From Fabrea salina (taxonomy: Eukaryota > Ciliophora > Heterotrichea > Heterotrichida > Fabreidae): a stretch of 53,783 bases of DNA. Below are positions 1 through 53,783 of this stretch, in pieces; the stretch's first letter is position 1, and every line of letters begins with the position of its first letter. The stretch is taken from contig JALIHJ010000082.1 in NCBI GenBank assembly GCA_022984795.1, forward strand, positions 1 to 53,783, written 5' to 3'. A program made the position numbers and the translations under genes. Below the pieces are notes generated by a model that saw only the letters and a program-made list of their open reading frames with translations, ran no database searches and was not told the DNA's origin.

Positions 1-411
1 TAACACCCTAACACCCTAACACCCTAACACCCTAACACCCTAACACCCTAACACCCTAACACCCTAACACCCTAACACCCTAACACCCTAACACCCTAAC
101 ACCCTCTAACACCCTAACATCCTAACACCCTAGCACCCTAACACCCTAACACCCTAACCACCCTAACACCCTAACACCCTAACACCCTAACACCCTAACA
201 CCCTAACACCCTAACACCCTAACACCCTAACACCCTAACACCCTAACACCCTAACACCTCAACACCCTAACACCCTAACACCCTAACACCCTAACACCCT
301 AACACCCTAACACCCTAACACCTAACACCCTAACACCCTAACACCCTAACACCCTAACACCCTAACACCCTAACACCCTAACACCCTAACACCCTAACAC
401 CCTAACACCCT
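1..411. repeat. Left telomere, C-strand (CCCTAACA)n
   Basis: About 51 tandem copies of the 8-mer CCCTAACA run from the first base to 411, where unique sequence begins. The C-rich strand reads 5' to 3' from the end, as expected for a left chromosome terminus. Irregular units lie within about 101-325: an extra CT near 105, C to T at 120, A to G near 133, an extra C near 158, a rearranged unit near 258 and a missing C near 321. The 8-mer is the unit known from heterotrich ciliates. Confidence 0.97.
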
Positions 412-1678
412 GGTTTTGGAACTGGGAACTAAGCAACTAGAAACAACTTTGTGGGAGTATAACCCTAACAAAGCTTTGTTTGAAGCAGCTAAGGCAGCAG
501 CTCAGTTACAGGAGCAATAGGAACTGGAGCTTCAGCTGGAGCATCTTTAACAGGCAATCCTGCAGAGATGTGGTCGATACACAATAATGTTCAGGTGCTA
601 TCTTACATAGTGCTGAGCAACAACCACTCACACCTACTCTGGAAAGGATTCTTTGAGGGACTACATCTTCGGCATTCTAAAAGGCTACCTCTAATGACTT
701 ACTTGGCTACGAATGGGAATACGGAGTAAGGTCCAACTTGTTCATTGTGAACGCTGGAATAGACATTCTACTATTCTAGTGATTCTACCAAGTTGGCCCT
801 TAGTCTGGGTGCTTTCTAAAATCCCTTGCTTGGAAGACAGATGCGAGTCTCTTCTGAGAGTACAAGTACAACGCATTCATTAGATACTGGATTCAGTGCT
901 ATTTAGACCTGTCTATTGCGTGCTTTACCCAGGTGTCTTCATTTCCGAGTGCAAGTCTACTAGAAATAAGTAACTTCATAGTTGCTTGTTTTGTTCTGTA
1001 CTGGATTTTATGACTCCTAAGCAATTCTTGGCTTCTTCAGAAGAAGAGAAGACTCAATCAGAAGTTCCCAGACGATTCACAGGCCTGTACAAGACCTACG
1101 GAACACTGCCTTATGAATTCAATCGCAGGTCTGGAGGTACAGGCTTACTTACATGGTGTTTGTGGTGGAAAGACCTGGGTTTAGCTGCAAGTTTGGCACT
1201 GCTAGGAAGCTACTCCTTACGTCCAGGCTTCGGTAAACTGTGGAGTGATTCTGGTCTACAGTGTTTGTGCTGAAAGTAAGACCTACAAAGAGATGAAACC
1301 GCAGATATGTCCATTGTAGCCCAGTTAGTGGTCACTCTGGTCTACGGACTAGCTATATTCTTCTTGGACCCTGGAAGCTTAGAGTACGAGTTGGAGGTGA
1401 CAGTGATGTACTCAACTATGGGACTGATCTTTTTCCAGTCCTCTGTGTCACTTCTGGGTGTATTATGCTATATATTTCTTTTCAGAAAAAGAAGTTCAGT
1501 CACCCCTGTAGTTCCAATAGAAGAAGTCAGTGTGAATCAAAACACCAACCAAACAGCTAACAAAGAAATTAGCCAAGAAACCCCAGCTGAAGAAAGTCCT
1601 TCCAAGCCAAGAAGGAACTACCGAAGCATCAACGAGATTACAATTGTCAGAAGATCCTTAAGAATGTTAAACCAATAA
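412..1678 (+). pseudogene. Decayed C-terminal part of a ciliate multi-pass membrane protein, cut off by the telomere
   Basis: Several open stretches in different frames line up, in order, with what I recall of the C-terminal half of a large ciliate surface-protein family. At 493-729 there is a Gly/Ala/Ser-rich stretch followed by MWSIHNNVQVLSYI. At about 875-1009 there is KYNAFIRYWIQCYLDL and a hydrophobic segment. At 1010-1273 there is a soluble stretch with LYKTYGTLPYEF. At 1307-1678 there are two hydrophobic segments and a Ser/Thr/Lys-rich tail. These stretches are separated by frame changes and in-frame stops, and everything 5' of the region is missing at the telomere. I infer a truncated pseudogene. 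The last 123-residue piece (ATG at 1307) is intact as an open frame and might still be expressed. The family assignment is from memory. Confidence 0.5.
1276..1290 (+). other. Candidate 15-nt intron inside the left pseudogene
   Basis: The stretch GTAAGACCTACAAAG has the length and ends of the four clear introns in this chromosome. Removing it keeps the frame of 986-1273 and opens the way into the frame of 1307-1678. However, a TGA triplet lies in frame just before it (1271-1273), so the spliced message would still be interrupted. I read it as a relic intron. Confidence 0.4.
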
Positions 1679-2231
1679 CTTAATCTTTAATAAATTTCCT
1701 CTTCATTACTGTCTGCTGTTATGTTTTCATTGAGTTTATAATCTAACCTTTAATTAAACGTCTCATGGATACCCCAATAGCTCTAAAGCCTTCATAAGTA
1801 TAGGAGTCCCTAGTCTTCAGTATTTGACTTGTAACTAAGTTAGAATCGGAAATCTGATTAGTAACATCCCGCTTGCAGTAGTTGTTTGTGGCTGCACAAA
1901 CCAACTCCAAACTGTTATAGTTCGCGAGTGAGTTAGTAAATTTCAAGTTTTCTTAAGCTTCTCTTATTCTCAGATATCGAGTAACTGCGTTTACTCCAGA
2001 ACTAAAGACTCACTCATTTGAATGATTTCTGACTCACATTCAGAAATCTGAGTGAGTATTTCGCTCGTACCAGCTTTCAGAGTGCAAGAACTTCCAGTGT
2101 TACTGATTACAGCGGAACTCAGGGCTGTATAGTCACACAAAAAGTTCTACTTCAGTACTTTCCTAGAACTTGGTACTTCTGAGGAATAAAAGTTTTTATT
2201 ATAGATGGAGTTTGAATCTTACCGTTAAAAC
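1679..2231. other. Gene-poor left subtelomeric spacer
   Basis: These 553 bp separate the left pseudogene from the first intact gene. The minus strand is open at 1743-1946 (67 codons), but that frame has no ATG near its 5' end and no family I recognise. It could be the tail of another decayed gene. A short partial inverted repeat with GACTCAC/GTGAGT-type words lies around 2005-2055. I found no tRNA or other RNA gene. Confidence 0.5.
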
Positions 2232-2765
2232 TTAACTTAAGTACTTCTTTTTAAACTTCTTTTTCAAACAACAAGAAACACAACACAAAAAACTCCCTAC
2301 ACAAAAAACAACTAAAAACTTTTCAAAGAAACTCAGAGAGTCTTCTGACTGCTCAGACAAGTAAAGTTCTTGGTTGCTCCCAGCTTCAAACTGCGAGTCA
2401 GTCTCCTCGTCCACTTCAACATTGCACAGGTACACAAAGGGGGCACTAGCATTCTGTGAGTTACTAGTAGTAAATCCTTCTTTGCACTTGCATACTTCGT
2501 CTACTAATTCTCCGTGCAAACATTTAATAGGTTTATCTTCTACTACAGTTTCGTTGCTGGTTTGGGTGGTGCTTGGTATGTCAGGGGGTGTTTGGTTTCT
2601 TTCAATGCAAGAGTTAGACTCCACTCTGTAAACTTGGTTTTCCTGGCAATCTGGAACGGGGTAGCACTTTCCATCAGTTTCATTAAAGAAGTTCCTTTCT
2701 CCAAAGTACTCCAGTCGACACTCTCGGGCTTCTAATAACTGGATCCAAAAAATCATATGAATCAT
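2232..2765 (-). CDS. Small Cys-rich single-pass membrane protein (hypothetical)
   Basis: The product has 177 residues. The N-terminus (IHMIFWIQLLEARE) looks like a short signal peptide. It is followed by a Cys-rich ectodomain with several N-x-T/S sequons, including an EGF-like stretch with the spacing C-x(8)-C-x-C. Near residues 152-168 there is a hydrophobic, Cys-rich membrane segment, and the protein ends in a short Lys-rich cytoplasmic tail. I infer type I topology: ectodomain outside, small tail inside. I do not recognise a family. The start codon lies only 2 bp downstream of the stop of the transporter gene on the same strand, so its promoter must lie within that gene or the two are co-transcribed. 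Confidence 0.7.
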   Translation of the reverse strand: MIHMIFWIQLLEARECRLEYFGERNFFNETDGKCYPVPDCQENQVYRVESNSCIERNQTPPDIPSTTQTSNETVVEDKPIKCLHGELVDEVCKCKEGFTTSNSQNASAPFVYLCNVEVDEETDSQFEAGSNQELYLSEQSEDSLSFFEKFLVVFCVGSFLCCVSCCLKKKFKKKYLS

Positions 2766-2767
2766 TA

Positions 2768-4024
2768 TTAACTAAATGGATACTTTTTCTTTGACTCTGA
2801 AATAACATTGGGCAGAGTACTAAGTGCAGTCACTAAGTTAACTATAACCATAAAGCAAAAAACAGCACTCCAAGACACACTCTGCAAAGAACCTATAACA
2901 CCTTGTCCCAAAGCAGCGCCTAAACTGCCTGAACCATTGATGATTCCTATAACTATAGTTTTAGGCTTGGAACTTTCCCCTTGCGACAAGTCAGTTGCAA
3001 CCACAGTTGAAATCAAGTTACAACTTCCACCTATCATGAACCCAGTTGCAGGTACTATTAAAAAAAACATCCAGGCTTCTTCAAGCCCTACATACTGAAA
3101 AAGCACTACAAAAGGAACTGCTAAACCCAAAAATAGCCCAACTACTCCTGAGCGCAGAAAAGTTATTTGGCATAAGCGGCCTCCCAGTACACTCCCAGCA
3201 ATCGCTCCTAAGTCGTACAAGCTAGTTAACACTCCTACTTTGTTAAGTCCCATTTTGTAGTGAGTTTGTAAGTAGTAAGGAAGCCACATAAAGAACCCAT
3301 AGTTCAGGAGTTTTGCCCCTGAGTAGCTTATAGCGCAACAAGCTACTCCAGGCAGCAACCAAGACTCCCAAAACCCTACTTTGCAGGGTTTTTTAACTTG
3401 CTCTTTCAGAAGAAGTGAGTCTTCACTTGAAAATGTTTTGGGTGGGCAGTCACTTACTAAAAAGTGCACACACAACCCCATAACTCCCATAAAACAAGAA
3501 GTAATCATAACTACCCATTCCCAATCAAAACCTAAATCTTCGTGCAAAATAGCAGCTACCCATTCACCTACTATGTTGCCTAACGAAGCATTTGCACCCC
3601 AAAGCCCCATTACTTGCGCTCTAGACTCTAGAAACCAGTTTGCTACTATCCCCACTGCTATAGTAAGTATGCACCCCTGGGCTATTCCTTCTACTGCCCA
3701 TAAGCACAAAAACAACCAAAAAGACTTTACTGAAGCCAGCCCCAAAAGGCCTATTCCGCAAAAAGCCCCCATAGAAGCTAGCATACTAGTGGTCAGAACT
3801 GCACTGGGCGAGTACTTGTCAGCCAGGACTCCAGAAACAAAGTACCCCATTGAGTACAGAAACAGAAAAGTTGAGTCCATAATTCCTAACTGGGTTGAAG
3901 AGTACCCTTGAGTAGTATGGATTTCGCCCTTAACCATCCACCAGCCTTCTCTGGAGGAGTGAGCTGCCACTATGCAAAGGAAAGTCACTAAGTACACCTT
4001 GGCCTGGTCATTCGTCATCTTCAT
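2768..4024 (-). CDS. MFS organophosphate/sugar-phosphate antiporter (SLC37/GlpT-like)
   Basis: The product has 418 residues with about 12 hydrophobic segments. After the second segment there is the major-facilitator motif GVLADKYSPS. The N-terminal REGW..VK and the overall pattern resemble the SLC37 and GlpT/UhpT group, which exchanges glycerol-3-phosphate or hexose phosphates for phosphate. The substrate is inferred from resemblance only. I chose the ATG at 4024. The open frame runs on to 4165, but that extension lies antisense inside the start of the kinase gene and does not look like transporter sequence. The divergent kinase gene starts 13 bp away at 4038, so the two starts must share regulatory sequence. 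Confidence 0.8.
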   Translation of the reverse strand: MKMTNDQAKVYLVTFLCIVAAHSSREGWWMVKGEIHTTQGYSSTQLGIMDSTFLFLYSMGYFVSGVLADKYSPSAVLTTSMLASMGAFCGIGLLGLASVKSFWLFLCLWAVEGIAQGCILTIAVGIVANWFLESRAQVMGLWGANASLGNIVGEWVAAILHEDLGFDWEWVVMITSCFMGVMGLCVHFLVSDCPPKTFSSEDSLLLKEQVKKPCKVGFWESWLLPGVACCAISYSGAKLLNYGFFMWLPYYLQTHYKMGLNKVGVLTSLYDLGAIAGSVLGGRLCQITFLRSGVVGLFLGLAVPFVVLFQYVGLEEAWMFFLIVPATGFMIGGSCNLISTVVATDLSQGESSKPKTIVIGIINGSGSLGAALGQGVIGSLQSVSWSAVFCFMVIVNLVTALSTLPNVISESKKKYPFS

Positions 4025-4037
4025 ACTGAAAACTACT
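4025..4037. promoter_or_regulatory. 13-bp divergent spacer between transporter and PRP4-type kinase
   Basis: The 13 bases ACTGAAAACTACT are all that separates two outward-facing ATG codons. There is no room for a conventional promoter or long leaders on both sides, so control elements must lie within the two coding regions. Unlike several other divergent spacers here, this one has no TTATAA. Confidence 0.6.
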
Positions 4038-5561
4038 ATGGAAGGTTCCCGGTATGGAATATTAAGGAGAAGCCACAAGAAACCTAAAGACATCAAACAA
4101 GAGTTCAAAACAGAAGACTTGAGAGAACTTAAGTTAAGGAAGCCACCGCCTAAGCACGAACCCAAGAAGTTAGAAGTGTCAATTGCCTCTAAAGACTGGA
4201 TAGTGGGTGTAGAGTCCCCTGTGCCTCCTCAGTTTCCTGAAGAGCAAAAGGAACCCCAAGACATGGAAATCGACATGCCTTCTGCTGAACTGGTTGTTGA
4301 GGAGCCCTTTCAGAACCCCGTTCAGAGTCCCCCAAAAGAAACTTTTAAAAGGGATCTAGAAACTCCCAGAGAAGTTTTAGAGACTCCCGAAGAAGTTATA
4401 GAGATTCCTAAGAAGGTTCCAGAAACCCCTAAAGAAGTTCTAGAAATCACTCAGCCCCCCAAACCCTCAAAACCCCGGTCCAGAAGCCGCAGTCCCAAAG
4501 GTGAAGAGAGTTTAGATATATTTGAACAAACTCCACCTGAAAGCGAGGAAGAACTCATAGTCAGACAAACAGGAGACGAACTCCAAGACCTAGAAGGCTA
4601 CTACGTTCCTCAAGTAGGGGAACTAATCATAGACTACGAAACTCCCAGAAGGTTCAAGATCCAAGCAGTGCTTGGCAAAGGAGTGTACTCCAATGTGGTC
4701 TTAGCTTACGACTTAGAGTCCACCCACAAACATGCCATCAAGATCCTAAGAAACAACGAAGCCATGATAAAAGCAGGCCAAAAAGAAATAAAAGTGCTAC
4801 AACTACTGAACGAAAACGACTCACAGGACAGAAAGCACCTTATCAGACTGCAGAGTTACTTTTACTACCAAAGCCACCTGTGCATAGTTTTCGAGGAATT
4901 AGGTCTGAACCTAAGAGAAGTTCTTCAGAAGTACGGAAGCGAAAAAGGCTTGTCTCTCGAAGCAGTGCGGTCTTTCTGCAAACAAGCTTTTGTTGCTTTG
5001 GCTTACTTGCAAAGACACAGTGTTATTCACTGCGACATCAAACCAGACAACATGCTGCTTTCAAAAGACTTGAGAAAGCTCAAACTCTCGGACTTCGGAA
5101 CAGCTTTAACACAAGGAGAAAACACCCTGACGGAGCACTTAGTAGCTAGGTTCTACAGACCTCCTGAGATCTTTCTAGGCTATCCTTATGACTCGAGTTT
5201 GGACGTGTGGAGTCTAGGCTGCAGTCTTTTCGAGTTGTACACAGGGAAAGTGTTGTTCCCAGGAGTCTCTAACTCGCACATGCTTGAACTCATTATGCAG
5301 CTGAAAGGACCCCTTCCTAAGAAGATGCGAACTCAAGGTAAGTTTGCCAGTGAGTACTTTGACAAAACTCAGTTTCTGCACTCAGGGGTTCCTATTCAAC
5401 AAATCAAGAAAGAAAAAAGCTTAGGAGTTAAACTGAATTCTCAAACCAAAACTGAACATCTCTTTGAAAACTTACTTGAACAGTGCTTAACTCTAGACCC
5501 CCAAGAAAGAATCCAGCCTTACGCAGCTCTAAAGCACCCTTTTTTAAATACAACTAATTAA
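4038..5561 (+). CDS. PRP4-type (PRPF4B) spliceosomal protein kinase
   Basis: The product has 507 residues. Residues 1-190 are low complexity, with repeated E(T/I)P(K/R)(E/K)V-type units and a short SRSRSRSP stretch. The kinase domain starts near residue 199. It has a glycine loop GKGVYS, a lysine in HAIKIL, the catalytic loop HCDIKPDN (about 331) and DFGTA (about 352). The activation segment RFYRPPEIFLGYPYD and the following GCSLFELYTGKVLFPG and NSHMLELIMQLKG match PRP4 kinases rather than other CMGC kinases. PRP4 phosphorylates U4/U6.U5 tri-snRNP components during spliceosome activation in the nucleus. The ATG at 4038 avoids an antisense extension upstream. The stop overlaps the convergent phosphatase gene by 8 bp. 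Confidence 0.88.
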   Translation: MEGSRYGILRRSHKKPKDIKQEFKTEDLRELKLRKPPPKHEPKKLEVSIASKDWIVGVESPVPPQFPEEQKEPQDMEIDMPSAELVVEEPFQNPVQSPPKETFKRDLETPREVLETPEEVIEIPKKVPETPKEVLEITQPPKPSKPRSRSRSPKGEESLDIFEQTPPESEEELIVRQTGDELQDLEGYYVPQVGELIIDYETPRRFKIQAVLGKGVYSNVVLAYDLESTHKHAIKILRNNEAMIKAGQKEIKVLQLLNENDSQDRKHLIRLQSYFYYQSHLCIVFEELGLNLREVLQKYGSEKGLSLEAVRSFCKQAFVALAYLQRHSVIHCDIKPDNMLLSKDLRKLKLSDFGTALTQGENTLTEHLVARFYRPPEIFLGYPYDSSLDVWSLGCSLFELYTGKVLFPGVSNSHMLELIMQLKGPLPKKMRTQGKFASEYFDKTQFLHSGVPIQQIKKEKSLGVKLNSQTKTEHLFENLLEQCLTLDPQERIQPYAALKHPFLNTTN

Positions 5562-6054
5562 ACTTATTCAGAACAGAATAGTCCAAAGCTTTAAGTTGTC
5601 TTGCAAAAGAGGAATTAGGACACACACAAGCACGACCTTTTCTGGCAAAAACCAAAGCGTCCTCGTAACTCAGTGAGTAGAACCCCATTATGTAAGCTAT
5701 AACTACTGAACCGCTTCTAGAAGCCCCAGCGTCACAGTGCACAAAGGTTTTTTCGCCTTTTTTAATTGCTTCAGATATGAATTCTAGTGCTTCTGGTAAG
5801 CAGTTAGTTATGTTTTGGTCAACTGAGTCTGGAAGTGTTATTAAGTGGTAGTTGAACTCACCCTGCAACAAAGGAACTGTTGGTGCGTTTTGGATTTGTA
5901 TGATGTTTTTGACTCTAAGTGACTTTAGCTGGCTGAGTTCAACTGCTCCTTGCTTATTGCCCATATAAACAAAGTTGTCTATTTGGGAAATAGGAGTTCT
6001 GAGAGCTCTGAGTACCTGTAGGGGGTCTGTTTCTTTAGGGAATTCGTTATTCAT
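5554..6054 (-). CDS. Dual-specificity protein phosphatase
   Basis: The product has 166 residues, the length of a bare DUSP catalytic domain. The N-terminal part reads IDNFVYMGNKQGAV, like the beginning of MKP-type domains. The active site is HCDAGASRS near residue 105, with the cysteine and arginine of the HCx5R signature intact, followed by the helix SGSVVIAYIM. A general-acid aspartate is plausible at LPDSVDQN. It is expected to dephosphorylate Ser/Thr and Tyr residues; the substrate is unknown. Its TAG overlaps the 3' end of the convergent kinase gene by 8 bp, and its start lies 9 bp from the stop of the Spc24-like gene. Confidence 0.85.
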   Translation of the reverse strand: MNNEFPKETDPLQVLRALRTPISQIDNFVYMGNKQGAVELSQLKSLRVKNIIQIQNAPTVPLLQGEFNYHLITLPDSVDQNITNCLPEALEFISEAIKKGEKTFVHCDAGASRSGSVVIAYIMGFYSLSYEDALVFARKGRACVCPNSSFARQLKALDYSVLNKFN

Positions 6055-6063
6055 TTTAATTAG

Positions 6064-6597
6064 TTAAGCATCTTCAATCAAACCCCACAAAGTGTTGACT
6101 CTTTTAAACCTATTTGTGTCTTTGATGTGGAACCTTTCAACTAAGTTGCCTTTTAAAATAAGTCCTTTGCAGTCTTCAGACTGGTCCCACCTGACTCTAG
6201 AGATGTTTGAGTAGACTCGAATTTTAAATGACTCAAGGTCAATGTTTTCTTTGAGTTGTTCAACTTTAGTTTCGAGTTCTGCTTTTTGGTGTTCTAAGTC
6301 TTCAGAGTTCTCTACTGTTGATTTATAGTACTCATTAATGCTTTTCTCTAATTCTTGTCTTGCTTCAGAAACCTCGTTTTTAACTGTTTCGTTCTGTTTA
6401 ATTTTAGTGTTGAGTTCTTGTAATTCCCGCTTTTTCTGTTCAACCATGTAAGTCAGTCTGCTTTGTTTTTCTCGGGTCACTTCAGGAACTTCTAGCACAT
6501 TGGCTTCTATGTCTTCTAAAAAGGTTTTCACAGTTGTTGGTAGTCCATGCAGCATGTCTTGGCACTCACGCATTCTGTTAAGCAGGTCTTTGTCCAT
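6064..6597 (-). CDS. Spc24-like kinetochore protein (NDC80 complex)
   Basis: The product has 177 residues. A long coiled coil (about 55-125) is followed by a small C-terminal globular part that reads VYSNISRVRWDQ and ends NTLWGLIEDA. In Spc24 the same place has a short domain with (I/V)YxxISxIxWD and a terminal LWxLVD. The total length and the coiled-coil-then-globular order also match Spc24, which pairs with Spc25 and anchors the NDC80 complex at the kinetochore. The identification rests on the C-terminal motif and architecture. If right, it would act in mitosis of the micronucleus. Confidence 0.68.
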   Translation of the reverse strand: MDKDLLNRMRECQDMLHGLPTTVKTFLEDIEANVLEVPEVTREKQSRLTYMVEQKKRELQELNTKIKQNETVKNEVSEARQELEKSINEYYKSTVENSEDLEHQKAELETKVEQLKENIDLESFKIRVYSNISRVRWDQSEDCKGLILKGNLVERFHIKDTNRFKRVNTLWGLIEDA

Positions 6598-6603
6598 CTT
6601 TAT

Positions 6604-7611
6604 TTAGTTTAACAACTCTTTCAAAGCTACAACTACTCCCATTTCTTCTTTTTTGGTTTTTTTGGTTTGCAGAAGTTTTTCGTTCACTGCAAAGCACCAG
6701 TTCTCAAGTAGTTCTGTTTGGTGTTTTGACTCGTTGAGTGCAGTTTGTAAGTTTTCGCGGAGGGTTTGTTGGTAGTAGTACTGTTCTTGGATCATGTTTT
6801 GGTTGTCCAGAATCACGTTGAGTTGTCTGGCTAGGTTGTTGGAGGTGTCTTGCTTGACTGCTGAGTAGTTCTGTGAAGCTTGAATGGCTTCTTGGTTGCT
6901 TAGTTTAAGTTCGTCGTAAGCTTGTAAAGTTTCTAGTTTAAGTTGGTTGAGTAGTGCTGCTATTTGGGCTCTAAGAGTTTGGTCTGAAAGGATAGTTTGT
7001 GTACTAGCTGTTTCTAAAAGAGCTTTAACTAAGTAACTGATGTCTCCGGGTTCTTCAATAACTTTACTAAGCTCTAACAAGTTAGCTGAGGACTTAGCAG
7101 TTCCAGCAAAGTTTGAGTTCTGGGCTTCCAGCACTTGAGTGGCTTCTTCACAGACTTGAAGAGTTTTTTGGAGGTTAGCTTCTTTTTCACTGAACCTGAC
7201 TTGTTGTTTGTGAGCTTCTTCTTTAGCAGTGTCAGACCAGCCTTTAGCTTGTATCACTTCTTGTTCCTTTTCTGGCACATAAGTTTTGGAGTCTTCTATG
7301 AGGCCTTCGAGTTTTTCTAGTTCTTTGTCGACTTTTTGAATTTGTTCTTGGTACTGCTTGAGTTCCAGTTCGTGTGCTTGGGTGTAAGAGTTACACAGTG
7401 ACTCTAGCTGAGTGTACCGGTCTTCAGTTCTATAGAAGTCTTCTCTGATGTTGTTAGAAACTTTGTTTAGCAATGCTAAACTGTCTGAATCTCCAACTAA
7501 CTCTAAAAGTGCTTTGCCGTAACTATGTTTCTGGACTTGTTCAAGCAAAGTACTTTTCCTTTCAGCCAAAGCACAAACTAGCACCAATCCACTTAAGACT
7601 AGTAAATTCAT
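6604..7611 (-). CDS. Secreted coiled-coil protein, possibly a granule-lattice (trichocyst-type) protein
   Basis: The product has 335 residues. It begins with a clean signal peptide (MNLLVLSGLVLVCALAE) and has no other membrane segment. Nearly all the rest is predicted coiled coil, rich in Gln, Glu and Leu, with only a few cysteines. A signal peptide plus acidic coiled coil is the layout of the Grl/tmp proteins that crystallise in secretory granules of Tetrahymena and Paramecium. Heterotrichs carry cortical pigment granules and extrusomes, so a similar role is plausible but inferred. The gene sits 6 bp upstream of the Spc24-like gene on the same strand. Confidence 0.6.
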   Translation of the reverse strand: MNLLVLSGLVLVCALAERKSTLLEQVQKHSYGKALLELVGDSDSLALLNKVSNNIREDFYRTEDRYTQLESLCNSYTQAHELELKQYQEQIQKVDKELEKLEGLIEDSKTYVPEKEQEVIQAKGWSDTAKEEAHKQQVRFSEKEANLQKTLQVCEEATQVLEAQNSNFAGTAKSSANLLELSKVIEEPGDISYLVKALLETASTQTILSDQTLRAQIAALLNQLKLETLQAYDELKLSNQEAIQASQNYSAVKQDTSNNLARQLNVILDNQNMIQEQYYYQQTLRENLQTALNESKHQTELLENWCFAVNEKLLQTKKTKKEEMGVVVALKELLN

Positions 7612-7632
7612 TTGAATTATTCGTTAGACAAT

Positions 7633-8136
7633 ATGGACTACGGACAAGAAATAGCTAATTCCTTTTTTCTTCCTTCTTTTCACAAACTTCACTCAAATGA
7701 AAGGAGGTACTCTTACCGAGAACAAGTCACCAAAAGAAGAGTAGCCTCTGTGATGAAGCTCAACCACTTCACTTCCCAAATTCCCAAAAATTCCCAAAAA
7801 GACCCTTCCTCTAGACTAGTCACTTCTAGAAAGTCCCCCAACTTTAAGTACAGGCCTTTCTCAAGAAGCAAATGCACCAAGCGGAGAGAAAAGTCACTTC
7901 CCCAACCCCCAAAAAGCGACTCCCAAGAAAAAAAACTTACCTCAAAAGAACTTCAGCTAAAATCCTTTGACTTGTCCATCAAAGAAAACCTTCCTAAACG
8001 CAACTACTTCCAAACAAAGTCCGCTGCTAAAAACAAAGTTCCCAAAAAGCCTTTCAAAAAACTACTCCGGCCTAACATACCGGAACTGCAAATAGTCTCT
8101 ACTAATAAACTAAAAACTGATTATAAACTAACTTAA
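7633..8136 (+). CDS. Basic, Ser/Lys-rich protein of unknown function
   Basis: The product has 167 residues, is strongly basic, and has repeated K(R)-S-P/F-type stretches. It has no membrane segment and no recognised domain. The ATG at 7633 is the first in frame; 21 bp separate it from the divergent secreted-protein gene. The stop is in the palindrome TTAA (8133-8136), which also contains the stop of the convergent HisRS gene. It could be a cytoskeletal or chromatin-associated basic protein, but nothing in the sequence decides this. Confidence 0.6.
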   Translation: MDYGQEIANSFFLPSFHKLHSNERRYSYREQVTKRRVASVMKLNHFTSQIPKNSQKDPSSRLVTSRKSPNFKYRPFSRSKCTKRREKSLPQPPKSDSQEKKLTSKELQLKSFDLSIKENLPKRNYFQTKSAAKNKVPKKPFKKLLRPNIPELQIVSTNKLKTDYKLT

Positions 8137-10535
8137 ACTTCTTTACTCATTATGTAGTCTTTTATAGAAGAGACTTCAACTTCTTCTTCTGTGTGAGACG
8201 CTAAGTGCTTCACTCTAACTACTCCTTTGTCCAACTCGCTTTCGCCCACCCAAACTATCCAGCTTATTCCAACTTCACTTGCGTAGCCTGCTTGGACTTT
8301 AGGTTCTGACTTTTCTTTGTAGCTGGTTTCAGCTGTTATGCCTTGGTCCCATAAAGCATTGCAGATCTTGACTCTTTCCATAAGAAGGTTGTAGCTCTTA
8401 GAAGTCCCTGCCTGGGCAACCAGCACTGAAACTTTGGGGTAAAGCAGTTTTTGGTTCTGGTACCTTTCTTCTACTATATTAAGCAGCCTTTCTACACCTA
8501 AAGACACCCCTACTGCTGGCACTGCTGACTTCGAGTTGCTAAGTTTCATAATGAGTTCGTCGTACCTGCCACCACCTGCGATCGATCCCACTCCTTGTGA
8601 CGAGTCTTGCAGCACTGCTTCGTAAACTAGTCCTGTGTAGTAGTCAAGTCCCCGTGCAAGACTCAAGTCCAGCACAACTGCTTCAGATATGCTTAGAGAC
8701 TCACACAACTCCCCAAGTCTTTCAAGCTCTGTTATAGTTTTAGCTGCAATTTCGTGTTCCTGGATTTTAGGAATTCCTTTGAGTTGGGCTACTACTTCAC
8801 TGATCTTTCCCTTGATTTTAACATACTCGCCTATTAGGTCTGAGCACTCTTCAGAAAGGCCTTTGTCAGTGATCATTTCTTGTTTGACCTTGCTCCAGTC
8901 TTCTTTGTCTAGTTTATCGATGGAAGAAGAAATAGTTCTGAACTTACTTGGAGGACACCCCGATACTTCCAGCACAGCGTCCAGCAACTTTCTGTGGTTA
9001 ACTTTTACTAAGAAGCTAATGCCTAGGTTCTGGAGTATCTCAACAACTATTTTAAGGACTTCGGCATCCTGAAGCATACTGCTGCCAGGTCCTACAATGT
9101 CGAAGTCGCACTGGTAAAACTCCCTGAACCTTCCTCTTTTCATTTGAGGTTGGTCTCTTCTGTAAACTTTGCCAATTTGAAACCTCTTCCACTTGCTAAT
9201 TCTGTTCATAGCAATGTACCTTGCGAAAGGCACGGTTAAGTCGTACCTCAAAGACAACAACTCGCCTCCTTGGTCTTCTAAGTTGTAAATGAGTTTAGCT
9301 CCTTCGTCTCCGTACTTGTTAGTCAGTGTTTCTCTTAGTTCCATCACTGGAGTTTCGAGTTCTCCAGCCATGTGCTTCTTGAACACTCCTTTTATAGTTC
9401 CAAAAACTAACTCTCTCACTGCCATTTGTTCAGGCCCAAAGTCCCGCATGCCTTTAGCTAGTTTGGGGACTCTTCTTTCTTCGTTTTTAGAAGTCAGAAA
9501 TGAGTTTATGTGTAATGAAAGGTCTGCAGGAGAAACTTCTTGGTCTTTTAAGTACTGGTAAATCTGTCTAGTGCCCTTTCCCAACTGCAAAGCTCGCGGT
9601 TTCTTAGAGTTTTCGTTGATTCTAGTTTCCATTGCTTTCAGGGCTTCAAAACTAGTTAGCGTTTCTTCGTAAGAAACCTCCATAAGGGCCTTGGCTAAGT
9701 TGTTGAGTGAAGTGACTTGGTAAAGCAAGTCTTGAGAAGCTTTGGTTAAGTAGCTTTCAAGTGAGTCTTCCCTGTGCTGTCTTTTCAAAGTGAGTTGCAG
9801 TATGTAGCAACTTAAACTTTGAAGTCCTGAAACTGCTTTTACAAAGCCTGAAGTTCCTCTTTGGACTGTTTGTTTCTTCACAAAAACTAAGTCTGTGTTT
9901 ACCTCACGCTCAAAAGCCCTAGACTCGTGTTCAAGCAAGTCCTTAAAGTTGCCTATAGCCAACGGAGCTTCACTAACTTCTTCAGGAGCAGGTTGCTTTT
10001 TAGCTAGTTTGGAATCTTGCAGTAAAGTTTCAAGGTTGTCGTAAGTAGTTTTCGACCCACTTGAAAGTCCTTTGTAGTTAGCTGCCTGCACAATAGAAGC
10101 GTCAAGGTTCATTGACTCGAACTCAAAAGACAAAGCTATTTCTTGAAGAGGAACTACTGCTTTAAGAGTGAAAAGGCATAAACCTAGTGGTCCACCCAGT
10201 AAGTTCTTAGTTTGTGAAAACAAGGCAAATTCAACTTCGGTCCACTGGAGTCGTGAAAGGGCTTCTTGGAAATTAGGGGTGTTCAAAGCTTCTGTGAGTT
10301 GTACTGCAAGTTGCTTGCGGACCTTGTCTTTGTGCCTGAGTAAAGAGTTGAGTCCCAAAGCCGCTGAACTCCTCAGAACTTCTTGGGTCAAGTTGAACTC
10401 TTTAAGTTCCCACTCAGGGGACTCTGCTAAGCTTTCAAGAACTTCTGGGTCAACTGCTACTTGTGCTCCGTGTTCTAGCTTAGCTATGTTTTCGATTGTA
10501 AGCTTAGCTCCACTCAAAAAGTATACCTGTTCCAT
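8133..10535 (-). CDS. Histidyl-tRNA synthetase with N-terminal ammonia-lyase-like region
   Basis: The product has 800 residues, longer than the roughly 500 of typical eukaryotic HisRS. The catalytic part begins near residue 356 with KLAKGMRDFGPEQM. It has class II motif 2 in QMKRGRFREFYQCDFDIVG, the HisRS-specific ARGLDYYTGLVYE, motif 3 in VGVSLGVERL and a C-terminal anticodon-binding domain. It charges tRNA-His. Residues 1-45 (LSGAKLTIENIAKLEHGAQV) and about 120-195 (ending NLETLLQDSKLA) resemble the start and a later helical part of histidine/phenylalanine ammonia-lyases. I do not see the Ala-Ser-Gly triad that forms the MIO cofactor. Six bases (TTATAA) separate the start from the CLK stop. 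It shares a TTAA stop with the convergent gene. Confidence 0.93.
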   Translation of the reverse strand: MEQVYFLSGAKLTIENIAKLEHGAQVAVDPEVLESLAESPEWELKEFNLTQEVLRSSAALGLNSLLRHKDKVRKQLAVQLTEALNTPNFQEALSRLQWTEVEFALFSQTKNLLGGPLGLCLFTLKAVVPLQEIALSFEFESMNLDASIVQAANYKGLSSGSKTTYDNLETLLQDSKLAKKQPAPEEVSEAPLAIGNFKDLLEHESRAFEREVNTDLVFVKKQTVQRGTSGFVKAVSGLQSLSCYILQLTLKRQHREDSLESYLTKASQDLLYQVTSLNNLAKALMEVSYEETLTSFEALKAMETRINENSKKPRALQLGKGTRQIYQYLKDQEVSPADLSLHINSFLTSKNEERRVPKLAKGMRDFGPEQMAVRELVFGTIKGVFKKHMAGELETPVMELRETLTNKYGDEGAKLIYNLEDQGGELLSLRYDLTVPFARYIAMNRISKWKRFQIGKVYRRDQPQMKRGRFREFYQCDFDIVGPGSSMLQDAEVLKIVVEILQNLGISFLVKVNHRKLLDAVLEVSGCPPSKFRTISSSIDKLDKEDWSKVKQEMITDKGLSEECSDLIGEYVKIKGKISEVVAQLKGIPKIQEHEIAAKTITELERLGELCESLSISEAVVLDLSLARGLDYYTGLVYEAVLQDSSQGVGSIAGGGRYDELIMKLSNSKSAVPAVGVSLGVERLLNIVEERYQNQKLLYPKVSVLVAQAGTSKSYNLLMERVKICNALWDQGITAETSYKEKSEPKVQAGYASEVGISWIVWVGESELDKGVVRVKHLASHTEEEVEVSSIKDYIMSKEV

Positions 10536-10541
10536 TTATAA
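10536..10541 (-). promoter_or_regulatory. TTATAA element abutting the HisRS start codon
   Basis: The whole space between the CLK stop and the HisRS ATG is TTATAA. The same or a very similar word directly precedes many start codons in this chromosome. It may be an initiator-type promoter or the end of a minimal leader; this is inferred from recurrence. Confidence 0.45.
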
Positions 10542-11597
10542 TTAGTAGTTATTTGACAAAAACCTGTGATTAAGGGCTTCTGCTGGCGTTATTCTTCTTT
10601 CAGGTATGAACTTCAGAAACTCAGCTACGAAGTCCCTGAAGTCGTTCTCAGGAATTAGTTCTTCCAAGTATAGAGATTTTTGTATATAGTTCTCTTCAGC
10701 TTCAGACTCTGATGAGAAAACTAACTGGTTCTTGTCGTTGAAGTACCTTTTAAGAGAGTAGGGAAGGTTTCTAGTCATCTTTACAGGAATTCTGCCTAGG
10801 AGCTTCTCCATAAGTGCTAGGTGTGCATAGTCATTATGGAAAGGAAACAAAGGCTCCCCAGTGTAAAGCTCCACCAATATACAGCCTACACTCCACATGT
10901 CGCTTTGAGTTCCCCAGCCTTGCTGGAGTATAACTTCTGGTGCTCTATAGTGCCTTGTATTAATTACGCTTGAGTGGTGTTCATCTTCAAAAGTAGCGCC
11001 GCCAAAATCAATAATCTTGATTTCAGTGCTAGCAGGCCTGTAAAGGCGAGCTCTAGAACAGTACCTAAAATTATCGTTAACAAAAAGGATGTTTTCGGGC
11101 TTCAAGTCAGTATGAGTCAAACCAATCGAGCTCATAAAGCTCAAACTTTCCAAAATCTGGACTGCGAAGCTCTGAATATCAGCTAGTTGGAACCCTTTGA
11201 ACTTGTTTCTCTCTAAAAGGTCGTATAAGCTTTTGCCTAGTCTTTCAAACACCAAACAAAAGTGCTTGTTGAAAGAAAAAGTGTCGACTAGTCGCAAAAT
11301 ATGAAATTCGTTGTAAGGGTCCGACTCTTGCACTCTTTGAAGTATTTTGGCTTCGATTTTGGCCTCTTTTATACACTGGGGGTAGGGTTTGACTACCTTC
11401 ACAGCTCTAACGATGTCGGACTTGGTTTCCTTAGCTTCAAGGACCCTACCGAAGGTTCCCTCTCCAAGTAAACTGTGCACTACAAACCTGTCTCCTAGGG
11501 TTTGTCCTACTCTCCACTGGATGTGTTCCTCCGGAACTTCTTCAGCAGAACCCTCTCTCGAAAGAGAGGTAGCAGTTGCAGGTGTTTTGGGCAGCAT
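10542..11597 (-). CDS. CLK/LAMMER-type dual-specificity kinase
   Basis: The product has 351 residues, mostly kinase domain. It has the glycine loop GEGTFGRV, the catalytic loop HTDLKPENILF and IDFGGATFEDEHHSSVINTRHYRAPEV (positions about 197-223), which is highly characteristic of CLK kinases. The LAMMER signature appears as HLALMEKLLG. These kinases phosphorylate SR splicing factors. Unlike animal CLKs there is no long RS-rich N-terminus, only about 30 residues before the domain. The gene lies 6 bp upstream of the HisRS gene on the same strand. With the PRP4-type kinase, it is the second splicing kinase on this chromosome. Confidence 0.93.
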   Translation of the reverse strand: MLPKTPATATSLSREGSAEEVPEEHIQWRVGQTLGDRFVVHSLLGEGTFGRVLEAKETKSDIVRAVKVVKPYPQCIKEAKIEAKILQRVQESDPYNEFHILRLVDTFSFNKHFCLVFERLGKSLYDLLERNKFKGFQLADIQSFAVQILESLSFMSSIGLTHTDLKPENILFVNDNFRYCSRARLYRPASTEIKIIDFGGATFEDEHHSSVINTRHYRAPEVILQQGWGTQSDMWSVGCILVELYTGEPLFPFHNDYAHLALMEKLLGRIPVKMTRNLPYSLKRYFNDKNQLVFSSESEAEENYIQKSLYLEELIPENDFRDFVAEFLKFIPERRITPAEALNHRFLSNNY

Positions 11598-11704
11598 TAA
11601 TTATTATAACATTTAACTTGTTAAAAGAGGCCTTTAAGTTTAAGTAGCCTGGCGAACTACTAGGTATCAAAATCATTTTTCTTAAGAGTAACGTTGATAT
11701 TTAA
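11598..11704. promoter_or_regulatory. 107-bp divergent intergenic region, the longest in the core
   Basis: This AT-rich spacer separates the divergent CLK and LRR/Sfi1-like genes. Next to the CLK start it holds GTTATAATAATTA, and next to the LRR start it holds GATATTTAA. In the middle are AGGCCT and a small AGTAG/CTACT inverted repeat. No RNA gene is evident. It is the best place in this chromosome to look for a conventional promoter. Confidence 0.5.
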
Positions 11705-14362
11705 ATGGACACTTCTAGTTCAGTTAAAACACTGAGTCTTTCAGAAGCCATGGAAAAATTCCACTACTTAGCTGACTCCCACAGAATACAACTTCCTGGA
11801 AAAAGAATCCACCACCTTGACGAAGTCTCTAGTATTTACCACAGCATTTCTTACTTGAACTTAGCTGACAACTACATTCACAAACTAGAAGGCCTTGGAC
11901 AGTTCATTTCTTTAAGGACTCTTAACCTCTCCAACAACGACCTCGAACACAAAAAAGACGTAGCTGAAATCTTCGAGTTAAAAGAACTTGAAGAACTTGA
12001 CTTGTCCAGAAATCCGATAAGTCACCTAAACACCTACAGGCTACTCATGGTCAACAAAATTCCTTCTTTGGAGGTCCTGGACAACCAAAGCATCACTCCT
12101 GAAGAAAGGCTTTTCGCCCACAACTTCATTAAAAAACAAAAAACCCTCACTAACCTTATACTTGCTAACGAACAAACCACTGCCAAACTTGAGTCTTTAG
12201 TTTCAAAACTTGAAGTCCATAAAGAAATGATTTGCAACCACCAAGTAGAAACTTACTCCCAAGTGAATGTAACTGCACTGTTGAACATGCTCACTCTGGA
12301 CTGGCCTAGCAAAATCAAGTCAGACATCAAAAGTTGGGTTTACTCCAAACTCAACGAGGTTTGGAACGAACTCCCTGAAGACAGTGCTGAGTGGGAAAAC
12401 ACCTGGAACGAATGTTTGGAGTCCCAAAACGAAAAAAACAACCACCTCAGGCACATCTGTGAAATACTTAGTTCAGAGTGCATGGCTAAGTTCAATGGAA
12501 CTACCACTTACAAAGACGATGACTTAACTACTTCAGAAAAAAACTTTTTTTCCATAAAAGTAACTAAAGAAGACGGGCTCAAAGAAGAGGAGTTCCCCAC
12601 TAACCCCTTTTACTTGCCACTTAACGTCAAAAACCTAGACGACACCATGAACAGCGACGCCAGTGCTATACAAACAGCCATCAAAGAAGGACTAGCCACC
12701 GTCACAGACAGGTTCCAAAAATACAACTTACTCAACAAAACCTTTAAAGTCTTCAAAAGCATGCTTCCTAGAAAGCACTGCTTAGCTAAAAAGCACAAAA
12801 CCAACAAAAAGTACCTCCAAAAACTGTTCTGCGCTTGGAAAAGGTACTCTTACTTGTCTAAAGCATCCAAGGAAATGCAAAGCAACTACATAGCTTTTTG
12901 GGTGTATGCTTGTTTTGTGTCCTTAAAAAACAACGCTGACCAGCAGTTCAACATTAGGCAGTTTGAGTCCAAAAGAGACTTAAAACTTATGCACAACGGG
13001 TTCCAGTCCTTGATGTTTTACCAAATAGTTAAAAGCCACAAAGACCAGTACACCAACATTGCACTTGTTGAGTTCTCCAAAAAACTCGTCCAAAAGTCAC
13101 TTAGAGGCTGGAGAGACCTAGCCCAAACCAAAATCTACGAAAGAAACCGAATCAGACAAGCCGAAACTCTGTACTGGTTTGGCTTGCAAAGGAAAGCTTT
13201 TCACGCTATGCTGGAAGGTCATTTTGAGTACAGTTCAATATTTACTTTAGAAGACGACTTTGAAATCTCCAAAGACTCTTGGAAATCCACTTTTGGGAGT
13301 AAGTTTCCCAACCAGTCAACAATTACTTACAAAAAAGAAAAGTTGCTAGAAACCAACTTAAAGTTCTTTGAAAAGAAAAAACAACAAAACGAACTCAACA
13401 AAGTTTGGATGAGGTGGATGGGTGCCTGGATCAAAAACATCCAAGTCAAGATGAAGCGGAAAAAGTTCCTTAAAGAAAAAGCTAAGAAGTTAAGAGTTTT
13501 TAAACTCCAACAAGTCAAAAGAAACGTTTTGGAAGTCTGGTGCAAATCTACTCAAAAACTCATAAGTCTAAGAAACACTTTAAATGTCCGCATCAAGTTC
13601 GCTGGCATGGTTAAGAGAAAAGCTTTTTGTGAGTGGAAAAAACTCAGCCAAACCACCAGGTCCAAGTACCTAACTGAAAGCGAAGTTAGGATAGGCAGGA
13701 GGCTCAAAGAACTTGAACTCTCAGTTAAAAAAGCCAAAAACAGCTCTCCTTTGGACTCTGTCCACTCTAACTATGTAAACAGTTGCTTAAGCACTTACAA
13801 CAGCAAGTACAAAGACCCCTACAACACTCAGGAGTTCGAACCCTTCGGTGAGTTCCCTTCTAAAACTAAAAAAAGCAACGACTTCTACAAAGAAATCTGC
13901 AAAAAACTAGAAAAAACCCAGAAACTCATGAAAAGCCAACACAAAGAGTACAGAGACCAACTCAGAAACGTCCAAGACCACGTCAGTGAAATCAGTCACC
14001 AGCTAGAAGCTTCGAGGCTAGAAAACTCTTTCCTCAAAGATGAGTTTAAAAGAAAAGACTTTAACTCTTCTTCAGTATCACCTATTAGATGTGGCACTGC
14101 TATGGCCCAGAGGTCCCAAACTCCACTTGCACTTAACGACTTGCGCTGCAGTCGCTCATACATCAGGGACAACTTAACTAACCTCAAACTTGAAAAAGAA
14201 CTTTTAAGGGACGAAATTGTTAACAGGGAAAAACAACTAGACCAAAAAGTCCCTGTGAGGGGGTCTCGGGGTGAAGAGTTGATTGAAGAAATCAATCTTA
14301 GACTCAACATGCTTGAAACCAGACTCAGGGCCAAACACCGCAACTACTATGTTTACAAGTGA
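11705..14362 (+). CDS. LRR protein with Sfi1-like Trp repeats and coiled coils (probable basal-body protein)
   Basis: The product has 885 residues. Residues about 25-135 form four or five leucine-rich repeats of the SDS22 type (YLNLADNYIHKL, TLNLSNNDL, ELDLSRNPI) with a cap. About 350-690 holds recurring units with a conserved Trp in a basic helix (FCAWKRYS, RGWRDLAQ, VWMRWMGAW, EVWCKS, FCEWKKL), which resembles the centrin-binding repeats of Sfi1. The C-terminal 200 residues are coiled coil. An LRR plus a long helical region also occurs in LRRCC1/VFL1-type centriole proteins. I infer a centrin-associated basal-body role. It is the only gene here ending in TGA. The STIL-like gene follows 61 bp downstream. 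Confidence 0.72.
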   Translation: MDTSSSVKTLSLSEAMEKFHYLADSHRIQLPGKRIHHLDEVSSIYHSISYLNLADNYIHKLEGLGQFISLRTLNLSNNDLEHKKDVAEIFELKELEELDLSRNPISHLNTYRLLMVNKIPSLEVLDNQSITPEERLFAHNFIKKQKTLTNLILANEQTTAKLESLVSKLEVHKEMICNHQVETYSQVNVTALLNMLTLDWPSKIKSDIKSWVYSKLNEVWNELPEDSAEWENTWNECLESQNEKNNHLRHICEILSSECMAKFNGTTTYKDDDLTTSEKNFFSIKVTKEDGLKEEEFPTNPFYLPLNVKNLDDTMNSDASAIQTAIKEGLATVTDRFQKYNLLNKTFKVFKSMLPRKHCLAKKHKTNKKYLQKLFCAWKRYSYLSKASKEMQSNYIAFWVYACFVSLKNNADQQFNIRQFESKRDLKLMHNGFQSLMFYQIVKSHKDQYTNIALVEFSKKLVQKSLRGWRDLAQTKIYERNRIRQAETLYWFGLQRKAFHAMLEGHFEYSSIFTLEDDFEISKDSWKSTFGSKFPNQSTITYKKEKLLETNLKFFEKKKQQNELNKVWMRWMGAWIKNIQVKMKRKKFLKEKAKKLRVFKLQQVKRNVLEVWCKSTQKLISLRNTLNVRIKFAGMVKRKAFCEWKKLSQTTRSKYLTESEVRIGRRLKELELSVKKAKNSSPLDSVHSNYVNSCLSTYNSKYKDPYNTQEFEPFGEFPSKTKKSNDFYKEICKKLEKTQKLMKSQHKEYRDQLRNVQDHVSEISHQLEASRLENSFLKDEFKRKDFNSSSVSPIRCGTAMAQRSQTPLALNDLRCSRSYIRDNLTNLKLEKELLRDEIVNREKQLDQKVPVRGSRGEELIEEINLRLNMLETRLRAKHRNYYVYK

Positions 14363-14423
14363 TGCCAAACTAACATATTAAGTAATTATATGAGACTCTA
14401 CACTTAACCATTTATTATAAAGA

Positions 14424-15944
14424 ATGAGCTACTCAGAGGCTCTCTCCGACTTTTCAGACTCAGAAAGTTACTACACAAAGCCCGTGCAACTACAAGCCAA
14501 GCAGCAAGAACTCTGGAACAGAGAACCTACTGACAAAAGAATTTTAGTAAGGGCAAACTCTATGCTTCCTCAGTTAAAACTAGCATCAGAGTTCCTCGAA
14601 AGCCTCTGGAGTTTTTCAAGCCAGCCAAAAGGCGGGCTAACAGGAATAGGCGCGGGCTACAAAAACCAGGGATCAGGGTTCCTTTCCATAAGAGTCACTA
14701 AGTCTCACTGGTTGACCCGAGGAGAGTCGCTTCCTCTTGCAGACTACCTTGCTTACCTTTCGCCTCAGTTCTACGCGCCTAACTCTAGTTCGTTACACCC
14801 CAACCCTAAGTACTTCGATAAAATCAAACGGAGCATTGGAAGAAGGATCAGCCGACTTAGAGTTATCGAGCCCATAGACCTGTGTCGTTGCTGCATTGCT
14901 TTTTCTTGCGATGAAGATTGCCAAAAATTGCTTTTCAAGTGTGTGTTGTTCTTCCCAGCAGTGACGTTACAGTTCACTCCTATAAAGCCCCTGAGACTAG
15001 TAACTTGTTCTCTGAGCAACCAACTTGTCGAAGGGAAGTCCCATTTTGAGTACGGGTACTTAACAATGGATCAGTCCAGAAGGTTGTTTCCTTTGTCCTT
15101 AGAAGACCCTAAGGAGTACCCTTTGGTAGGTATCTGGGTGGTGGGCATTCCCAACCACCGAAAAACTTACGCCAGATATAACCCTTTGTCCCATCCCTTA
15201 GTTTGGGCAAGTTGTGTTCAGTTCCTGGAATACCAAACTCCCTTAAAAAAACTCTCCCCAGACCCCCAAAGCAGCACCTTTTTGCTGGTAAACTTTTCTA
15301 AGAACCCAAAGTTTTACGAAGTAGAGACAAAAGGACACCCATCATGGAGGACTGTTTCTTTTGCTTCAGAAGCTTCCAAACAGTACTCTTACTTCCCTCC
15401 TAGTTTTGTGAAGTTCCAGTTAGAAGACTCAAATTCCCCCGAAATCTCAATATCAAGTCCTCGGTGGTTTTCTGAAGACTCTAAAAGAAGAACCTTTTCT
15501 ACAGCCACGTCTTCTAAAAAAGACTTGGACAGTTTTGAGCCTTTGTGTATTGACTTGCTTGAAGAGCAAAACAGAAAGTTTAAAGAACTGCAAAACCAAC
15601 TGGAGCAAATACAAAACCAAATTAAAAGCACCACAAACCTTAGAGAGCACAAAAGACTAATTAGCACAGGAACCAACACTAGCTTCCAATACTCTGAAGG
15701 CATTCGACTCAAAACTAAGATTCCAGGAAAACTCAAAAAAACTCTAAAACCCTTTGGAGCACAAACTCCTAGAGTTTCACTCAGCAGCAACTTCACAAAG
15801 CGCACCGTGGAATCTCCTTTTAGAAACTCAACTGAGTCTGTAGAAACTACTTTTTATGTGCCCAAAATAGATTATAATAGCGAAAGTGAGAGTTTCGAAG
15901 AGGATGACGAAGTCCAAATTCTCCAGCAAAAATACTTACCCTAA
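14424..15944 (+). CDS. STIL-like centriole-assembly protein (tentative)
   Basis: The product has 506 residues. A central block near residues 230-300 reads YPLVGIWVVGI, then HPLVWASCVQFLEY, then STFLLVNFS and PKFYEV. This order resembles the conserved N-terminal domain of STIL, which has PLVGxWxSGI, SPxVWxxCLRY and a FYE motif. A short coiled coil follows at about 375-400 (EEQNRKFKELQNQLEQIQNQ), as in STIL/Ana2, where it binds PLK4. The tail is basic and Ser/Thr-rich with an acidic end. STIL recruits SAS-6 during centriole duplication. The match is by eye and the protein is shorter than animal STIL. The upstream TTATAAAGA lies 1 bp from the ATG. Confidence 0.55.
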   Translation: MSYSEALSDFSDSESYYTKPVQLQAKQQELWNREPTDKRILVRANSMLPQLKLASEFLESLWSFSSQPKGGLTGIGAGYKNQGSGFLSIRVTKSHWLTRGESLPLADYLAYLSPQFYAPNSSSLHPNPKYFDKIKRSIGRRISRLRVIEPIDLCRCCIAFSCDEDCQKLLFKCVLFFPAVTLQFTPIKPLRLVTCSLSNQLVEGKSHFEYGYLTMDQSRRLFPLSLEDPKEYPLVGIWVVGIPNHRKTYARYNPLSHPLVWASCVQFLEYQTPLKKLSPDPQSSTFLLVNFSKNPKFYEVETKGHPSWRTVSFASEASKQYSYFPPSFVKFQLEDSNSPEISISSPRWFSEDSKRRTFSTATSSKKDLDSFEPLCIDLLEEQNRKFKELQNQLEQIQNQIKSTTNLREHKRLISTGTNTSFQYSEGIRLKTKIPGKLKKTLKPFGAQTPRVSLSSNFTKRTVESPFRNSTESVETTFYVPKIDYNSESESFEEDDEVQILQQKYLP

Positions 15945-15982
15945 GGGCTTCATTAAATTATAACACTATTTAAATTACTAAC

Positions 15983-17797
15983 TTAAGAACAAAACCAACT
16001 GTTGCCTCTAGCCTTAGGTGGTTTAGACGTTTCAAAGGCTTCTAGTTTGGTTTCTTTAAGCTGAATATTTGTTTTTTTGAAAAAGCTTTTAGCATACTCC
16101 AGTCCGCTTAGTTTCTTAGGTTTTTTAAGTTCTTGCTCAAAGTTCAGGAGCTTCTTGGAAGTGTGCAGAGTTAAAGCTAACAAGTTCTCGTTAAGTTGAA
16201 TGCGCATGTTGATGTTGTCTTCAAGGACTCCCCAGACTTTCATTAAGGTTTCCAAAATGAAGCTTTCAGTTCTGCGTTTGGTGTTTTGGATTTCTTTAAG
16301 TACTTGTTTCAAGATTTGATTGGAAGCTTCTATGTACTCGTGAGTCGAACTAAGGTTTAAACTAGAACTTAGCTTTTCCAGAGAAGCGTCTGCAAGGCTT
16401 TCGTGGATGGACACTAGTTCTAGAAGTTGGTTTTCAACGTCCGTGTGTTGTTTGTCGAAGTACTGTCTTTTAAGTTCTTTTTGGCGCGAAACTTCCATCT
16501 GTTGGTAGATAGTTTCTTTTTTCTGGGCTTCTGAGAGCTCAGAAGTGATGGTCTTTTTTTGGTTAGACACTTGTTCATAGTAGATTTGTTTGCTGCTTAG
16601 TTGTTCTTCAAAGGCGTACTTAGTGCCTTCTATGCTTTTCAGTAAGTCAGAGAACATGTCTCTTTTAGACTTGATTTCTGAGAGTTGCTTTGAGTCTTGG
16701 AGTAGTTCTTTTTTAAACTTTTTGAGTTCGTTTTCTTTTTTGTCGAACTGGTCTCTGTACTCGTTTTCTTGTTTGTCAAGGTCTTCTAAGTTCTTGCTTA
16801 TAGTGTCTATTTCTTTAGAAACTGATATCATTACTTTTTCTTTGTCTTTAAGTTCTCTTTTTTTCTGTTTTATTAAGTGTTTGTTGTTCTTTATGAGGTT
16901 TTGGATCTCTTGCAAAGCTAAGTCTGGTTTTAACTCTAAGTTGACTTCTTCGTGTTCGGTTTTTTCGTCTACTTTGTGTTTCAGAAACTCTATTTTTTCT
17001 TTCATAGTTCCAAGTTTCCTCTGCAGTTTTTCGTTTTCCAAGCTCAGTTTTACCTTTTCGTGGTTTGAGTAGTCTGCAAACTTCTCTTGTAAGCTTTGGG
17101 TTTTGTAAAAGTAAGTAACATTACTTCCTGAAATCTCTAAGTTAGTGTTCCTAGTCCAAGGCACGTTCTCGACTTCTTGCGGAGTTAAGAACCTGAACTT
17201 TTTAGAAGTGTTTTTAAGCCCTAGTTGGTAGTTTTTGTTGTCACCCCAAGCATACAAACTCCCTGTCTTTGTAAGCGCGAAAGAACAACTATGCCCAGCC
17301 CAAACTGAATGTACATGTGAAATCTCTCCTAAAAGAGTAGGGAGGTTCCTAGGTTCTTGGTCACCTAAACCAAGTTGTCCAAACTTGTTGCCTCCCCAAA
17401 CCCAAACTTGGCCTTCACTTGACAAGGCCAACAAGTGGTCTTCTCCACAACTCAGTTTAACTATGTTGTGTTCTCTAAGTGAGTAAACTAACTTGGCAAC
17501 TCTCGAGTCTTCTTTTCGTTCTAAAGACCTTCCTAAAGCAGAGGTGGTTTCTCCCATGGAGTAAACTTTTCCAGTTAAACTTAACACAAAAGTGTTGAGT
17601 TTCGTGCATGCTATTTGCTTGACTTCGCATTCTTCAGGGACCTGGCTGAACTTAGATATAGCAGAGTTAACTGAAAAGTCTTGGTTGGAACTAACTCCTG
17701 CTAAGTAAACGTCGTCTAAAAGCATGCAGTTTTTCTTGGTTTTTCCGCAAAATTCGCATAAGCCATTAGGACCTAACTTGAATTCATGAAAGTCCAT
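15983..17797 (-). CDS. RCC1-repeat and coiled-coil protein with N-terminal zinc knuckle
   Basis: The product has 604 residues. An N-terminal C-x2-C-x6-C stretch (CEFCGKTKKNC) may bind zinc. Residues about 30-220 hold RCC1-type repeats (GQVWVWGGNKFGQLGLGD, GSLYAWGDNKNYQLGL), too few for a full seven-bladed propeller. From about 235 to 590 the protein is almost continuous coiled coil. RCC1 plus coiled coil proteins occur widely in protists, often at microtubule structures; no function can be assigned. It lies 7 bp downstream of another coiled-coil gene on the same strand, so the two may be expressed together. Confidence 0.8.
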   Translation of the reverse strand: MDFHEFKLGPNGLCEFCGKTKKNCMLLDDVYLAGVSSNQDFSVNSAISKFSQVPEECEVKQIACTKLNTFVLSLTGKVYSMGETTSALGRSLERKEDSRVAKLVYSLREHNIVKLSCGEDHLLALSSEGQVWVWGGNKFGQLGLGDQEPRNLPTLLGEISHVHSVWAGHSCSFALTKTGSLYAWGDNKNYQLGLKNTSKKFRFLTPQEVENVPWTRNTNLEISGSNVTYFYKTQSLQEKFADYSNHEKVKLSLENEKLQRKLGTMKEKIEFLKHKVDEKTEHEEVNLELKPDLALQEIQNLIKNNKHLIKQKKRELKDKEKVMISVSKEIDTISKNLEDLDKQENEYRDQFDKKENELKKFKKELLQDSKQLSEIKSKRDMFSDLLKSIEGTKYAFEEQLSSKQIYYEQVSNQKKTITSELSEAQKKETIYQQMEVSRQKELKRQYFDKQHTDVENQLLELVSIHESLADASLEKLSSSLNLSSTHEYIEASNQILKQVLKEIQNTKRRTESFILETLMKVWGVLEDNINMRIQLNENLLALTLHTSKKLLNFEQELKKPKKLSGLEYAKSFFKKTNIQLKETKLEAFETSKPPKARGNSWFCS

Positions 17798-17804
17798 TTA
17801 TTAG

Positions 17805-19292
17805 TTAAGAAGACCTAATGATTTCATAGCCGTAGTTCTCTCCTAAAGCAAGTTTTTCTCTTAAGTTTTGGTTTTCTTTAATAAGTGTTCGGTTGTCGTG
17901 TTCAGTTTCTGCTTTTTCGTGTTTTAAGTTGTCTAGTTGAGAAGTCAGTCCGTTTATTTGTTCGGTTAAGGTCTGGTGCAGAAGGTTCTTTGAAGAAATC
18001 AGGTTTTCTATTTGTTTGGAGTACTTAGAGTTTTCTTTTTCAAGGGCTTGTTGCTTAGTTAAGCTTTGAGCACATTTGTTGATGGCTTCGTTCATGGCTT
18101 CTCGGAGTTGGTCTCTTTCGTCTGTGAGGTATTCTAGGTCTTGGAGTGACTTTTCCATCTTTTCTTTGAGGAGTTCTTCTGAGGCTACTTGGTTTTCTCT
18201 GAGTTCTTCTAGTTTCTGTCTGTAACTTCCGTTTTCTGCTTCTAAAACTTTTACTTGGTCTTTTAAGGCACAGTTTTCTTCAGCTAAGGTTTCTAGTTCG
18301 GTTATTTTGGCTTTAAGGTGTTCTTGGAGTTGTTGGGTGTGTTCTTCTTGTTGTTTGATAGCTTCTTGGGCTTCCTAAGTAACAGTTACTTTTTCTTTAG
18401 CAGTTAAGTTTTCGTGTTCATAGTACAAGTTGCTGATTTGTTCTCGGTAGTTCTCTAGTTCTGTTTCCATTTGACTTTGGACTCTTTTGGAGTTTTCGTA
18501 TTTACTTGCTAGTTCTTGGGTTTCAAGTTGTATTTGCTGGCGGACTTCTTCTACAGGCACTGATTCGTTTTTGGATACGTGGTCGATGTACTCAATGAGT
18601 CTTCTGTTTTCTTCTTGGAGTTCTGACAGCTGGAACTGGGTGGTTTCTTTTTCTTTAGTTAAGTTAATCATTTGGCGCTGCAGGTTCATAAGTTCTTCGT
18701 TGTTGCTTTGCCGGATGAATTTAAGTTCTTGAACGTTGGTTTCAGCTACTTCTAAGTCACTTTGCAGGTGGGAAATGATTTGTTTGTACTCCGCTTGGGC
18801 TTCTGAAGATTGTTGGAGTTGGTCCTTGGTTTCAGCTAGGTCGCACAGAATGTTTCCGCGGATATCCCCTAGGCCGTAGTCTTCGCAGCGGATTTCAAGG
18901 CCTTTGCTGAGGACTCTTACGTGGTCTTTATACTGTTCAAGGGTGTTTTTGAGGTCTTCTATTTGTTTGAGTAGTTTGGAGTTTTCTTCTTTGACTGTAA
19001 AAGTAGTTGCAGGGTCGCCTTTGCCAGTGACTTTAACGTAGTTTTCTAGTTTCCTTATTATTTGTTTTTTATACTCTAGGTCTTCTTCAAGTTTGTACTT
19101 CTGTTCCACTATATTTTCTAAGTTTTCTCTTAAGCGCTTTGCTTCTTTTTCGGCATTTTGAGTTTGAATTTTGAGTTTTTTCTTTTCGTTAGATGAATCT
19201 TCGTTCTTCTGCAGTAGTTTTTCGTATTGTTTGTAAAGTTTATCGTAAGAAGCTTTGATGTTCTTTTCGTGTGAACTGTGGTTTTTCCTCAT
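17805..19292 (-). CDS. Long coiled-coil protein, two exons (unknown)
   Basis: The two exons, 19292-18390 and 18374-17805, are joined across a 15-nt intron and give 490 residues. Without splicing the frame stops just after KEK. With splicing it continues into EAQEAIKQQEEH and on to a second long open frame ending EIIRSS. The protein is coiled coil almost throughout, rich in Glu, Gln, Lys and Leu, with one break near residues 140-155 (RCEDYGLGDIRGN). No family is recognised; a structural role at centrosome, cortex or cilium is a guess. The start is preceded by AGTTATAA. Confidence 0.82.
18375..18389 (-). other. 15-nt intron
   Basis: On the minus strand it reads GTAACTGTTACTTAG. It contains an in-frame TAG, and its removal joins two long coiled-coil reading frames in phase. 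Length and ends match the other introns here. Confidence 0.88.
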
Positions 19293-19326
19293 TTATAACT
19301 ATTGATCTCCATTGCCCAAATAAAAT
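19293..19326. promoter_or_regulatory. 34-bp divergent spacer (coiled-coil gene / OSCP)
   Basis: The spacer has TTATAACTATTG next to the minus-strand start and CCAAATAAAAT next to the plus-strand start. Both starts are immediately flanked by A/T-rich TATAA-like or ATAAA words. It probably serves both genes. Confidence 0.45.
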
Positions 19327-19896
19327 ATGCTTGCTCGCTTAGCCCGGAACTTCAGCACCCTAGGTGAAAGGTACTCACAAACTCTCTTCAAAAGCGCAGG
19401 AGATGCTGGCGAGTTAGAAAAGGTCTCTGAAGACATGAAGTACCTAATTGAGTTGCACTCCGCTTCAGAAGACTTCAAAGTCCTCCTCAACGACCCAACC
19501 ATCAGGAAAGACAACCTCGAAAAAATCATGGGCGAGCTCACTAACAAAGCTCAGTTCTCCAAAACCACCCAAAAGGCCATCCAACTCATGACGGAAAACA
19601 AACGACTCAACTTCCTCCCAGAAGTCGCCAAAAACTACCAAGAGCACATGAAAGCTCGTGAAAGAAAAGAAGTCGTCAAAGTAGTTGCTGCTGAAGAACT
19701 CTCCAACGCCCAGAAAAAACAAGTCGAAGCTGCTCTCAAAGATTTCGATAAGACCAAAACTTACGAGCTCACCTTTGCAGTAGACCAGTCAATCCTAGGC
19801 GGACTCCAGTTGTACTTCCCAACTGCTTTCATGGACTTGTCTTTGAAGTCCCGTCTTGACAAGATCAAGGACGAAGTAGGGTCCATGGGTATCTAA
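19327..19896 (+). CDS. Mitochondrial ATP synthase OSCP (delta) subunit
   Basis: The product has 189 residues. The N-terminus MLARLARNFSTLGERY is a typical mitochondrial presequence running into the conserved RY-x2-TLF-x-A start of OSCP. The helical domain with DFKVLLNDPTIRKDNL and NKRLNFLPEV is followed by the C-terminal part TFAVDQSILGGLQLYF and the terminal SRLDKIK. OSCP connects the F1 head to the peripheral stalk of ATP synthase in the inner membrane. Only 1 bp separates its stop from the stop of the convergent CRNKL1 gene. Confidence 0.93.
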   Translation: MLARLARNFSTLGERYSQTLFKSAGDAGELEKVSEDMKYLIELHSASEDFKVLLNDPTIRKDNLEKIMGELTNKAQFSKTTQKAIQLMTENKRLNFLPEVAKNYQEHMKARERKEVVKVVAAEELSNAQKKQVEAALKDFDKTKTYELTFAVDQSILGGLQLYFPTAFMDLSLKSRLDKIKDEVGSMGI

Positions 19897-19897
19897 G

Positions 19898-21886
19898 TTA
19901 AGCGTCTTTATTAGCTTTCCACTTATGTGCAAACTCAAGTATCTTAAGGTTCTTGGCTTGTTTTTCTTCGTCGGGGAAAATGTAGTCGATGTACTCCTCG
20001 TAAGCGTCAGTTCCTTCAATTTGTCTTTTCTTCTTGACTTTTCGGGGCAACTTGGCTTTAAGTGACTCAGCTGTTTCTGGGTCTTCTGACTCAATCCAGT
20101 GCTCTAAAAGCAGCAGTCTGGACTCCTTGTCTCCAATGTCCCTGAAGTATTCCTCAGCTTCTTGAAGCACCTCTCTAGCTTTTTCTGGGTTGTTCTGTGA
20201 GTACTCCAGTTCTGAGTAGGAAACCCAAACCTTGAGGTGTTTGGTTTTGCCCAGAAGTCGAGTGTACAGTTCCCTTACTTTGGCTATGTTGCCTTCTTCA
20301 AGCTCCATGTCAATGTAGGCTTTCCAAACCACTTCAGGCATGTCCAAAGCACCTTGCGAAATAGCCAGTTCCATAATAGCAGTGCTTCTTTCAGTTTCGC
20401 CTAGGGTTCTTTCCAGTTCCCCAAACCTTATCCAAGCTTTAGGACTTGCTGGGTTGCTTTCTATCCACTTTTGGTACACTCTGCGGCACCTGTCTATGCA
20501 GCCTAGCTGAGTTTCTAACTCAATGTAGGCTTCAAAGACTCTATCGTTTCCACTCTTAGCGATTCCGTTGCCAAGGATCTTCCTGGCTTTTTCTAGGTCT
20601 TTTTGTCTGACTTCGAAATGAGCGTACAGCACCCAAAGCTTAGAAAAAGAAAAGTGTTGGTGAGGGATTACTTCAAGTGCTTTGTTGTAGATTTCTCTGG
20701 CTTTTTGGGGTTCTTTTTGCTTTTCTTCAAAAACAGCGTAATTAATCCAAAAGTAGATGTACCGCCTCCAGTGCTTTTTTTGGTTTGAAGGCGGCAGGTT
20801 TGCAATGGCTCGTTCGTAAACTTCTCTAATTCTATTTACATGCTCTTGGGACTCTTCTAACTTGATGTAGTCAAACCAAGTGTCGTACTTCATTGGGTTC
20901 TCTGCGAGTATTTGTTCGTAGAGTGCTCTGCGTTTGTTGAGCACCACGATTTCAAGGTTCATAGTAGATCCGTACTGCTTTTCGAAGTTAATGTAATTAT
21001 GGTACAGTTTAGGAGCCTTGGCTTTAGGTATTTTTTCCAAAGCAAAGTTAAACAGCATTCTAGCGTTGTCGTATTCGTGAGCCTTAATTTCAAAGTCAGT
21101 GAATTCCAAAAACAACTCTTCTTCGTAAGCGTGGGGGCCTAACTCGTCAATGGCCTTTTGGTAAACTTGGCGAGCTCTGAGTCTGTTTCTGTGTTTCTCC
21201 TCAAACTTAGCTACTTTTATAAAAGTAGACACTTGCGGGTGCGAGTGGATCATTCTGTACATAACTTCTCTTGCCTTTTGAAGTTCCCCCATTCTTTCTT
21301 CGAACTTCGAATAGAGTATCCAGGCGTTCTGAGTAGGTTCTGTTTGCATCCAGCGTTCAAAAATGCTCCGGGCTCCTCTGTAGTTACTCAGCATTTCTTC
21401 CATGTAGGTGTACTTATACCAAAACTGGTCTACTCTAGGGTGCAGGTACACTGCTCGTTCCCAAACGTTCCTGGCATGGTTCACGTACTTGTGGCGCATT
21501 TCCATTTCGGCGTACTTCAGCCACAGTGAAGTGTTGCGGTAGTCCACGTTAATAGCTCTTTCAAAAACGCTTCGGGCTCGCTTTAGGTCTCCCAAACCTT
21601 CTTCGAAACTAGCGTACTTGACCCAAGAACTAATGTGGTGTCTTTGTTTCCTCACAATGTTTTCGAACTCAGCTCTTTTTCTGTGCATGTAGTCTTCAAG
21701 TTCCTCGTCATCGTTGATTTGGACTCTAGGAGGTCTCATGTCGTCTACTTGGTTGCTAAGGGCTTCAGCTATGAGTTGTTCTCCTGTGATTTGCACGTCA
21801 GCAGGGGCTTTGTTTTTGACTCGGGGAAGTCGCACACTCATTTGACTTGGGGGCAAAGAGTAATCAGGGCGTTCTATTGGGTCCAT
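19898..21886 (-). CDS. CRNKL1: Crooked neck-like splicing factor (CRNKL1/Clf1), HAT repeats
   Basis: The product has 662 residues. After an N-terminal QITGEQLIAEA and an ELEDYMHRKRAEFE stretch typical of Crooked neck, the protein is a solenoid of about 14 half-a-TPR repeats with the W..Y..(F/M)E and AR.(I/V)(F/W)ER pattern. Crooked neck/Clf1 is part of the NineTeen-associated complex and of the catalytic spliceosome. I chose the ATG at 21886 (MDPIERPDYS). The frame runs on to 21913, but this would cross the start of the divergent gene at 21892. Its stop lies 1 bp from that of OSCP. Confidence 0.95.
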   Translation of the reverse strand: MDPIERPDYSLPPSQMSVRLPRVKNKAPADVQITGEQLIAEALSNQVDDMRPPRVQINDDEELEDYMHRKRAEFENIVRKQRHHISSWVKYASFEEGLGDLKRARSVFERAINVDYRNTSLWLKYAEMEMRHKYVNHARNVWERAVYLHPRVDQFWYKYTYMEEMLSNYRGARSIFERWMQTEPTQNAWILYSKFEERMGELQKAREVMYRMIHSHPQVSTFIKVAKFEEKHRNRLRARQVYQKAIDELGPHAYEEELFLEFTDFEIKAHEYDNARMLFNFALEKIPKAKAPKLYHNYINFEKQYGSTMNLEIVVLNKRRALYEQILAENPMKYDTWFDYIKLEESQEHVNRIREVYERAIANLPPSNQKKHWRRYIYFWINYAVFEEKQKEPQKAREIYNKALEVIPHQHFSFSKLWVLYAHFEVRQKDLEKARKILGNGIAKSGNDRVFEAYIELETQLGCIDRCRRVYQKWIESNPASPKAWIRFGELERTLGETERSTAIMELAISQGALDMPEVVWKAYIDMELEEGNIAKVRELYTRLLGKTKHLKVWVSYSELEYSQNNPEKAREVLQEAEEYFRDIGDKESRLLLLEHWIESEDPETAESLKAKLPRKVKKKRQIEGTDAYEEYIDYIFPDEEKQAKNLKILEFAHKWKANKDA

Positions 21887-21891
21887 TTTAT
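21887..21891. promoter_or_regulatory. 5-bp divergent spacer CAT-TTTAT-ATG
   Basis: Just five bases (TTTAT) separate the outward-facing ATGs of CRNKL1 and the pseudouridine synthase. If both ATGs are used, transcription must start within or directly at the opposing coding sequences. Confidence 0.6.
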
Positions 21892-22863
21892 ATGGTAAAA
21901 AGGAAAACAGCACTCCTTGTGTCTTATAATGGGTCTGCTTTCAAAGGAAGCCAACTCCAAAACACAGACGTTAGAACTGTAGAAAGAGACTTAGAACAGG
22001 CACTGTATGAAGCAGGCTGCATAGCTCCTTCGAACCACGGCAACTTGTCCAAGGTCAACTGGAGCAGAGCTTCCAGAACTGACAAAGGCGTGCATGCCCT
22101 TTGCACTGTTTTTGCTATGAAGATGCTTTACGACGAAAGGCCCAGTGAAAGACTCCTTGAAGACATTAACTCACGACTGAATTCTGATATAAGACTAATA
22201 GGACTGAGATTAGTTGTTGACAAGTTTGACGCTAAGAAACTATCTTCTTACCGTGAGTACGAGTACCTGTTTCCCTATCAAGCCTTAACACTCGAAAGGA
22301 CTCTTGACGAGTCCGTGGTTCAAGAGCTCAACAAAATCGCTAGTAAGTTCCAAGGCACTCACAAGTTCCACAACTACACAAGGAAACTCAAAATGGGAGA
22401 CCCTCAAGCCAAAAGATACATTGTTAAGTTCGAAGCTTTGGAGCCCATCCAGCACAACCAAGTTCCTTTTCTCAGGTTCAAACTTACTGGTCAGAGTTTT
22501 CTTTATCACCAAATTCGCAAAATGATAGCAATGACTCTAGGTGTGTTTCTAGAACACTTTTCTCTAGAGGCCATTCAGGAGTCCTTTGAGAGTGAAAACT
22601 ACTTTGTGCCTTTAGCTCCAGCTGAGGGCTTGATGCTTTCACAAATCAGCTTTGTGCACTACAACCGAAAAAACACCCACAGACCTATTGCAATAGGAGC
22701 TCAAGAAGAACAACAGATGCAAGAGTTCCTAGAAACAAACCTGCTTCCTGAGATCTACTCACACTACCCTACCTTTTTGAAGTTCGGAACTGACTTAAAA
22801 AGCGGGAACTTAAGAGACTACGACGACGACACTTCAAAGCCCTCTAAAAAAGCAGAGTCTTAA
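21892..22863 (+). CDS. tRNA pseudouridine synthase, TruA/PUS1 type
   Basis: The product has 323 residues. LLVSYNGSAFKGSQLQ at the start and SRTDKGVHAL with the catalytic aspartate at residue 64 are the TruA-family hallmarks. Later GQSFLYHQIRKMI matches the conserved C-terminal motif. The family isomerises uridine to pseudouridine in tRNAs; eukaryotic PUS1 also acts on other RNAs. The acidic/basic tail is short and there is no obvious mitochondrial presequence. I chose the ATG at 21892, because the longer frame from 21847 overlaps CRNKL1. Confidence 0.93.
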   Translation: MVKRKTALLVSYNGSAFKGSQLQNTDVRTVERDLEQALYEAGCIAPSNHGNLSKVNWSRASRTDKGVHALCTVFAMKMLYDERPSERLLEDINSRLNSDIRLIGLRLVVDKFDAKKLSSYREYEYLFPYQALTLERTLDESVVQELNKIASKFQGTHKFHNYTRKLKMGDPQAKRYIVKFEALEPIQHNQVPFLRFKLTGQSFLYHQIRKMIAMTLGVFLEHFSLEAIQESFESENYFVPLAPAEGLMLSQISFVHYNRKNTHRPIAIGAQEEQQMQEFLETNLLPEIYSHYPTFLKFGTDLKSGNLRDYDDDTSKPSKKAES

Positions 22864-22892
22864 ATTATAATTGGGTAATTACAAAACGGCTA

Positions 22893-24089
22893 ATGAAAAT
22901 AGTAATATTCCTTTTGGCACTCCAGGTGTTTTCTGAGCAACTAAAATTAGGAACTACTTCCCAAATGCAAATACAATTAAAGAAATTAACTCTGAGCAAA
23001 GCTGAAAAACTGTCCCTGATATCCTATATCAAACAAGCCAGAACAACAGGCTCTTCTTTTTTGTCGCTCAAATCAGGACTAGACACCAGTGTACCTATCA
23101 AGAACTTTGCCAACACCCAATTTGTAGGAACTGTAGGTGTGGGCAGCCCTCCCCAGTGGATTGACGTCATCTTCGACACAGGAAGTGCTAACTTTTGGGT
23201 GAACTCGAAAATGTGCAAGGAAAGTTCTTGCAAGTCAAGGCCTTACTACGACCACTCTGAAAGCAAAGACTACAAAAAGGACGGCCACAAAATTTCGGTC
23301 CAGTTTGGAACTGGTGCTTTGGAAGGAAAAATCAGCAAAGACACAGTCACCATTGGGGGACTTGAAATCCCTCGCCAAACCTTTGCTGAAGTAACTGATG
23401 AAGACGGGGCAGTATTCAATAATGCTAAGTTCAGTGGGTTGCTAGGGTTATCTTTTCCCTCTCTAGGAGCCCCTGGAACTGTTCCTGTGTTTGACCATAT
23501 AATGAAGTCAGAGCTCCTGGAACAAAACATAATTACTTTCTACTACTCACTTAACCCAAAAGAAGACTCCCAACTTACCTTTGGCTACCTAGACTACTCT
23601 AAGTTTGAAGGGGACGTCCACTGGGTACCTTTGGTAAGTGACCTTCTTATGTACTGGCTCATAGAAATAGAAGACGTTAGGTTAGGAACAGTGAGTTTGG
23701 GAGTTTGTAACCCTAAGTGCCACGCAGCTGTTGACACAGGCACTTCGTTACTTTCTGCTCCTTCAAGCCACCTCGACCTGATATTTTCTTATATGGAAGA
23801 CTGCAGTCGGTACTTTGAGTTCCCAGACATCGTGCTTGTAATTAACGGAGAAGAGTACTCAATTCCGCCTAAGGACTATGTGATTACCATTACAGATGAA
23901 GGCGAAGACGACCCTGGCCTTCACTCAGTTGGTTTCGAAGAGTGCACTTTAGCCTTTATGTCCATAGACGTTCCTCCACCTGACGGGCCTCTATGGATTT
24001 TAGGTGATATTTTCATGGCTTCTTACTACACTATTTTTGACAGAGACAACTTGCGTGTCGGTTTTGCAAAAGCATTTCATAAAAAATAA
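22893..24089 (+). CDS. Pepsin/cathepsin D-like aspartyl protease
   Basis: The product has 398 residues. It has a signal peptide (MKIVIFLLALQVFSEQ), a short propeptide to about residue 65, and then two catalytic motifs: FDTGSANFWV (Asp about 95) and AAVDTGTSLL (Asp about 280). The conserved QFGTGALEGKISKDTV flap region and the C-terminal WILGDIFMASYYTIFD are present. It is expected to act in lysosome-like food vacuoles or be secreted. It ends 8 bp before the next gene on the same strand. Confidence 0.94.
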   Translation: MKIVIFLLALQVFSEQLKLGTTSQMQIQLKKLTLSKAEKLSLISYIKQARTTGSSFLSLKSGLDTSVPIKNFANTQFVGTVGVGSPPQWIDVIFDTGSANFWVNSKMCKESSCKSRPYYDHSESKDYKKDGHKISVQFGTGALEGKISKDTVTIGGLEIPRQTFAEVTDEDGAVFNNAKFSGLLGLSFPSLGAPGTVPVFDHIMKSELLEQNIITFYYSLNPKEDSQLTFGYLDYSKFEGDVHWVPLVSDLLMYWLIEIEDVRLGTVSLGVCNPKCHAAVDTGTSLLSAPSSHLDLIFSYMEDCSRYFEFPDIVLVINGEEYSIPPKDYVITITDEGEDDPGLHSVGFEECTLAFMSIDVPPPDGPLWILGDIFMASYYTIFDRDNLRVGFAKAFHKK

Positions 24090-24097
24090 ACTGTTAA

Positions 24098-24961
24098 ATG
24101 GGAAACAGCAACTGCATAGAGCAAAACAACCTGGAAGAACTAGAAATCTCACAGTTAAGTCACCAAAAAGAGCATGCTCCAGACCAAGAAGTTCAGTTTG
24201 AATGGAAAACACAAGAAGTAAATGAAGCTCCTAATGAAGAAGTGCTGCTTGAGGAAAGAGTTGATTGTGAGTACCACGAGCCAACAGAAACCCTTTCAAG
24301 CAACGGGTTTTGTGAATACATCCATAACGAGTCCCAAACTGAGCCCCAAAGTCAAATCTGCACAGAACGCCAGACAGAACCCCAGGATATCCAGTCCATG
24401 GAAGGAAAACTTCTGAGAGTCAAAAACCTTACCAAGAACCTTCTGGTTGAAAGGTACTGTGTGCTTGAAAAGCAAAAGTTCTACTACTTCAAGTCAGAGT
24501 TTTCCTACCTGTGCCGAAACAAGCCAATAGGATTTTTAGACACTAAATTAGTAGCTGCAGTAAGGAGATCCTCTAAGGGCCCTAACTATTTCTTAGAACT
24601 CCTTTACAAAAGCGAACCAGACACCGAAAACACCTCCATGAACATACCTTCCAAACAATCCAGCAACTCACCCTTCAAAGTAGAAAAAGGACACCTCATG
24701 AGCAGGCCTAGATTCTTAGACCCGCACCCCAAAAGGTTTACAAAATCCGCGACCACTAAGAAACTAACTCCTACTAAAAAAGAAAAGTTCAGAGAGTCCA
24801 ACTACAAAGTAAGGGAAAGCAAAGTTTCACTGACTAAACAAGAGAATGAACTGTATTTGTACGAAAACAAACTACTGTTTGCAACTCCTAACAAACAAGA
24901 ATGGCTGGAGTGGCAAAGAGCCTTTAGCATCATACTAGGGATAAATATCATAAAAGCTTAG
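24098..24961 (+). CDS. Acylated PH-domain protein with an insertion in the domain
   Basis: The product has 287 residues. It starts MGNSNC, a likely N-myristoylation site (Gly2) with a cysteine suited to palmitoylation. After an acidic N-terminal third, a PH-like fold begins at about residue 102 (MEGKLLRVKNL..VERYCVLEKQKFYYFKSE, positions 102-133). It is interrupted by about 70 basic, Ser/Pro-rich residues and finishes with YENKLLFATPNKQEWLEW, whose last Trp is the typical C-terminal PH helix residue. I infer membrane attachment by lipid anchor and phosphoinositide binding. Its stop directly abuts that of the convergent MORN gene. Confidence 0.72.
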   Translation: MGNSNCIEQNNLEELEISQLSHQKEHAPDQEVQFEWKTQEVNEAPNEEVLLEERVDCEYHEPTETLSSNGFCEYIHNESQTEPQSQICTERQTEPQDIQSMEGKLLRVKNLTKNLLVERYCVLEKQKFYYFKSEFSYLCRNKPIGFLDTKLVAAVRRSSKGPNYFLELLYKSEPDTENTSMNIPSKQSSNSPFKVEKGHLMSRPRFLDPHPKRFTKSATTKKLTPTKKEKFRESNYKVRESKVSLTKQENELYLYENKLLFATPNKQEWLEWQRAFSIILGINIIKA

Positions 24962-25894
24962 TTACTCAAGGAACTGACTCTTTCCAATGTACTCAACCAG
25001 TTCCTCTTCCAAAATCTTTCCGTGAACCCACTTTGCTATGAAGCTGTTTCCGTCCGAACACTGGAAAGTACCTTCGCCGTGTTTCTTGTCTAAGTAGTAG
25101 TACCCAGTGTACTTCCTTCCATCTGGCCACCTGAAAGTCCCGAACCCGTGCATCTTGTTGTTCATCCAAGAACCAGTGTAGCTGCGACCGTCTCCCCAAG
25201 AGTAAATGCCTTGTCCGTGGATATTATTGTGGGCAAACTCTCCTTTGTACCAAGAACCATCTGCCCAGTTAAACTCTCCAAACCCGTGCTTTTGGCCTTC
25301 CAAGTACTGTCCTGAGTAACTTGCTCCGTCAGGCCAAACTTCGTTGCCTTGTCCGTGTTGCTTGTCCATTTCCCACTCTCCTTCGTACTTAGCTCCATCT
25401 AAGTGGACAAAAACTCCCCATCCGTTAGCACAGTCGTGCTTCCAGTCGCCTTCGTAAACGTCCCCGTTGGAGTGAATAAGTCTTCCGTAAAAGTGCTTCT
25501 TGTCCTTGTACCAAAACCCTTCGTACTTTTTGCCGTCTTGCCACACCTGGACTCCTTTGCCGTGCCGCATTCCATTTTTCCACTCGCCTTGGTATATTTC
25601 GTTGTCGCTCACCCGAACTGCTTTTTTGTCGTAAGTGCCCTTCACTGGAGCTTCTTTCAAAAACAAAGGGCCTAATTTTTTCTCTGCTATTTGCGCTTGG
25701 GGCGTTAAAAGGTGAGGTAAGCTTTTTAAGTTGTACTTTTTGCGAATGCAGAAACCCCTCCAGACTGCTTGGATCTTCACAACGCTTTTCATGGCGTCTT
25801 CAGGTTTAGTAGAGTGGCTCCTTCGAAGTGGTTCGGTTTGGAATTCCCAGGTTTTGCGAGTAGTCATCTCGAAGCATGACACTTTCGATCCCAT
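24962..25894 (-). CDS. MORN-repeat protein with IQ motif and lipid-anchor start
   Basis: The product has 310 residues. The start MGSKVSC suggests myristoylation plus palmitoylation. An IQ motif (KIQAVWRGFCIRKKY, about 39-53) should bind calmodulin or centrin. From about residue 98 there are eight MORN repeats of 23 residues (YxGxW...HGxG...DG) and a partial ninth. MORN proteins in alveolates sit at membrane-cytoskeleton junctions and basal-body regions. The frame ends next to the stop of the convergent PH-domain gene with no base between. Confidence 0.9.
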   Translation of the reverse strand: MGSKVSCFEMTTRKTWEFQTEPLRRSHSTKPEDAMKSVVKIQAVWRGFCIRKKYNLKSLPHLLTPQAQIAEKKLGPLFLKEAPVKGTYDKKAVRVSDNEIYQGEWKNGMRHGKGVQVWQDGKKYEGFWYKDKKHFYGRLIHSNGDVYEGDWKHDCANGWGVFVHLDGAKYEGEWEMDKQHGQGNEVWPDGASYSGQYLEGQKHGFGEFNWADGSWYKGEFAHNNIHGQGIYSWGDGRSYTGSWMNNKMHGFGTFRWPDGRKYTGYYYLDKKHGEGTFQCSDGNSFIAKWVHGKILEEELVEYIGKSQFLE

Positions 25895-25938
25895 TTAACA
25901 TTTAGAAATTAATAAAAGTGGTTACTTTAAATTTAATT
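25895..25938. other. 44-bp tandem intergenic region
   Basis: This short AT-rich spacer lies between the stop of the Crescerin-like gene and the start of the MORN gene on the same strand. It contains TTTAATTTAATT-type sequence and could hold both a 3' end signal and a promoter. Nothing more specific is visible. Confidence 0.4.
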
Positions 25939-28900
25939 CTACATACCGTCATTCAAAATATCCATGATTGCTTCCAGTTTGCTGGCAGGAGCGTTTTCTA
26001 ATAAACCAGCTCCCACTACTTCGTAGAGTTTCAAAACTAACTTAGCCACTTCTGGGTTGTGCTGGGTTTTAGGGTCGCCTAAAAGCTTGTAGGCAAGGGT
26101 AACTACGTGCTTGTGCACCAACGAAGGCCTTTTTGCCTGAACATAAGGCACTAGTTCACAGATTGAGGACACTAAAGTAGGTTTTGAACGGTAGTTCGAA
26201 TTAGGGATTTCTTGGACAAGTGAAGGCAGCAAGGCCACAGCCCCGCAGTGCTTAGTGAGTTGTTTAATTACGTCTCCTGCCATGTCTCTAATTGAGGAGT
26301 TGGAGGACCCCAGTCCTGAAAGCACTGAAGAACAAATAATTCCCAAGTGCGGTTCCAAAGACCTGTTGAGCACAGGAATGATCTTCAAGAATGTGCTTAG
26401 TCCGTGGATCTGCACTTTGAGGTTTTTGTCGTTTAAGCATGTGGATAGGATGTCTATTACTTTGAGCATTGAAGAGGACTTTTGCAGAGCCACACTTTGC
26501 TCGTTGACAATGTTGAGCAGTGAACCCAAAGCATCGTACCTGTTTTTCCAGTCGTTGCTCATGATGGTTTCGGACAGTTTGTTCAGTTCTGAAAGTTCAC
26601 CTGTTTCAGCACTTTTGGTAAAAGACCTGTCTTTGGGCTTTTTGTTAGAAGGATAAGTAGTTCTGAACCCAGTTTGCATTTTTCTGCGCAGGGGATGCGA
26701 ACCTTCACTGCTTTCTATAGAAGTTTTGACTTTTTTAAACTGGATGTCGCTTAGGCTAGTTTTCAGAAGTCTTTCAAAGTCTTGCTCACTTTGCAAGCTG
26801 TTCATCAAAATAGTGAAAGCTGACCGGGCTGAGTTTCTTACCTCAGGAGAAGCATCTGAAACGTAGTCTCCAAGCAACTTAACTACTTTGCTTATGTCTT
26901 TGAGTCTGCCAACTGAGTATTTGGCTTTTTCAAATATATTGGCAAAGCAAAAAGCTGCTTTGGCCTTAGTAACGGGGTTCCTTACGTTTTGAGTGTTTGA
27001 AAGCAAAGCACCCACAACGCGGTTCTCAGTGCAGTACTTGCAGATAGAAGTAAGTGACTCTTCTGCTTGGGCTGAAATGAAAACGTTGGTGTCCACGACT
27101 TTCTTCATAAGGATCTTAACTAGGTCCTGGACCTCGCTGTCAACAGTTCTGCCTAAAGCCCGGGCAAGTTCGCCTATGGTGATGAGTGCGTTTTTGCACA
27201 GAGAAGACCTTAAGGAGTCAGCCCACCTAACAATGTCCAAGGCAAGGTTGTGCAAAGTAACTTGACTTAAAAAGACCCCTGGGTGGTGCTTTAGCAGCTT
27301 TCTGATTAAGTTCAAAGACTCAAAGTTCATACTCCAGTCACTGGACCTAGCAGACCCAAGTAAGTTCTGAAGGGCTTCTTCGGGGTTCTCCACAGCTTCG
27401 AGTTCATTGTAAGTAAGGTAGGTTTCTTTTTCTTGCTTAGCAGGTTTGTTCACTAGCGAAGGAGAAGAGTGGGAGTTACTTATTTGCTCCCTTTCAGCTG
27501 AAAGGAACCTTCTGGAACTGTTTTCTACCGGAGTAAGGAACTTGTCTTGGTTCCTCAGTTGGTACTTCCCAGAGTAAGAAAACTTAGTAGGGGCTACTGG
27601 AGGTCTGTTGGAAAGAGGCCTAGGGTGGACTTTGGGTTTCAAGCTTGTTCCAAAAGACTTGCGTGAAGTGATATCCGTTGAAGGTGAATGAATTGCTACT
27701 CTGGGTTTAACGCCGTCGTCACTTGACTGAGAAGAAGGCCGAGCTCTGAACTGGAACCTAGAGCTTTGGGGACTCTGTGAGTTGTCTCTGGTGCTTCGGG
27801 AGTAGTTGAGTTCTGCAGCTTTAATTTCAGTGCTAACTAAGTTTTGGGTTTTGGGAAACTCAGTTACAGAAATGTAAGGGCTTGAAATGATGGGTGCAGA
27901 AGAAGGAATAGACTTAGGGAACTCTAAGCACACTTCTTTTAATTTGGGCAAAGCTTTGTGTTTGAACCTTTCTTGCAAACTACTAAAAGCCTTTTCGTCA
28001 ATTATGGGTTCAAGTGTTTCGTTGACTCTGTCTAGTCCACACTTGTGAACACACACAGCAAGTGCTTCAGTAGCGACGAACCTTATCTTGGATTTGGAGT
28101 CGTCAAGCAACTTAGCTAAGTGAGGAACGAAGCTAATGAAGTCGTAGTTGTAACTCTCTTCAATGGTCAGCATTGCAGTTATCAAAACAGCCACTACTTC
28201 TTCCCTTATGTGCCAGTTGGTGCTTTCGAGTGCGTCAAGTAACTGGGGAAACAGTACTTTGGGCTTCATTTGTTGGATAAACACCTTAAAAACCTTAAAA
28301 GCACTTTGCCTGATAGTGATTTTGTTGTCTCCTAGTTTTTTAAGACACAAAGGAACGATCTGTGCAACGTTGGCTTTTTGACTGATTCCTGAAATAGAAG
28401 CGATGTCCTGGATGATGTTAAGTGTGGACAAAACTACTTTGAAGTTTTTGTCGTCCAGCAGCTTGTTCAGCAGTCTGAAAAATATGGCCATGTAAGGAAA
28501 CACCTCGGCGAAGTCTTCTTTGGAGGCAACTATGTTCTCTAGTTCTTGGATTGCGTTGACTCGTGCTCTCCAGTTAGCTGAGTCTTCCAACTGAGTCATC
28601 AACTCCACCGGAATTAGTCCAAACACCATCCCGTTTTTGGAGCTTTCACTGTAAAGGTCTTTAGGAACTGAAAGTGAACTGGCTAAGTCCCCAATCGACG
28701 CCTGGAACGCAAAGGTACTTTGGCGTCTTTCAGGCTTTTTAAAAATAGAGTAGTTCTGTGGAAGGGATTTATTGGGAAAGTTGCTTTTTAAAGGACTGTC
28801 TGTGTAGCAGTTTTCGTCAAAGAGTTTTTTGTACCCCGGAGTCATTTTGCTGAACACACTTTGGAAGTCGTAGCACAGATTCTTGAGTTCAGTAGAAATT

Positions 28901-29412
28901 TCTTTAGCACTCTCTGCCACCAAAGAAGAGTCGTCCCTAATCAACTCCAGGACCCTTTCGAGAACCTTCTTCATTTCGAACTCGTTTGCTGTATAAGAAA
29001 GGTCCAGTCTTATCAGTGGAGTTACTGATTGGAGACTTTGGTGTCTGAGTCTCCAATTCTCGCTTTGGAGTCCTTCACGGATCAAACTGCTCATAACGCT
29101 TTCCAGATTTCTGGTGGCTTTTACGTACTCGGACAAGCAGTTCAGGGCGTCTTTGGCCACTCCGTTTTGTTGGTCAGCTAGTAGATAGATTAGTGCGGGC
29201 TGGATTTCTATGAAGTAGGCCTCTAAATCAGGACCAAAGCCCTAAGTAAAACTTACAGGAATGAGGTTGGCTAGTGTGTTTAGTGCTTGGGTGATGGACT
29301 GGGGGTTTCCGTTTTCTAGGGTTTCTTTGAGTTGTGAGAAAAACTTCGAAGGATTCGAAACAGACAACCCTTCCTCTTTTTTCCATGACTCAGTAATAGG
29401 GCTTTCTATCAT
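25939..29412 (-). CDS. Crescerin-like TOG-array ciliary protein (TOGARAM/CHE-12 type)
   Basis: Two exons, 29412-29257 and 29241-25939, joined over a 15-nt intron give 1152 residues. The protein is a set of HEAT/TOG-type domains: one near the N-terminus (about 70-175), one after LIPVELMTQLEDSANWRARVNAIQELE (positions about 254-280), and two after a Ser/Pro/Arg-rich linker. The linker is at about 500-660. The phrase LLDDKNFKVV and a four-TOG layout with a central linker resemble Crescerin, which binds tubulin and controls ciliary microtubule growth; CLASP is the main alternative. The start lies 4 bp from the divergent PHD gene. Confidence 0.75.
29242..29256 (-). other. 15-nt intron
   Basis: It reads GTAAGTTTTACTTAG on the minus strand. 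It carries an in-frame TAG, and removing it connects the upstream exon (MIESPITESW..., 52 codons) in phase to the long TOG-domain frame. Confidence 0.88.
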
Positions 29413-29416
29413 TATA
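29413..29416. promoter_or_regulatory. 4-bp divergent spacer CAT-TATA-ATG
   Basis: The two outward-facing start codons are separated only by TATA, giving the perfect 10-bp palindrome CATTATAATG. It is the tightest example of the TATAA-at-ATG pattern in this chromosome. Confidence 0.6.
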
Positions 29417-30154
29417 ATGTCCGACTATTCTAATGATGAAACCTGCAAAATCTGTGGAAAACGCGGCGACTTGATTTGCTGCGACAAGTGTCCAGCTTCT
29501 TATCATTTTAGTGTAAGTTTCTAGTAGTGTCTTGGAATCCAACGAGATTACGGCGAGGACACCTTTTACTGTCCTCCCTGCAACAAAGAAATACGCCTTG
29601 TGCAGCGTGCTCAAGAAGAAACTTGGGAGTCTTCTAGACTCGACGAAGCTTTGCAAAAACTCAAGCAACAAAGAGACACCTTTGCTCTTCCCAAAAGAGA
29701 GTACATTGATCCTTGTCCTAACCTGCCCCAACTCACGGACTTCTTTGTGGAGTCCTGCAGTGAAGACGAAGAGATCGAAGAAGGCACTATCACAAGAATA
29801 GGCCCTCAGTTCCAAGCAAGCCCGCCTACCTTCGGAACCATTTCTACCAAACGCAGGGAAACTCTTAAACTCTGGGACAGCAAGGCCCTTCCGGTGAGTG
29901 TAGTTGAAGACTACTTAACACAGGCTAGTAAACTTTGGGAAGTGTCTTACTTAAAGGACTTAGTGAACTTTAATGAACAAGACGCCTGCAAAATCCTACA
30001 CGTCAAAAAGTACAACGTCCAGCAAGCCCTTCAAGCTATTGTGCACGAAAGACTTCCTTATATTGTTTGTAAGATTCATTTAGTGACTGAGCACGACAAA
30101 CCTAATAAAGAACAAGACTTAAGAGCACTGAGAAACGGGGAGTCACTTAAGTAA
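29417..30154 (+). CDS. PHD-finger protein, two exons
   Basis: Exons 29417-29512 and 29528-30154 give 240 residues. Splicing completes a PHD finger: CKICGKRGDLICCDKCPASYHF from exon 1 joins SCLGI...CPPC from exon 2, with all C4HC3 zinc ligands in place. PHD fingers usually read histone H3 tails. The rest has an acidic stretch (about 115-125) and a helical C-terminal part (VEDYLTQASKLW, CKILHVKKYNVQQAL) that I do not recognise. The role is likely in chromatin, in the micronucleus or macronucleus. Three bases separate its stop from that of the convergent gene. Confidence 0.88.
29513..29527 (+). other. 15-nt intron
   Basis: It reads GTAAGTTTCTAGTAG and contains in-frame stops. Its removal restores the histidine-to-cysteine spacing of the PHD finger, which is strong support that it is spliced. 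Confidence 0.93.
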
Positions 30155-30157
30155 TCA

Positions 30158-31465
30158 TTAGTTAACAGTGGTTTTGTATTTTTTAGAACAGCACTTGCAA
30201 ACTCTAGTTTTGGGTTTCTGGGTCTTTTTTTGGGTTTCTTTCTGAGCTTGTCTTTGAGCCTCTCTTTGGGCTTCTTTTTGGGCTTGTAATTGGTTGAGTT
30301 CTTCATTCAACTCACTAATTCTGCTTTTATACTTGTTTGAGGCAATTCTTCTTTTCTCTTCTAAGTCTTTGTAACTCTGGCTCAAGTCGTTGATTTTTTC
30401 TTGGAGTTTCTGGATTTTGCTTGCGTACTCAGTTTGCAACTCAGAATACTGTTCCTTAATGATATTGATGCTTTCTTCGTTCTTCATAACTTTGCTTCTG
30501 AACTTCTGTGCAAAGTCATTGGACTTGATTTTAGAGAGTCTTTCAGCTTCGTTGAGTTCTTGTTTAATGTCATTTTTGGCTCTAGTGTACTTCTCAGTTA
30601 GGTTTTCAGTTTGTTCTTTAGTGATGGCTATTTGTTGTTTGAGTTGTGCTTCGGCAGTTTGGAGTTGGTGTCTTACTTTCAAGTACTCTTTGGTGGCTTG
30701 GACTTTGGCTTCTTCTTCTCTTTGAACTATTTGTTTGAGTTCTTGGATTTTGGCTTCGTCTACTTGTTTGCGGACTTGGGTTTCGTAGTCCCTGACTTTG
30801 GACTCTTCACTTAGGTTCTTGAGTTCGTTTTCGTAGGCTTCCTTTTCTTCTTCAAGTTGCTTTTTGAGCATTTCTACTTCTAAAGCTGACTTGTTGAAGT
30901 TTTCGTTAGGCAAGTACACTGTTCGCATTACGTGCTTGGGTTTTTGGGTTTTTTTGCCCACAAAGTGGTCGTGTTTGGGACCATTGTAAGTTTTGCAAAT
31001 GTTGCACCACGTAACGTCGTTTTGGAACTGCTTGGGTTGGGCTCGAGGGCGCTTGTCTTCAAAAAACACTTTGTCTTTAGGTTTGGGGGCAGCCAAACTC
31101 ATGAACTCCATAAGTTGGCGTCGGTCTTGCATTTGTTCGAGTTTCAAGAGTTCGTTTTCTCGGTTTAGTTTCATTGCTTGGTGTTTTTCGCTGAAAATTG
31201 CGCTTTGGACTTCACTGAGTCTAGTTTGGAGTTTGAAGATTTCGTCGTTTGAGTCTTTGGCTTGCTTCAGAGTGTCTGAGTAGTTCCTTTGTTCTGAAAA
31301 GAGGCGCTCAATTCTTTCTAGCCACTCTTCCCTTTCTTTTTCAAACATCTGGAGTCGGTTTCTGTAGTGGCTTAGCAAACGCTTGTCTTCAGAGGAAACG
31401 TACTGGACTTGAGTGAAGTCGTAAGCCCGCTCGTGAAGGAACTCTGAGCAAATACTTTCAGACAT
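30158..31465 (-). CDS. CCDC77-like coiled-coil protein
   Basis: The product has 435 residues. The N-terminal part reads EDKRLLSHYRNRLQMFEKE, then LQTRLSEVQSAIFSEKHQAM and LNRENELLKLEQMQDRRQLM. This order resembles CCDC77, a centrosomal protein with an LLxYYRxxI start. Two Cys clusters are seen: WCNICKTYNGPKHDHF near residue 153, possibly zinc-binding, and CKCCSKKY at the C-terminus. The rest is coiled coil with a Gln/Lys/Ala-rich tail of short near-repeats (QKEAQREAQRQAQKE). A centrosome or basal-body location is inferred. Confidence 0.65.
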   Translation of the reverse strand: MSESICSEFLHERAYDFTQVQYVSSEDKRLLSHYRNRLQMFEKEREEWLERIERLFSEQRNYSDTLKQAKDSNDEIFKLQTRLSEVQSAIFSEKHQAMKLNRENELLKLEQMQDRRQLMEFMSLAAPKPKDKVFFEDKRPRAQPKQFQNDVTWCNICKTYNGPKHDHFVGKKTQKPKHVMRTVYLPNENFNKSALEVEMLKKQLEEEKEAYENELKNLSEESKVRDYETQVRKQVDEAKIQELKQIVQREEEAKVQATKEYLKVRHQLQTAEAQLKQQIAITKEQTENLTEKYTRAKNDIKQELNEAERLSKIKSNDFAQKFRSKVMKNEESINIIKEQYSELQTEYASKIQKLQEKINDLSQSYKDLEEKRRIASNKYKSRISELNEELNQLQAQKEAQREAQRQAQKETQKKTQKPKTRVCKCCSKKYKTTVN

Positions 31466-31480
31466 TTTAATCTTTGAATT

Positions 31481-33160
31481 ATGCTTGATTCTTTGGGAGC
31501 TTGTGTGGAAGTGCTGTTTGAGTACCTTTGTTTGGAAGACTTTGCTAAACTCCGAAGTGTTAGTCAGAAGTACTCTAGTTTAGTTTTCAAGTTTGCTAGA
31601 ATTCCCCTGCAACTTCTTGATACTGAGTGGGACCAAGAACTAGTTAGTTTTGTTTTGGACTTACTTAAAAAAGGAATAGGCACTGTTTGTTTAGATTTAA
31701 CCAGTTTAAGTCAGACTAGGGTGTTTAAAGACTTTTTGAGAGACACAAGTTGTCAGATCCAAAAACTTAAGTTAAGTGGAACCCAACTAGAGGATTTAGT
31801 TGGTGCCAAAATAAAGACTTTGGAATTAAACAAGGGGTCTTTGGAGTTGTGCAGTTTGTTAGCCAAAAACTATTTAGAAAATGTTATCTTGAGTTCGATA
31901 AAGCACTTTAGAGTTTCTGAGTTCTCAGAAGCTCTGGAGTCTTCGAGGATTTTGCATCTAGACTTGTCAGCAAACAATTTAGGAACTAGAGGTATTGAGT
32001 TGCTAAGGGTAAAAAACTCCCAAGTCAGAGTTCTCAACCTGTCAAGCAACCAAATAAATGACTCTGGACTTAAAAAACTAACAGAAAACTTAGTTGGCTC
32101 CCAAGTAGTAACTCTAGACTTAAGTTACAACTTGCTTGAGTACCAAGGAGTGTGTTACCTGTGCTACCAACTACCCTTTACTTCAATTTTAGACTTGAAC
32201 CTTGACTGCAACAGCATAGTTGACGAGGGATGCAGTTACTTCCCTCAAGCTGTATTAAAACTGCAGTCACTTAGTATCAGAAGCAACCAAATTGGGGACT
32301 CTGGGTTGAGTCTGGTGTTTGAAAACCTTCCGAACTCAAGTTTAAAGAAACTCTTCATAGGAGAAAACTTGATTTCAGACGTTGTGGTGAGGAGCTTATC
32401 AACTAGAATAACCAAGTCGTGTTTGGAAGAACTAGACATTTCTTTGTACGAACTAAACGAGTGCAACTTGAACTACTTACTTAAAGCTATTCCAAGTCTT
32501 AGAAAACTAACTCTTTCGAAAACTGAAGTCACCAACTTGCGAGAAACTCCTATTGCAGACTGTATAGTTGAATCTAAACTTACTTACTTGGACTTGAGTG
32601 ACAGCATTTTCCTGAACGGGATAGCTTCGAACTTGGCTTGTTCAATTCCAGAAAGTTGCTTGAAAGAACTTAACTTAACCAGGAGCTTGGTGTTGGACAG
32701 TGACTGTCTAGAGGAACTTTTCAGAAGCATAAAGGGTTCCTTTTTAGAAAGCTTAAGTTTAGCTTCAAACAACTTAACCGACAAAAACTTAATTGAGTTA
32801 GCAGAGTCCTTGAAAGACTCTAACCTTAAGTCCCTTGACTTAACCAACAACAAACTCAAAGACACCACTGCAATAGCCCAAGGAGTAGTGCTTTCTAAGT
32901 TAGAAGTTCTGAACCTTTCAAAAAACTCAGTTGGAAGTAAAGGCTTCAAACTGATCTTGGGTTCTTTGAAGAACTGCCAACTGAAAGAACTTAACTTTGC
33001 CAACAACAAAATACAAGATGAAGGACTCTGCACTCTACTCAACTCAGTTTCTACTTCCAAACTTAGTTTTCTGAACCTTGCTGGAAACTTGTTTTCTGAG
33101 TCAGGAACTCAGATGCTCCAAGAACTCGATGTTCCTAAACTAGTTCTTAATTTAATCTAG
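31481..33160 (+). CDS. F-box-like leucine-rich repeat protein
   Basis: The product has 559 residues. Residues about 8-40 (VLFEYLCLEDFAKLRSVSQ) look like an F-box. The rest is a long array of ribonuclease-inhibitor-type LRRs (LxLSxNxIxDxGLxxL), roughly 17-20 repeats. F-box LRR proteins present substrates to SCF ubiquitin ligases; the F-box match is weak, so it could also be a plain LRR scaffold. It starts 15 bp from the divergent CCDC77-like gene and ends 4 bp before ferrochelatase on the same strand. Confidence 0.78.
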   Translation: MLDSLGACVEVLFEYLCLEDFAKLRSVSQKYSSLVFKFARIPLQLLDTEWDQELVSFVLDLLKKGIGTVCLDLTSLSQTRVFKDFLRDTSCQIQKLKLSGTQLEDLVGAKIKTLELNKGSLELCSLLAKNYLENVILSSIKHFRVSEFSEALESSRILHLDLSANNLGTRGIELLRVKNSQVRVLNLSSNQINDSGLKKLTENLVGSQVVTLDLSYNLLEYQGVCYLCYQLPFTSILDLNLDCNSIVDEGCSYFPQAVLKLQSLSIRSNQIGDSGLSLVFENLPNSSLKKLFIGENLISDVVVRSLSTRITKSCLEELDISLYELNECNLNYLLKAIPSLRKLTLSKTEVTNLRETPIADCIVESKLTYLDLSDSIFLNGIASNLACSIPESCLKELNLTRSLVLDSDCLEELFRSIKGSFLESLSLASNNLTDKNLIELAESLKDSNLKSLDLTNNKLKDTTAIAQGVVLSKLEVLNLSKNSVGSKGFKLILGSLKNCQLKELNFANNKIQDEGLCTLLNSVSTSKLSFLNLAGNLFSESGTQMLQELDVPKLVLNLI

Positions 33161-33164
33161 AAAA

Positions 33165-34184
33165 ATGTCAGTGAAAACAGGAATCTTGATGATGAACCTA
33201 GGAGGCCCTGCTACTCCTGCAGAAGTAGCTCCTTTCTTAATTCGCATGTTTTCAGACAAGTCCTTCATTCCTATTCCTTTTAACCTAGGACCTAAAATTG
33301 CAAGGCTCCGGGCTAAGTCTGTAGCTAAGCAGTACGAAGCCATAGGAGGTTCTCCTTTAAGCAAGTGGACCAACATCCAAGGCAGCAAGATGGTAGAACT
33401 TCTTGACCAAATGAGTCCTGAAACAGCTCCACATAAGTTTTACCCTTGCTTTAGGTACTCAAGTCCACTTACTGAAGAAGCTTGCCAAGAAGTAGTTAAA
33501 GACAACGTGGAAAGACTAGTGGCTTTCACACAGTACCCCCAGTATAGCTGCTCAACTACTGGAAACAGCTTAAGGGAACTCAACGAGCACAAACCCGACA
33601 TGAAAATTTCAGCTATTTCAAGGTGGAGTTACCACCCTGCTTTCATCAATGCTTGGGTGAGCATGATTAATGAGAAACTCAAAGAATTTGAAGACCCCAG
33701 CAAAGTCAACTTAGTGTTTACTGCCCACAGCATTCCAGCTTACGTTGCTTGGAGAGGAGACCGCTACCCCTACGAAATCGGAGCAACGGTTTCTAACATA
33801 ATGAACCACTTCAACAACCCACACTACTTGTTTTGGCAAAGCAAAGTGGGGTTCCAGCAGTGGCTTGAACCCCCAACAGACAAAGGACTCTTCAAACTCG
33901 GCGAAAGGGGCGAAAAAGACGTTCTGCTGATTCCAGTAGCTTTTATCCAAGACCATCTAGAAACACTTTTTGAACTTGACTTAGAATACGTAGTCCAGGC
34001 CAACGAAAAAGGAATGAACGTTAAAAGATGCCCTGCTCCCAACGACCACCCTGAGTTCATCAATGCTTTGGCCCAAGTTGTCAAAGAACACCTCCACGAA
34101 GGCAAACACAGCTACATTCCTAGGTGTGTGAACTGTGCCCTCCCAGACAAATGCAGTCTTCTGCAGAGTTTTAGTATTAAGTAA
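33165..34184 (+). CDS. hemH: Ferrochelatase (haem synthesis)
   Basis: The product has 339 residues. It begins MSVKTGILMMNLGGPATP, which aligns with the mature start of mitochondrial ferrochelatases. The active-site histidine is in FTAHSIP (His188). YPQYSCSTTGNSL holds Cys129, equivalent to human Cys196, and the C-terminus has Cys321, Cys324 and Cys330 (CVNCALPDKC). These four match the ligands of the [2Fe-2S] cluster found in animal enzymes. It inserts iron into protoporphyrin IX. No transit peptide is visible, and the upstream stop is 4 bp away. The next gene starts 1 bp after its stop. Confidence 0.95.
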   Translation: MSVKTGILMMNLGGPATPAEVAPFLIRMFSDKSFIPIPFNLGPKIARLRAKSVAKQYEAIGGSPLSKWTNIQGSKMVELLDQMSPETAPHKFYPCFRYSSPLTEEACQEVVKDNVERLVAFTQYPQYSCSTTGNSLRELNEHKPDMKISAISRWSYHPAFINAWVSMINEKLKEFEDPSKVNLVFTAHSIPAYVAWRGDRYPYEIGATVSNIMNHFNNPHYLFWQSKVGFQQWLEPPTDKGLFKLGERGEKDVLLIPVAFIQDHLETLFELDLEYVVQANEKGMNVKRCPAPNDHPEFINALAQVVKEHLHEGKHSYIPRCVNCALPDKCSLLQSFSIK

Positions 34185-34185
34185 T

Positions 34186-35163
34186 ATGGACAATACAGTT
34201 TCCTTCAGACAAGTAGGCAAAGAAGTCTCTGGAAGAGTCTTCAAGGGCCCTGTTGCAAGCGCTTTTAACAGGCAGTCCCAGCCTTCTATACCTACAATTA
34301 ACGAAAACTTCCTTTCTGAGGCTTCTAAACCAAAGGGATTTGGAACTTGTGCTGAAAGGTTCAGCCAAAGCACAAAGTCACTCCTGGGACCTGGGCATTA
34401 CAAGCCTTCTGAAAGCACTGAAAACCCTTCGCACAGCAAAAAAGGCTACGGTGGGTTTGTGTCTAGTTCTTCAAGATTCAGAAGGTTCAAATTCAACTCA
34501 GCAGTTCCAGGTCCAGGGTCCTACAACTCTAAAAAACCCAAAACAGCCACTAGTTTTGTTTTCAGAGGCAGATCCAAAGACTTACTTAAACCACAAGCGC
34601 CTGACCCTGGCCACTACAACCCCGAAACAGTTGCTTCAAAGTCTTCACTAACTTCAGTGTTCAAAAGCAACATTGAAAGAATCCAAGAAACTAAAAACGA
34701 AGTACCTCCTCCTTGGCACTACAACCCCAAACTGCCTAGGTCAAGTTCTGCGCAGTTGTCTTCTTACTTCCAAGGTTCTGTAAACGCAAGGCGTTACCAA
34801 ATTAACTTATACGACCCCACGCAACCAACAGTCCAAGAGTCCATACCTGGACCTGGTCACTACAAAACAGAAACCCAGAAACTCCCAAACAGGTCTAGTT
34901 CCTTTTTCGTGTCTGGCATAGACCGCTTTGGCAAAGCAGTTAAGCAAAAGAAACAACCAGAAGAAAAGCCAGGACCAGGCACCTACATCAAACCCAGTAC
35001 AACACAGGAAAAGTTTCCTGTGACTGGAGCTGTGTTTATGTCAGAAACTGAAAGAAACTGGGTAGCAATTAACAAAAAACCCCCTGGACCTGCCTTTTAC
35101 AAGCCAACTCCAGTGCCTAAAAAGAAAAACTTCCATCTTAACAGTAATAAGTTATGGGTGTAA
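34186..35163 (+). CDS. PG-rich (SHIPPO/STPG) repeat protein
   Basis: The product has 325 residues. Repeats of the form (P)GPGxY occur throughout: LGPGHYKP, VPGPGSYN, PDPGHYNP, IPGPGHYKT, KPGPGTYIKP and PPGPAFYKP. This is the sperm-tail PG-rich repeat found in ODF3/CIMAP and STPG proteins, several of which line the inside of axonemal doublet microtubules. An axonemal role is inferred. The ATG at 34186 follows the ferrochelatase stop after one base; the longer frame from 34135 overlaps that gene. Confidence 0.9.
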   Translation: MDNTVSFRQVGKEVSGRVFKGPVASAFNRQSQPSIPTINENFLSEASKPKGFGTCAERFSQSTKSLLGPGHYKPSESTENPSHSKKGYGGFVSSSSRFRRFKFNSAVPGPGSYNSKKPKTATSFVFRGRSKDLLKPQAPDPGHYNPETVASKSSLTSVFKSNIERIQETKNEVPPPWHYNPKLPRSSSAQLSSYFQGSVNARRYQINLYDPTQPTVQESIPGPGHYKTETQKLPNRSSSFFVSGIDRFGKAVKQKKQPEEKPGPGTYIKPSTTQEKFPVTGAVFMSETERNWVAINKKPPGPAFYKPTPVPKKKNFHLNSNKLWV

Positions 35164-35171
35164 ATAATACA

Positions 35172-38100
35172 TTACTCTTGTTGCAGGTACTGAATTGCAC
35201 GTGTCCAAAGGTGACGTGGGAATCTGTTGGGAAAGATAAGTTTGAAAGAAGCAGCAGCCAGAATAGACTTGGAAGAAGAGCCTGAACTAGAAATTGAAAG
35301 TGAACGCTTAGACCTAGAAATGTCTTCTTTTTTCTCTTCTTCTTCTTGAGAGTCTTTTTCAGGGTAAAATGAGCATTGCTGTGTCATGTAGTTCACCAAC
35401 AGAGAAGCATTGATTTCTTGGTGGAGAATCGACAGGTTCCTGGGGTTCTCGTAACAAATAGAAATCAGAGTTGGGAACAGCACATTGGTGTACTTTTTGT
35501 CCGTGAAGTACGCAAAGGGCAAGTTGCAAAGCAACTGGAGTATTGAGGTTTCTCCCCTGTTAGTCATTTCCTGGTTTTTGGGGTTAAGTGTGGCAAAGTA
35601 ACCAATTAGCAAAATAACTTCGTGGAGCAGCTCCCTAACATCTTCAGGTCCAGAGTCTAGGTGCTCTGTGCAGTACCTAAGTATGTAGTTGAACAAGTGG
35701 TACATTTGGTCAAAGTACTCGTCACTTGAAAGCATCTCTTGGAAAAGAGGCAAGTGGAGTCTTGCTAAGTTGTTCAAAAACCGCATTGATAAAATAGACA
35801 CTGCAAGCAAAGTCTGAGGAATCACAGGAGGTGCAGCTTGGGACTTAACAGGTCCTTTGTCATGCAACATACACAACAGTAAGTAAGGAATCCCTACCAT
35901 TTCAGTCACTTTAAAGATGTAAATAAAGTTCTCTGTCAAGTAAACTGAAACTTCAAAGGCAGGTTTGTCTCCAATGCCCCAACCAGGAAAAGAAGTAAGT
36001 GACTCTAAAAAGGCCACGCATTTCAGCAACAGAAGTGAGTAGTTGTTTGAACTCAAGTCTTGAGGCCCTTGGAGCAGCCTAAGTTTTTGGTTAAGTTTAG
36101 GAAGCAACCCACAGTTAAGCAAGTACTCTACGTAGTAGTCTCTGAAGTGTCTGTACTCAGTGGCAAGTCTGTGCTTGAGGTGAGTAGTTAGCAAGTGGAA
36201 CAACTGAGGAAGGTAAGTTAACTCTACAACCATTTTGGGGGGTTTTGCTAGAAGCCAGCACACCAAGTCAGCCAAGGGAATCATTCGGTTAGTCACGATC
36301 ATGTAAGTGCGATTGTCACTGAGTCCAGAAAAAATAGTCAAGAACCTAGTGAGGACTTCTAAGAGTTTAAGTATGTACTTGACTTCGTGTCTGGGGCAAC
36401 TCCATATTTTCTTGAGGATTTCTCCAATGCAGGGCAAAAACTTAAGTTGGCGAATCATGTGCAAGTCTGCTTCTTTCCTTTGGTCAAGTAGTTTGATGGT
36501 GTCCCTCAAAACGTTGTCTGCTGCAATGTAGTCCATAACGTTGCTTACACTTTTTTCAAAGTCAAGTGAGAGTTTTTGCAGTCTGGTTTTGTTGAACCCA
36601 GTGATGTCTCTTCCTTTGAGTGACAAGTTGTTGTGCTTGATGCCTCTTGAAGCAGCTACTTGTTTTACCTTTTTCATTCTTTTTTTGACGTAGAGTTCTC
36701 TTTGCTGTTTGAGTTCTTCTAAAGAGTTAAGAACTATTACGGGGTCTGAAATGTTGCCCTGGACTAAGTCCCTTGCTAGTTCAGTTTGGTGTTTTTCGTT
36801 GCGTATGTGGTCGTTGAGGTCTTCATTGAGTTCAAGAACAGAGTTGCACACTGAACACCAGTGGAACCCGTGGTCTTCTACTTTCTTCCTCTGGAACCTT
36901 CCTTTTTTCCTGCTGAAAGTCACTCTGAACTCAGGGTTGTTTTCAGAGTCCCAGTGCTTGTAGGCCAGGAGTTGGTTTTCGTCGTCAATCGAAGAAGAAC
37001 TTTCTGACTCCCACTCTTCGTTTTCTTCAAGTATCTTTTTTTTGGGCCTCGTGAATGACTTGCGTTGCTTGTGAGGTTTGCCGAGTTCTTCAGCTTTGGA
37101 CTTTTTTTCTTCAAGGATTTTGTGACGTCTGTTTTCGGCTAGTTCTTGTTTTTGCTGAGCAGAAACAAGTTTGTTGCCCTTTTCTTTCTGGATGGCTTTT
37201 CTCCTTTTCACAGCAGCTTCTTCTTTCTGGACTCTTCCTTCTTGTTTCTTTTTAACTACTTGAAGTAAGTCCTTTCTGCGCTTCCTGGTTTCTTCGATCT
37301 TCCTGTCAATGTTCATTTTCTTGTGCTCAGTTTGGTGCTCCAGAATAAAAGCTATTTCGTCTGCTTTGAGGTTCTCAGTTTTGGCTCTGTTTTTGATTTC
37401 GCTTAAGTGGGCTTCGTACCTTTGGTCAGCCTTGTTCTGTTTCAGGTTTATTTCCAGTTGAATAGCGTTGCGCTTGTCCAGTTCTTGTTGTTTGATGTCT
37501 TCTTTGGCCTTTTTGAGTTTCTTCCTCCTTTCCAGAGCTACTTCTTGTCTCTGGGTGTCCATCATGCTTTTTTTCCACTCAGCTCGTTTCATCCGGTCGT
37601 CGTGTTTCTGCTTCAGTTCTTCAGGACTGGGTTTTTCCCGCCCCAAAAACTTCTCTTCAACCTTCGAAACACTTTCCATCCTGCTTAGGGAGTGCGACCG
37701 CTGGATTTCTGAGTCGAATGAACAAGAAGAGTCCTCCCAAGTAACGTCTTCGTCTTCAGTTTCTTCTTCAGCTCGTTCTCGAATAAGCAGCACAAGGGCC
37801 TCGGGCGGCTGGTACCCGTCCTCAATGTACTGTCTGAGTAATTCTCCGTCAACTGAGTCTGTTGGGTCTGAAATTTCCACTGACAAGTCCTTGCTTTGGG
37901 ACTCCCTCAGTAGAGTGAACTCTTCAAGTGAGTGCTGCAAGGTGCTCATGACTCCTTCTGTGAAAGCTCCAAAGCCTTCTTGGCTGCACATACTATAGAT
38001 GTCTTGGATTGCTTTGTTAAGGTTTTGGAAAAGACCAATCCAGTGGCCCACTTGGTGGTTGTAGTCTTGGTCTGGTTTTTTAGCAGGAGTCTTCTTAACA

Positions 38101-38186
38101 GAGGCGTTTGGCCTGGAAACAGGCATTGACGGAGTCGTTGGTCTGGCTTTACTGGGTATTTTAATGTTCTTTTTCTTTTCTTGCAT
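35172..38186 (-). CDS. SCAPER: SCAPER homologue
   Basis: The product has 1004 residues. An N-terminal block (VGHWIGLFQNLNKAIQDIY, about 46-64) resembles the SCAPER N-terminal domain. A long, charged helical region (about 190-370) follows. A single C2H2 zinc finger sits near residue 442 (HWCSVCNSVLELNEDLNDH), and then comes an all-helical C-terminal half. The order and spacing match SCAPER, an ER-associated cyclin A and ribosome/CCR4-NOT partner in animals whose loss causes a ciliopathy. Forty bases separate its start from divergent LSM8. Confidence 0.85.
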   Translation of the reverse strand: MQEKKKNIKIPSKARPTTPSMPVSRPNASVKKTPAKKPDQDYNHQVGHWIGLFQNLNKAIQDIYSMCSQEGFGAFTEGVMSTLQHSLEEFTLLRESQSKDLSVEISDPTDSVDGELLRQYIEDGYQPPEALVLLIRERAEEETEDEDVTWEDSSCSFDSEIQRSHSLSRMESVSKVEEKFLGREKPSPEELKQKHDDRMKRAEWKKSMMDTQRQEVALERRKKLKKAKEDIKQQELDKRNAIQLEINLKQNKADQRYEAHLSEIKNRAKTENLKADEIAFILEHQTEHKKMNIDRKIEETRKRRKDLLQVVKKKQEGRVQKEEAAVKRRKAIQKEKGNKLVSAQQKQELAENRRHKILEEKKSKAEELGKPHKQRKSFTRPKKKILEENEEWESESSSSIDDENQLLAYKHWDSENNPEFRVTFSRKKGRFQRKKVEDHGFHWCSVCNSVLELNEDLNDHIRNEKHQTELARDLVQGNISDPVIVLNSLEELKQQRELYVKKRMKKVKQVAASRGIKHNNLSLKGRDITGFNKTRLQKLSLDFEKSVSNVMDYIAADNVLRDTIKLLDQRKEADLHMIRQLKFLPCIGEILKKIWSCPRHEVKYILKLLEVLTRFLTIFSGLSDNRTYMIVTNRMIPLADLVCWLLAKPPKMVVELTYLPQLFHLLTTHLKHRLATEYRHFRDYYVEYLLNCGLLPKLNQKLRLLQGPQDLSSNNYSLLLLKCVAFLESLTSFPGWGIGDKPAFEVSVYLTENFIYIFKVTEMVGIPYLLLCMLHDKGPVKSQAAPPVIPQTLLAVSILSMRFLNNLARLHLPLFQEMLSSDEYFDQMYHLFNYILRYCTEHLDSGPEDVRELLHEVILLIGYFATLNPKNQEMTNRGETSILQLLCNLPFAYFTDKKYTNVLFPTLISICYENPRNLSILHQEINASLLVNYMTQQCSFYPEKDSQEEEEKKEDISRSKRSLSISSSGSSSKSILAAASFKLIFPNRFPRHLWTRAIQYLQQE

Positions 38187-38226
38187 GCCGGGAAAATATG
38201 ACTAAACCAATAACTCTACAATTGCA
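38187..38226. promoter_or_regulatory. 40-bp divergent spacer (SCAPER / LSM8)
   Basis: This spacer includes CCGGGAAAATATGACT and AATAACTCTACAATTGCA. It lacks a TTATAA next to either ATG. Its middle AATATGAC contains an out-of-frame ATG, so a leader starting upstream of it would carry a short decoy start for LSM8. Confidence 0.35.
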
Positions 38227-38496
38227 ATGGCTAGTTCCTTAGAAAGCTTTGTTGACAGGGAAGTTTCCATCATAACTACTGACGGAAGGCACTACGTGGG
38301 AGTACTCAAGGGTTTTGACCAAGCAGTAAACTTAGTTCTGGGAGACTGCAAACAACTAGTGTGGAACGGAAGTTCTCCCAAAGAAGAAATCGACTCACAG
38401 AACTTAGTCATCAGGGGAGACACAGTTATGCTAGTTGGCCTCAAAGACTCTTCAGTTGAACTTCCCACAACTGGAGAACCACTTAACCCCATTTAA
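38227..38496 (+). CDS. LSM8: LSM8, U6 snRNA-associated Sm-like protein
   Basis: The product has 89 residues with a complete Sm fold. Sm1 is VSIITTDGRHYVGVLKGFDQAVNLVL (positions 13-38), Sm2 is LVIRGDTVMLVG, and the tail EPLNPI matches LSM8 (EPLN). LSM8 distinguishes the nuclear LSM2-8 ring, which binds the U6 snRNA 3' end, from the cytoplasmic LSM1-7 ring. It is the fourth splicing gene of this chromosome and converges on the dipeptidase gene with 4 bp between stops. Confidence 0.95.
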   Translation: MASSLESFVDREVSIITTDGRHYVGVLKGFDQAVNLVLGDCKQLVWNGSSPKEEIDSQNLVIRGDTVMLVGLKDSSVELPTTGEPLNPI

Positions 38497-38500
38497 TTAG

Positions 38501-39916
38501 TTAATGAGGCTGAGCCTGGGCTGCAAGTACATTCACAATGCAGCACAGCAACTTCTTAGTAAACTCAATTTCAAGCATTTCGTTGGCTGCGTGGGCATTG
38601 CTGTCAGGACCCAAGACTCCGGTAATCACGAACTGGGCCTCTGGGAACATATCTCCCAACATTCCCATGAAAGGAATGCTGCCTCCTTCGCCGTTTTCTA
38701 CCATTTCCTTTCCAAAGTACTGACGAGAAGCTTTGTCTAAACTTTCGAAAAGCCAAGGAGAAAGACTTTTGGGTGCCCACCCTGCTCCAGAGTGTCCGCT
38801 AGACACTGTCACCTTTGCTCCGTAGGGAACGTCAGTAGTGAGGAGTGTTTTTAGCTTGTTAGTAGCAGCTTCCATGTTGATTCCAGGAGGCACTCTGATG
38901 GAGAGTCGCAGAGTTGTTGAAGGTCTAAGTACGTTTCCAGCTATACTGGCTTGAGGCATGCCGTCAGCTCCAGTTATGGAAAGAGTAGGTCTGTAAGTTC
39001 TGTTCAACACAAGTTGAACTAGGTCTTTGCCCATAGGACCTGCTCCTTCAACGAAAGGCATTGACTTGTAAATAGTTTCTCCTAAAGCGTTGGCAACTAC
39101 CACAGCCTTCTTATAGAGTTCAGGAGTGATTTCAGTGTGCAACTCAGGCACTAGAATTTCGCCAGTTCTGGAGTCTTCGATTCTGTCCAAAAGTTGTCTG
39201 AGGATTCTAAAGCTCGAAGGCACTACTCCTGAAGAAGCCCCTGAGTGTTGGCCTGTAGTCAGGATTTCTGCCGTGACGTCCAGTATGATGATTCCTCTTA
39301 AACTTGAGGTAAGCCAAAGCTGCTCGTAGTTGCCGGCTCCTGAGTCCAAACAAATAATTAACTCAGGGTCTCCAATGCGACTTTTGAGTTTGCGGATGTA
39401 GTCAAGCAAGTTAGGACTTCCAGACTCTTCTTCGTTTTCAGCAACAATTACAATTCTTCCGTGTGGAATTCCTAGTTCTTGCATGGTCTTTATTACGAGT
39501 CCGCACGCAGGAAGTGCGTAGCCGTCATCAGCTCCACCTCTTCCATAAAGGCGTCCGTCCTTAATTACGGGAGAAGTGGGTCCAGTGCCTTCCATCCAGC
39601 CAGTGAAGTGGGGTTGTTTGTCCATGTGGCCGTACATAAGCACAGTGCCCATTGAAGGGTCTGAAGGAGCTACTTCTCCGTAGAAAAGATCAGGCTTGCC
39701 TTCTTCCTTAACGATCTCGTAAGTGAAGCCTTTGATGTTAAGAGACTCAACATAGTCTATCAAAATTTTAGCAGCTTGCTGCATTAACCCGTTGGTGTTC
39801 CACTCAGAGTCAAAAGAAGGAGACAGACTGGGTACTTTTATGTACTCACTCAAAGTAGGAATGATTGCTGAGTCAACTCCTTCCTGGATTTTCTGCTTAA
39901 TAGCCTCAAAGTCCAT
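38501..39916 (-). CDS. M20 family dipeptidase (CNDP2-like)
   Basis: The product has 471 residues. Metal-site motifs are present: YGHMDKQP, YGRGGADDGYALPA and ENEEESGSPN; a later aspartate occurs in LDSGAGN and a histidine near the C-terminus (NAHAANE). The family is cytosolic non-specific dipeptidase, which uses two Mn/Zn ions to split dipeptides such as Cys-Gly. I chose MDFEAIKQ at 39916; the open frame extends nine codons further (to 39943) with hydrophobic residues unlike the family. Confidence 0.93.
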   Translation of the reverse strand: MDFEAIKQKIQEGVDSAIIPTLSEYIKVPSLSPSFDSEWNTNGLMQQAAKILIDYVESLNIKGFTYEIVKEEGKPDLFYGEVAPSDPSMGTVLMYGHMDKQPHFTGWMEGTGPTSPVIKDGRLYGRGGADDGYALPACGLVIKTMQELGIPHGRIVIVAENEEESGSPNLLDYIRKLKSRIGDPELIICLDSGAGNYEQLWLTSSLRGIIILDVTAEILTTGQHSGASSGVVPSSFRILRQLLDRIEDSRTGEILVPELHTEITPELYKKAVVVANALGETIYKSMPFVEGAGPMGKDLVQLVLNRTYRPTLSITGADGMPQASIAGNVLRPSTTLRLSIRVPPGINMEAATNKLKTLLTTDVPYGAKVTVSSGHSGAGWAPKSLSPWLFESLDKASRQYFGKEMVENGEGGSIPFMGMLGDMFPEAQFVITGVLGPDSNAHAANEMLEIEFTKKLLCCIVNVLAAQAQPH

Positions 39917-39952
39917 TTTATTGGCTGGCAAAAAAGTGAACAATTTACCAAA

Positions 39953-40957
39953 ATGGAATGCAACCGGGAATTTAAATTTACTTGTAGAGGCAAAGACTAC
40001 GAAGGGCAGTTGTCAAGTGAACACGACCACTTTTTTTTGCTTATAAAAGACGCCCAAAGCAACTCAGCTTGGGCCAACGATTTTTCAGCTGACTATATAA
40101 ACCAAATCACTAAAAAGACAGGAAACACTAAGACTTTCTCTGTGTTTTTGAAGTTGCTGTGCACAAGTTTAGAGGCAACCCACCCAGCTCTGCGAGTGGA
40201 CTTTTTGAGTTACCAAGACATAGAGTCACTCAGAAGCGGCCACAAGCTGCAAGAGTGCCTGAGTGACTACCAAGTAGGCAAGAAGTACTTGATTCTTTCT
40301 TACATCACTGAGTTCGAAAAAGCCCACTACCCCCTTCCTTTGCTGCTCCAAGAAGAAGTTGAGTACTCAGAAAAAGACCAGTCGATGGACTTCCACTCCA
40401 ACTACGAGTTCCTCCAACAAGAGAACTCCGAGTTGCGCGAACACCTTGCAATGCTGAGCACTGAAAACGAAATGATCAAGTCAGAGTTCGAAGCCTTCAA
40501 ACACAACTCAGAAGAAGAAACCAACCAACTAAAACACAAAAACTCCATGATGGAAAAAGAACTCAAAAGAGTCAAAGGAGAACTAGACGTCATTATCCAG
40601 CAACTAGAGAAAAAGTGCGCCAAAGACAAAGACTCCCACTACAGACAAGAAATCAAAACTCTGAAAGAAAACCTACTTCACTCCCAAAACCAAGTTAAGT
40701 ACTACAAAAACAAACTTGCAAGTCTGCAACCCGGAAGAGGCAGAAGCAAAGAACGCAGCCACTCTCCCCACTTAGAAGAAAACAACTACAGAGTCCAAAT
40801 TAACTCTCCACTTAAAACCCAGCAAGAGTCCCCCATTGAACCCCAGTCTACTAAAAGTATGTACTCCCCTGAGGTGTCTATCGACGTTACGGAGTTGCAC
40901 GAGAAAATAGCCAAAATGCAATCAATACTGTCTAAAAATAAAAACAAAAAGTTTTAA
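39953..40957 (+). CDS. CCDC61: CCDC61/VFL3 basal-body protein
   Basis: The product has 334 residues. The N-terminal head (about 1-135) contains ITKKTGNTKTFSVFLKLL, LRVDFLSYQDIESLRS and KKYLILSYITEFEKAHYPLPL, each closely matching CCDC61/VFL3. This head is an XRCC4/SAS-6-type fold. A coiled coil (about 145-260) and a Ser/Pro-rich tail with a final short helix follow, as in the family. VFL3 in Chlamydomonas and CCDC61 homologues in ciliates position and anchor basal bodies and their rootlets. The methyltransferase gene starts 5 bp downstream. Confidence 0.92.
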   Translation: MECNREFKFTCRGKDYEGQLSSEHDHFFLLIKDAQSNSAWANDFSADYINQITKKTGNTKTFSVFLKLLCTSLEATHPALRVDFLSYQDIESLRSGHKLQECLSDYQVGKKYLILSYITEFEKAHYPLPLLLQEEVEYSEKDQSMDFHSNYEFLQQENSELREHLAMLSTENEMIKSEFEAFKHNSEEETNQLKHKNSMMEKELKRVKGELDVIIQQLEKKCAKDKDSHYRQEIKTLKENLLHSQNQVKYYKNKLASLQPGRGRSKERSHSPHLEENNYRVQINSPLKTQQESPIEPQSTKSMYSPEVSIDVTELHEKIAKMQSILSKNKNKKF

Positions 40958-40962
40958 GTATA

Positions 40963-41655
40963 ATGGATTGTTACACCCTTGCTTTGTATAACCCAGTTTT
41001 CAGAGAAGAAATCTCAATGCCCTCTAAAACATTTTACTTCCCAGAACTCCCTGACAACTACAACACCTTAACCGTAGATCAGTGCTTTGAGTTAGGAGCA
41101 GGCACAGGGTCTTCTCAGTGGAACGCAGGAGTCCAGTTAGCACTTTACATTGCAAAGCACTACTCAGGAGGGGGCAAAGCACTTGAACTAGGCTGTGGTT
41201 TAGGTCTTGTGTCGATTGTAATGAGCATTCTGGGCTTCGATGTGGCTGCCACTGACTCCAACTCAGTACTGCTGGACTGCACTTTTAAGAACCTAGAAAA
41301 CAACTTAGGGCCTCAACACACCTGGAGAGTTCTTTCTCTTGAGTGGTAATTTCTAAGAAGGGGGAACCCAGAAGACCTAGCTAAACTTGAAAATGAAAAG
41401 TTTGAGTTAATAGTAGCTTCAGATGTGCTTTACGGAGAGTACCACGGAATGGAAAGTTTAGTTAAGACCTTAGAACAGCTTGCGGACAACCAAACAGACA
41501 TAATAATAGCTCAAAAAGAAAGGTATCCCCACAGAGAACAACTGTTCAGAGAGCGGCTGCAGGAGTCTTTTGAGTTGACTTGGGTGCCCAGAGAAGAAAC
41601 CTGCCACGAGTTAGGAAACATTTCTTTGTACAAGCTGACCAAAAGGGTTAAGTAA
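40963..41655 (+). CDS. METTL21-type protein methyltransferase, two exons
   Basis: Exons 40963-41345 and 41361-41655 give 225 residues. The SAM-binding loop is ALELGCGLGLVSIV and the acidic end of strand beta-2 is ATDSN. The intron splits the Trp codon of LEW, after which WGNPEDL leads into FELIVASDVLYGEY, the post-I motif of METTL21-like lysine methyltransferases. Known members methylate chaperones and elongation factors; the substrate here is unknown. The start is preceded by AAGTATA and the stop lies 6 bp from the convergent membrane-protein gene. Confidence 0.88.
41346..41360 (+). other. 15-nt intron splitting a Trp codon
   Basis: It reads GTAATTTCTAAGAAG, between TG and G of a Trp codon. 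Unspliced, the frame meets TAA at once. Spliced, it continues through a conserved methyltransferase motif. Confidence 0.92.
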
Positions 41656-41661
41656 GTTAAG

Positions 41662-42105
41662 TTATCTGTCATTAAGAATTTGTTGGATTTGGGAGAAAAG
41701 ACTCCCAGCAAGTGAAGTGCAGAAGACAAAAACTACAGTTTCGTTGAGGGCTTGGTAAGTGTGGTTGAGAGCCCCTGCCAAAGTAGCTATGATGCTTTTG
41801 TTTGGAAGTATCACTTCCAGAGTGAATTCAGAAAAAAAGTGGTAAGACACACACATCACTATGAAAAACAAACAAAAGTTGTAGCCATAGCCACTAGCAG
41901 AAAGGCACCCTGCTCCAAGTCCAAGCAAACATATCACTAAGTTCTTCAACTTGCCTATATCTTTGAAGTACTTTTCTTTTTCTTGAAGCAACTTGTATTG
42001 CAGAACTGCTGGGTTTTCTTGAGTCTGGGGCTGGGGTTTCTGAACCTGGCCTGACCTAGCTAGGATTTTTTCCCTCCTGCGCCTTCTGATTTCTTCAGAG
42101 TCCAT
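41662..42105 (-). CDS. GET2/CAML-like ER membrane protein (tentative)
   Basis: The product has 147 residues. Right after the start comes an arginine cluster, IRRRRREKILARSG, like the cytosolic GET3-docking motif of Get2/CAML (RRRxxxL...). About 50 residues later there are hydrophobic segments at about 55-75, 77-95 and 122-140, matching three membrane helices near the C-terminus. Get2/CAML pairs with Get1/WRB to insert tail-anchored proteins into the ER. Short length and weak sequence conservation make this tentative. The start is 5 bp from the divergent phytochelatin-synthase gene. Confidence 0.5.
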   Translation of the reverse strand: MDSEEIRRRRREKILARSGQVQKPQPQTQENPAVLQYKLLQEKEKYFKDIGKLKNLVICLLGLGAGCLSASGYGYNFCLFFIVMCVSYHFFSEFTLEVILPNKSIIATLAGALNHTYQALNETVVFVFCTSLAGSLFSQIQQILNDR

Positions 42106-42110
42106 TTATA
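42106..42110. promoter_or_regulatory. 5-bp divergent spacer CAT-TTATA-ATG
   Basis: TTATA alone separates the two ATG codons. The combined stretch CATTTATAATG places TATAA or TTATA against both starts. Confidence 0.6.
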
Positions 42111-43160
42111 ATGGAATCCTTTTACAAAAAAGAACTCCCTGAGCCCCTTATAAAGTTCAGTTCTGCGGAGGGCAAGTTGATATTCAAAGAAGCGCTTCAG
42201 CAAGGCAACATGGAAACTTACTTCGAGTTAGGTGAGCAGTACGTGACTCAAGCTAAGCCTGAAGACTGCGGCATAAGTTCATTGGTGATGGTACTCAACG
42301 CCCTGGGAATCGATCCCTGTAAGGTTTGGAAACAACCCTGGAGGTGGTACACTGAAGAAAACCTTTACTGTGTAACTCGTTCAACTAAAGGCTTGTTGTT
42401 TGACGAATTTTTGAGAATAGCTTTGTGCAATAAAACTTGGGTTGTTGGATTTTATCCCAGCAGTGTTTACCCTGCCTTCCACAGAACCTCCAGAATCAAC
42501 TGCATTGAAACTGCTCACTGCAAGGAGTGCAACTCTGGATGCAAAGTAAATGGCTCCCATGTTTTGTACAGAAGTGCTTCTTTAGAAACCTTTAGAAGCG
42601 CCATAGTGGCTTGCTCTCGCAGGTCAGGACTGCACATGGTCGTTAATTTCAGCAGAAAAGTGCTTAACCAAACTGGAAGTGGGCACTTCAGTCCAGTGGT
42701 GGGGTACAACTCCCAAAATGACATGTGCTTGGTTTTGGAAGTTGCAAGGTTTAAGTACCCTGCCTTTTGGTGCCCTGTGAGTTTACTTTACGAAGCTTTG
42801 GAACCTTTGGATCCCGACACTGGGAACCCTAGAGGGTTCTTCGTAATTGCTAAGTCGTCTAAGTTCTATCCAGAAGTAAACATTGACACTGTTACAAAGG
42901 TTCCTTTTCCTTTGAGTTTGGAGGAAGTTAATTCTCATGCAAAGGAACTTAACTGCTTGCTAGTTTACTGTTATTTCAGGTTGCTTGAAAACTCACACAA
43001 AGACTTCACCGGCAAAACCCAAGACTTGGCTTTGGACCCTTTAATCACTAGAACTTTGGAAGACTTCTTTCCTCAATCAAACTGTGTTTTGGACTTGGTT
43101 CTAGAAAGTATTTCTTCTAGTGACTTCGAAGGGTACTTTAAAAGTATTTGTAATGATTAA
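42111..43160 (+). CDS. PCS: Phytochelatin synthase with catalytic Asp-to-Glu change
   Basis: The product has 349 residues. The N-terminal catalytic domain is clear: FYKKELPEPLIKFSS, the nucleophile Cys53 in EDCGISSLVMVLNALGIDP, WRWYTEENL, and His192 in GSGHFSPVVGY. Eighteen residues after the histidine, where plant enzymes have Asp in LDVARFKYP, this protein has Glu210 (LEVARFKYP). An insertion between Cys53 and His192 carries Cys131, Cys137, Cys140 and Cys144. The C-terminal part is short. The family makes phytochelatins from glutathione when metals bind, or cleaves glutathione conjugates. It converges on an ABCB transporter gene. Confidence 0.9.
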   Translation: MESFYKKELPEPLIKFSSAEGKLIFKEALQQGNMETYFELGEQYVTQAKPEDCGISSLVMVLNALGIDPCKVWKQPWRWYTEENLYCVTRSTKGLLFDEFLRIALCNKTWVVGFYPSSVYPAFHRTSRINCIETAHCKECNSGCKVNGSHVLYRSASLETFRSAIVACSRRSGLHMVVNFSRKVLNQTGSGHFSPVVGYNSQNDMCLVLEVARFKYPAFWCPVSLLYEALEPLDPDTGNPRGFFVIAKSSKFYPEVNIDTVTKVPFPLSLEEVNSHAKELNCLLVYCYFRLLENSHKDFTGKTQDLALDPLITRTLEDFFPQSNCVLDLVLESISSSDFEGYFKSICND

Positions 43161-43175
43161 ACTTATAAATTTGAT

Positions 43176-46100
43176 TTAACCTGAAAAAAGACCTTTTAAG
43201 TAACCTCCGCTATGGTATAACTCCTGAATACTTCCAGACTCTACAACTCTACCTCTTTCCAACACAATGGCCATTTGTGCTTTTTCGATGATTTGGAGTT
43301 TATGGGAAATAAAAATAGTAGTTGCGTGTTGAGTTAGGTCCTGCAGAGCTTCTTCAACCAGCTTTTCTGTTTTGGCGTCCAAAGCACTTGTTCCTTCGTC
43401 AACTAAAAGGACTCTGGGGTTCCTTACGTAAGCCCTTGCAATTGCTATTCTTTGTTTTTGACCTCCACTGAGTTGGTTCCCGTGGAGGCCAACCTGCCTT
43501 TCTAGTCCGTCTTGGTGGTTCTGGACAAACTCAGAAGCCCCAGCTCTTTCAATTGCTTCCATAATTCTGGTGTGATCACACTCAAGTCCATAAGACACAT
43601 TTTCTGATATTGTGCCTGAAAACAGTATGGGCTCTTGAGGGACCAAACAAACTTGACTTCTCAAGTGTTTTAAGTTGATGTCCTGAATGTTCATTCCATC
43701 AATAAAAATACTTCCTGAAGAAACGTCGTAGAGTCTCGTAAGCAACTGAGCAATAGTTGACTTTCCAGACCCAGAAATTCCTATTAAAGCAACTGAGCTT
43801 CTGGGCTGTATAGTAAAAGACACTTGTGTCAGAGCTGGAACACTTCTGTTGGGGTAAAAAAACGAAACGTCTTGGAACTCAACCTTGCCCAATATTTGGG
43901 GTTTCAAGCCCTTTTCAGAGTTAACTTCAATTTTAGGTTTGAAGTCAATAATCTTAAATATGCTTTTGGCAGCTTGAATTCCACTTTTCATGTCAGGCAT
44001 GTAAATTCCAGCTATGAAGAAAGCATCACTGCCTATGATGGCTGTTGTGAAGGCAATGATCATTTCCTCAAAGGAGTTGTCGTTGTCAGCAACAAGTTTG
44101 GCTCCGTACCAAAATATAAGTGAGTAAACCCAGAATATCAGCCCAAACCCCACTCCGTAAGTGAACCCAGACCAATGAGCCCTCCTTGCAGTTTTGCTGC
44201 TTTCTGTCTGGATTGGTTCTTTGTACCTTTCAATCATTACTTCTCTGAGTCCGTAGGCCCTGACACTTTTGTAATTGAGAACTGCATCCCAAACAACTTC
44301 ACTGCACCTTTGGTACGAGTATGTTACCAGGCCTGCCATTTGTGCTAAGTACACTGAAGATATGGCAAATATGAGTATTGGCACTATAGCCAGTATCACT
44401 AACGAGAGTCTCCAACTGAAGTAAGCAGCTACTCCGTGTGCAACCGCTAGTGAACTCACTATTGCAAGAGCTACTCCAAAAATACTTCCTCCCAGTCCGT
44501 TTACCTTTTCGCAGTCCTGACTCAACTTGCTTGCACAACTTTTGTTTTCTGGTTCTTCGAAGTAAGAAGGTTCGAAGGAAACTAGGGCTTTGAACCCAGC
44601 AGTCCTCATGTTCGAAGTTATAGTTGAAGTCAGTCGTGGGTAACTTATGCTTTCCAAAAACATCCCAAACAGAATAACTAGTGAAAGCAGAATAATTCCA
44701 ATAGCGTACTCCTGGCTCTTTGCAATGATGTCTTCCTGAGTTGCCAAAAGGTATATTTCCATTCCACTAAACATCCCTGTAAGAGGGTACATACCCCCTA
44801 CCAACAAAGACCCCAAACAACCTAAAGCCAGCCAGTAAACCTGTTTTTTGTTTTGCAAAATAATTCTTTTGAAGTATCCTAGTTGCTTGTTTTCTTTGAA
44901 GTTAGGAACTTCCTCTTTGTCTTGAGTTTGGGTCTCTAGTTCTGCTTTGGGTTCTGTTCCAAACTCTTTTCCACTGTAACTCTGGATATCTTGGATCTGA
45001 AACAAGCTGTAGTACTTGCCTCCCAACTCCATCAACTCTTCATGTGAGCCAGACTCCACTATTTCTCCAGACTCGATGAAAATAATTCTGTCGCAATTCT
45101 TCACAGTTAACAAGTCTTGGGCTATCAAAATAACACTTGAACTCCCAAAGTGAGTTTCTATGGTTTGAGTAACTTCTCTTTTGGTAGAACTGTCTAGTGC
45201 ACTAGTTGCTTCGTCCAGTAAAAGCAAACAAGGCTTCCTTATTATAGCCCTTGCTATGGCTATTCTTTGCTTTTGGCCTCCAGAAAGCTGGGACCCTTTG
45301 TTTCCTACTTTGGTTTCAAACTTTTCGGGCAAACTGCAAACAAACTCATAGATTCCAACTTTTGAAGCAGCTTCTTCAATCTCTTCATTCGTAGCGTCTA
45401 GTCTGCCGTACCTAATGTTTTCGTAAATGGTAGTGTCGAACAAAGCAGGTTCTTGACTTACAAAACCCACTTGGCTTCTTAAGTAGCTAAGGTCATAGTC
45501 CTTTATGTCAGACCCGTCAAGCAGGATCTTTCCTGACTGGCAGTCATAAAACCTCAAGAGTAGCTGGACAACTGACGACTTTCCAGACCCTGTTGGTCCA
45601 ACAATCCCTAAAGACTTTCCAGAGTCTACTTGGAAACTAACTTGCCTAAGGACCTTTGTGTCAGGAAAACTTGGGTAGCTAAACTCCACATTCCAGAACT
45701 CAATGCTGCCTTTGAGTTTGGGCTTGAGGCTTCCTGAAAGGGTTTCAGAAGGAGTGTTTATCACGTTGAGTATGGTAGCTGCAGCTTTCTTTCCGTCAGA
45801 AATCATTTTGAAACTAGGAACCAAAGTGCCTATGTTGTTGAAAGCAATCATGCTCACAAACATCACAATGATGACTTTACCTATGTCCATAGTTTCTCCG
45901 TCTGCCCAGTTTTCGTTTTGGTCGTTTACTTCAACAGCACCTACTATGTAGATGACTGCCATCATCCACTGGAAGCCCGCTATTCCTAAACCAGTTCCCA
46001 TCCCTCCTTTGAACCCTCCTACAACCATGCTTCTGTAGGGCACTTCTAGGGCAGCTGTGTACTTCTTCAAGTGGTAGTTTTGGGCGTTGTAAGCTGCTAC

Positions 46101-46787
46101 AGTTTTCATTTCCTTGAAGGTTTCCTCTGCAATGCCTCCAGCTTTTTTGTAAGCGTTGTAGGTAGCACTTGCGTTTTGTTCCATTCCTTTGTTGGTGAGG
46201 TACAAACCCCCTGCTGACACCGGCCCAAAGCAAAAGGCTATCAGGGAAAGCTTTGTGCCTTCAAACAAGGCCAGTATTGCCGAACTCAAAATCATAGAGA
46301 AGGTGAAAATCACTATCACTAACTTGTCCCCTGTGGCCATTTCCACCTTTGAAGTGTCTGAAGTAATTGAGTTCGGCAGCTCTGCTACATTGTTTTTGTC
46401 GTACCAAGCACCATCCAATTCAAGAATCTTCTCTAAGTACTTCATTCTAAAGTGCATTCCTTGACTGGTGCCTACATTGATAAAAAGCATCACTGCAAAG
46501 TAAGCAGCCACTACAAAGCAAGCCCCAAACATCACCATGTAAAGGCAGATAGTTGCAGCTTCTTCGTAAAACTCTTCTCCGGAAACATCAGGTCCTAGTT
46601 GGTTGTAGAACTCACCCATGAAATAGAATAGAAGTGGCTGAATCACTCCCATGCAAACAGCACTTAAAGTTCCTAGCCCCATCAAAACCCAGTCTTTGTG
46701 TGTAGCAAAACTGAAAAGGTTTCTGAAGCTTTCTTTGTGGAGTTTCTGATCGACAATTAAGGGCCTCTCAGTCTCAAAAACTTCCAT
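43176..46787 (-). CDS. Full-length ABCB (MDR/P-glycoprotein type) transporter
   Basis: The product has 1203 residues in TMD-NBD-TMD-NBD order. NBD1 has Walker A GPTGSGKSS, signature LSGGQKQR and Walker B LLLLDEATSALD. NBD2 has GISGSGKST, LSGGQKQR and VLLVDEGTSALD; the catalytic glutamate is kept in both. Each TMD has about six helices. ABCB transporters export lipids, drugs or peptides, in the plasma membrane or an organelle membrane. Substrate cannot be read from the sequence. The neighbouring phytochelatin synthase invites the idea of thiol-peptide transport, but gene order in so dense a chromosome is weak evidence. Confidence 0.95.
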   Translation of the reverse strand: MEVFETERPLIVDQKLHKESFRNLFSFATHKDWVLMGLGTLSAVCMGVIQPLLFYFMGEFYNQLGPDVSGEEFYEEAATICLYMVMFGACFVVAAYFAVMLFINVGTSQGMHFRMKYLEKILELDGAWYDKNNVAELPNSITSDTSKVEMATGDKLVIVIFTFSMILSSAILALFEGTKLSLIAFCFGPVSAGGLYLTNKGMEQNASATYNAYKKAGGIAEETFKEMKTVAAYNAQNYHLKKYTAALEVPYRSMVVGGFKGGMGTGLGIAGFQWMMAVIYIVGAVEVNDQNENWADGETMDIGKVIIVMFVSMIAFNNIGTLVPSFKMISDGKKAAATILNVINTPSETLSGSLKPKLKGSIEFWNVEFSYPSFPDTKVLRQVSFQVDSGKSLGIVGPTGSGKSSVVQLLLRFYDCQSGKILLDGSDIKDYDLSYLRSQVGFVSQEPALFDTTIYENIRYGRLDATNEEIEEAASKVGIYEFVCSLPEKFETKVGNKGSQLSGGQKQRIAIARAIIRKPCLLLLDEATSALDSSTKREVTQTIETHFGSSSVILIAQDLLTVKNCDRIIFIESGEIVESGSHEELMELGGKYYSLFQIQDIQSYSGKEFGTEPKAELETQTQDKEEVPNFKENKQLGYFKRIILQNKKQVYWLALGCLGSLLVGGMYPLTGMFSGMEIYLLATQEDIIAKSQEYAIGIILLSLVILFGMFLESISYPRLTSTITSNMRTAGFKALVSFEPSYFEEPENKSCASKLSQDCEKVNGLGGSIFGVALAIVSSLAVAHGVAAYFSWRLSLVILAIVPILIFAISSVYLAQMAGLVTYSYQRCSEVVWDAVLNYKSVRAYGLREVMIERYKEPIQTESSKTARRAHWSGFTYGVGFGLIFWVYSLIFWYGAKLVADNDNSFEEMIIAFTTAIIGSDAFFIAGIYMPDMKSGIQAAKSIFKIIDFKPKIEVNSEKGLKPQILGKVEFQDVSFFYPNRSVPALTQVSFTIQPRSSVALIGISGSGKSTIAQLLTRLYDVSSGSIFIDGMNIQDINLKHLRSQVCLVPQEPILFSGTISENVSYGLECDHTRIMEAIERAGASEFVQNHQDGLERQVGLHGNQLSGGQKQRIAIARAYVRNPRVLLVDEGTSALDAKTEKLVEEALQDLTQHATTIFISHKLQIIEKAQMAIVLERGRVVESGSIQELYHSGGYLKGLFSG

Positions 46788-46797
46788 AAATGTTATC

Positions 46798-48726
46798 TTA
46801 AGAATTAGTGATCTTATAACCTTCTTTGCTCAGAGCCTTGGCAGCATCTGTTTTACCCAAACTAAGCATATTCTGGATCTCTTCTTGAGTGTAGCCATAA
46901 GGAGACAAGGTGTTCGGAAGGTCCTCTGAAGGATAGATCACGCTTCTCAAGTTGATGTTTTGAAAGTCATGTTTGATGTTCGTGACTACTTGCATGTTCG
47001 AGTTAAATGACTCAATGTCTAAGTACCTCGAGTAAACTTTAAGGGTTGTGTAGCCTCCACAGTCTTTGGACTTAATCGTCTTTCCTGATGGCAACACAAC
47101 GTCCAGTATTATGTCCTCAATTCCATAGCCTTTTTCCATGCAGCCATTGACTGCACTTAGAATATCCACAGTGAACTTAACGCTTCCAGAAACCAACTTA
47201 AACTTTTTGTAAGGCACCAAAGGAAAGTAAATTGGCTCACTTGCACTTGCATAAACTCCTGAAGTCATAGCACTGTTGGACAAATTAGTTGTGTTGAAGA
47301 ACACGTAGTTTCCACTAAGTAAGTCGGTAGTTCCTACTCCAAAGAACCTTTGGAAGGGCGCTGAAGCTAGCTTGTTCACAGTGGTTTTAAGAGGGTCTGT
47401 ATTGTAAAGTCCAGACTTTCCCAACAACCCTTCTATGTAGCTTCCGATCCACTGCTTGTAAAACTGGCTTGTTTGGAAGTTAGTCCAAAAGTTTTCAAGG
47501 TGAGTGCTTGCATAACTCTCAGACTTTTTCTTATATTGAGCAATAATAAGCCCATTAATAGCCCCCACTCCGTTCCCAGTCACCACATCCCACTCTGCTT
47601 CTCCAGCAGGAAGGTTGTTTACTAACCCAATCACAGCTCCAGCTTCGTAGGCTCCTCTATCGTTGCCACCTCCCAAAGCTAAGGCTCTGCACTTTTTGTT
47701 GTTAAATGAGTAGTACCTAGGCGCAAATACCTTAGTGATTTCATCCTTTGCATCTTTTATATACTGATAGTTATTTGCCAGTATATGGTAATATTCGTAA
47801 AGGTCCAAAAACTCCTTACTCATGTAACTGTAAATACAGTCGTCCCGGGACCTACCAACTGTGTTGCAATTGTTGACTTCTCGAGAAGTGTACCACTCTT
47901 TAAGGAGTTTATTGTATTCAACATAGTAGTAGTCTCCTGGGGCTAGAGTGCAGTAACTCTTTCCATTAAGTCCACACTGGCAATAAGTATTCCAGCGATC
48001 AACTTGAGGACAGTCAGCGTCGCTTTGGCACTCAGAGGCCATGCCATTCGGGTTTGCTGGAGGGTTTTGACACTGCTTAGTAATGGGATTCATGTAAAGG
48101 CTTTCGCAAACCAGGCTCAGGTTTTCATTAGGACCTGCATTTACTTTTCCGCCATTTTTTAGTGAACCTACTTTCATGCAGGTACTGTTTGCACATACGT
48201 AGTTGTTCTGACACTGCTGAGTTATGTTGCAAACACTACCTTCTTGGTACTGGTCTACACACCTGCACTTATGGTCTGTTTGGTACTGAGAAAAAAGACC
48301 TGGTTCACAGTACTCAGAGTAGTCGTTTTGGTAATAATAGCAATCGAAAGTTTCGTTTTTTCCGTAGCCTTTACAAACTCCGTTTTGGCAGCCTTTGGTG
48401 TAATGAGAGTTACAGTCTTCATAGTACCAACACTTTGAGCCTGGGTACCCTTCATAGTCTCCTCTTATTTCAGGCGAAGGCACGTAATCAGTGCAGTATA
48501 TGCTTTTTTTAGTCATTATATCGATGTAGCTACCGTAGTAGGTATGGTTGTTTTGACAAGTGTTCCTTCCACTACAGACTGAAGGATCAATGGTAAAAGT
48601 ATTGTTTGACTCACTAAAGAATGCACACTGGCTTGAATTAGCTTCTGCAAACTGATACTGAACACATTCGAGGCCATGAGTTCCTAAAATAGCCAGAATC
48701 AAAACGTTGATTCTCTGTGCAAACAT
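46798..48726 (-). CDS. Secreted Cys-rich protein with inactive patatin-like domain
   Basis: The product has 642 residues. A signal peptide (about 1-18) leads into a Cys-rich, Tyr/Asn-rich ectodomain up to about residue 275 with many N-glycosylation sequons. From about 345 a patatin-like phospholipase domain starts: CRALALGGGNDRGAYEAG fits the oxyanion-hole motif. The nucleophile elbow GxSxG reads GNGVG (384-388), with Gly386 where serine should be. The Asp of the DG(G/A) motif appears replaced by Ser513 (LVSGSV). I infer a catalytically dead family member, perhaps a lectin-like or structural surface protein. It lies 10 bp upstream of the ABC transporter gene on the same strand. Confidence 0.8.
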   Translation of the reverse strand: MFAQRINVLILAILGTHGLECVQYQFAEANSSQCAFFSESNNTFTIDPSVCSGRNTCQNNHTYYGSYIDIMTKKSIYCTDYVPSPEIRGDYEGYPGSKCWYYEDCNSHYTKGCQNGVCKGYGKNETFDCYYYQNDYSEYCEPGLFSQYQTDHKCRCVDQYQEGSVCNITQQCQNNYVCANSTCMKVGSLKNGGKVNAGPNENLSLVCESLYMNPITKQCQNPPANPNGMASECQSDADCPQVDRWNTYCQCGLNGKSYCTLAPGDYYYVEYNKLLKEWYTSREVNNCNTVGRSRDDCIYSYMSKEFLDLYEYYHILANNYQYIKDAKDEITKVFAPRYYSFNNKKCRALALGGGNDRGAYEAGAVIGLVNNLPAGEAEWDVVTGNGVGAINGLIIAQYKKKSESYASTHLENFWTNFQTSQFYKQWIGSYIEGLLGKSGLYNTDPLKTTVNKLASAPFQRFFGVGTTDLLSGNYVFFNTTNLSNSAMTSGVYASASEPIYFPLVPYKKFKLVSGSVKFTVDILSAVNGCMEKGYGIEDIILDVVLPSGKTIKSKDCGGYTTLKVYSRYLDIESFNSNMQVVTNIKHDFQNINLRSVIYPSEDLPNTLSPYGYTQEEIQNMLSLGKTDAAKALSKEGYKITNS

Positions 48727-49024
48727 TTTTTATGAGCTTTTCCGATTTAGTGATCTAGAGTTTTAGTTATCAATCAATGCAGAACCATCAGAAGAGTTAG
48801 TTGTATCTGTAGTCTGGCTTAAATATCAGTCTTCTTAGAAAAACAGGACTTTAAAATTTTTTTATATATAAACTAGTCCATTAACACAAATTCAAACAAA
48901 GCTCTGCAAGAGTTCTTAAATACAAATAAAATTTTTAATACTCCTAGTTGCTCTATGTTAGCATATTCCTAAGAGCTTTTTACAATTGTCTTACCAAAGC
49001 TAAAGTCTAGAACTTGATGTTGAA
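48727..49024. other. 298-bp AT-rich divergent intergenic region
   Basis: This region marks the change from the packed core to the loose right subtelomere. It includes TTTTTTTATATATAAACT around 48857-48875 and other TATA-rich runs. No coding frame or RNA gene was found. It likely serves the divergent patatin-like and WD40 genes. Confidence 0.5.
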
Positions 49025-50292
49025 ATGAAAACTTCCTGTCCTTACAACTGTCAGCCTGTTTCTCAGTGTGACTGTGGAACTCTTTTGTGTGAACACACAC
49101 TGGGCTACCATGCTAGACAAGGCCACAGCATTGATCCTCTTCCTCGGGAAGTAGGCCTTAAACAAGTGCTTGACTTGATTTCGGAAAGGAAGAAAGAAAT
49201 TACTCAGCTAAGCAACTTAATCATAGATGAAGTTCAGAAAATGACTTTGTACAAGCTCGACCGGCTCAAGGAGTTGAGAAAAAAGGTAACTCAGCTTGAA
49301 AAAGTCAACTCGGCCACAGTAGACCAAACTAGAGACCTAATTGATGCAATAAAGGCACCAAAACATCATCTAGACAACATTCTCGACTCGATGAAGAAGG
49401 CAACTAAAGACTCTAGGCCTGTAGTAGTATCCGGGAGCTGGGATAATACTGTTAGGGTTTGGAAGGACGGCACAGCTAGGGTTCTAGAAGGCCACATCAA
49501 TGAAGTGAGGTCAGTGGCTGTGTCTAGCAAGAAAGAATTCGTTGCTTCTGGAAGTCTAGACAAACCATTAGACTTTGGAGTTTGTCTACCGGTCAACAAA
49601 CTCAAGTGCTCAAAGGGCATGATGGTTTGGTTTCCTCTATTGCAATTTCAAAAGACGACCAGTTTCTTGTATCTGGAAGCAGAGATAATACACTTAGAGT
49701 GTGGAGTCTCGGTTGTGGCTTGGAAACTTTGGTTTTTAGTGGTCATACTGGCGGTGTTTTGTCGGTAGCTATTTCGAGCAAAGATGAGTTTCTGGCTTCT
49801 GGAAGTGACGACAAGACTGTCAGGGTTTGGAGTCTCTCTTCTGGACTACAAACTCAAGTTTTCGAAGAACACGCAGGCTGGGTTTGGTCAGTTGCTATTT
49901 CGAGTAATGATGACTTTTTGGTCTCTGGAAGTGAAGACAAAACCATCAGATTACGGAGTTTGTTCTCTGGAACCCAAGTCAGAGTGTTTGAAGGCCACAG
50001 TCACAGTGTGTTTTCAGTGGCCATTTCAAGCCAAAATGAGTTTATTGTGTCAGGAAGCGGAGACAAAACCATTAGGGTTTGGAGCATTGCTCTTGGAAAG
50101 GAAATCAGGATCCTCAGGAGACATACCAGCAATGTTCTTTCAATAGACTTATCGAAAAACGACCGATACTTAGTGTCTGGAGGTGGTTCTGGAGATGATT
50201 CGGCAAGAATCTGGAGTCTTGAGACATGGCAAGAAGTTGAACTTTTGCAAGGCCATACTAGCAGGGTTTGGTCAGTTAAGTTACTCAGCTAA
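49025..50292 (+). pseudogene. Zinc-finger/coiled-coil/WD40 protein, copy 1, with a frame break
   Basis: The N-terminus has eight possible zinc ligands (Cys5, 9, 15, 17, 22; His24, 29, 34) in a B-box-like arrangement. A coiled coil and seven WD40 blades of about 42 residues follow. The reading frame is lost in the second blade near 49561-49566, where GAC AAA (A)CC ATT lacks one A compared with the paralogue and the other blades. Downstream the blades continue intact in the new frame (VSGSRDNTLRVWSL and so on) to a normal stop. Apart from this one base, the copy looks whole, so it is either a very young pseudogene or a sequencing/assembly error. Confidence 0.8.
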
Positions 50293-50764
50293 TAAAACTT
50301 GATTTTAATTGAGCATAGAATATGGATTTCTAAATCTGAAAAGTTGAGCTTCTGCAAGGCCTGATAGAGTCATTTAAGCTAATTAACTTTCTTATTGAAT
50401 TTCTTGAATTGATTGACATTGTTTCTTCGTAAATGAAACCTAGCTTGGTAAGTGGTACTGCCAGCGATACAATTAGAATTTGGAGAAACCCTACAAAGCT
50501 GTATACTTTTGAAGGGGTGGTAATCTTAGACCTTTTCTAGAAGTGCTGAAGTTTCTTAGTCCTGAAGAAAAAATTGGCATCGCAAGAGTTAACAAACAAT
50601 TCTATGAAGCTTACTTTCATTCTGAAATACAAATTCATTGCTTCTTCCTTAGTTCCAACACTGTTGTTCATTAACCATGTGTTACTCACCCTAAGTACTC
50701 AGAAATTACTTCATATTTCTTTGCTCCTAAAACTCAAGTTGCCATTTTCCACCTCCCATTTATA
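50293..50764. other. Spacer between the two WD40 genes, with relic of a third copy
   Basis: About 50335-50385 repeats, in degraded form, the end of copy 1: TTGAGCTTCTGCAAGGC corresponds to its TTGAACTTTTGCAAGGC. At 50433-50540 a short open frame reads KPSLVSGTASDTIRIWRN, matching the first blade region of both paralogues (KPVVVSGSDDKTIRIWED). No B-box or further blades are seen. I take these as remains of one extra copy. The final bases CCATTTATA lead directly into the ATG of copy 2. Confidence 0.6.
50433..50540 (+). pseudogene. WD40 first-blade fragment (relic paralogue)
   Basis: The frame LVSGTASDTIRIW-RNPTKLYTFEG follows the order VSGSxDxTIRIWxDGxxRVLxGH of the neighbouring genes, then stops. 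It is too short to be a gene. Confidence 0.55.
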
Positions 50765-52105
50765 ATGCAAGCCAACTGTCCTTCAAAGTGCCAAGCTATT
50801 TCCAAGTGTAGCTGTGGAGAGTTATTATGTGAGCATTTGTTTGTGAGTCATGTTACTCAAGGTCACTCTATTCACCCTCTGACTCAAAGTGACCAAGTGA
50901 ATGAAGTGCTGAGGATGATTTCCCGCCAGAAAAAAGAAGTCATCCAACTAAGCACTCTCATTGTCTCAGAAGTTGAGAGAGTGACTTCTGAGCAACTTGC
51001 TCTACTCAAACAACTCAAGAACGACCTACTTGACTCCCAATCCAACATTGCTTCAACCATCCAACGAGTCAACCAGGTCAGATCCAAAGACACTTTCGAG
51101 CAACTAATCAACCAACTGGGCTTCAACAACCAACTCCAAGCCCTAGAAAACCAAGTTGCTGAGTCCCAAGAAACAACTCTCCACCAACAACTAGAGACTA
51201 AAGACCAACTACCCCAAGTACTCTCTAGAAAGCCTGTGGTTGTATCGGGTAGTGACGATAAGACCATAAGGATTTGGGAAGATGGAGAGACTAGAGTGCT
51301 TACAGGCCATACTGGATGTGTCTATTCAGTTGCTGTGTCTCTTAAGAAAGGAGTACTAGTGTCTGGTAGTCATGATTCCACCATTCGAGTGTGGAGTCTA
51401 GCTACTGCACAAGTAACCCAAGTACTCAAGGGACATAGTAATGCGGTATGCTCTGTGGCCATTTCTAGTGATGGCGAGTGGGTTGTGTCTGGGAGTAGAG
51501 ACAAAACACTTAGAGTGTGGAGTCTAGCTTCTGGACTAACCACTCAGCTACTCACTGGCCATAGTCATTGGGTTAGGTCAGTGGCCATTTCTACCAAGGA
51601 CCAATTCATTGTCTCTGGTAGTGATGACACTACACTCAGAGTGTGGAGTCTAGCTACTGGACAAGTGATTAGAGTTCTTCAAGGCCATAGTCATTGGGTC
51701 AGATCAGTGGCCATTTCCAAGACTGACCAATACATTGTCTCCGGGAGTATGGACTGCACTGTTAGAGTGTGGAGTCTTACTTCTGGAGACCTGATTAGAG
51801 TGCTGCAAGGGCATGATTGGGTTGTCTGCTCAGTGGCTATTTCAAGTGACGACCAGTTTATAGTCTCAGGAAGTGCAGACAAAACCATTAGAGTGTGGAG
51901 TCTGGCTTCTGGAGAAACTACTCAAGTACTCAGAGGAAACACTGGAGGAGTACTTTCAGTCAACCTATCAAGTGACAATAAGTACTTAGTGTCTGGAGGT
52001 GACTATGGAGACAATTCAGTGAGAGTTTGGGACCTATCTACAGGTGAACAGACTCAAGAACTAAAAGGCCATACTAGTTATGTATGCTCGGTTAACTTAA
52101 TCTAG
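50765..52105 (+). CDS. Zinc-finger/coiled-coil/WD40 protein, copy 2 (intact)
   Basis: The product has 446 residues. The same eight Cys/His positions as in copy 1 are present in MQANCPSKCQAISKCSCGELL and the next 15 residues. A coiled coil spans about 35-155. Seven WD40 blades follow from about residue 157, each with VSGSxDxTxRVWSLxSG and a GH about 12 residues later. Blades are unusually alike: for example GHSHWVRSVAIS occurs twice and the coding DNA of adjacent blades is visibly near-identical. The layout resembles a TRIM protein without a RING, or the repeat-homogenised WD40 proteins of fungi. Ligand and role are unknown. The ATG follows CCATTTATA. Confidence 0.88.
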   Translation: MQANCPSKCQAISKCSCGELLCEHLFVSHVTQGHSIHPLTQSDQVNEVLRMISRQKKEVIQLSTLIVSEVERVTSEQLALLKQLKNDLLDSQSNIASTIQRVNQVRSKDTFEQLINQLGFNNQLQALENQVAESQETTLHQQLETKDQLPQVLSRKPVVVSGSDDKTIRIWEDGETRVLTGHTGCVYSVAVSLKKGVLVSGSHDSTIRVWSLATAQVTQVLKGHSNAVCSVAISSDGEWVVSGSRDKTLRVWSLASGLTTQLLTGHSHWVRSVAISTKDQFIVSGSDDTTLRVWSLATGQVIRVLQGHSHWVRSVAISKTDQYIVSGSMDCTVRVWSLTSGDLIRVLQGHDWVVCSVAISSDDQFIVSGSADKTIRVWSLASGETTQVLRGNTGGVLSVNLSSDNKYLVSGGDYGDNSVRVWDLSTGEQTQELKGHTSYVCSVNLI

Positions 52106-52452
52106 GTTATTAATCTACTTGTTTAAAGATTGACTAATAATGATTTGTAAGTTTATTGCTAGACTTAATTCTAGTTGCAGAGTTCTGTTGACTTCTTCCA
52201 ATTGTTTCTAACTCCAAGTTTGTATTGCTTACACTTTTTCTGTTCTGGTAATGGTTTTTTAGCCAATCACCCAATTAACTACTTAAGTTTCTAAAGTCTT
52301 TAATGTTCTTGTCACTTCTTATCATGTATTTTAACCTTTGGACTTCCACCTAATATTCGATTGCTGTTATCTTAGTGCTTGCTTTTTGGACTTCCCGAAT
52401 ATTGTATTAGGTACCCTGTTTAGTTACTCCAAAGCACTCAATCCAATTTCCT
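52106..52452. other. Right subtelomeric spacer
   Basis: These 347 bp of AT-rich, pyrimidine-rich sequence lie between the last gene and the telomere. There is no long frame or RNA gene. Two partly similar stretches, CTTTGGACTTCCACCTAATATT (about 52337-52357) and TTTTGGACTTCCCGAATATT (about 52385-52404), form a short imperfect direct repeat. Confidence 0.5.
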
Positions 52453-53783
52453 TTAGGGTGTTAGGGTGTTAGGGTGTTAGGGTGTTAGGGTGTTAGGGTG
52501 TTAGGGTGTTAGGGTGTTAGGGTGTTAGGGTGTTAGGGTGTTAGGGTGTTAGGGTGTTAGGGTGTTAGGGTGTTAGGGTGTTAGGGTGTTAGGGTGTTAG
52601 GGTGTTAGGGTGTTAGGGTGTTAGGGTGTTAGGGTGTTAGGGTGTTAGGGTGTTAGGGTGTTAGGGTGTTAGGGTGTTAGGGTGTTAGGGTGTTAGGGTG
52701 TTAGGGTGTTAGGGTGTTAGGGTGTTAGGGTGTTAGGGTGTTAGGGTGTTAGGGTGTTAGGGTGTTAGGGTGTTAGGGTGTTAGGGTGTTAGGGTGTTAG
52801 GGTGTTAGGGTGTTAGGGTGTTAGGGTGTTAGGGTGTTAGGGTGTTAGGGTGTTAGGGTGTTAGGGTGTTAGGGTGTTAGGGTGTTAGGGTGTTAGGGTG
52901 TTAGGGTGTTAGGGTGTTAGGGTGTTAGGGTGTTAGGGTGTTAGGGTGTTAGGGTGTTAGGGTGTTAGGGTGTTAGGGTGTTAGGGTGTTAGGGTGTTAG
53001 GGTGTTAGGGTGTTAGGGTGTTAGGGTGTTAGGGTGTTAGGGTGTTAGGGTGTTAGGGTGTTAGGGTGTTAGGGTGTTAGGGTGTTAGGGTGTTAGGGTG
53101 TTAGGGTGTTAGGGTGTTAGGGTGTTAGGGTGTTAGGGTGTTAGGGTGTTAGGGTGTTAGGGTGTTAGGGTGTTAGGGTGTTAGGGTGTTAGGGTGTTAG
53201 GGTGTTAGGGTGTTAGGGTGTTAGGGTGTTAGGGTGTTAGGGTGTTAGGGTGTTAGGGTGTTAGGGTGTTAGGGTGTTAGGGGTGTTAGGGTGTTAGGGT
53301 GTTAGGGTGTTAGGGTGTTAGGGTGTTAGGGTGTTAGGGTGTTAGGGTGTTAGGGTGTTAGGGTGTTAGGGTGTTAGGGTGTTAGGGTGTTAGGGTGTTA
53401 GGGTGTTAGGGTGTTAGGGTGTTAGGGTGTTAGGGTGTTAGGGTGTTAGGGTGTTAGGGTGTTAGGGTGTTAGGGTGTTAGGGTGTTAGGGTGTTAGGGT
53501 GTTAGGGTGTTAGGGTGTTAGGGTGTTAGGGTGTTAGGGTGTTAGGGTGTTAGGGTGTTAGGGTGTTAGGGTGTTAGGGTGTTAGGGTGTTAGGGTGTTA
53601 GGGTGTTAGGGTGTTAGGGTGTTAGGGTGTTAGGGTGTTAGGGTGTTAGGGTGTTAGGGTGTTAGGGTGTTAGGGTGTTAGGGTGTTAGGGTGTTAGGGT
53701 GTTAGGGTGTTAGGGTGTTAGGGTGTTAGGGTGTTAGGGTGTTAGGGTGTTAGGGTGTTAGGGTGTTAGGGTGTTAGGGTGTT
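52453..53783. repeat. Right telomere, G-strand (TTAGGGTG)n
   Basis: About 166 tandem copies of TTAGGGTG run to the last base, the exact complement of the left telomere unit. The repeats are almost perfect; I see one irregular unit with an extra G at about 53280. At 1331 bp it is over three times the length of the left array. Together with the left telomere it shows that the sequence is a complete linear chromosome. Confidence 0.97.

Follow-up and report, generated by a model that had tools for sequence, protein, structure and literature searches.

Dense gene packing and orientation-dependent spacers in a macronuclear chromosome of the heterotrich ciliate Fabrea salina

Analysis of the window, which is the whole 53,783-nucleotide contig C84 of Fabrea salina, confirmed that neighbouring genes are densely packed along this chromosome, as a rule less than 20 bases apart: its core (positions 2232–48726) contains 34 genes, 33 spacers and four 15-nt introns, and is about 98.5% coding. 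The spacers follow an orientation rule (convergent < tandem < divergent) that is an addition of this analysis; no such rule was found for any ciliate in a literature search, the Fabrea genome paper itself lying outside its reach. The streamlined character of this genome is known already, having reportedly been published in Mol Biol Evol in 2022 ("An extremely streamlined macronuclear genome...", msac062). We consider it probable that streamlining has removed nearly all intergenic DNA and has left independent genes, each with its own tiny start region, and spacers whose length depends on gene orientation.

C84, from a genome of 18,328,466 bases in 103 contigs, carries telomere arrays at both ends, (CCCTAACA)n over 411 bp on the left (1–411) and (TGTTAGGG)n over 1331 bp on the right (52453–53783). 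It is a complete chromosome, as a preliminary description had proposed from its two telomeres, and belongs to the somatic nucleus (macronucleus) of a heterotrich ciliate. We take the CCCTAACA-type repeat to be the heterotrich type. No interstitial telomere runs of at least two units occurred between 420 and 52440. Both subtelomeres are gene-poor. The left one (412–2231) contains a single 123-aa ORF at 1307–1678; its segment from 600 to about 1724 has copies at four other places (90–93% identity), and a short dispersed repeat lies at about 1750–1794. The right one (48727–52452) contains WD40 ORFs at 49025–49768 and 50765–52105, the second being a member of a multi-copy family that is mostly telomere-directed. 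The core segment 19327–25000 was single-copy apart from a 98-bp match of 79% identity. Searches for RNA genes were negative: Rfam gave no match that reached the gathering score, either in the window or in the ten loci of L009–L031 other than L010, L011, L013, L014, L021–L023, L025–L029 and L031, and ARAGORN, run with the bacterial code, predicted no tRNA gene there or in any of L009–L031.

The core was annotated by a purpose-written gene finder with a two-class coding model, blind to the earlier gene calls, which returned 34 genes and four 15-nt introns (60 intron bases) and so reproduced both counts of the preliminary description. A one-class coding model had given 35 models with the MFS transporter gene split, a fault exposed by Pfam and mended by the two-class model. 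As called, the 33 spacers amounted to a net 628 bp, and coding sequence occupied 45,795 of 46,495 bases (98.5%). Two starts were moved by hand, to 25894 on the basis of start context and to 4024 on the basis of start context and the MFS domain. The net total was then 595 bp, with 607 positive spacer bases, a median spacer of 7 bp, a mean of 18 bp and three spacers longer than 50 bp (61, 100 and 107 bp); the word "net" conceals two convergent overlaps of 8 and 4 bp. The figure of about 535 net non-coding bases given earlier is recovered exactly when the gene at 35172 takes its longest start, 38186, the 595 bp corresponding to start 38126, and the near-zero spacers and very high density described there are correct. 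In 20 first-order simulated sequences, ORFs of at least 100 aa covered 2.0% on average and 4.7% at most, but in the core they covered 94.9%; the dense packing is therefore not due to chance. A coding model trained only on other chromosomes scored all 34 core genes as positive. By itself this score separates genes from shadow ORFs poorly: of the 33 shadow ORFs with at least 60 aa, 18 also scored above 0, and the best of them (3573–3911, antisense to the MFS gene; 25.4) surpassed three called genes, namely 2232–2765 (22.4), 38227–38496 (19.4, LSM) and 41662–42105 (17.2). Pfam matches above the curated cut-off were obtained for 24 of the 34 products, the large exon only being used as query for genes 13 and 20.

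Beginning at the left, gene 1 (2232–2765, minus strand; no Pfam match) precedes the MFS transporter gene 2 (2768–4024, minus), which starts at 4024 or 4018 and whose longest ORF, from 4093, would overlap gene 3. Gene 3 codes for a protein kinase (4038–5561, plus), and its 3' end overlaps by 8 bp gene 4, coding for a dual-specificity phosphatase (5554–6054, minus). Gene 5 (6064–6597, minus) had no match above the cut-off and gene 6 (6604–7611, minus) no Pfam match; gene 7 (7633–8136, plus; no Pfam match) has a TTAA end in common with the histidyl-tRNA synthetase gene 8 (8133–10535, minus), a 4-bp overlap. These are followed by genes for a protein kinase (gene 9; 10542–11597, minus), an LRR protein (gene 10; 11705–14362, plus) whose stop is TGA, rare in this genome, a STIL_N domain (gene 11; 14424–15944, plus) and RCC1 repeats (gene 12; 15983–17797, minus). 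The product of gene 13 (17805–19292, minus) is coiled-coil-like by eye, with no match above the cut-off for its large exon; its 15-nt intron lies at 18375–18389 (GTAACTGTTACTTAG, minus). Gene 14 (19327–19896, plus) codes for ATP synthase OSCP/delta, and gene 15 (19898–21886, minus), coding for a HAT-repeat protein of the Syf1/CRNKL1 type, is separated start-to-start by 5 bp (21887–21891) from the tRNA pseudouridine synthase gene 16 (21892–22863, plus). Genes 17 to 20 correspond to an aspartyl protease (22893–24089, plus), a PH-like product below the cut-off (24098–24961, plus), MORN repeats (24962–25894, minus) and CLASP/TOG (25939–29412, minus), the last with a 15-nt intron at 29242–29256 (GTAAGTTTTACTTAG, minus). 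A 4-bp spacer (29413–29416), the shortest among 39 divergent spacers, leads to gene 21 (29417–30154, plus), with a PHD finger from residue 10 on, ELM2, and a 15-nt intron at 29513–29527 (GTAAGTTTCTAGTAG, plus).

Further to the right, gene 22 (30158–31465, minus; no Pfam match) and the LRR gene 23 (31481–33160, plus) precede the ferrochelatase gene 24 (33165–34184, plus); since ferrochelatase homology begins at residue 3, the 4-bp spacer upstream of this gene is firm. A 1-bp tandem spacer separates it from gene 25 (SHIPPO repeats; 34186–35163, plus), in which no second in-frame ATG occurs within 50 codons. Gene 26 (35172–38126, minus; no match above the cut-off) has an uncertain start, at 38126 or 38186. 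Gene 27 codes for an 89-aa LSM protein with its domain from residue 4 (38227–38496, plus), gene 28 for a peptidase M20 (38501–39916, minus), gene 29 for a product with no match above the cut-off (39953–40957, plus), and gene 30 for a lysine methyltransferase (Methyltransf_16; 40963–41655, plus) with a 15-nt intron at 41346–41360 (plus). Gene 31 (41662–42105, minus), with a good start context, no Pfam match and the lowest coding score, is the least certain gene of the core. Across a 5-bp divergent spacer (42106–42110) lies the phytochelatin synthase gene 32 (42111–43160, plus), whose Pfam domain begins at residue 4 and whose alignment with a PDB relative starts at residue 11. The core ends with genes for an ABC transporter (gene 33; 43176–46787, minus) and a patatin-like phospholipase (gene 34; 46798–48726, minus).

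Long ORFs were open under table 1, and the standard genetic code applies, as reported for Fabrea (PMC10553269). Of 181 stops, 144 were TAA, 29 TAG and 8 TGA. The rarity of TGA prompted a consideration of TGA read-through, which was rejected: past the eight TGA stops the frame stayed open for 1–16 codons, with scores of -3.2 to 4.4. The gene finder, which admitted introns of 15 and 16 nt only, predicted 22 introns, 18 of them of 15 nt, with the consensus GTAAGGTTTACTTAG and an A near the 3' end. Heterotrich introns of 15/16 bp are described in Blepharisma stoltei (PMC9942806), and an A near the intron 3' end is reported in Stentor (PMC10946202). Genome size (about 18.35 Mb for F. salina), genetic code, telomere repeat and intron length all agree with Fabrea salina, and no tested feature differed.

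The preliminary description had presented this density as a local feature, a view that does not stand. A genome sample of 180 kb of interior sequence (19 loci on 19 other contigs, 141 spacers), whose gene models were used without hand-checking, was 93.9% coding, with a median spacer of 18 bp (95% bootstrap interval 14–24) and a mean of 68.6 bp. With the same caller, 17 ten-kb stretches of other contigs averaged 94.2% coding, five of them reaching at least 97.3%, and the window core was denser (Mann-Whitney p = 0.0065). Compactness thus appears to be a property of the whole genome and not of one chromosome, the core lying at its dense end. In the sample, 65% of spacer bases fell in 15 of the 141 gaps, each of at least 150 bp, and some large gaps had repeat-like sequence in common with other loci (L012/L024, L017/L030 and L024/L030). 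At least one large gap holds a 176-aa ORF missed by the caller (L018:6128–6658), so that the density of the sample is probably underestimated.

Short spacers would be an artefact if starts had been placed too far upstream, which we regard as very improbable. A further in-frame ATG within 50 codons is present in 19 of the 34 genes, and shifting all 19 starts to the later ATG raised the median spacer to 30 bp and the spacers to 4.4% of the core, which is still very compact. By a start matrix trained on the same starts that it judges, the called ATG outscored later ones in 16 of these 19 genes (gene 19 taken at 25894), and a later ATG scored higher in three (genes 2, 17 and 26). Against the artefact, convergent spacers, which are independent of start calls, are the shortest of all, nine of the ten in the core being below 21 bp and two overlapping. 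Moreover, domains start at residues 3–15 in several genes, and homology at residues 3, 4 and 10 fixes starts 33165, 42111 and 29417, respectively, within a few codons. With its penalty on overlaps, the gene finder can settle on a later ATG, which may conceal overlapping starts. Around 174 starts, A occupied positions -4 to -1 in 55–63% and G position +4 in 45%, against 28–36% and 27% at the same positions of 1,190 internal ATGs; this A-rich context may be a translation signal rather than a promoter.

When window and sample were pooled (174 neighbour pairs), median spacers were 6 bp for convergent (n = 43), 18 bp for tandem (n = 92) and 34 bp for divergent pairs (n = 39; divergent vs tandem p = 0.028, tandem vs convergent p = 1.4e-5). 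Overlapping genes were confined to convergent (8 of 43) and tandem pairs (2 of 92), the 39 divergent pairs having none (Fisher, convergent vs divergent, p = 0.006), and both tandem overlaps may stem from miscalled starts. Where two stops meet, next to nothing is left between the genes and overlap can occur; spacers between two starts are the longest. Halving the median stop-to-stop and start-to-start spacers of window, pool and sample would assign about 3 bp to each gene end and about 10–22 bp to each start. Co-directional neighbours might alternatively be co-transcribed in operon-like units and then cut apart. Tandem spacers of 1–10 bp are common, and the tandem quartiles lie slightly below those predicted by an additive start-plus-end model (6/16.5/41 against 10.5/22.5/55.5; KS p = 0.046), which could hint at some coupling of co-directional genes. 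However, co-directional neighbours numbered 92 of 174, as in random order (p = 0.50), with run lengths of 1–6, and there is therefore no sign of operons; the core has 10 convergent and 10 divergent junctions among its 34 genes, and start/stop overlaps of the bacterial style are nearly absent. Operon-like units are accordingly improbable, and each gene would be transcribed separately. Its start region would be A/T-rich and very short, and its leader between a few and about 20 nt long.

The earlier proposal that UTRs, promoters and poly(A) signals lie in neighbouring coding sequence fared differently for the two gene ends. Convergent spacers were below 21 bp in 9 of 10 cases in the window and 27 of 33 in the sample, and because most are so short, 3' UTRs are likely to reach into neighbours if the heterotrich median UTR of 21–23 nt (as cited in PMC6879139) applies here. 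Untranslated 3' regions of about 20 nt would enter the opposite gene, and the 3' ends of convergent mRNAs would therefore form antisense overlaps. Among 178 gene ends in all orientations, T immediately preceded the stop in 94 and immediately followed it in 83; TAATTA, the leading hexamer of convergent ends, is as expected from two back-to-back stops.

For promoters, no signature in composition or words was found inside neighbouring coding sequence. It has been considered, as a somewhat doubtful alternative, that promoters and terminators are wholly embedded in neighbouring coding sequence, regulatory DNA having been relocated rather than shrunken. The divergent starts 4–5 bp apart at 21887–21891, 29413–29416 and 42106–42110 leave no other upstream DNA, and the pinned starts 33165, 42111 and 29417 speak for it as well. 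On the other hand, gene tails preceding a co-directional start at up to 20 bp (n = 51) and convergent tails at up to 20 bp (n = 70) did not differ significantly in G+C in any of four bins (p 0.10–0.36), and first codons at divergent spacers of up to 20 bp (n = 26) showed no A/T enrichment (G+C 0.443). Words enriched upstream derived mainly from the neighbouring gene's own start or stop context; besides these there was a modest excess of TTATAA (26 vs 11.6 expected, in an A/T-rich region), and words in the first 45 nt of coding sequence were not enriched beyond chance. The last 10 bp before the ATG had a G+C of 0.19 (tandem) and 0.21 (divergent). Candidate upstream signals were discarded: words such as TCCATTTA are the divergent neighbour's start context in reverse, and AATAA directly before the ATG was not convincing, with 8 occurrences at the 92 tandem starts and 3 at the 79 divergent ones. 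The null promoter results would be equally compatible with leaders that are very short or missing. We give a nearly even chance to a stronger form of the streamlining reading, in which the Pol II start would be set by less than about 20 bp or by intragenic sequence, with essentially no intergenic promoter; head-to-head genes with ATGs 4–5 bp apart would each be transcribed from inside or next to the other, giving mRNAs that lack a leader or overlap mutually, while gene ends would require no DNA of their own and convergent mRNA overlap would be the rule.

Tiny spacers could also be scars of precise intergenic excision during macronuclear development, the germline not being compact. The related Blepharisma is reported to excise segments by the tens of thousands, with TA boundaries in about three quarters (PMC9942856). 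However, those segments are described as mostly intragenic (PMC9942856), and TA was not enriched in 113 spacers of 6–120 bp (observed/expected 1.04), which makes excision scars unlikely.

Among known compact genomes, that of Giardia muris also has A-rich positions before the start codon, but its reported median spacer is 37 bp, ranked by its authors among the most extreme in eukaryotes, against 7 bp in the window and 18 bp in the sample, and it is 84.5% coding against 94–98% here; 9.5% of its genes overlap, and in most of them a poly(A) signal overlaps the stop codon, whereas no clear one was found here (PMC7641422). The Bigelowiella natans nucleomorph likewise has gene-dense eukaryotic chromosomes with short spacers, their reported mean being 82.1 bp (PMC4035089), against 18 bp for the core studied here and 68.6 bp for the sample, which was not curated. 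Near the Fabrea core are two genomes of the streamlined marine bacteria Ca. Actinomarinales, with 97% coding and a median spacer of 2–3 bp, but with 4.6–4.8 genes per operon, in contrast to the random strand order of Fabrea (PMC7771536). Blepharisma stoltei is described as a similarly gene-dense heterotrich with 15/16-bp introns and short spacers and UTRs, differing in its 41 Mb genome and in UGA coding for tryptophan from Fabrea, with 18.33 Mb and the standard code (PMC9942806).

These results add a measured limit, spacers below the G. muris median, and a clear asymmetry: a gene end needs no DNA of its own, whereas a start requires a few bases. They make the minimal size of a eukaryotic promoter and terminator, and the way in which head-to-head promoters share 4–5 bp, a testable question. 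If no intergenic promoter is needed, few free-living eukaryotes would be known to have transcription units as small as those of F. salina.

The genome totals 18,328,466 bases in 103 contigs, and the window is the entire contig C84 (53,783 bp). A telomere array (CCCTAACA)n runs up to base 411 and another, (TGTTAGGG)n, from 52453 to the contig end, indicating that the window is, as assembled, a linear chromosome from telomere to telomere. The two arrays are unequal (1-411, 411 bp; 52453-53783, 1331 bp) and the left one includes several variant units, differences that may be an assembly effect. When the genome was searched for a second copy of segment 19327-25000 (5.7 kb), none was found, the sole match being 98 bp at 79% identity, and therefore this segment, at least, is not a variant copy of some longer contig. 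The standard genetic code, the 15-nt introns, the telomere repeat and the genome size together suggest the heterotrich Fabrea salina. Stop codons are distributed as TAA 144, TAG 29 and TGA 8 (total 181). TGA, which ends the gene at 11705-14362 and some sample genes, is thus a rare stop even under a standard code; in the relative Blepharisma stoltei it is described as reassigned.

A gene finder was written for the analysis, with a three-periodic coding model of two classes, introns of 15/16 nt and limited overlap permitted, and was applied to the window and to other parts of the genome. It gave 34 genes in the core (2232-48726), the number reached independently in the preliminary description, and returned four 15-nt introns (18375-18389, 29242-29256, 29513-29527, and 41346-41360). 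Coding sequence occupied 45,795 of the 46,495 core bases (98.5%, before two starts were set by hand), and ORFs of at least 100 aa covered 94.9% of the core versus a mean of 2.0% in 20 simulated sequences. Under a coding model trained without the window all 34 genes scored positive; so did 18 of 33 shadow ORFs of at least 60 aa, the top one (25.4) exceeding the three weakest genes. Pfam matches above the curated cut-off were obtained for 24 of the 34 products. The case for these genes is carried by their length, the Pfam matches and the tight fit between neighbours more than by the coding score.

Core spacers as called amounted to a net 628 bp (640 positive, 12 overlapping); with the two starts set by hand, the net was 595 bp and the median 7 bp. 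The earlier figure of about 535 non-coding bases was reproduced exactly by taking the longest start of gene 26 (35172-38126/38186), at 38186. Since stop codons are set by the open frame, the ten convergent (stop-to-stop) core spacers, of -8, -4, 0, 1, 3, 4, 6, 8, 15 and 38 bp (negative values being overlaps), are independent of start calls. Called starts are supported by their sequence context (A at -4 to -1 and G at +4, compared with 1,190 internal ATGs) and in places by homology: the ferrochelatase alignment begins at residue 3, the phytochelatin synthase and LSM domains each at residue 4, and a PHD finger at residue 10. Another in-frame ATG lies within 50 codons in 19 genes; the called one scores higher in 16, and a later one in three (the MFS transporter gene 2, the aspartyl protease gene 17, and gene 26). 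If each of these 19 genes began at its next ATG instead, the median spacer would become 30 bp and the spacer share 4.4%.

For comparison, 19 other contigs were sampled (17 interior pieces of 10 kb and two pieces of 5 kb, roughly 1% of the genome, not hand-curated). Coding sequence made up 93.9% of this sample, and its 141 spacers had a median of 18 bp (bootstrap 14-24). With one caller, core tiles were 98.2-99.6% coding versus 86.2-99.1% in the 17 ten-kb loci, five of which reached 97.3%; the window core was denser than the sample (Mann-Whitney p = 0.0065). Dense packing hence looks like a genome-wide feature with the window at its dense end: the density noted locally was real, but not peculiar to this chromosome. 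Fifteen gaps of at least 150 bp held 65% of the sample spacer bases; one hides a 176-aa ORF missed by the caller (L018:6128-6658), and some carry repeat-like sequence in common with other loci, as if non-coding DNA survived partly as repeat islands in packed regions. Such sequence is common to L012:1892-2086 and L024:4556-4740 (78% identity) and to the L017 gap 6492-7268 and L030:4331-4689 (67%), the L numbers denoting examined loci. A short dispersed element at about 1750-1794 in the window recurs at L030:587-632 and L024:4852-4905, with no Rfam match in any of the three; its 29-base core occurs at 39 places including the window (at most 3 mismatches; control pattern 0), in subtelomeres and chromosome interiors.

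Chromosome ends were less dense than the interior. Past the telomere, about 1-3 kb lacked gene models at the window's left end and at three of four further left ends inspected, and the fourth (L027) carried short gene models from about 0.1 kb onward. The left subtelomere, from 600 to about 1724, has four copies on other contigs at 90-93% identity (C12:44667, C85:47051, C71:69424, and C79:6786). The WD40 ORF adjoining the right telomere (50765-52105, plus strand) belongs to a multi-copy family of at least 94 matching stretches, a lower bound because 39 of 158 candidates were scored. Among the matches listed, all 39 that fall in the initial 20 kb of their contig lie on the minus strand, reading towards that telomere, and the remainder are mostly plus-strand stretches with high coordinates, which on the contigs of known length (C1, C14, C15, C16 and C19) place them close to the right end; minus-strand exceptions are C9:304434, C9:305276, C12:51499, C12:52335, C26:213169, C26:257447 and C77:58120.

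Pooling window and sample, median spacers were 6 bp for convergent pairs (n=43), 18 bp for tandem, co-directional pairs (n=92) and 34 bp for divergent, start-to-start pairs (n=39), with overlaps in 8/43, 2/92 and 0/39, respectively; miscalled starts may account for both tandem overlaps. Of the eight convergent overlaps, five measured 4 bp: a TTAA serving both stops in four of them and a TTAG in one. The shortest divergent spacers (4, 5 and 5 bp) were all in the window. These results indicated that a gene end requires no DNA of its own, whereas a gene start seems to. Tandem spacers were roughly, though not exactly, as long as expected from adding one half of a convergent spacer to one half of a divergent one (KS p = 0.046).

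Neighbouring genes were oriented at random (of 174 pairs, 92 were co-directional; p = 0.50), which argues against operons. Strong A/T-richness was limited to the last ~10 bases before the ATG (G+C ~0.2). The preliminary description had placed promoters inside neighbouring coding sequence, an arrangement that may hold and that, for the head-to-head pairs 4-5 bp apart, is hard to avoid unless their mRNAs are leaderless; however, no positive signature of it was found, neither as a significant G+C shift in neighbour codons at short spacers (tails of tandem genes, first codons of divergent genes) nor as a conspicuous word among the opening 45 nt of genes. Most economically, each gene would be transcribed singly, its start region being very small and its leader very short. 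The companion claim of overlapping UTRs fares better: 3' UTRs would extend into the opposite gene, provided that this genome follows the heterotrich UTR median, which PMC6879139 cites as 21-23 nt.

For comparison with other genomes, an average spacer of 82.1 bp is given for the Bigelowiella nucleomorph (PMC4035089). Two Ca. Actinomarinales genomes are described as having 2-3 bp spacers, 97% coding sequence and operons (PMC7771536); beside these values the core is as densely packed as in bacteria and shows no signs of operons. Streamlining itself is already known: the published Fabrea salina genome, of 18.35 Mb and very probably this one, reportedly bears the title 'An extremely streamlined macronuclear genome', so that streamlining is its headline. 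The part worth RNA data is the base-level orientation rule together with the head-to-head pairs separated by 4-5 bp.
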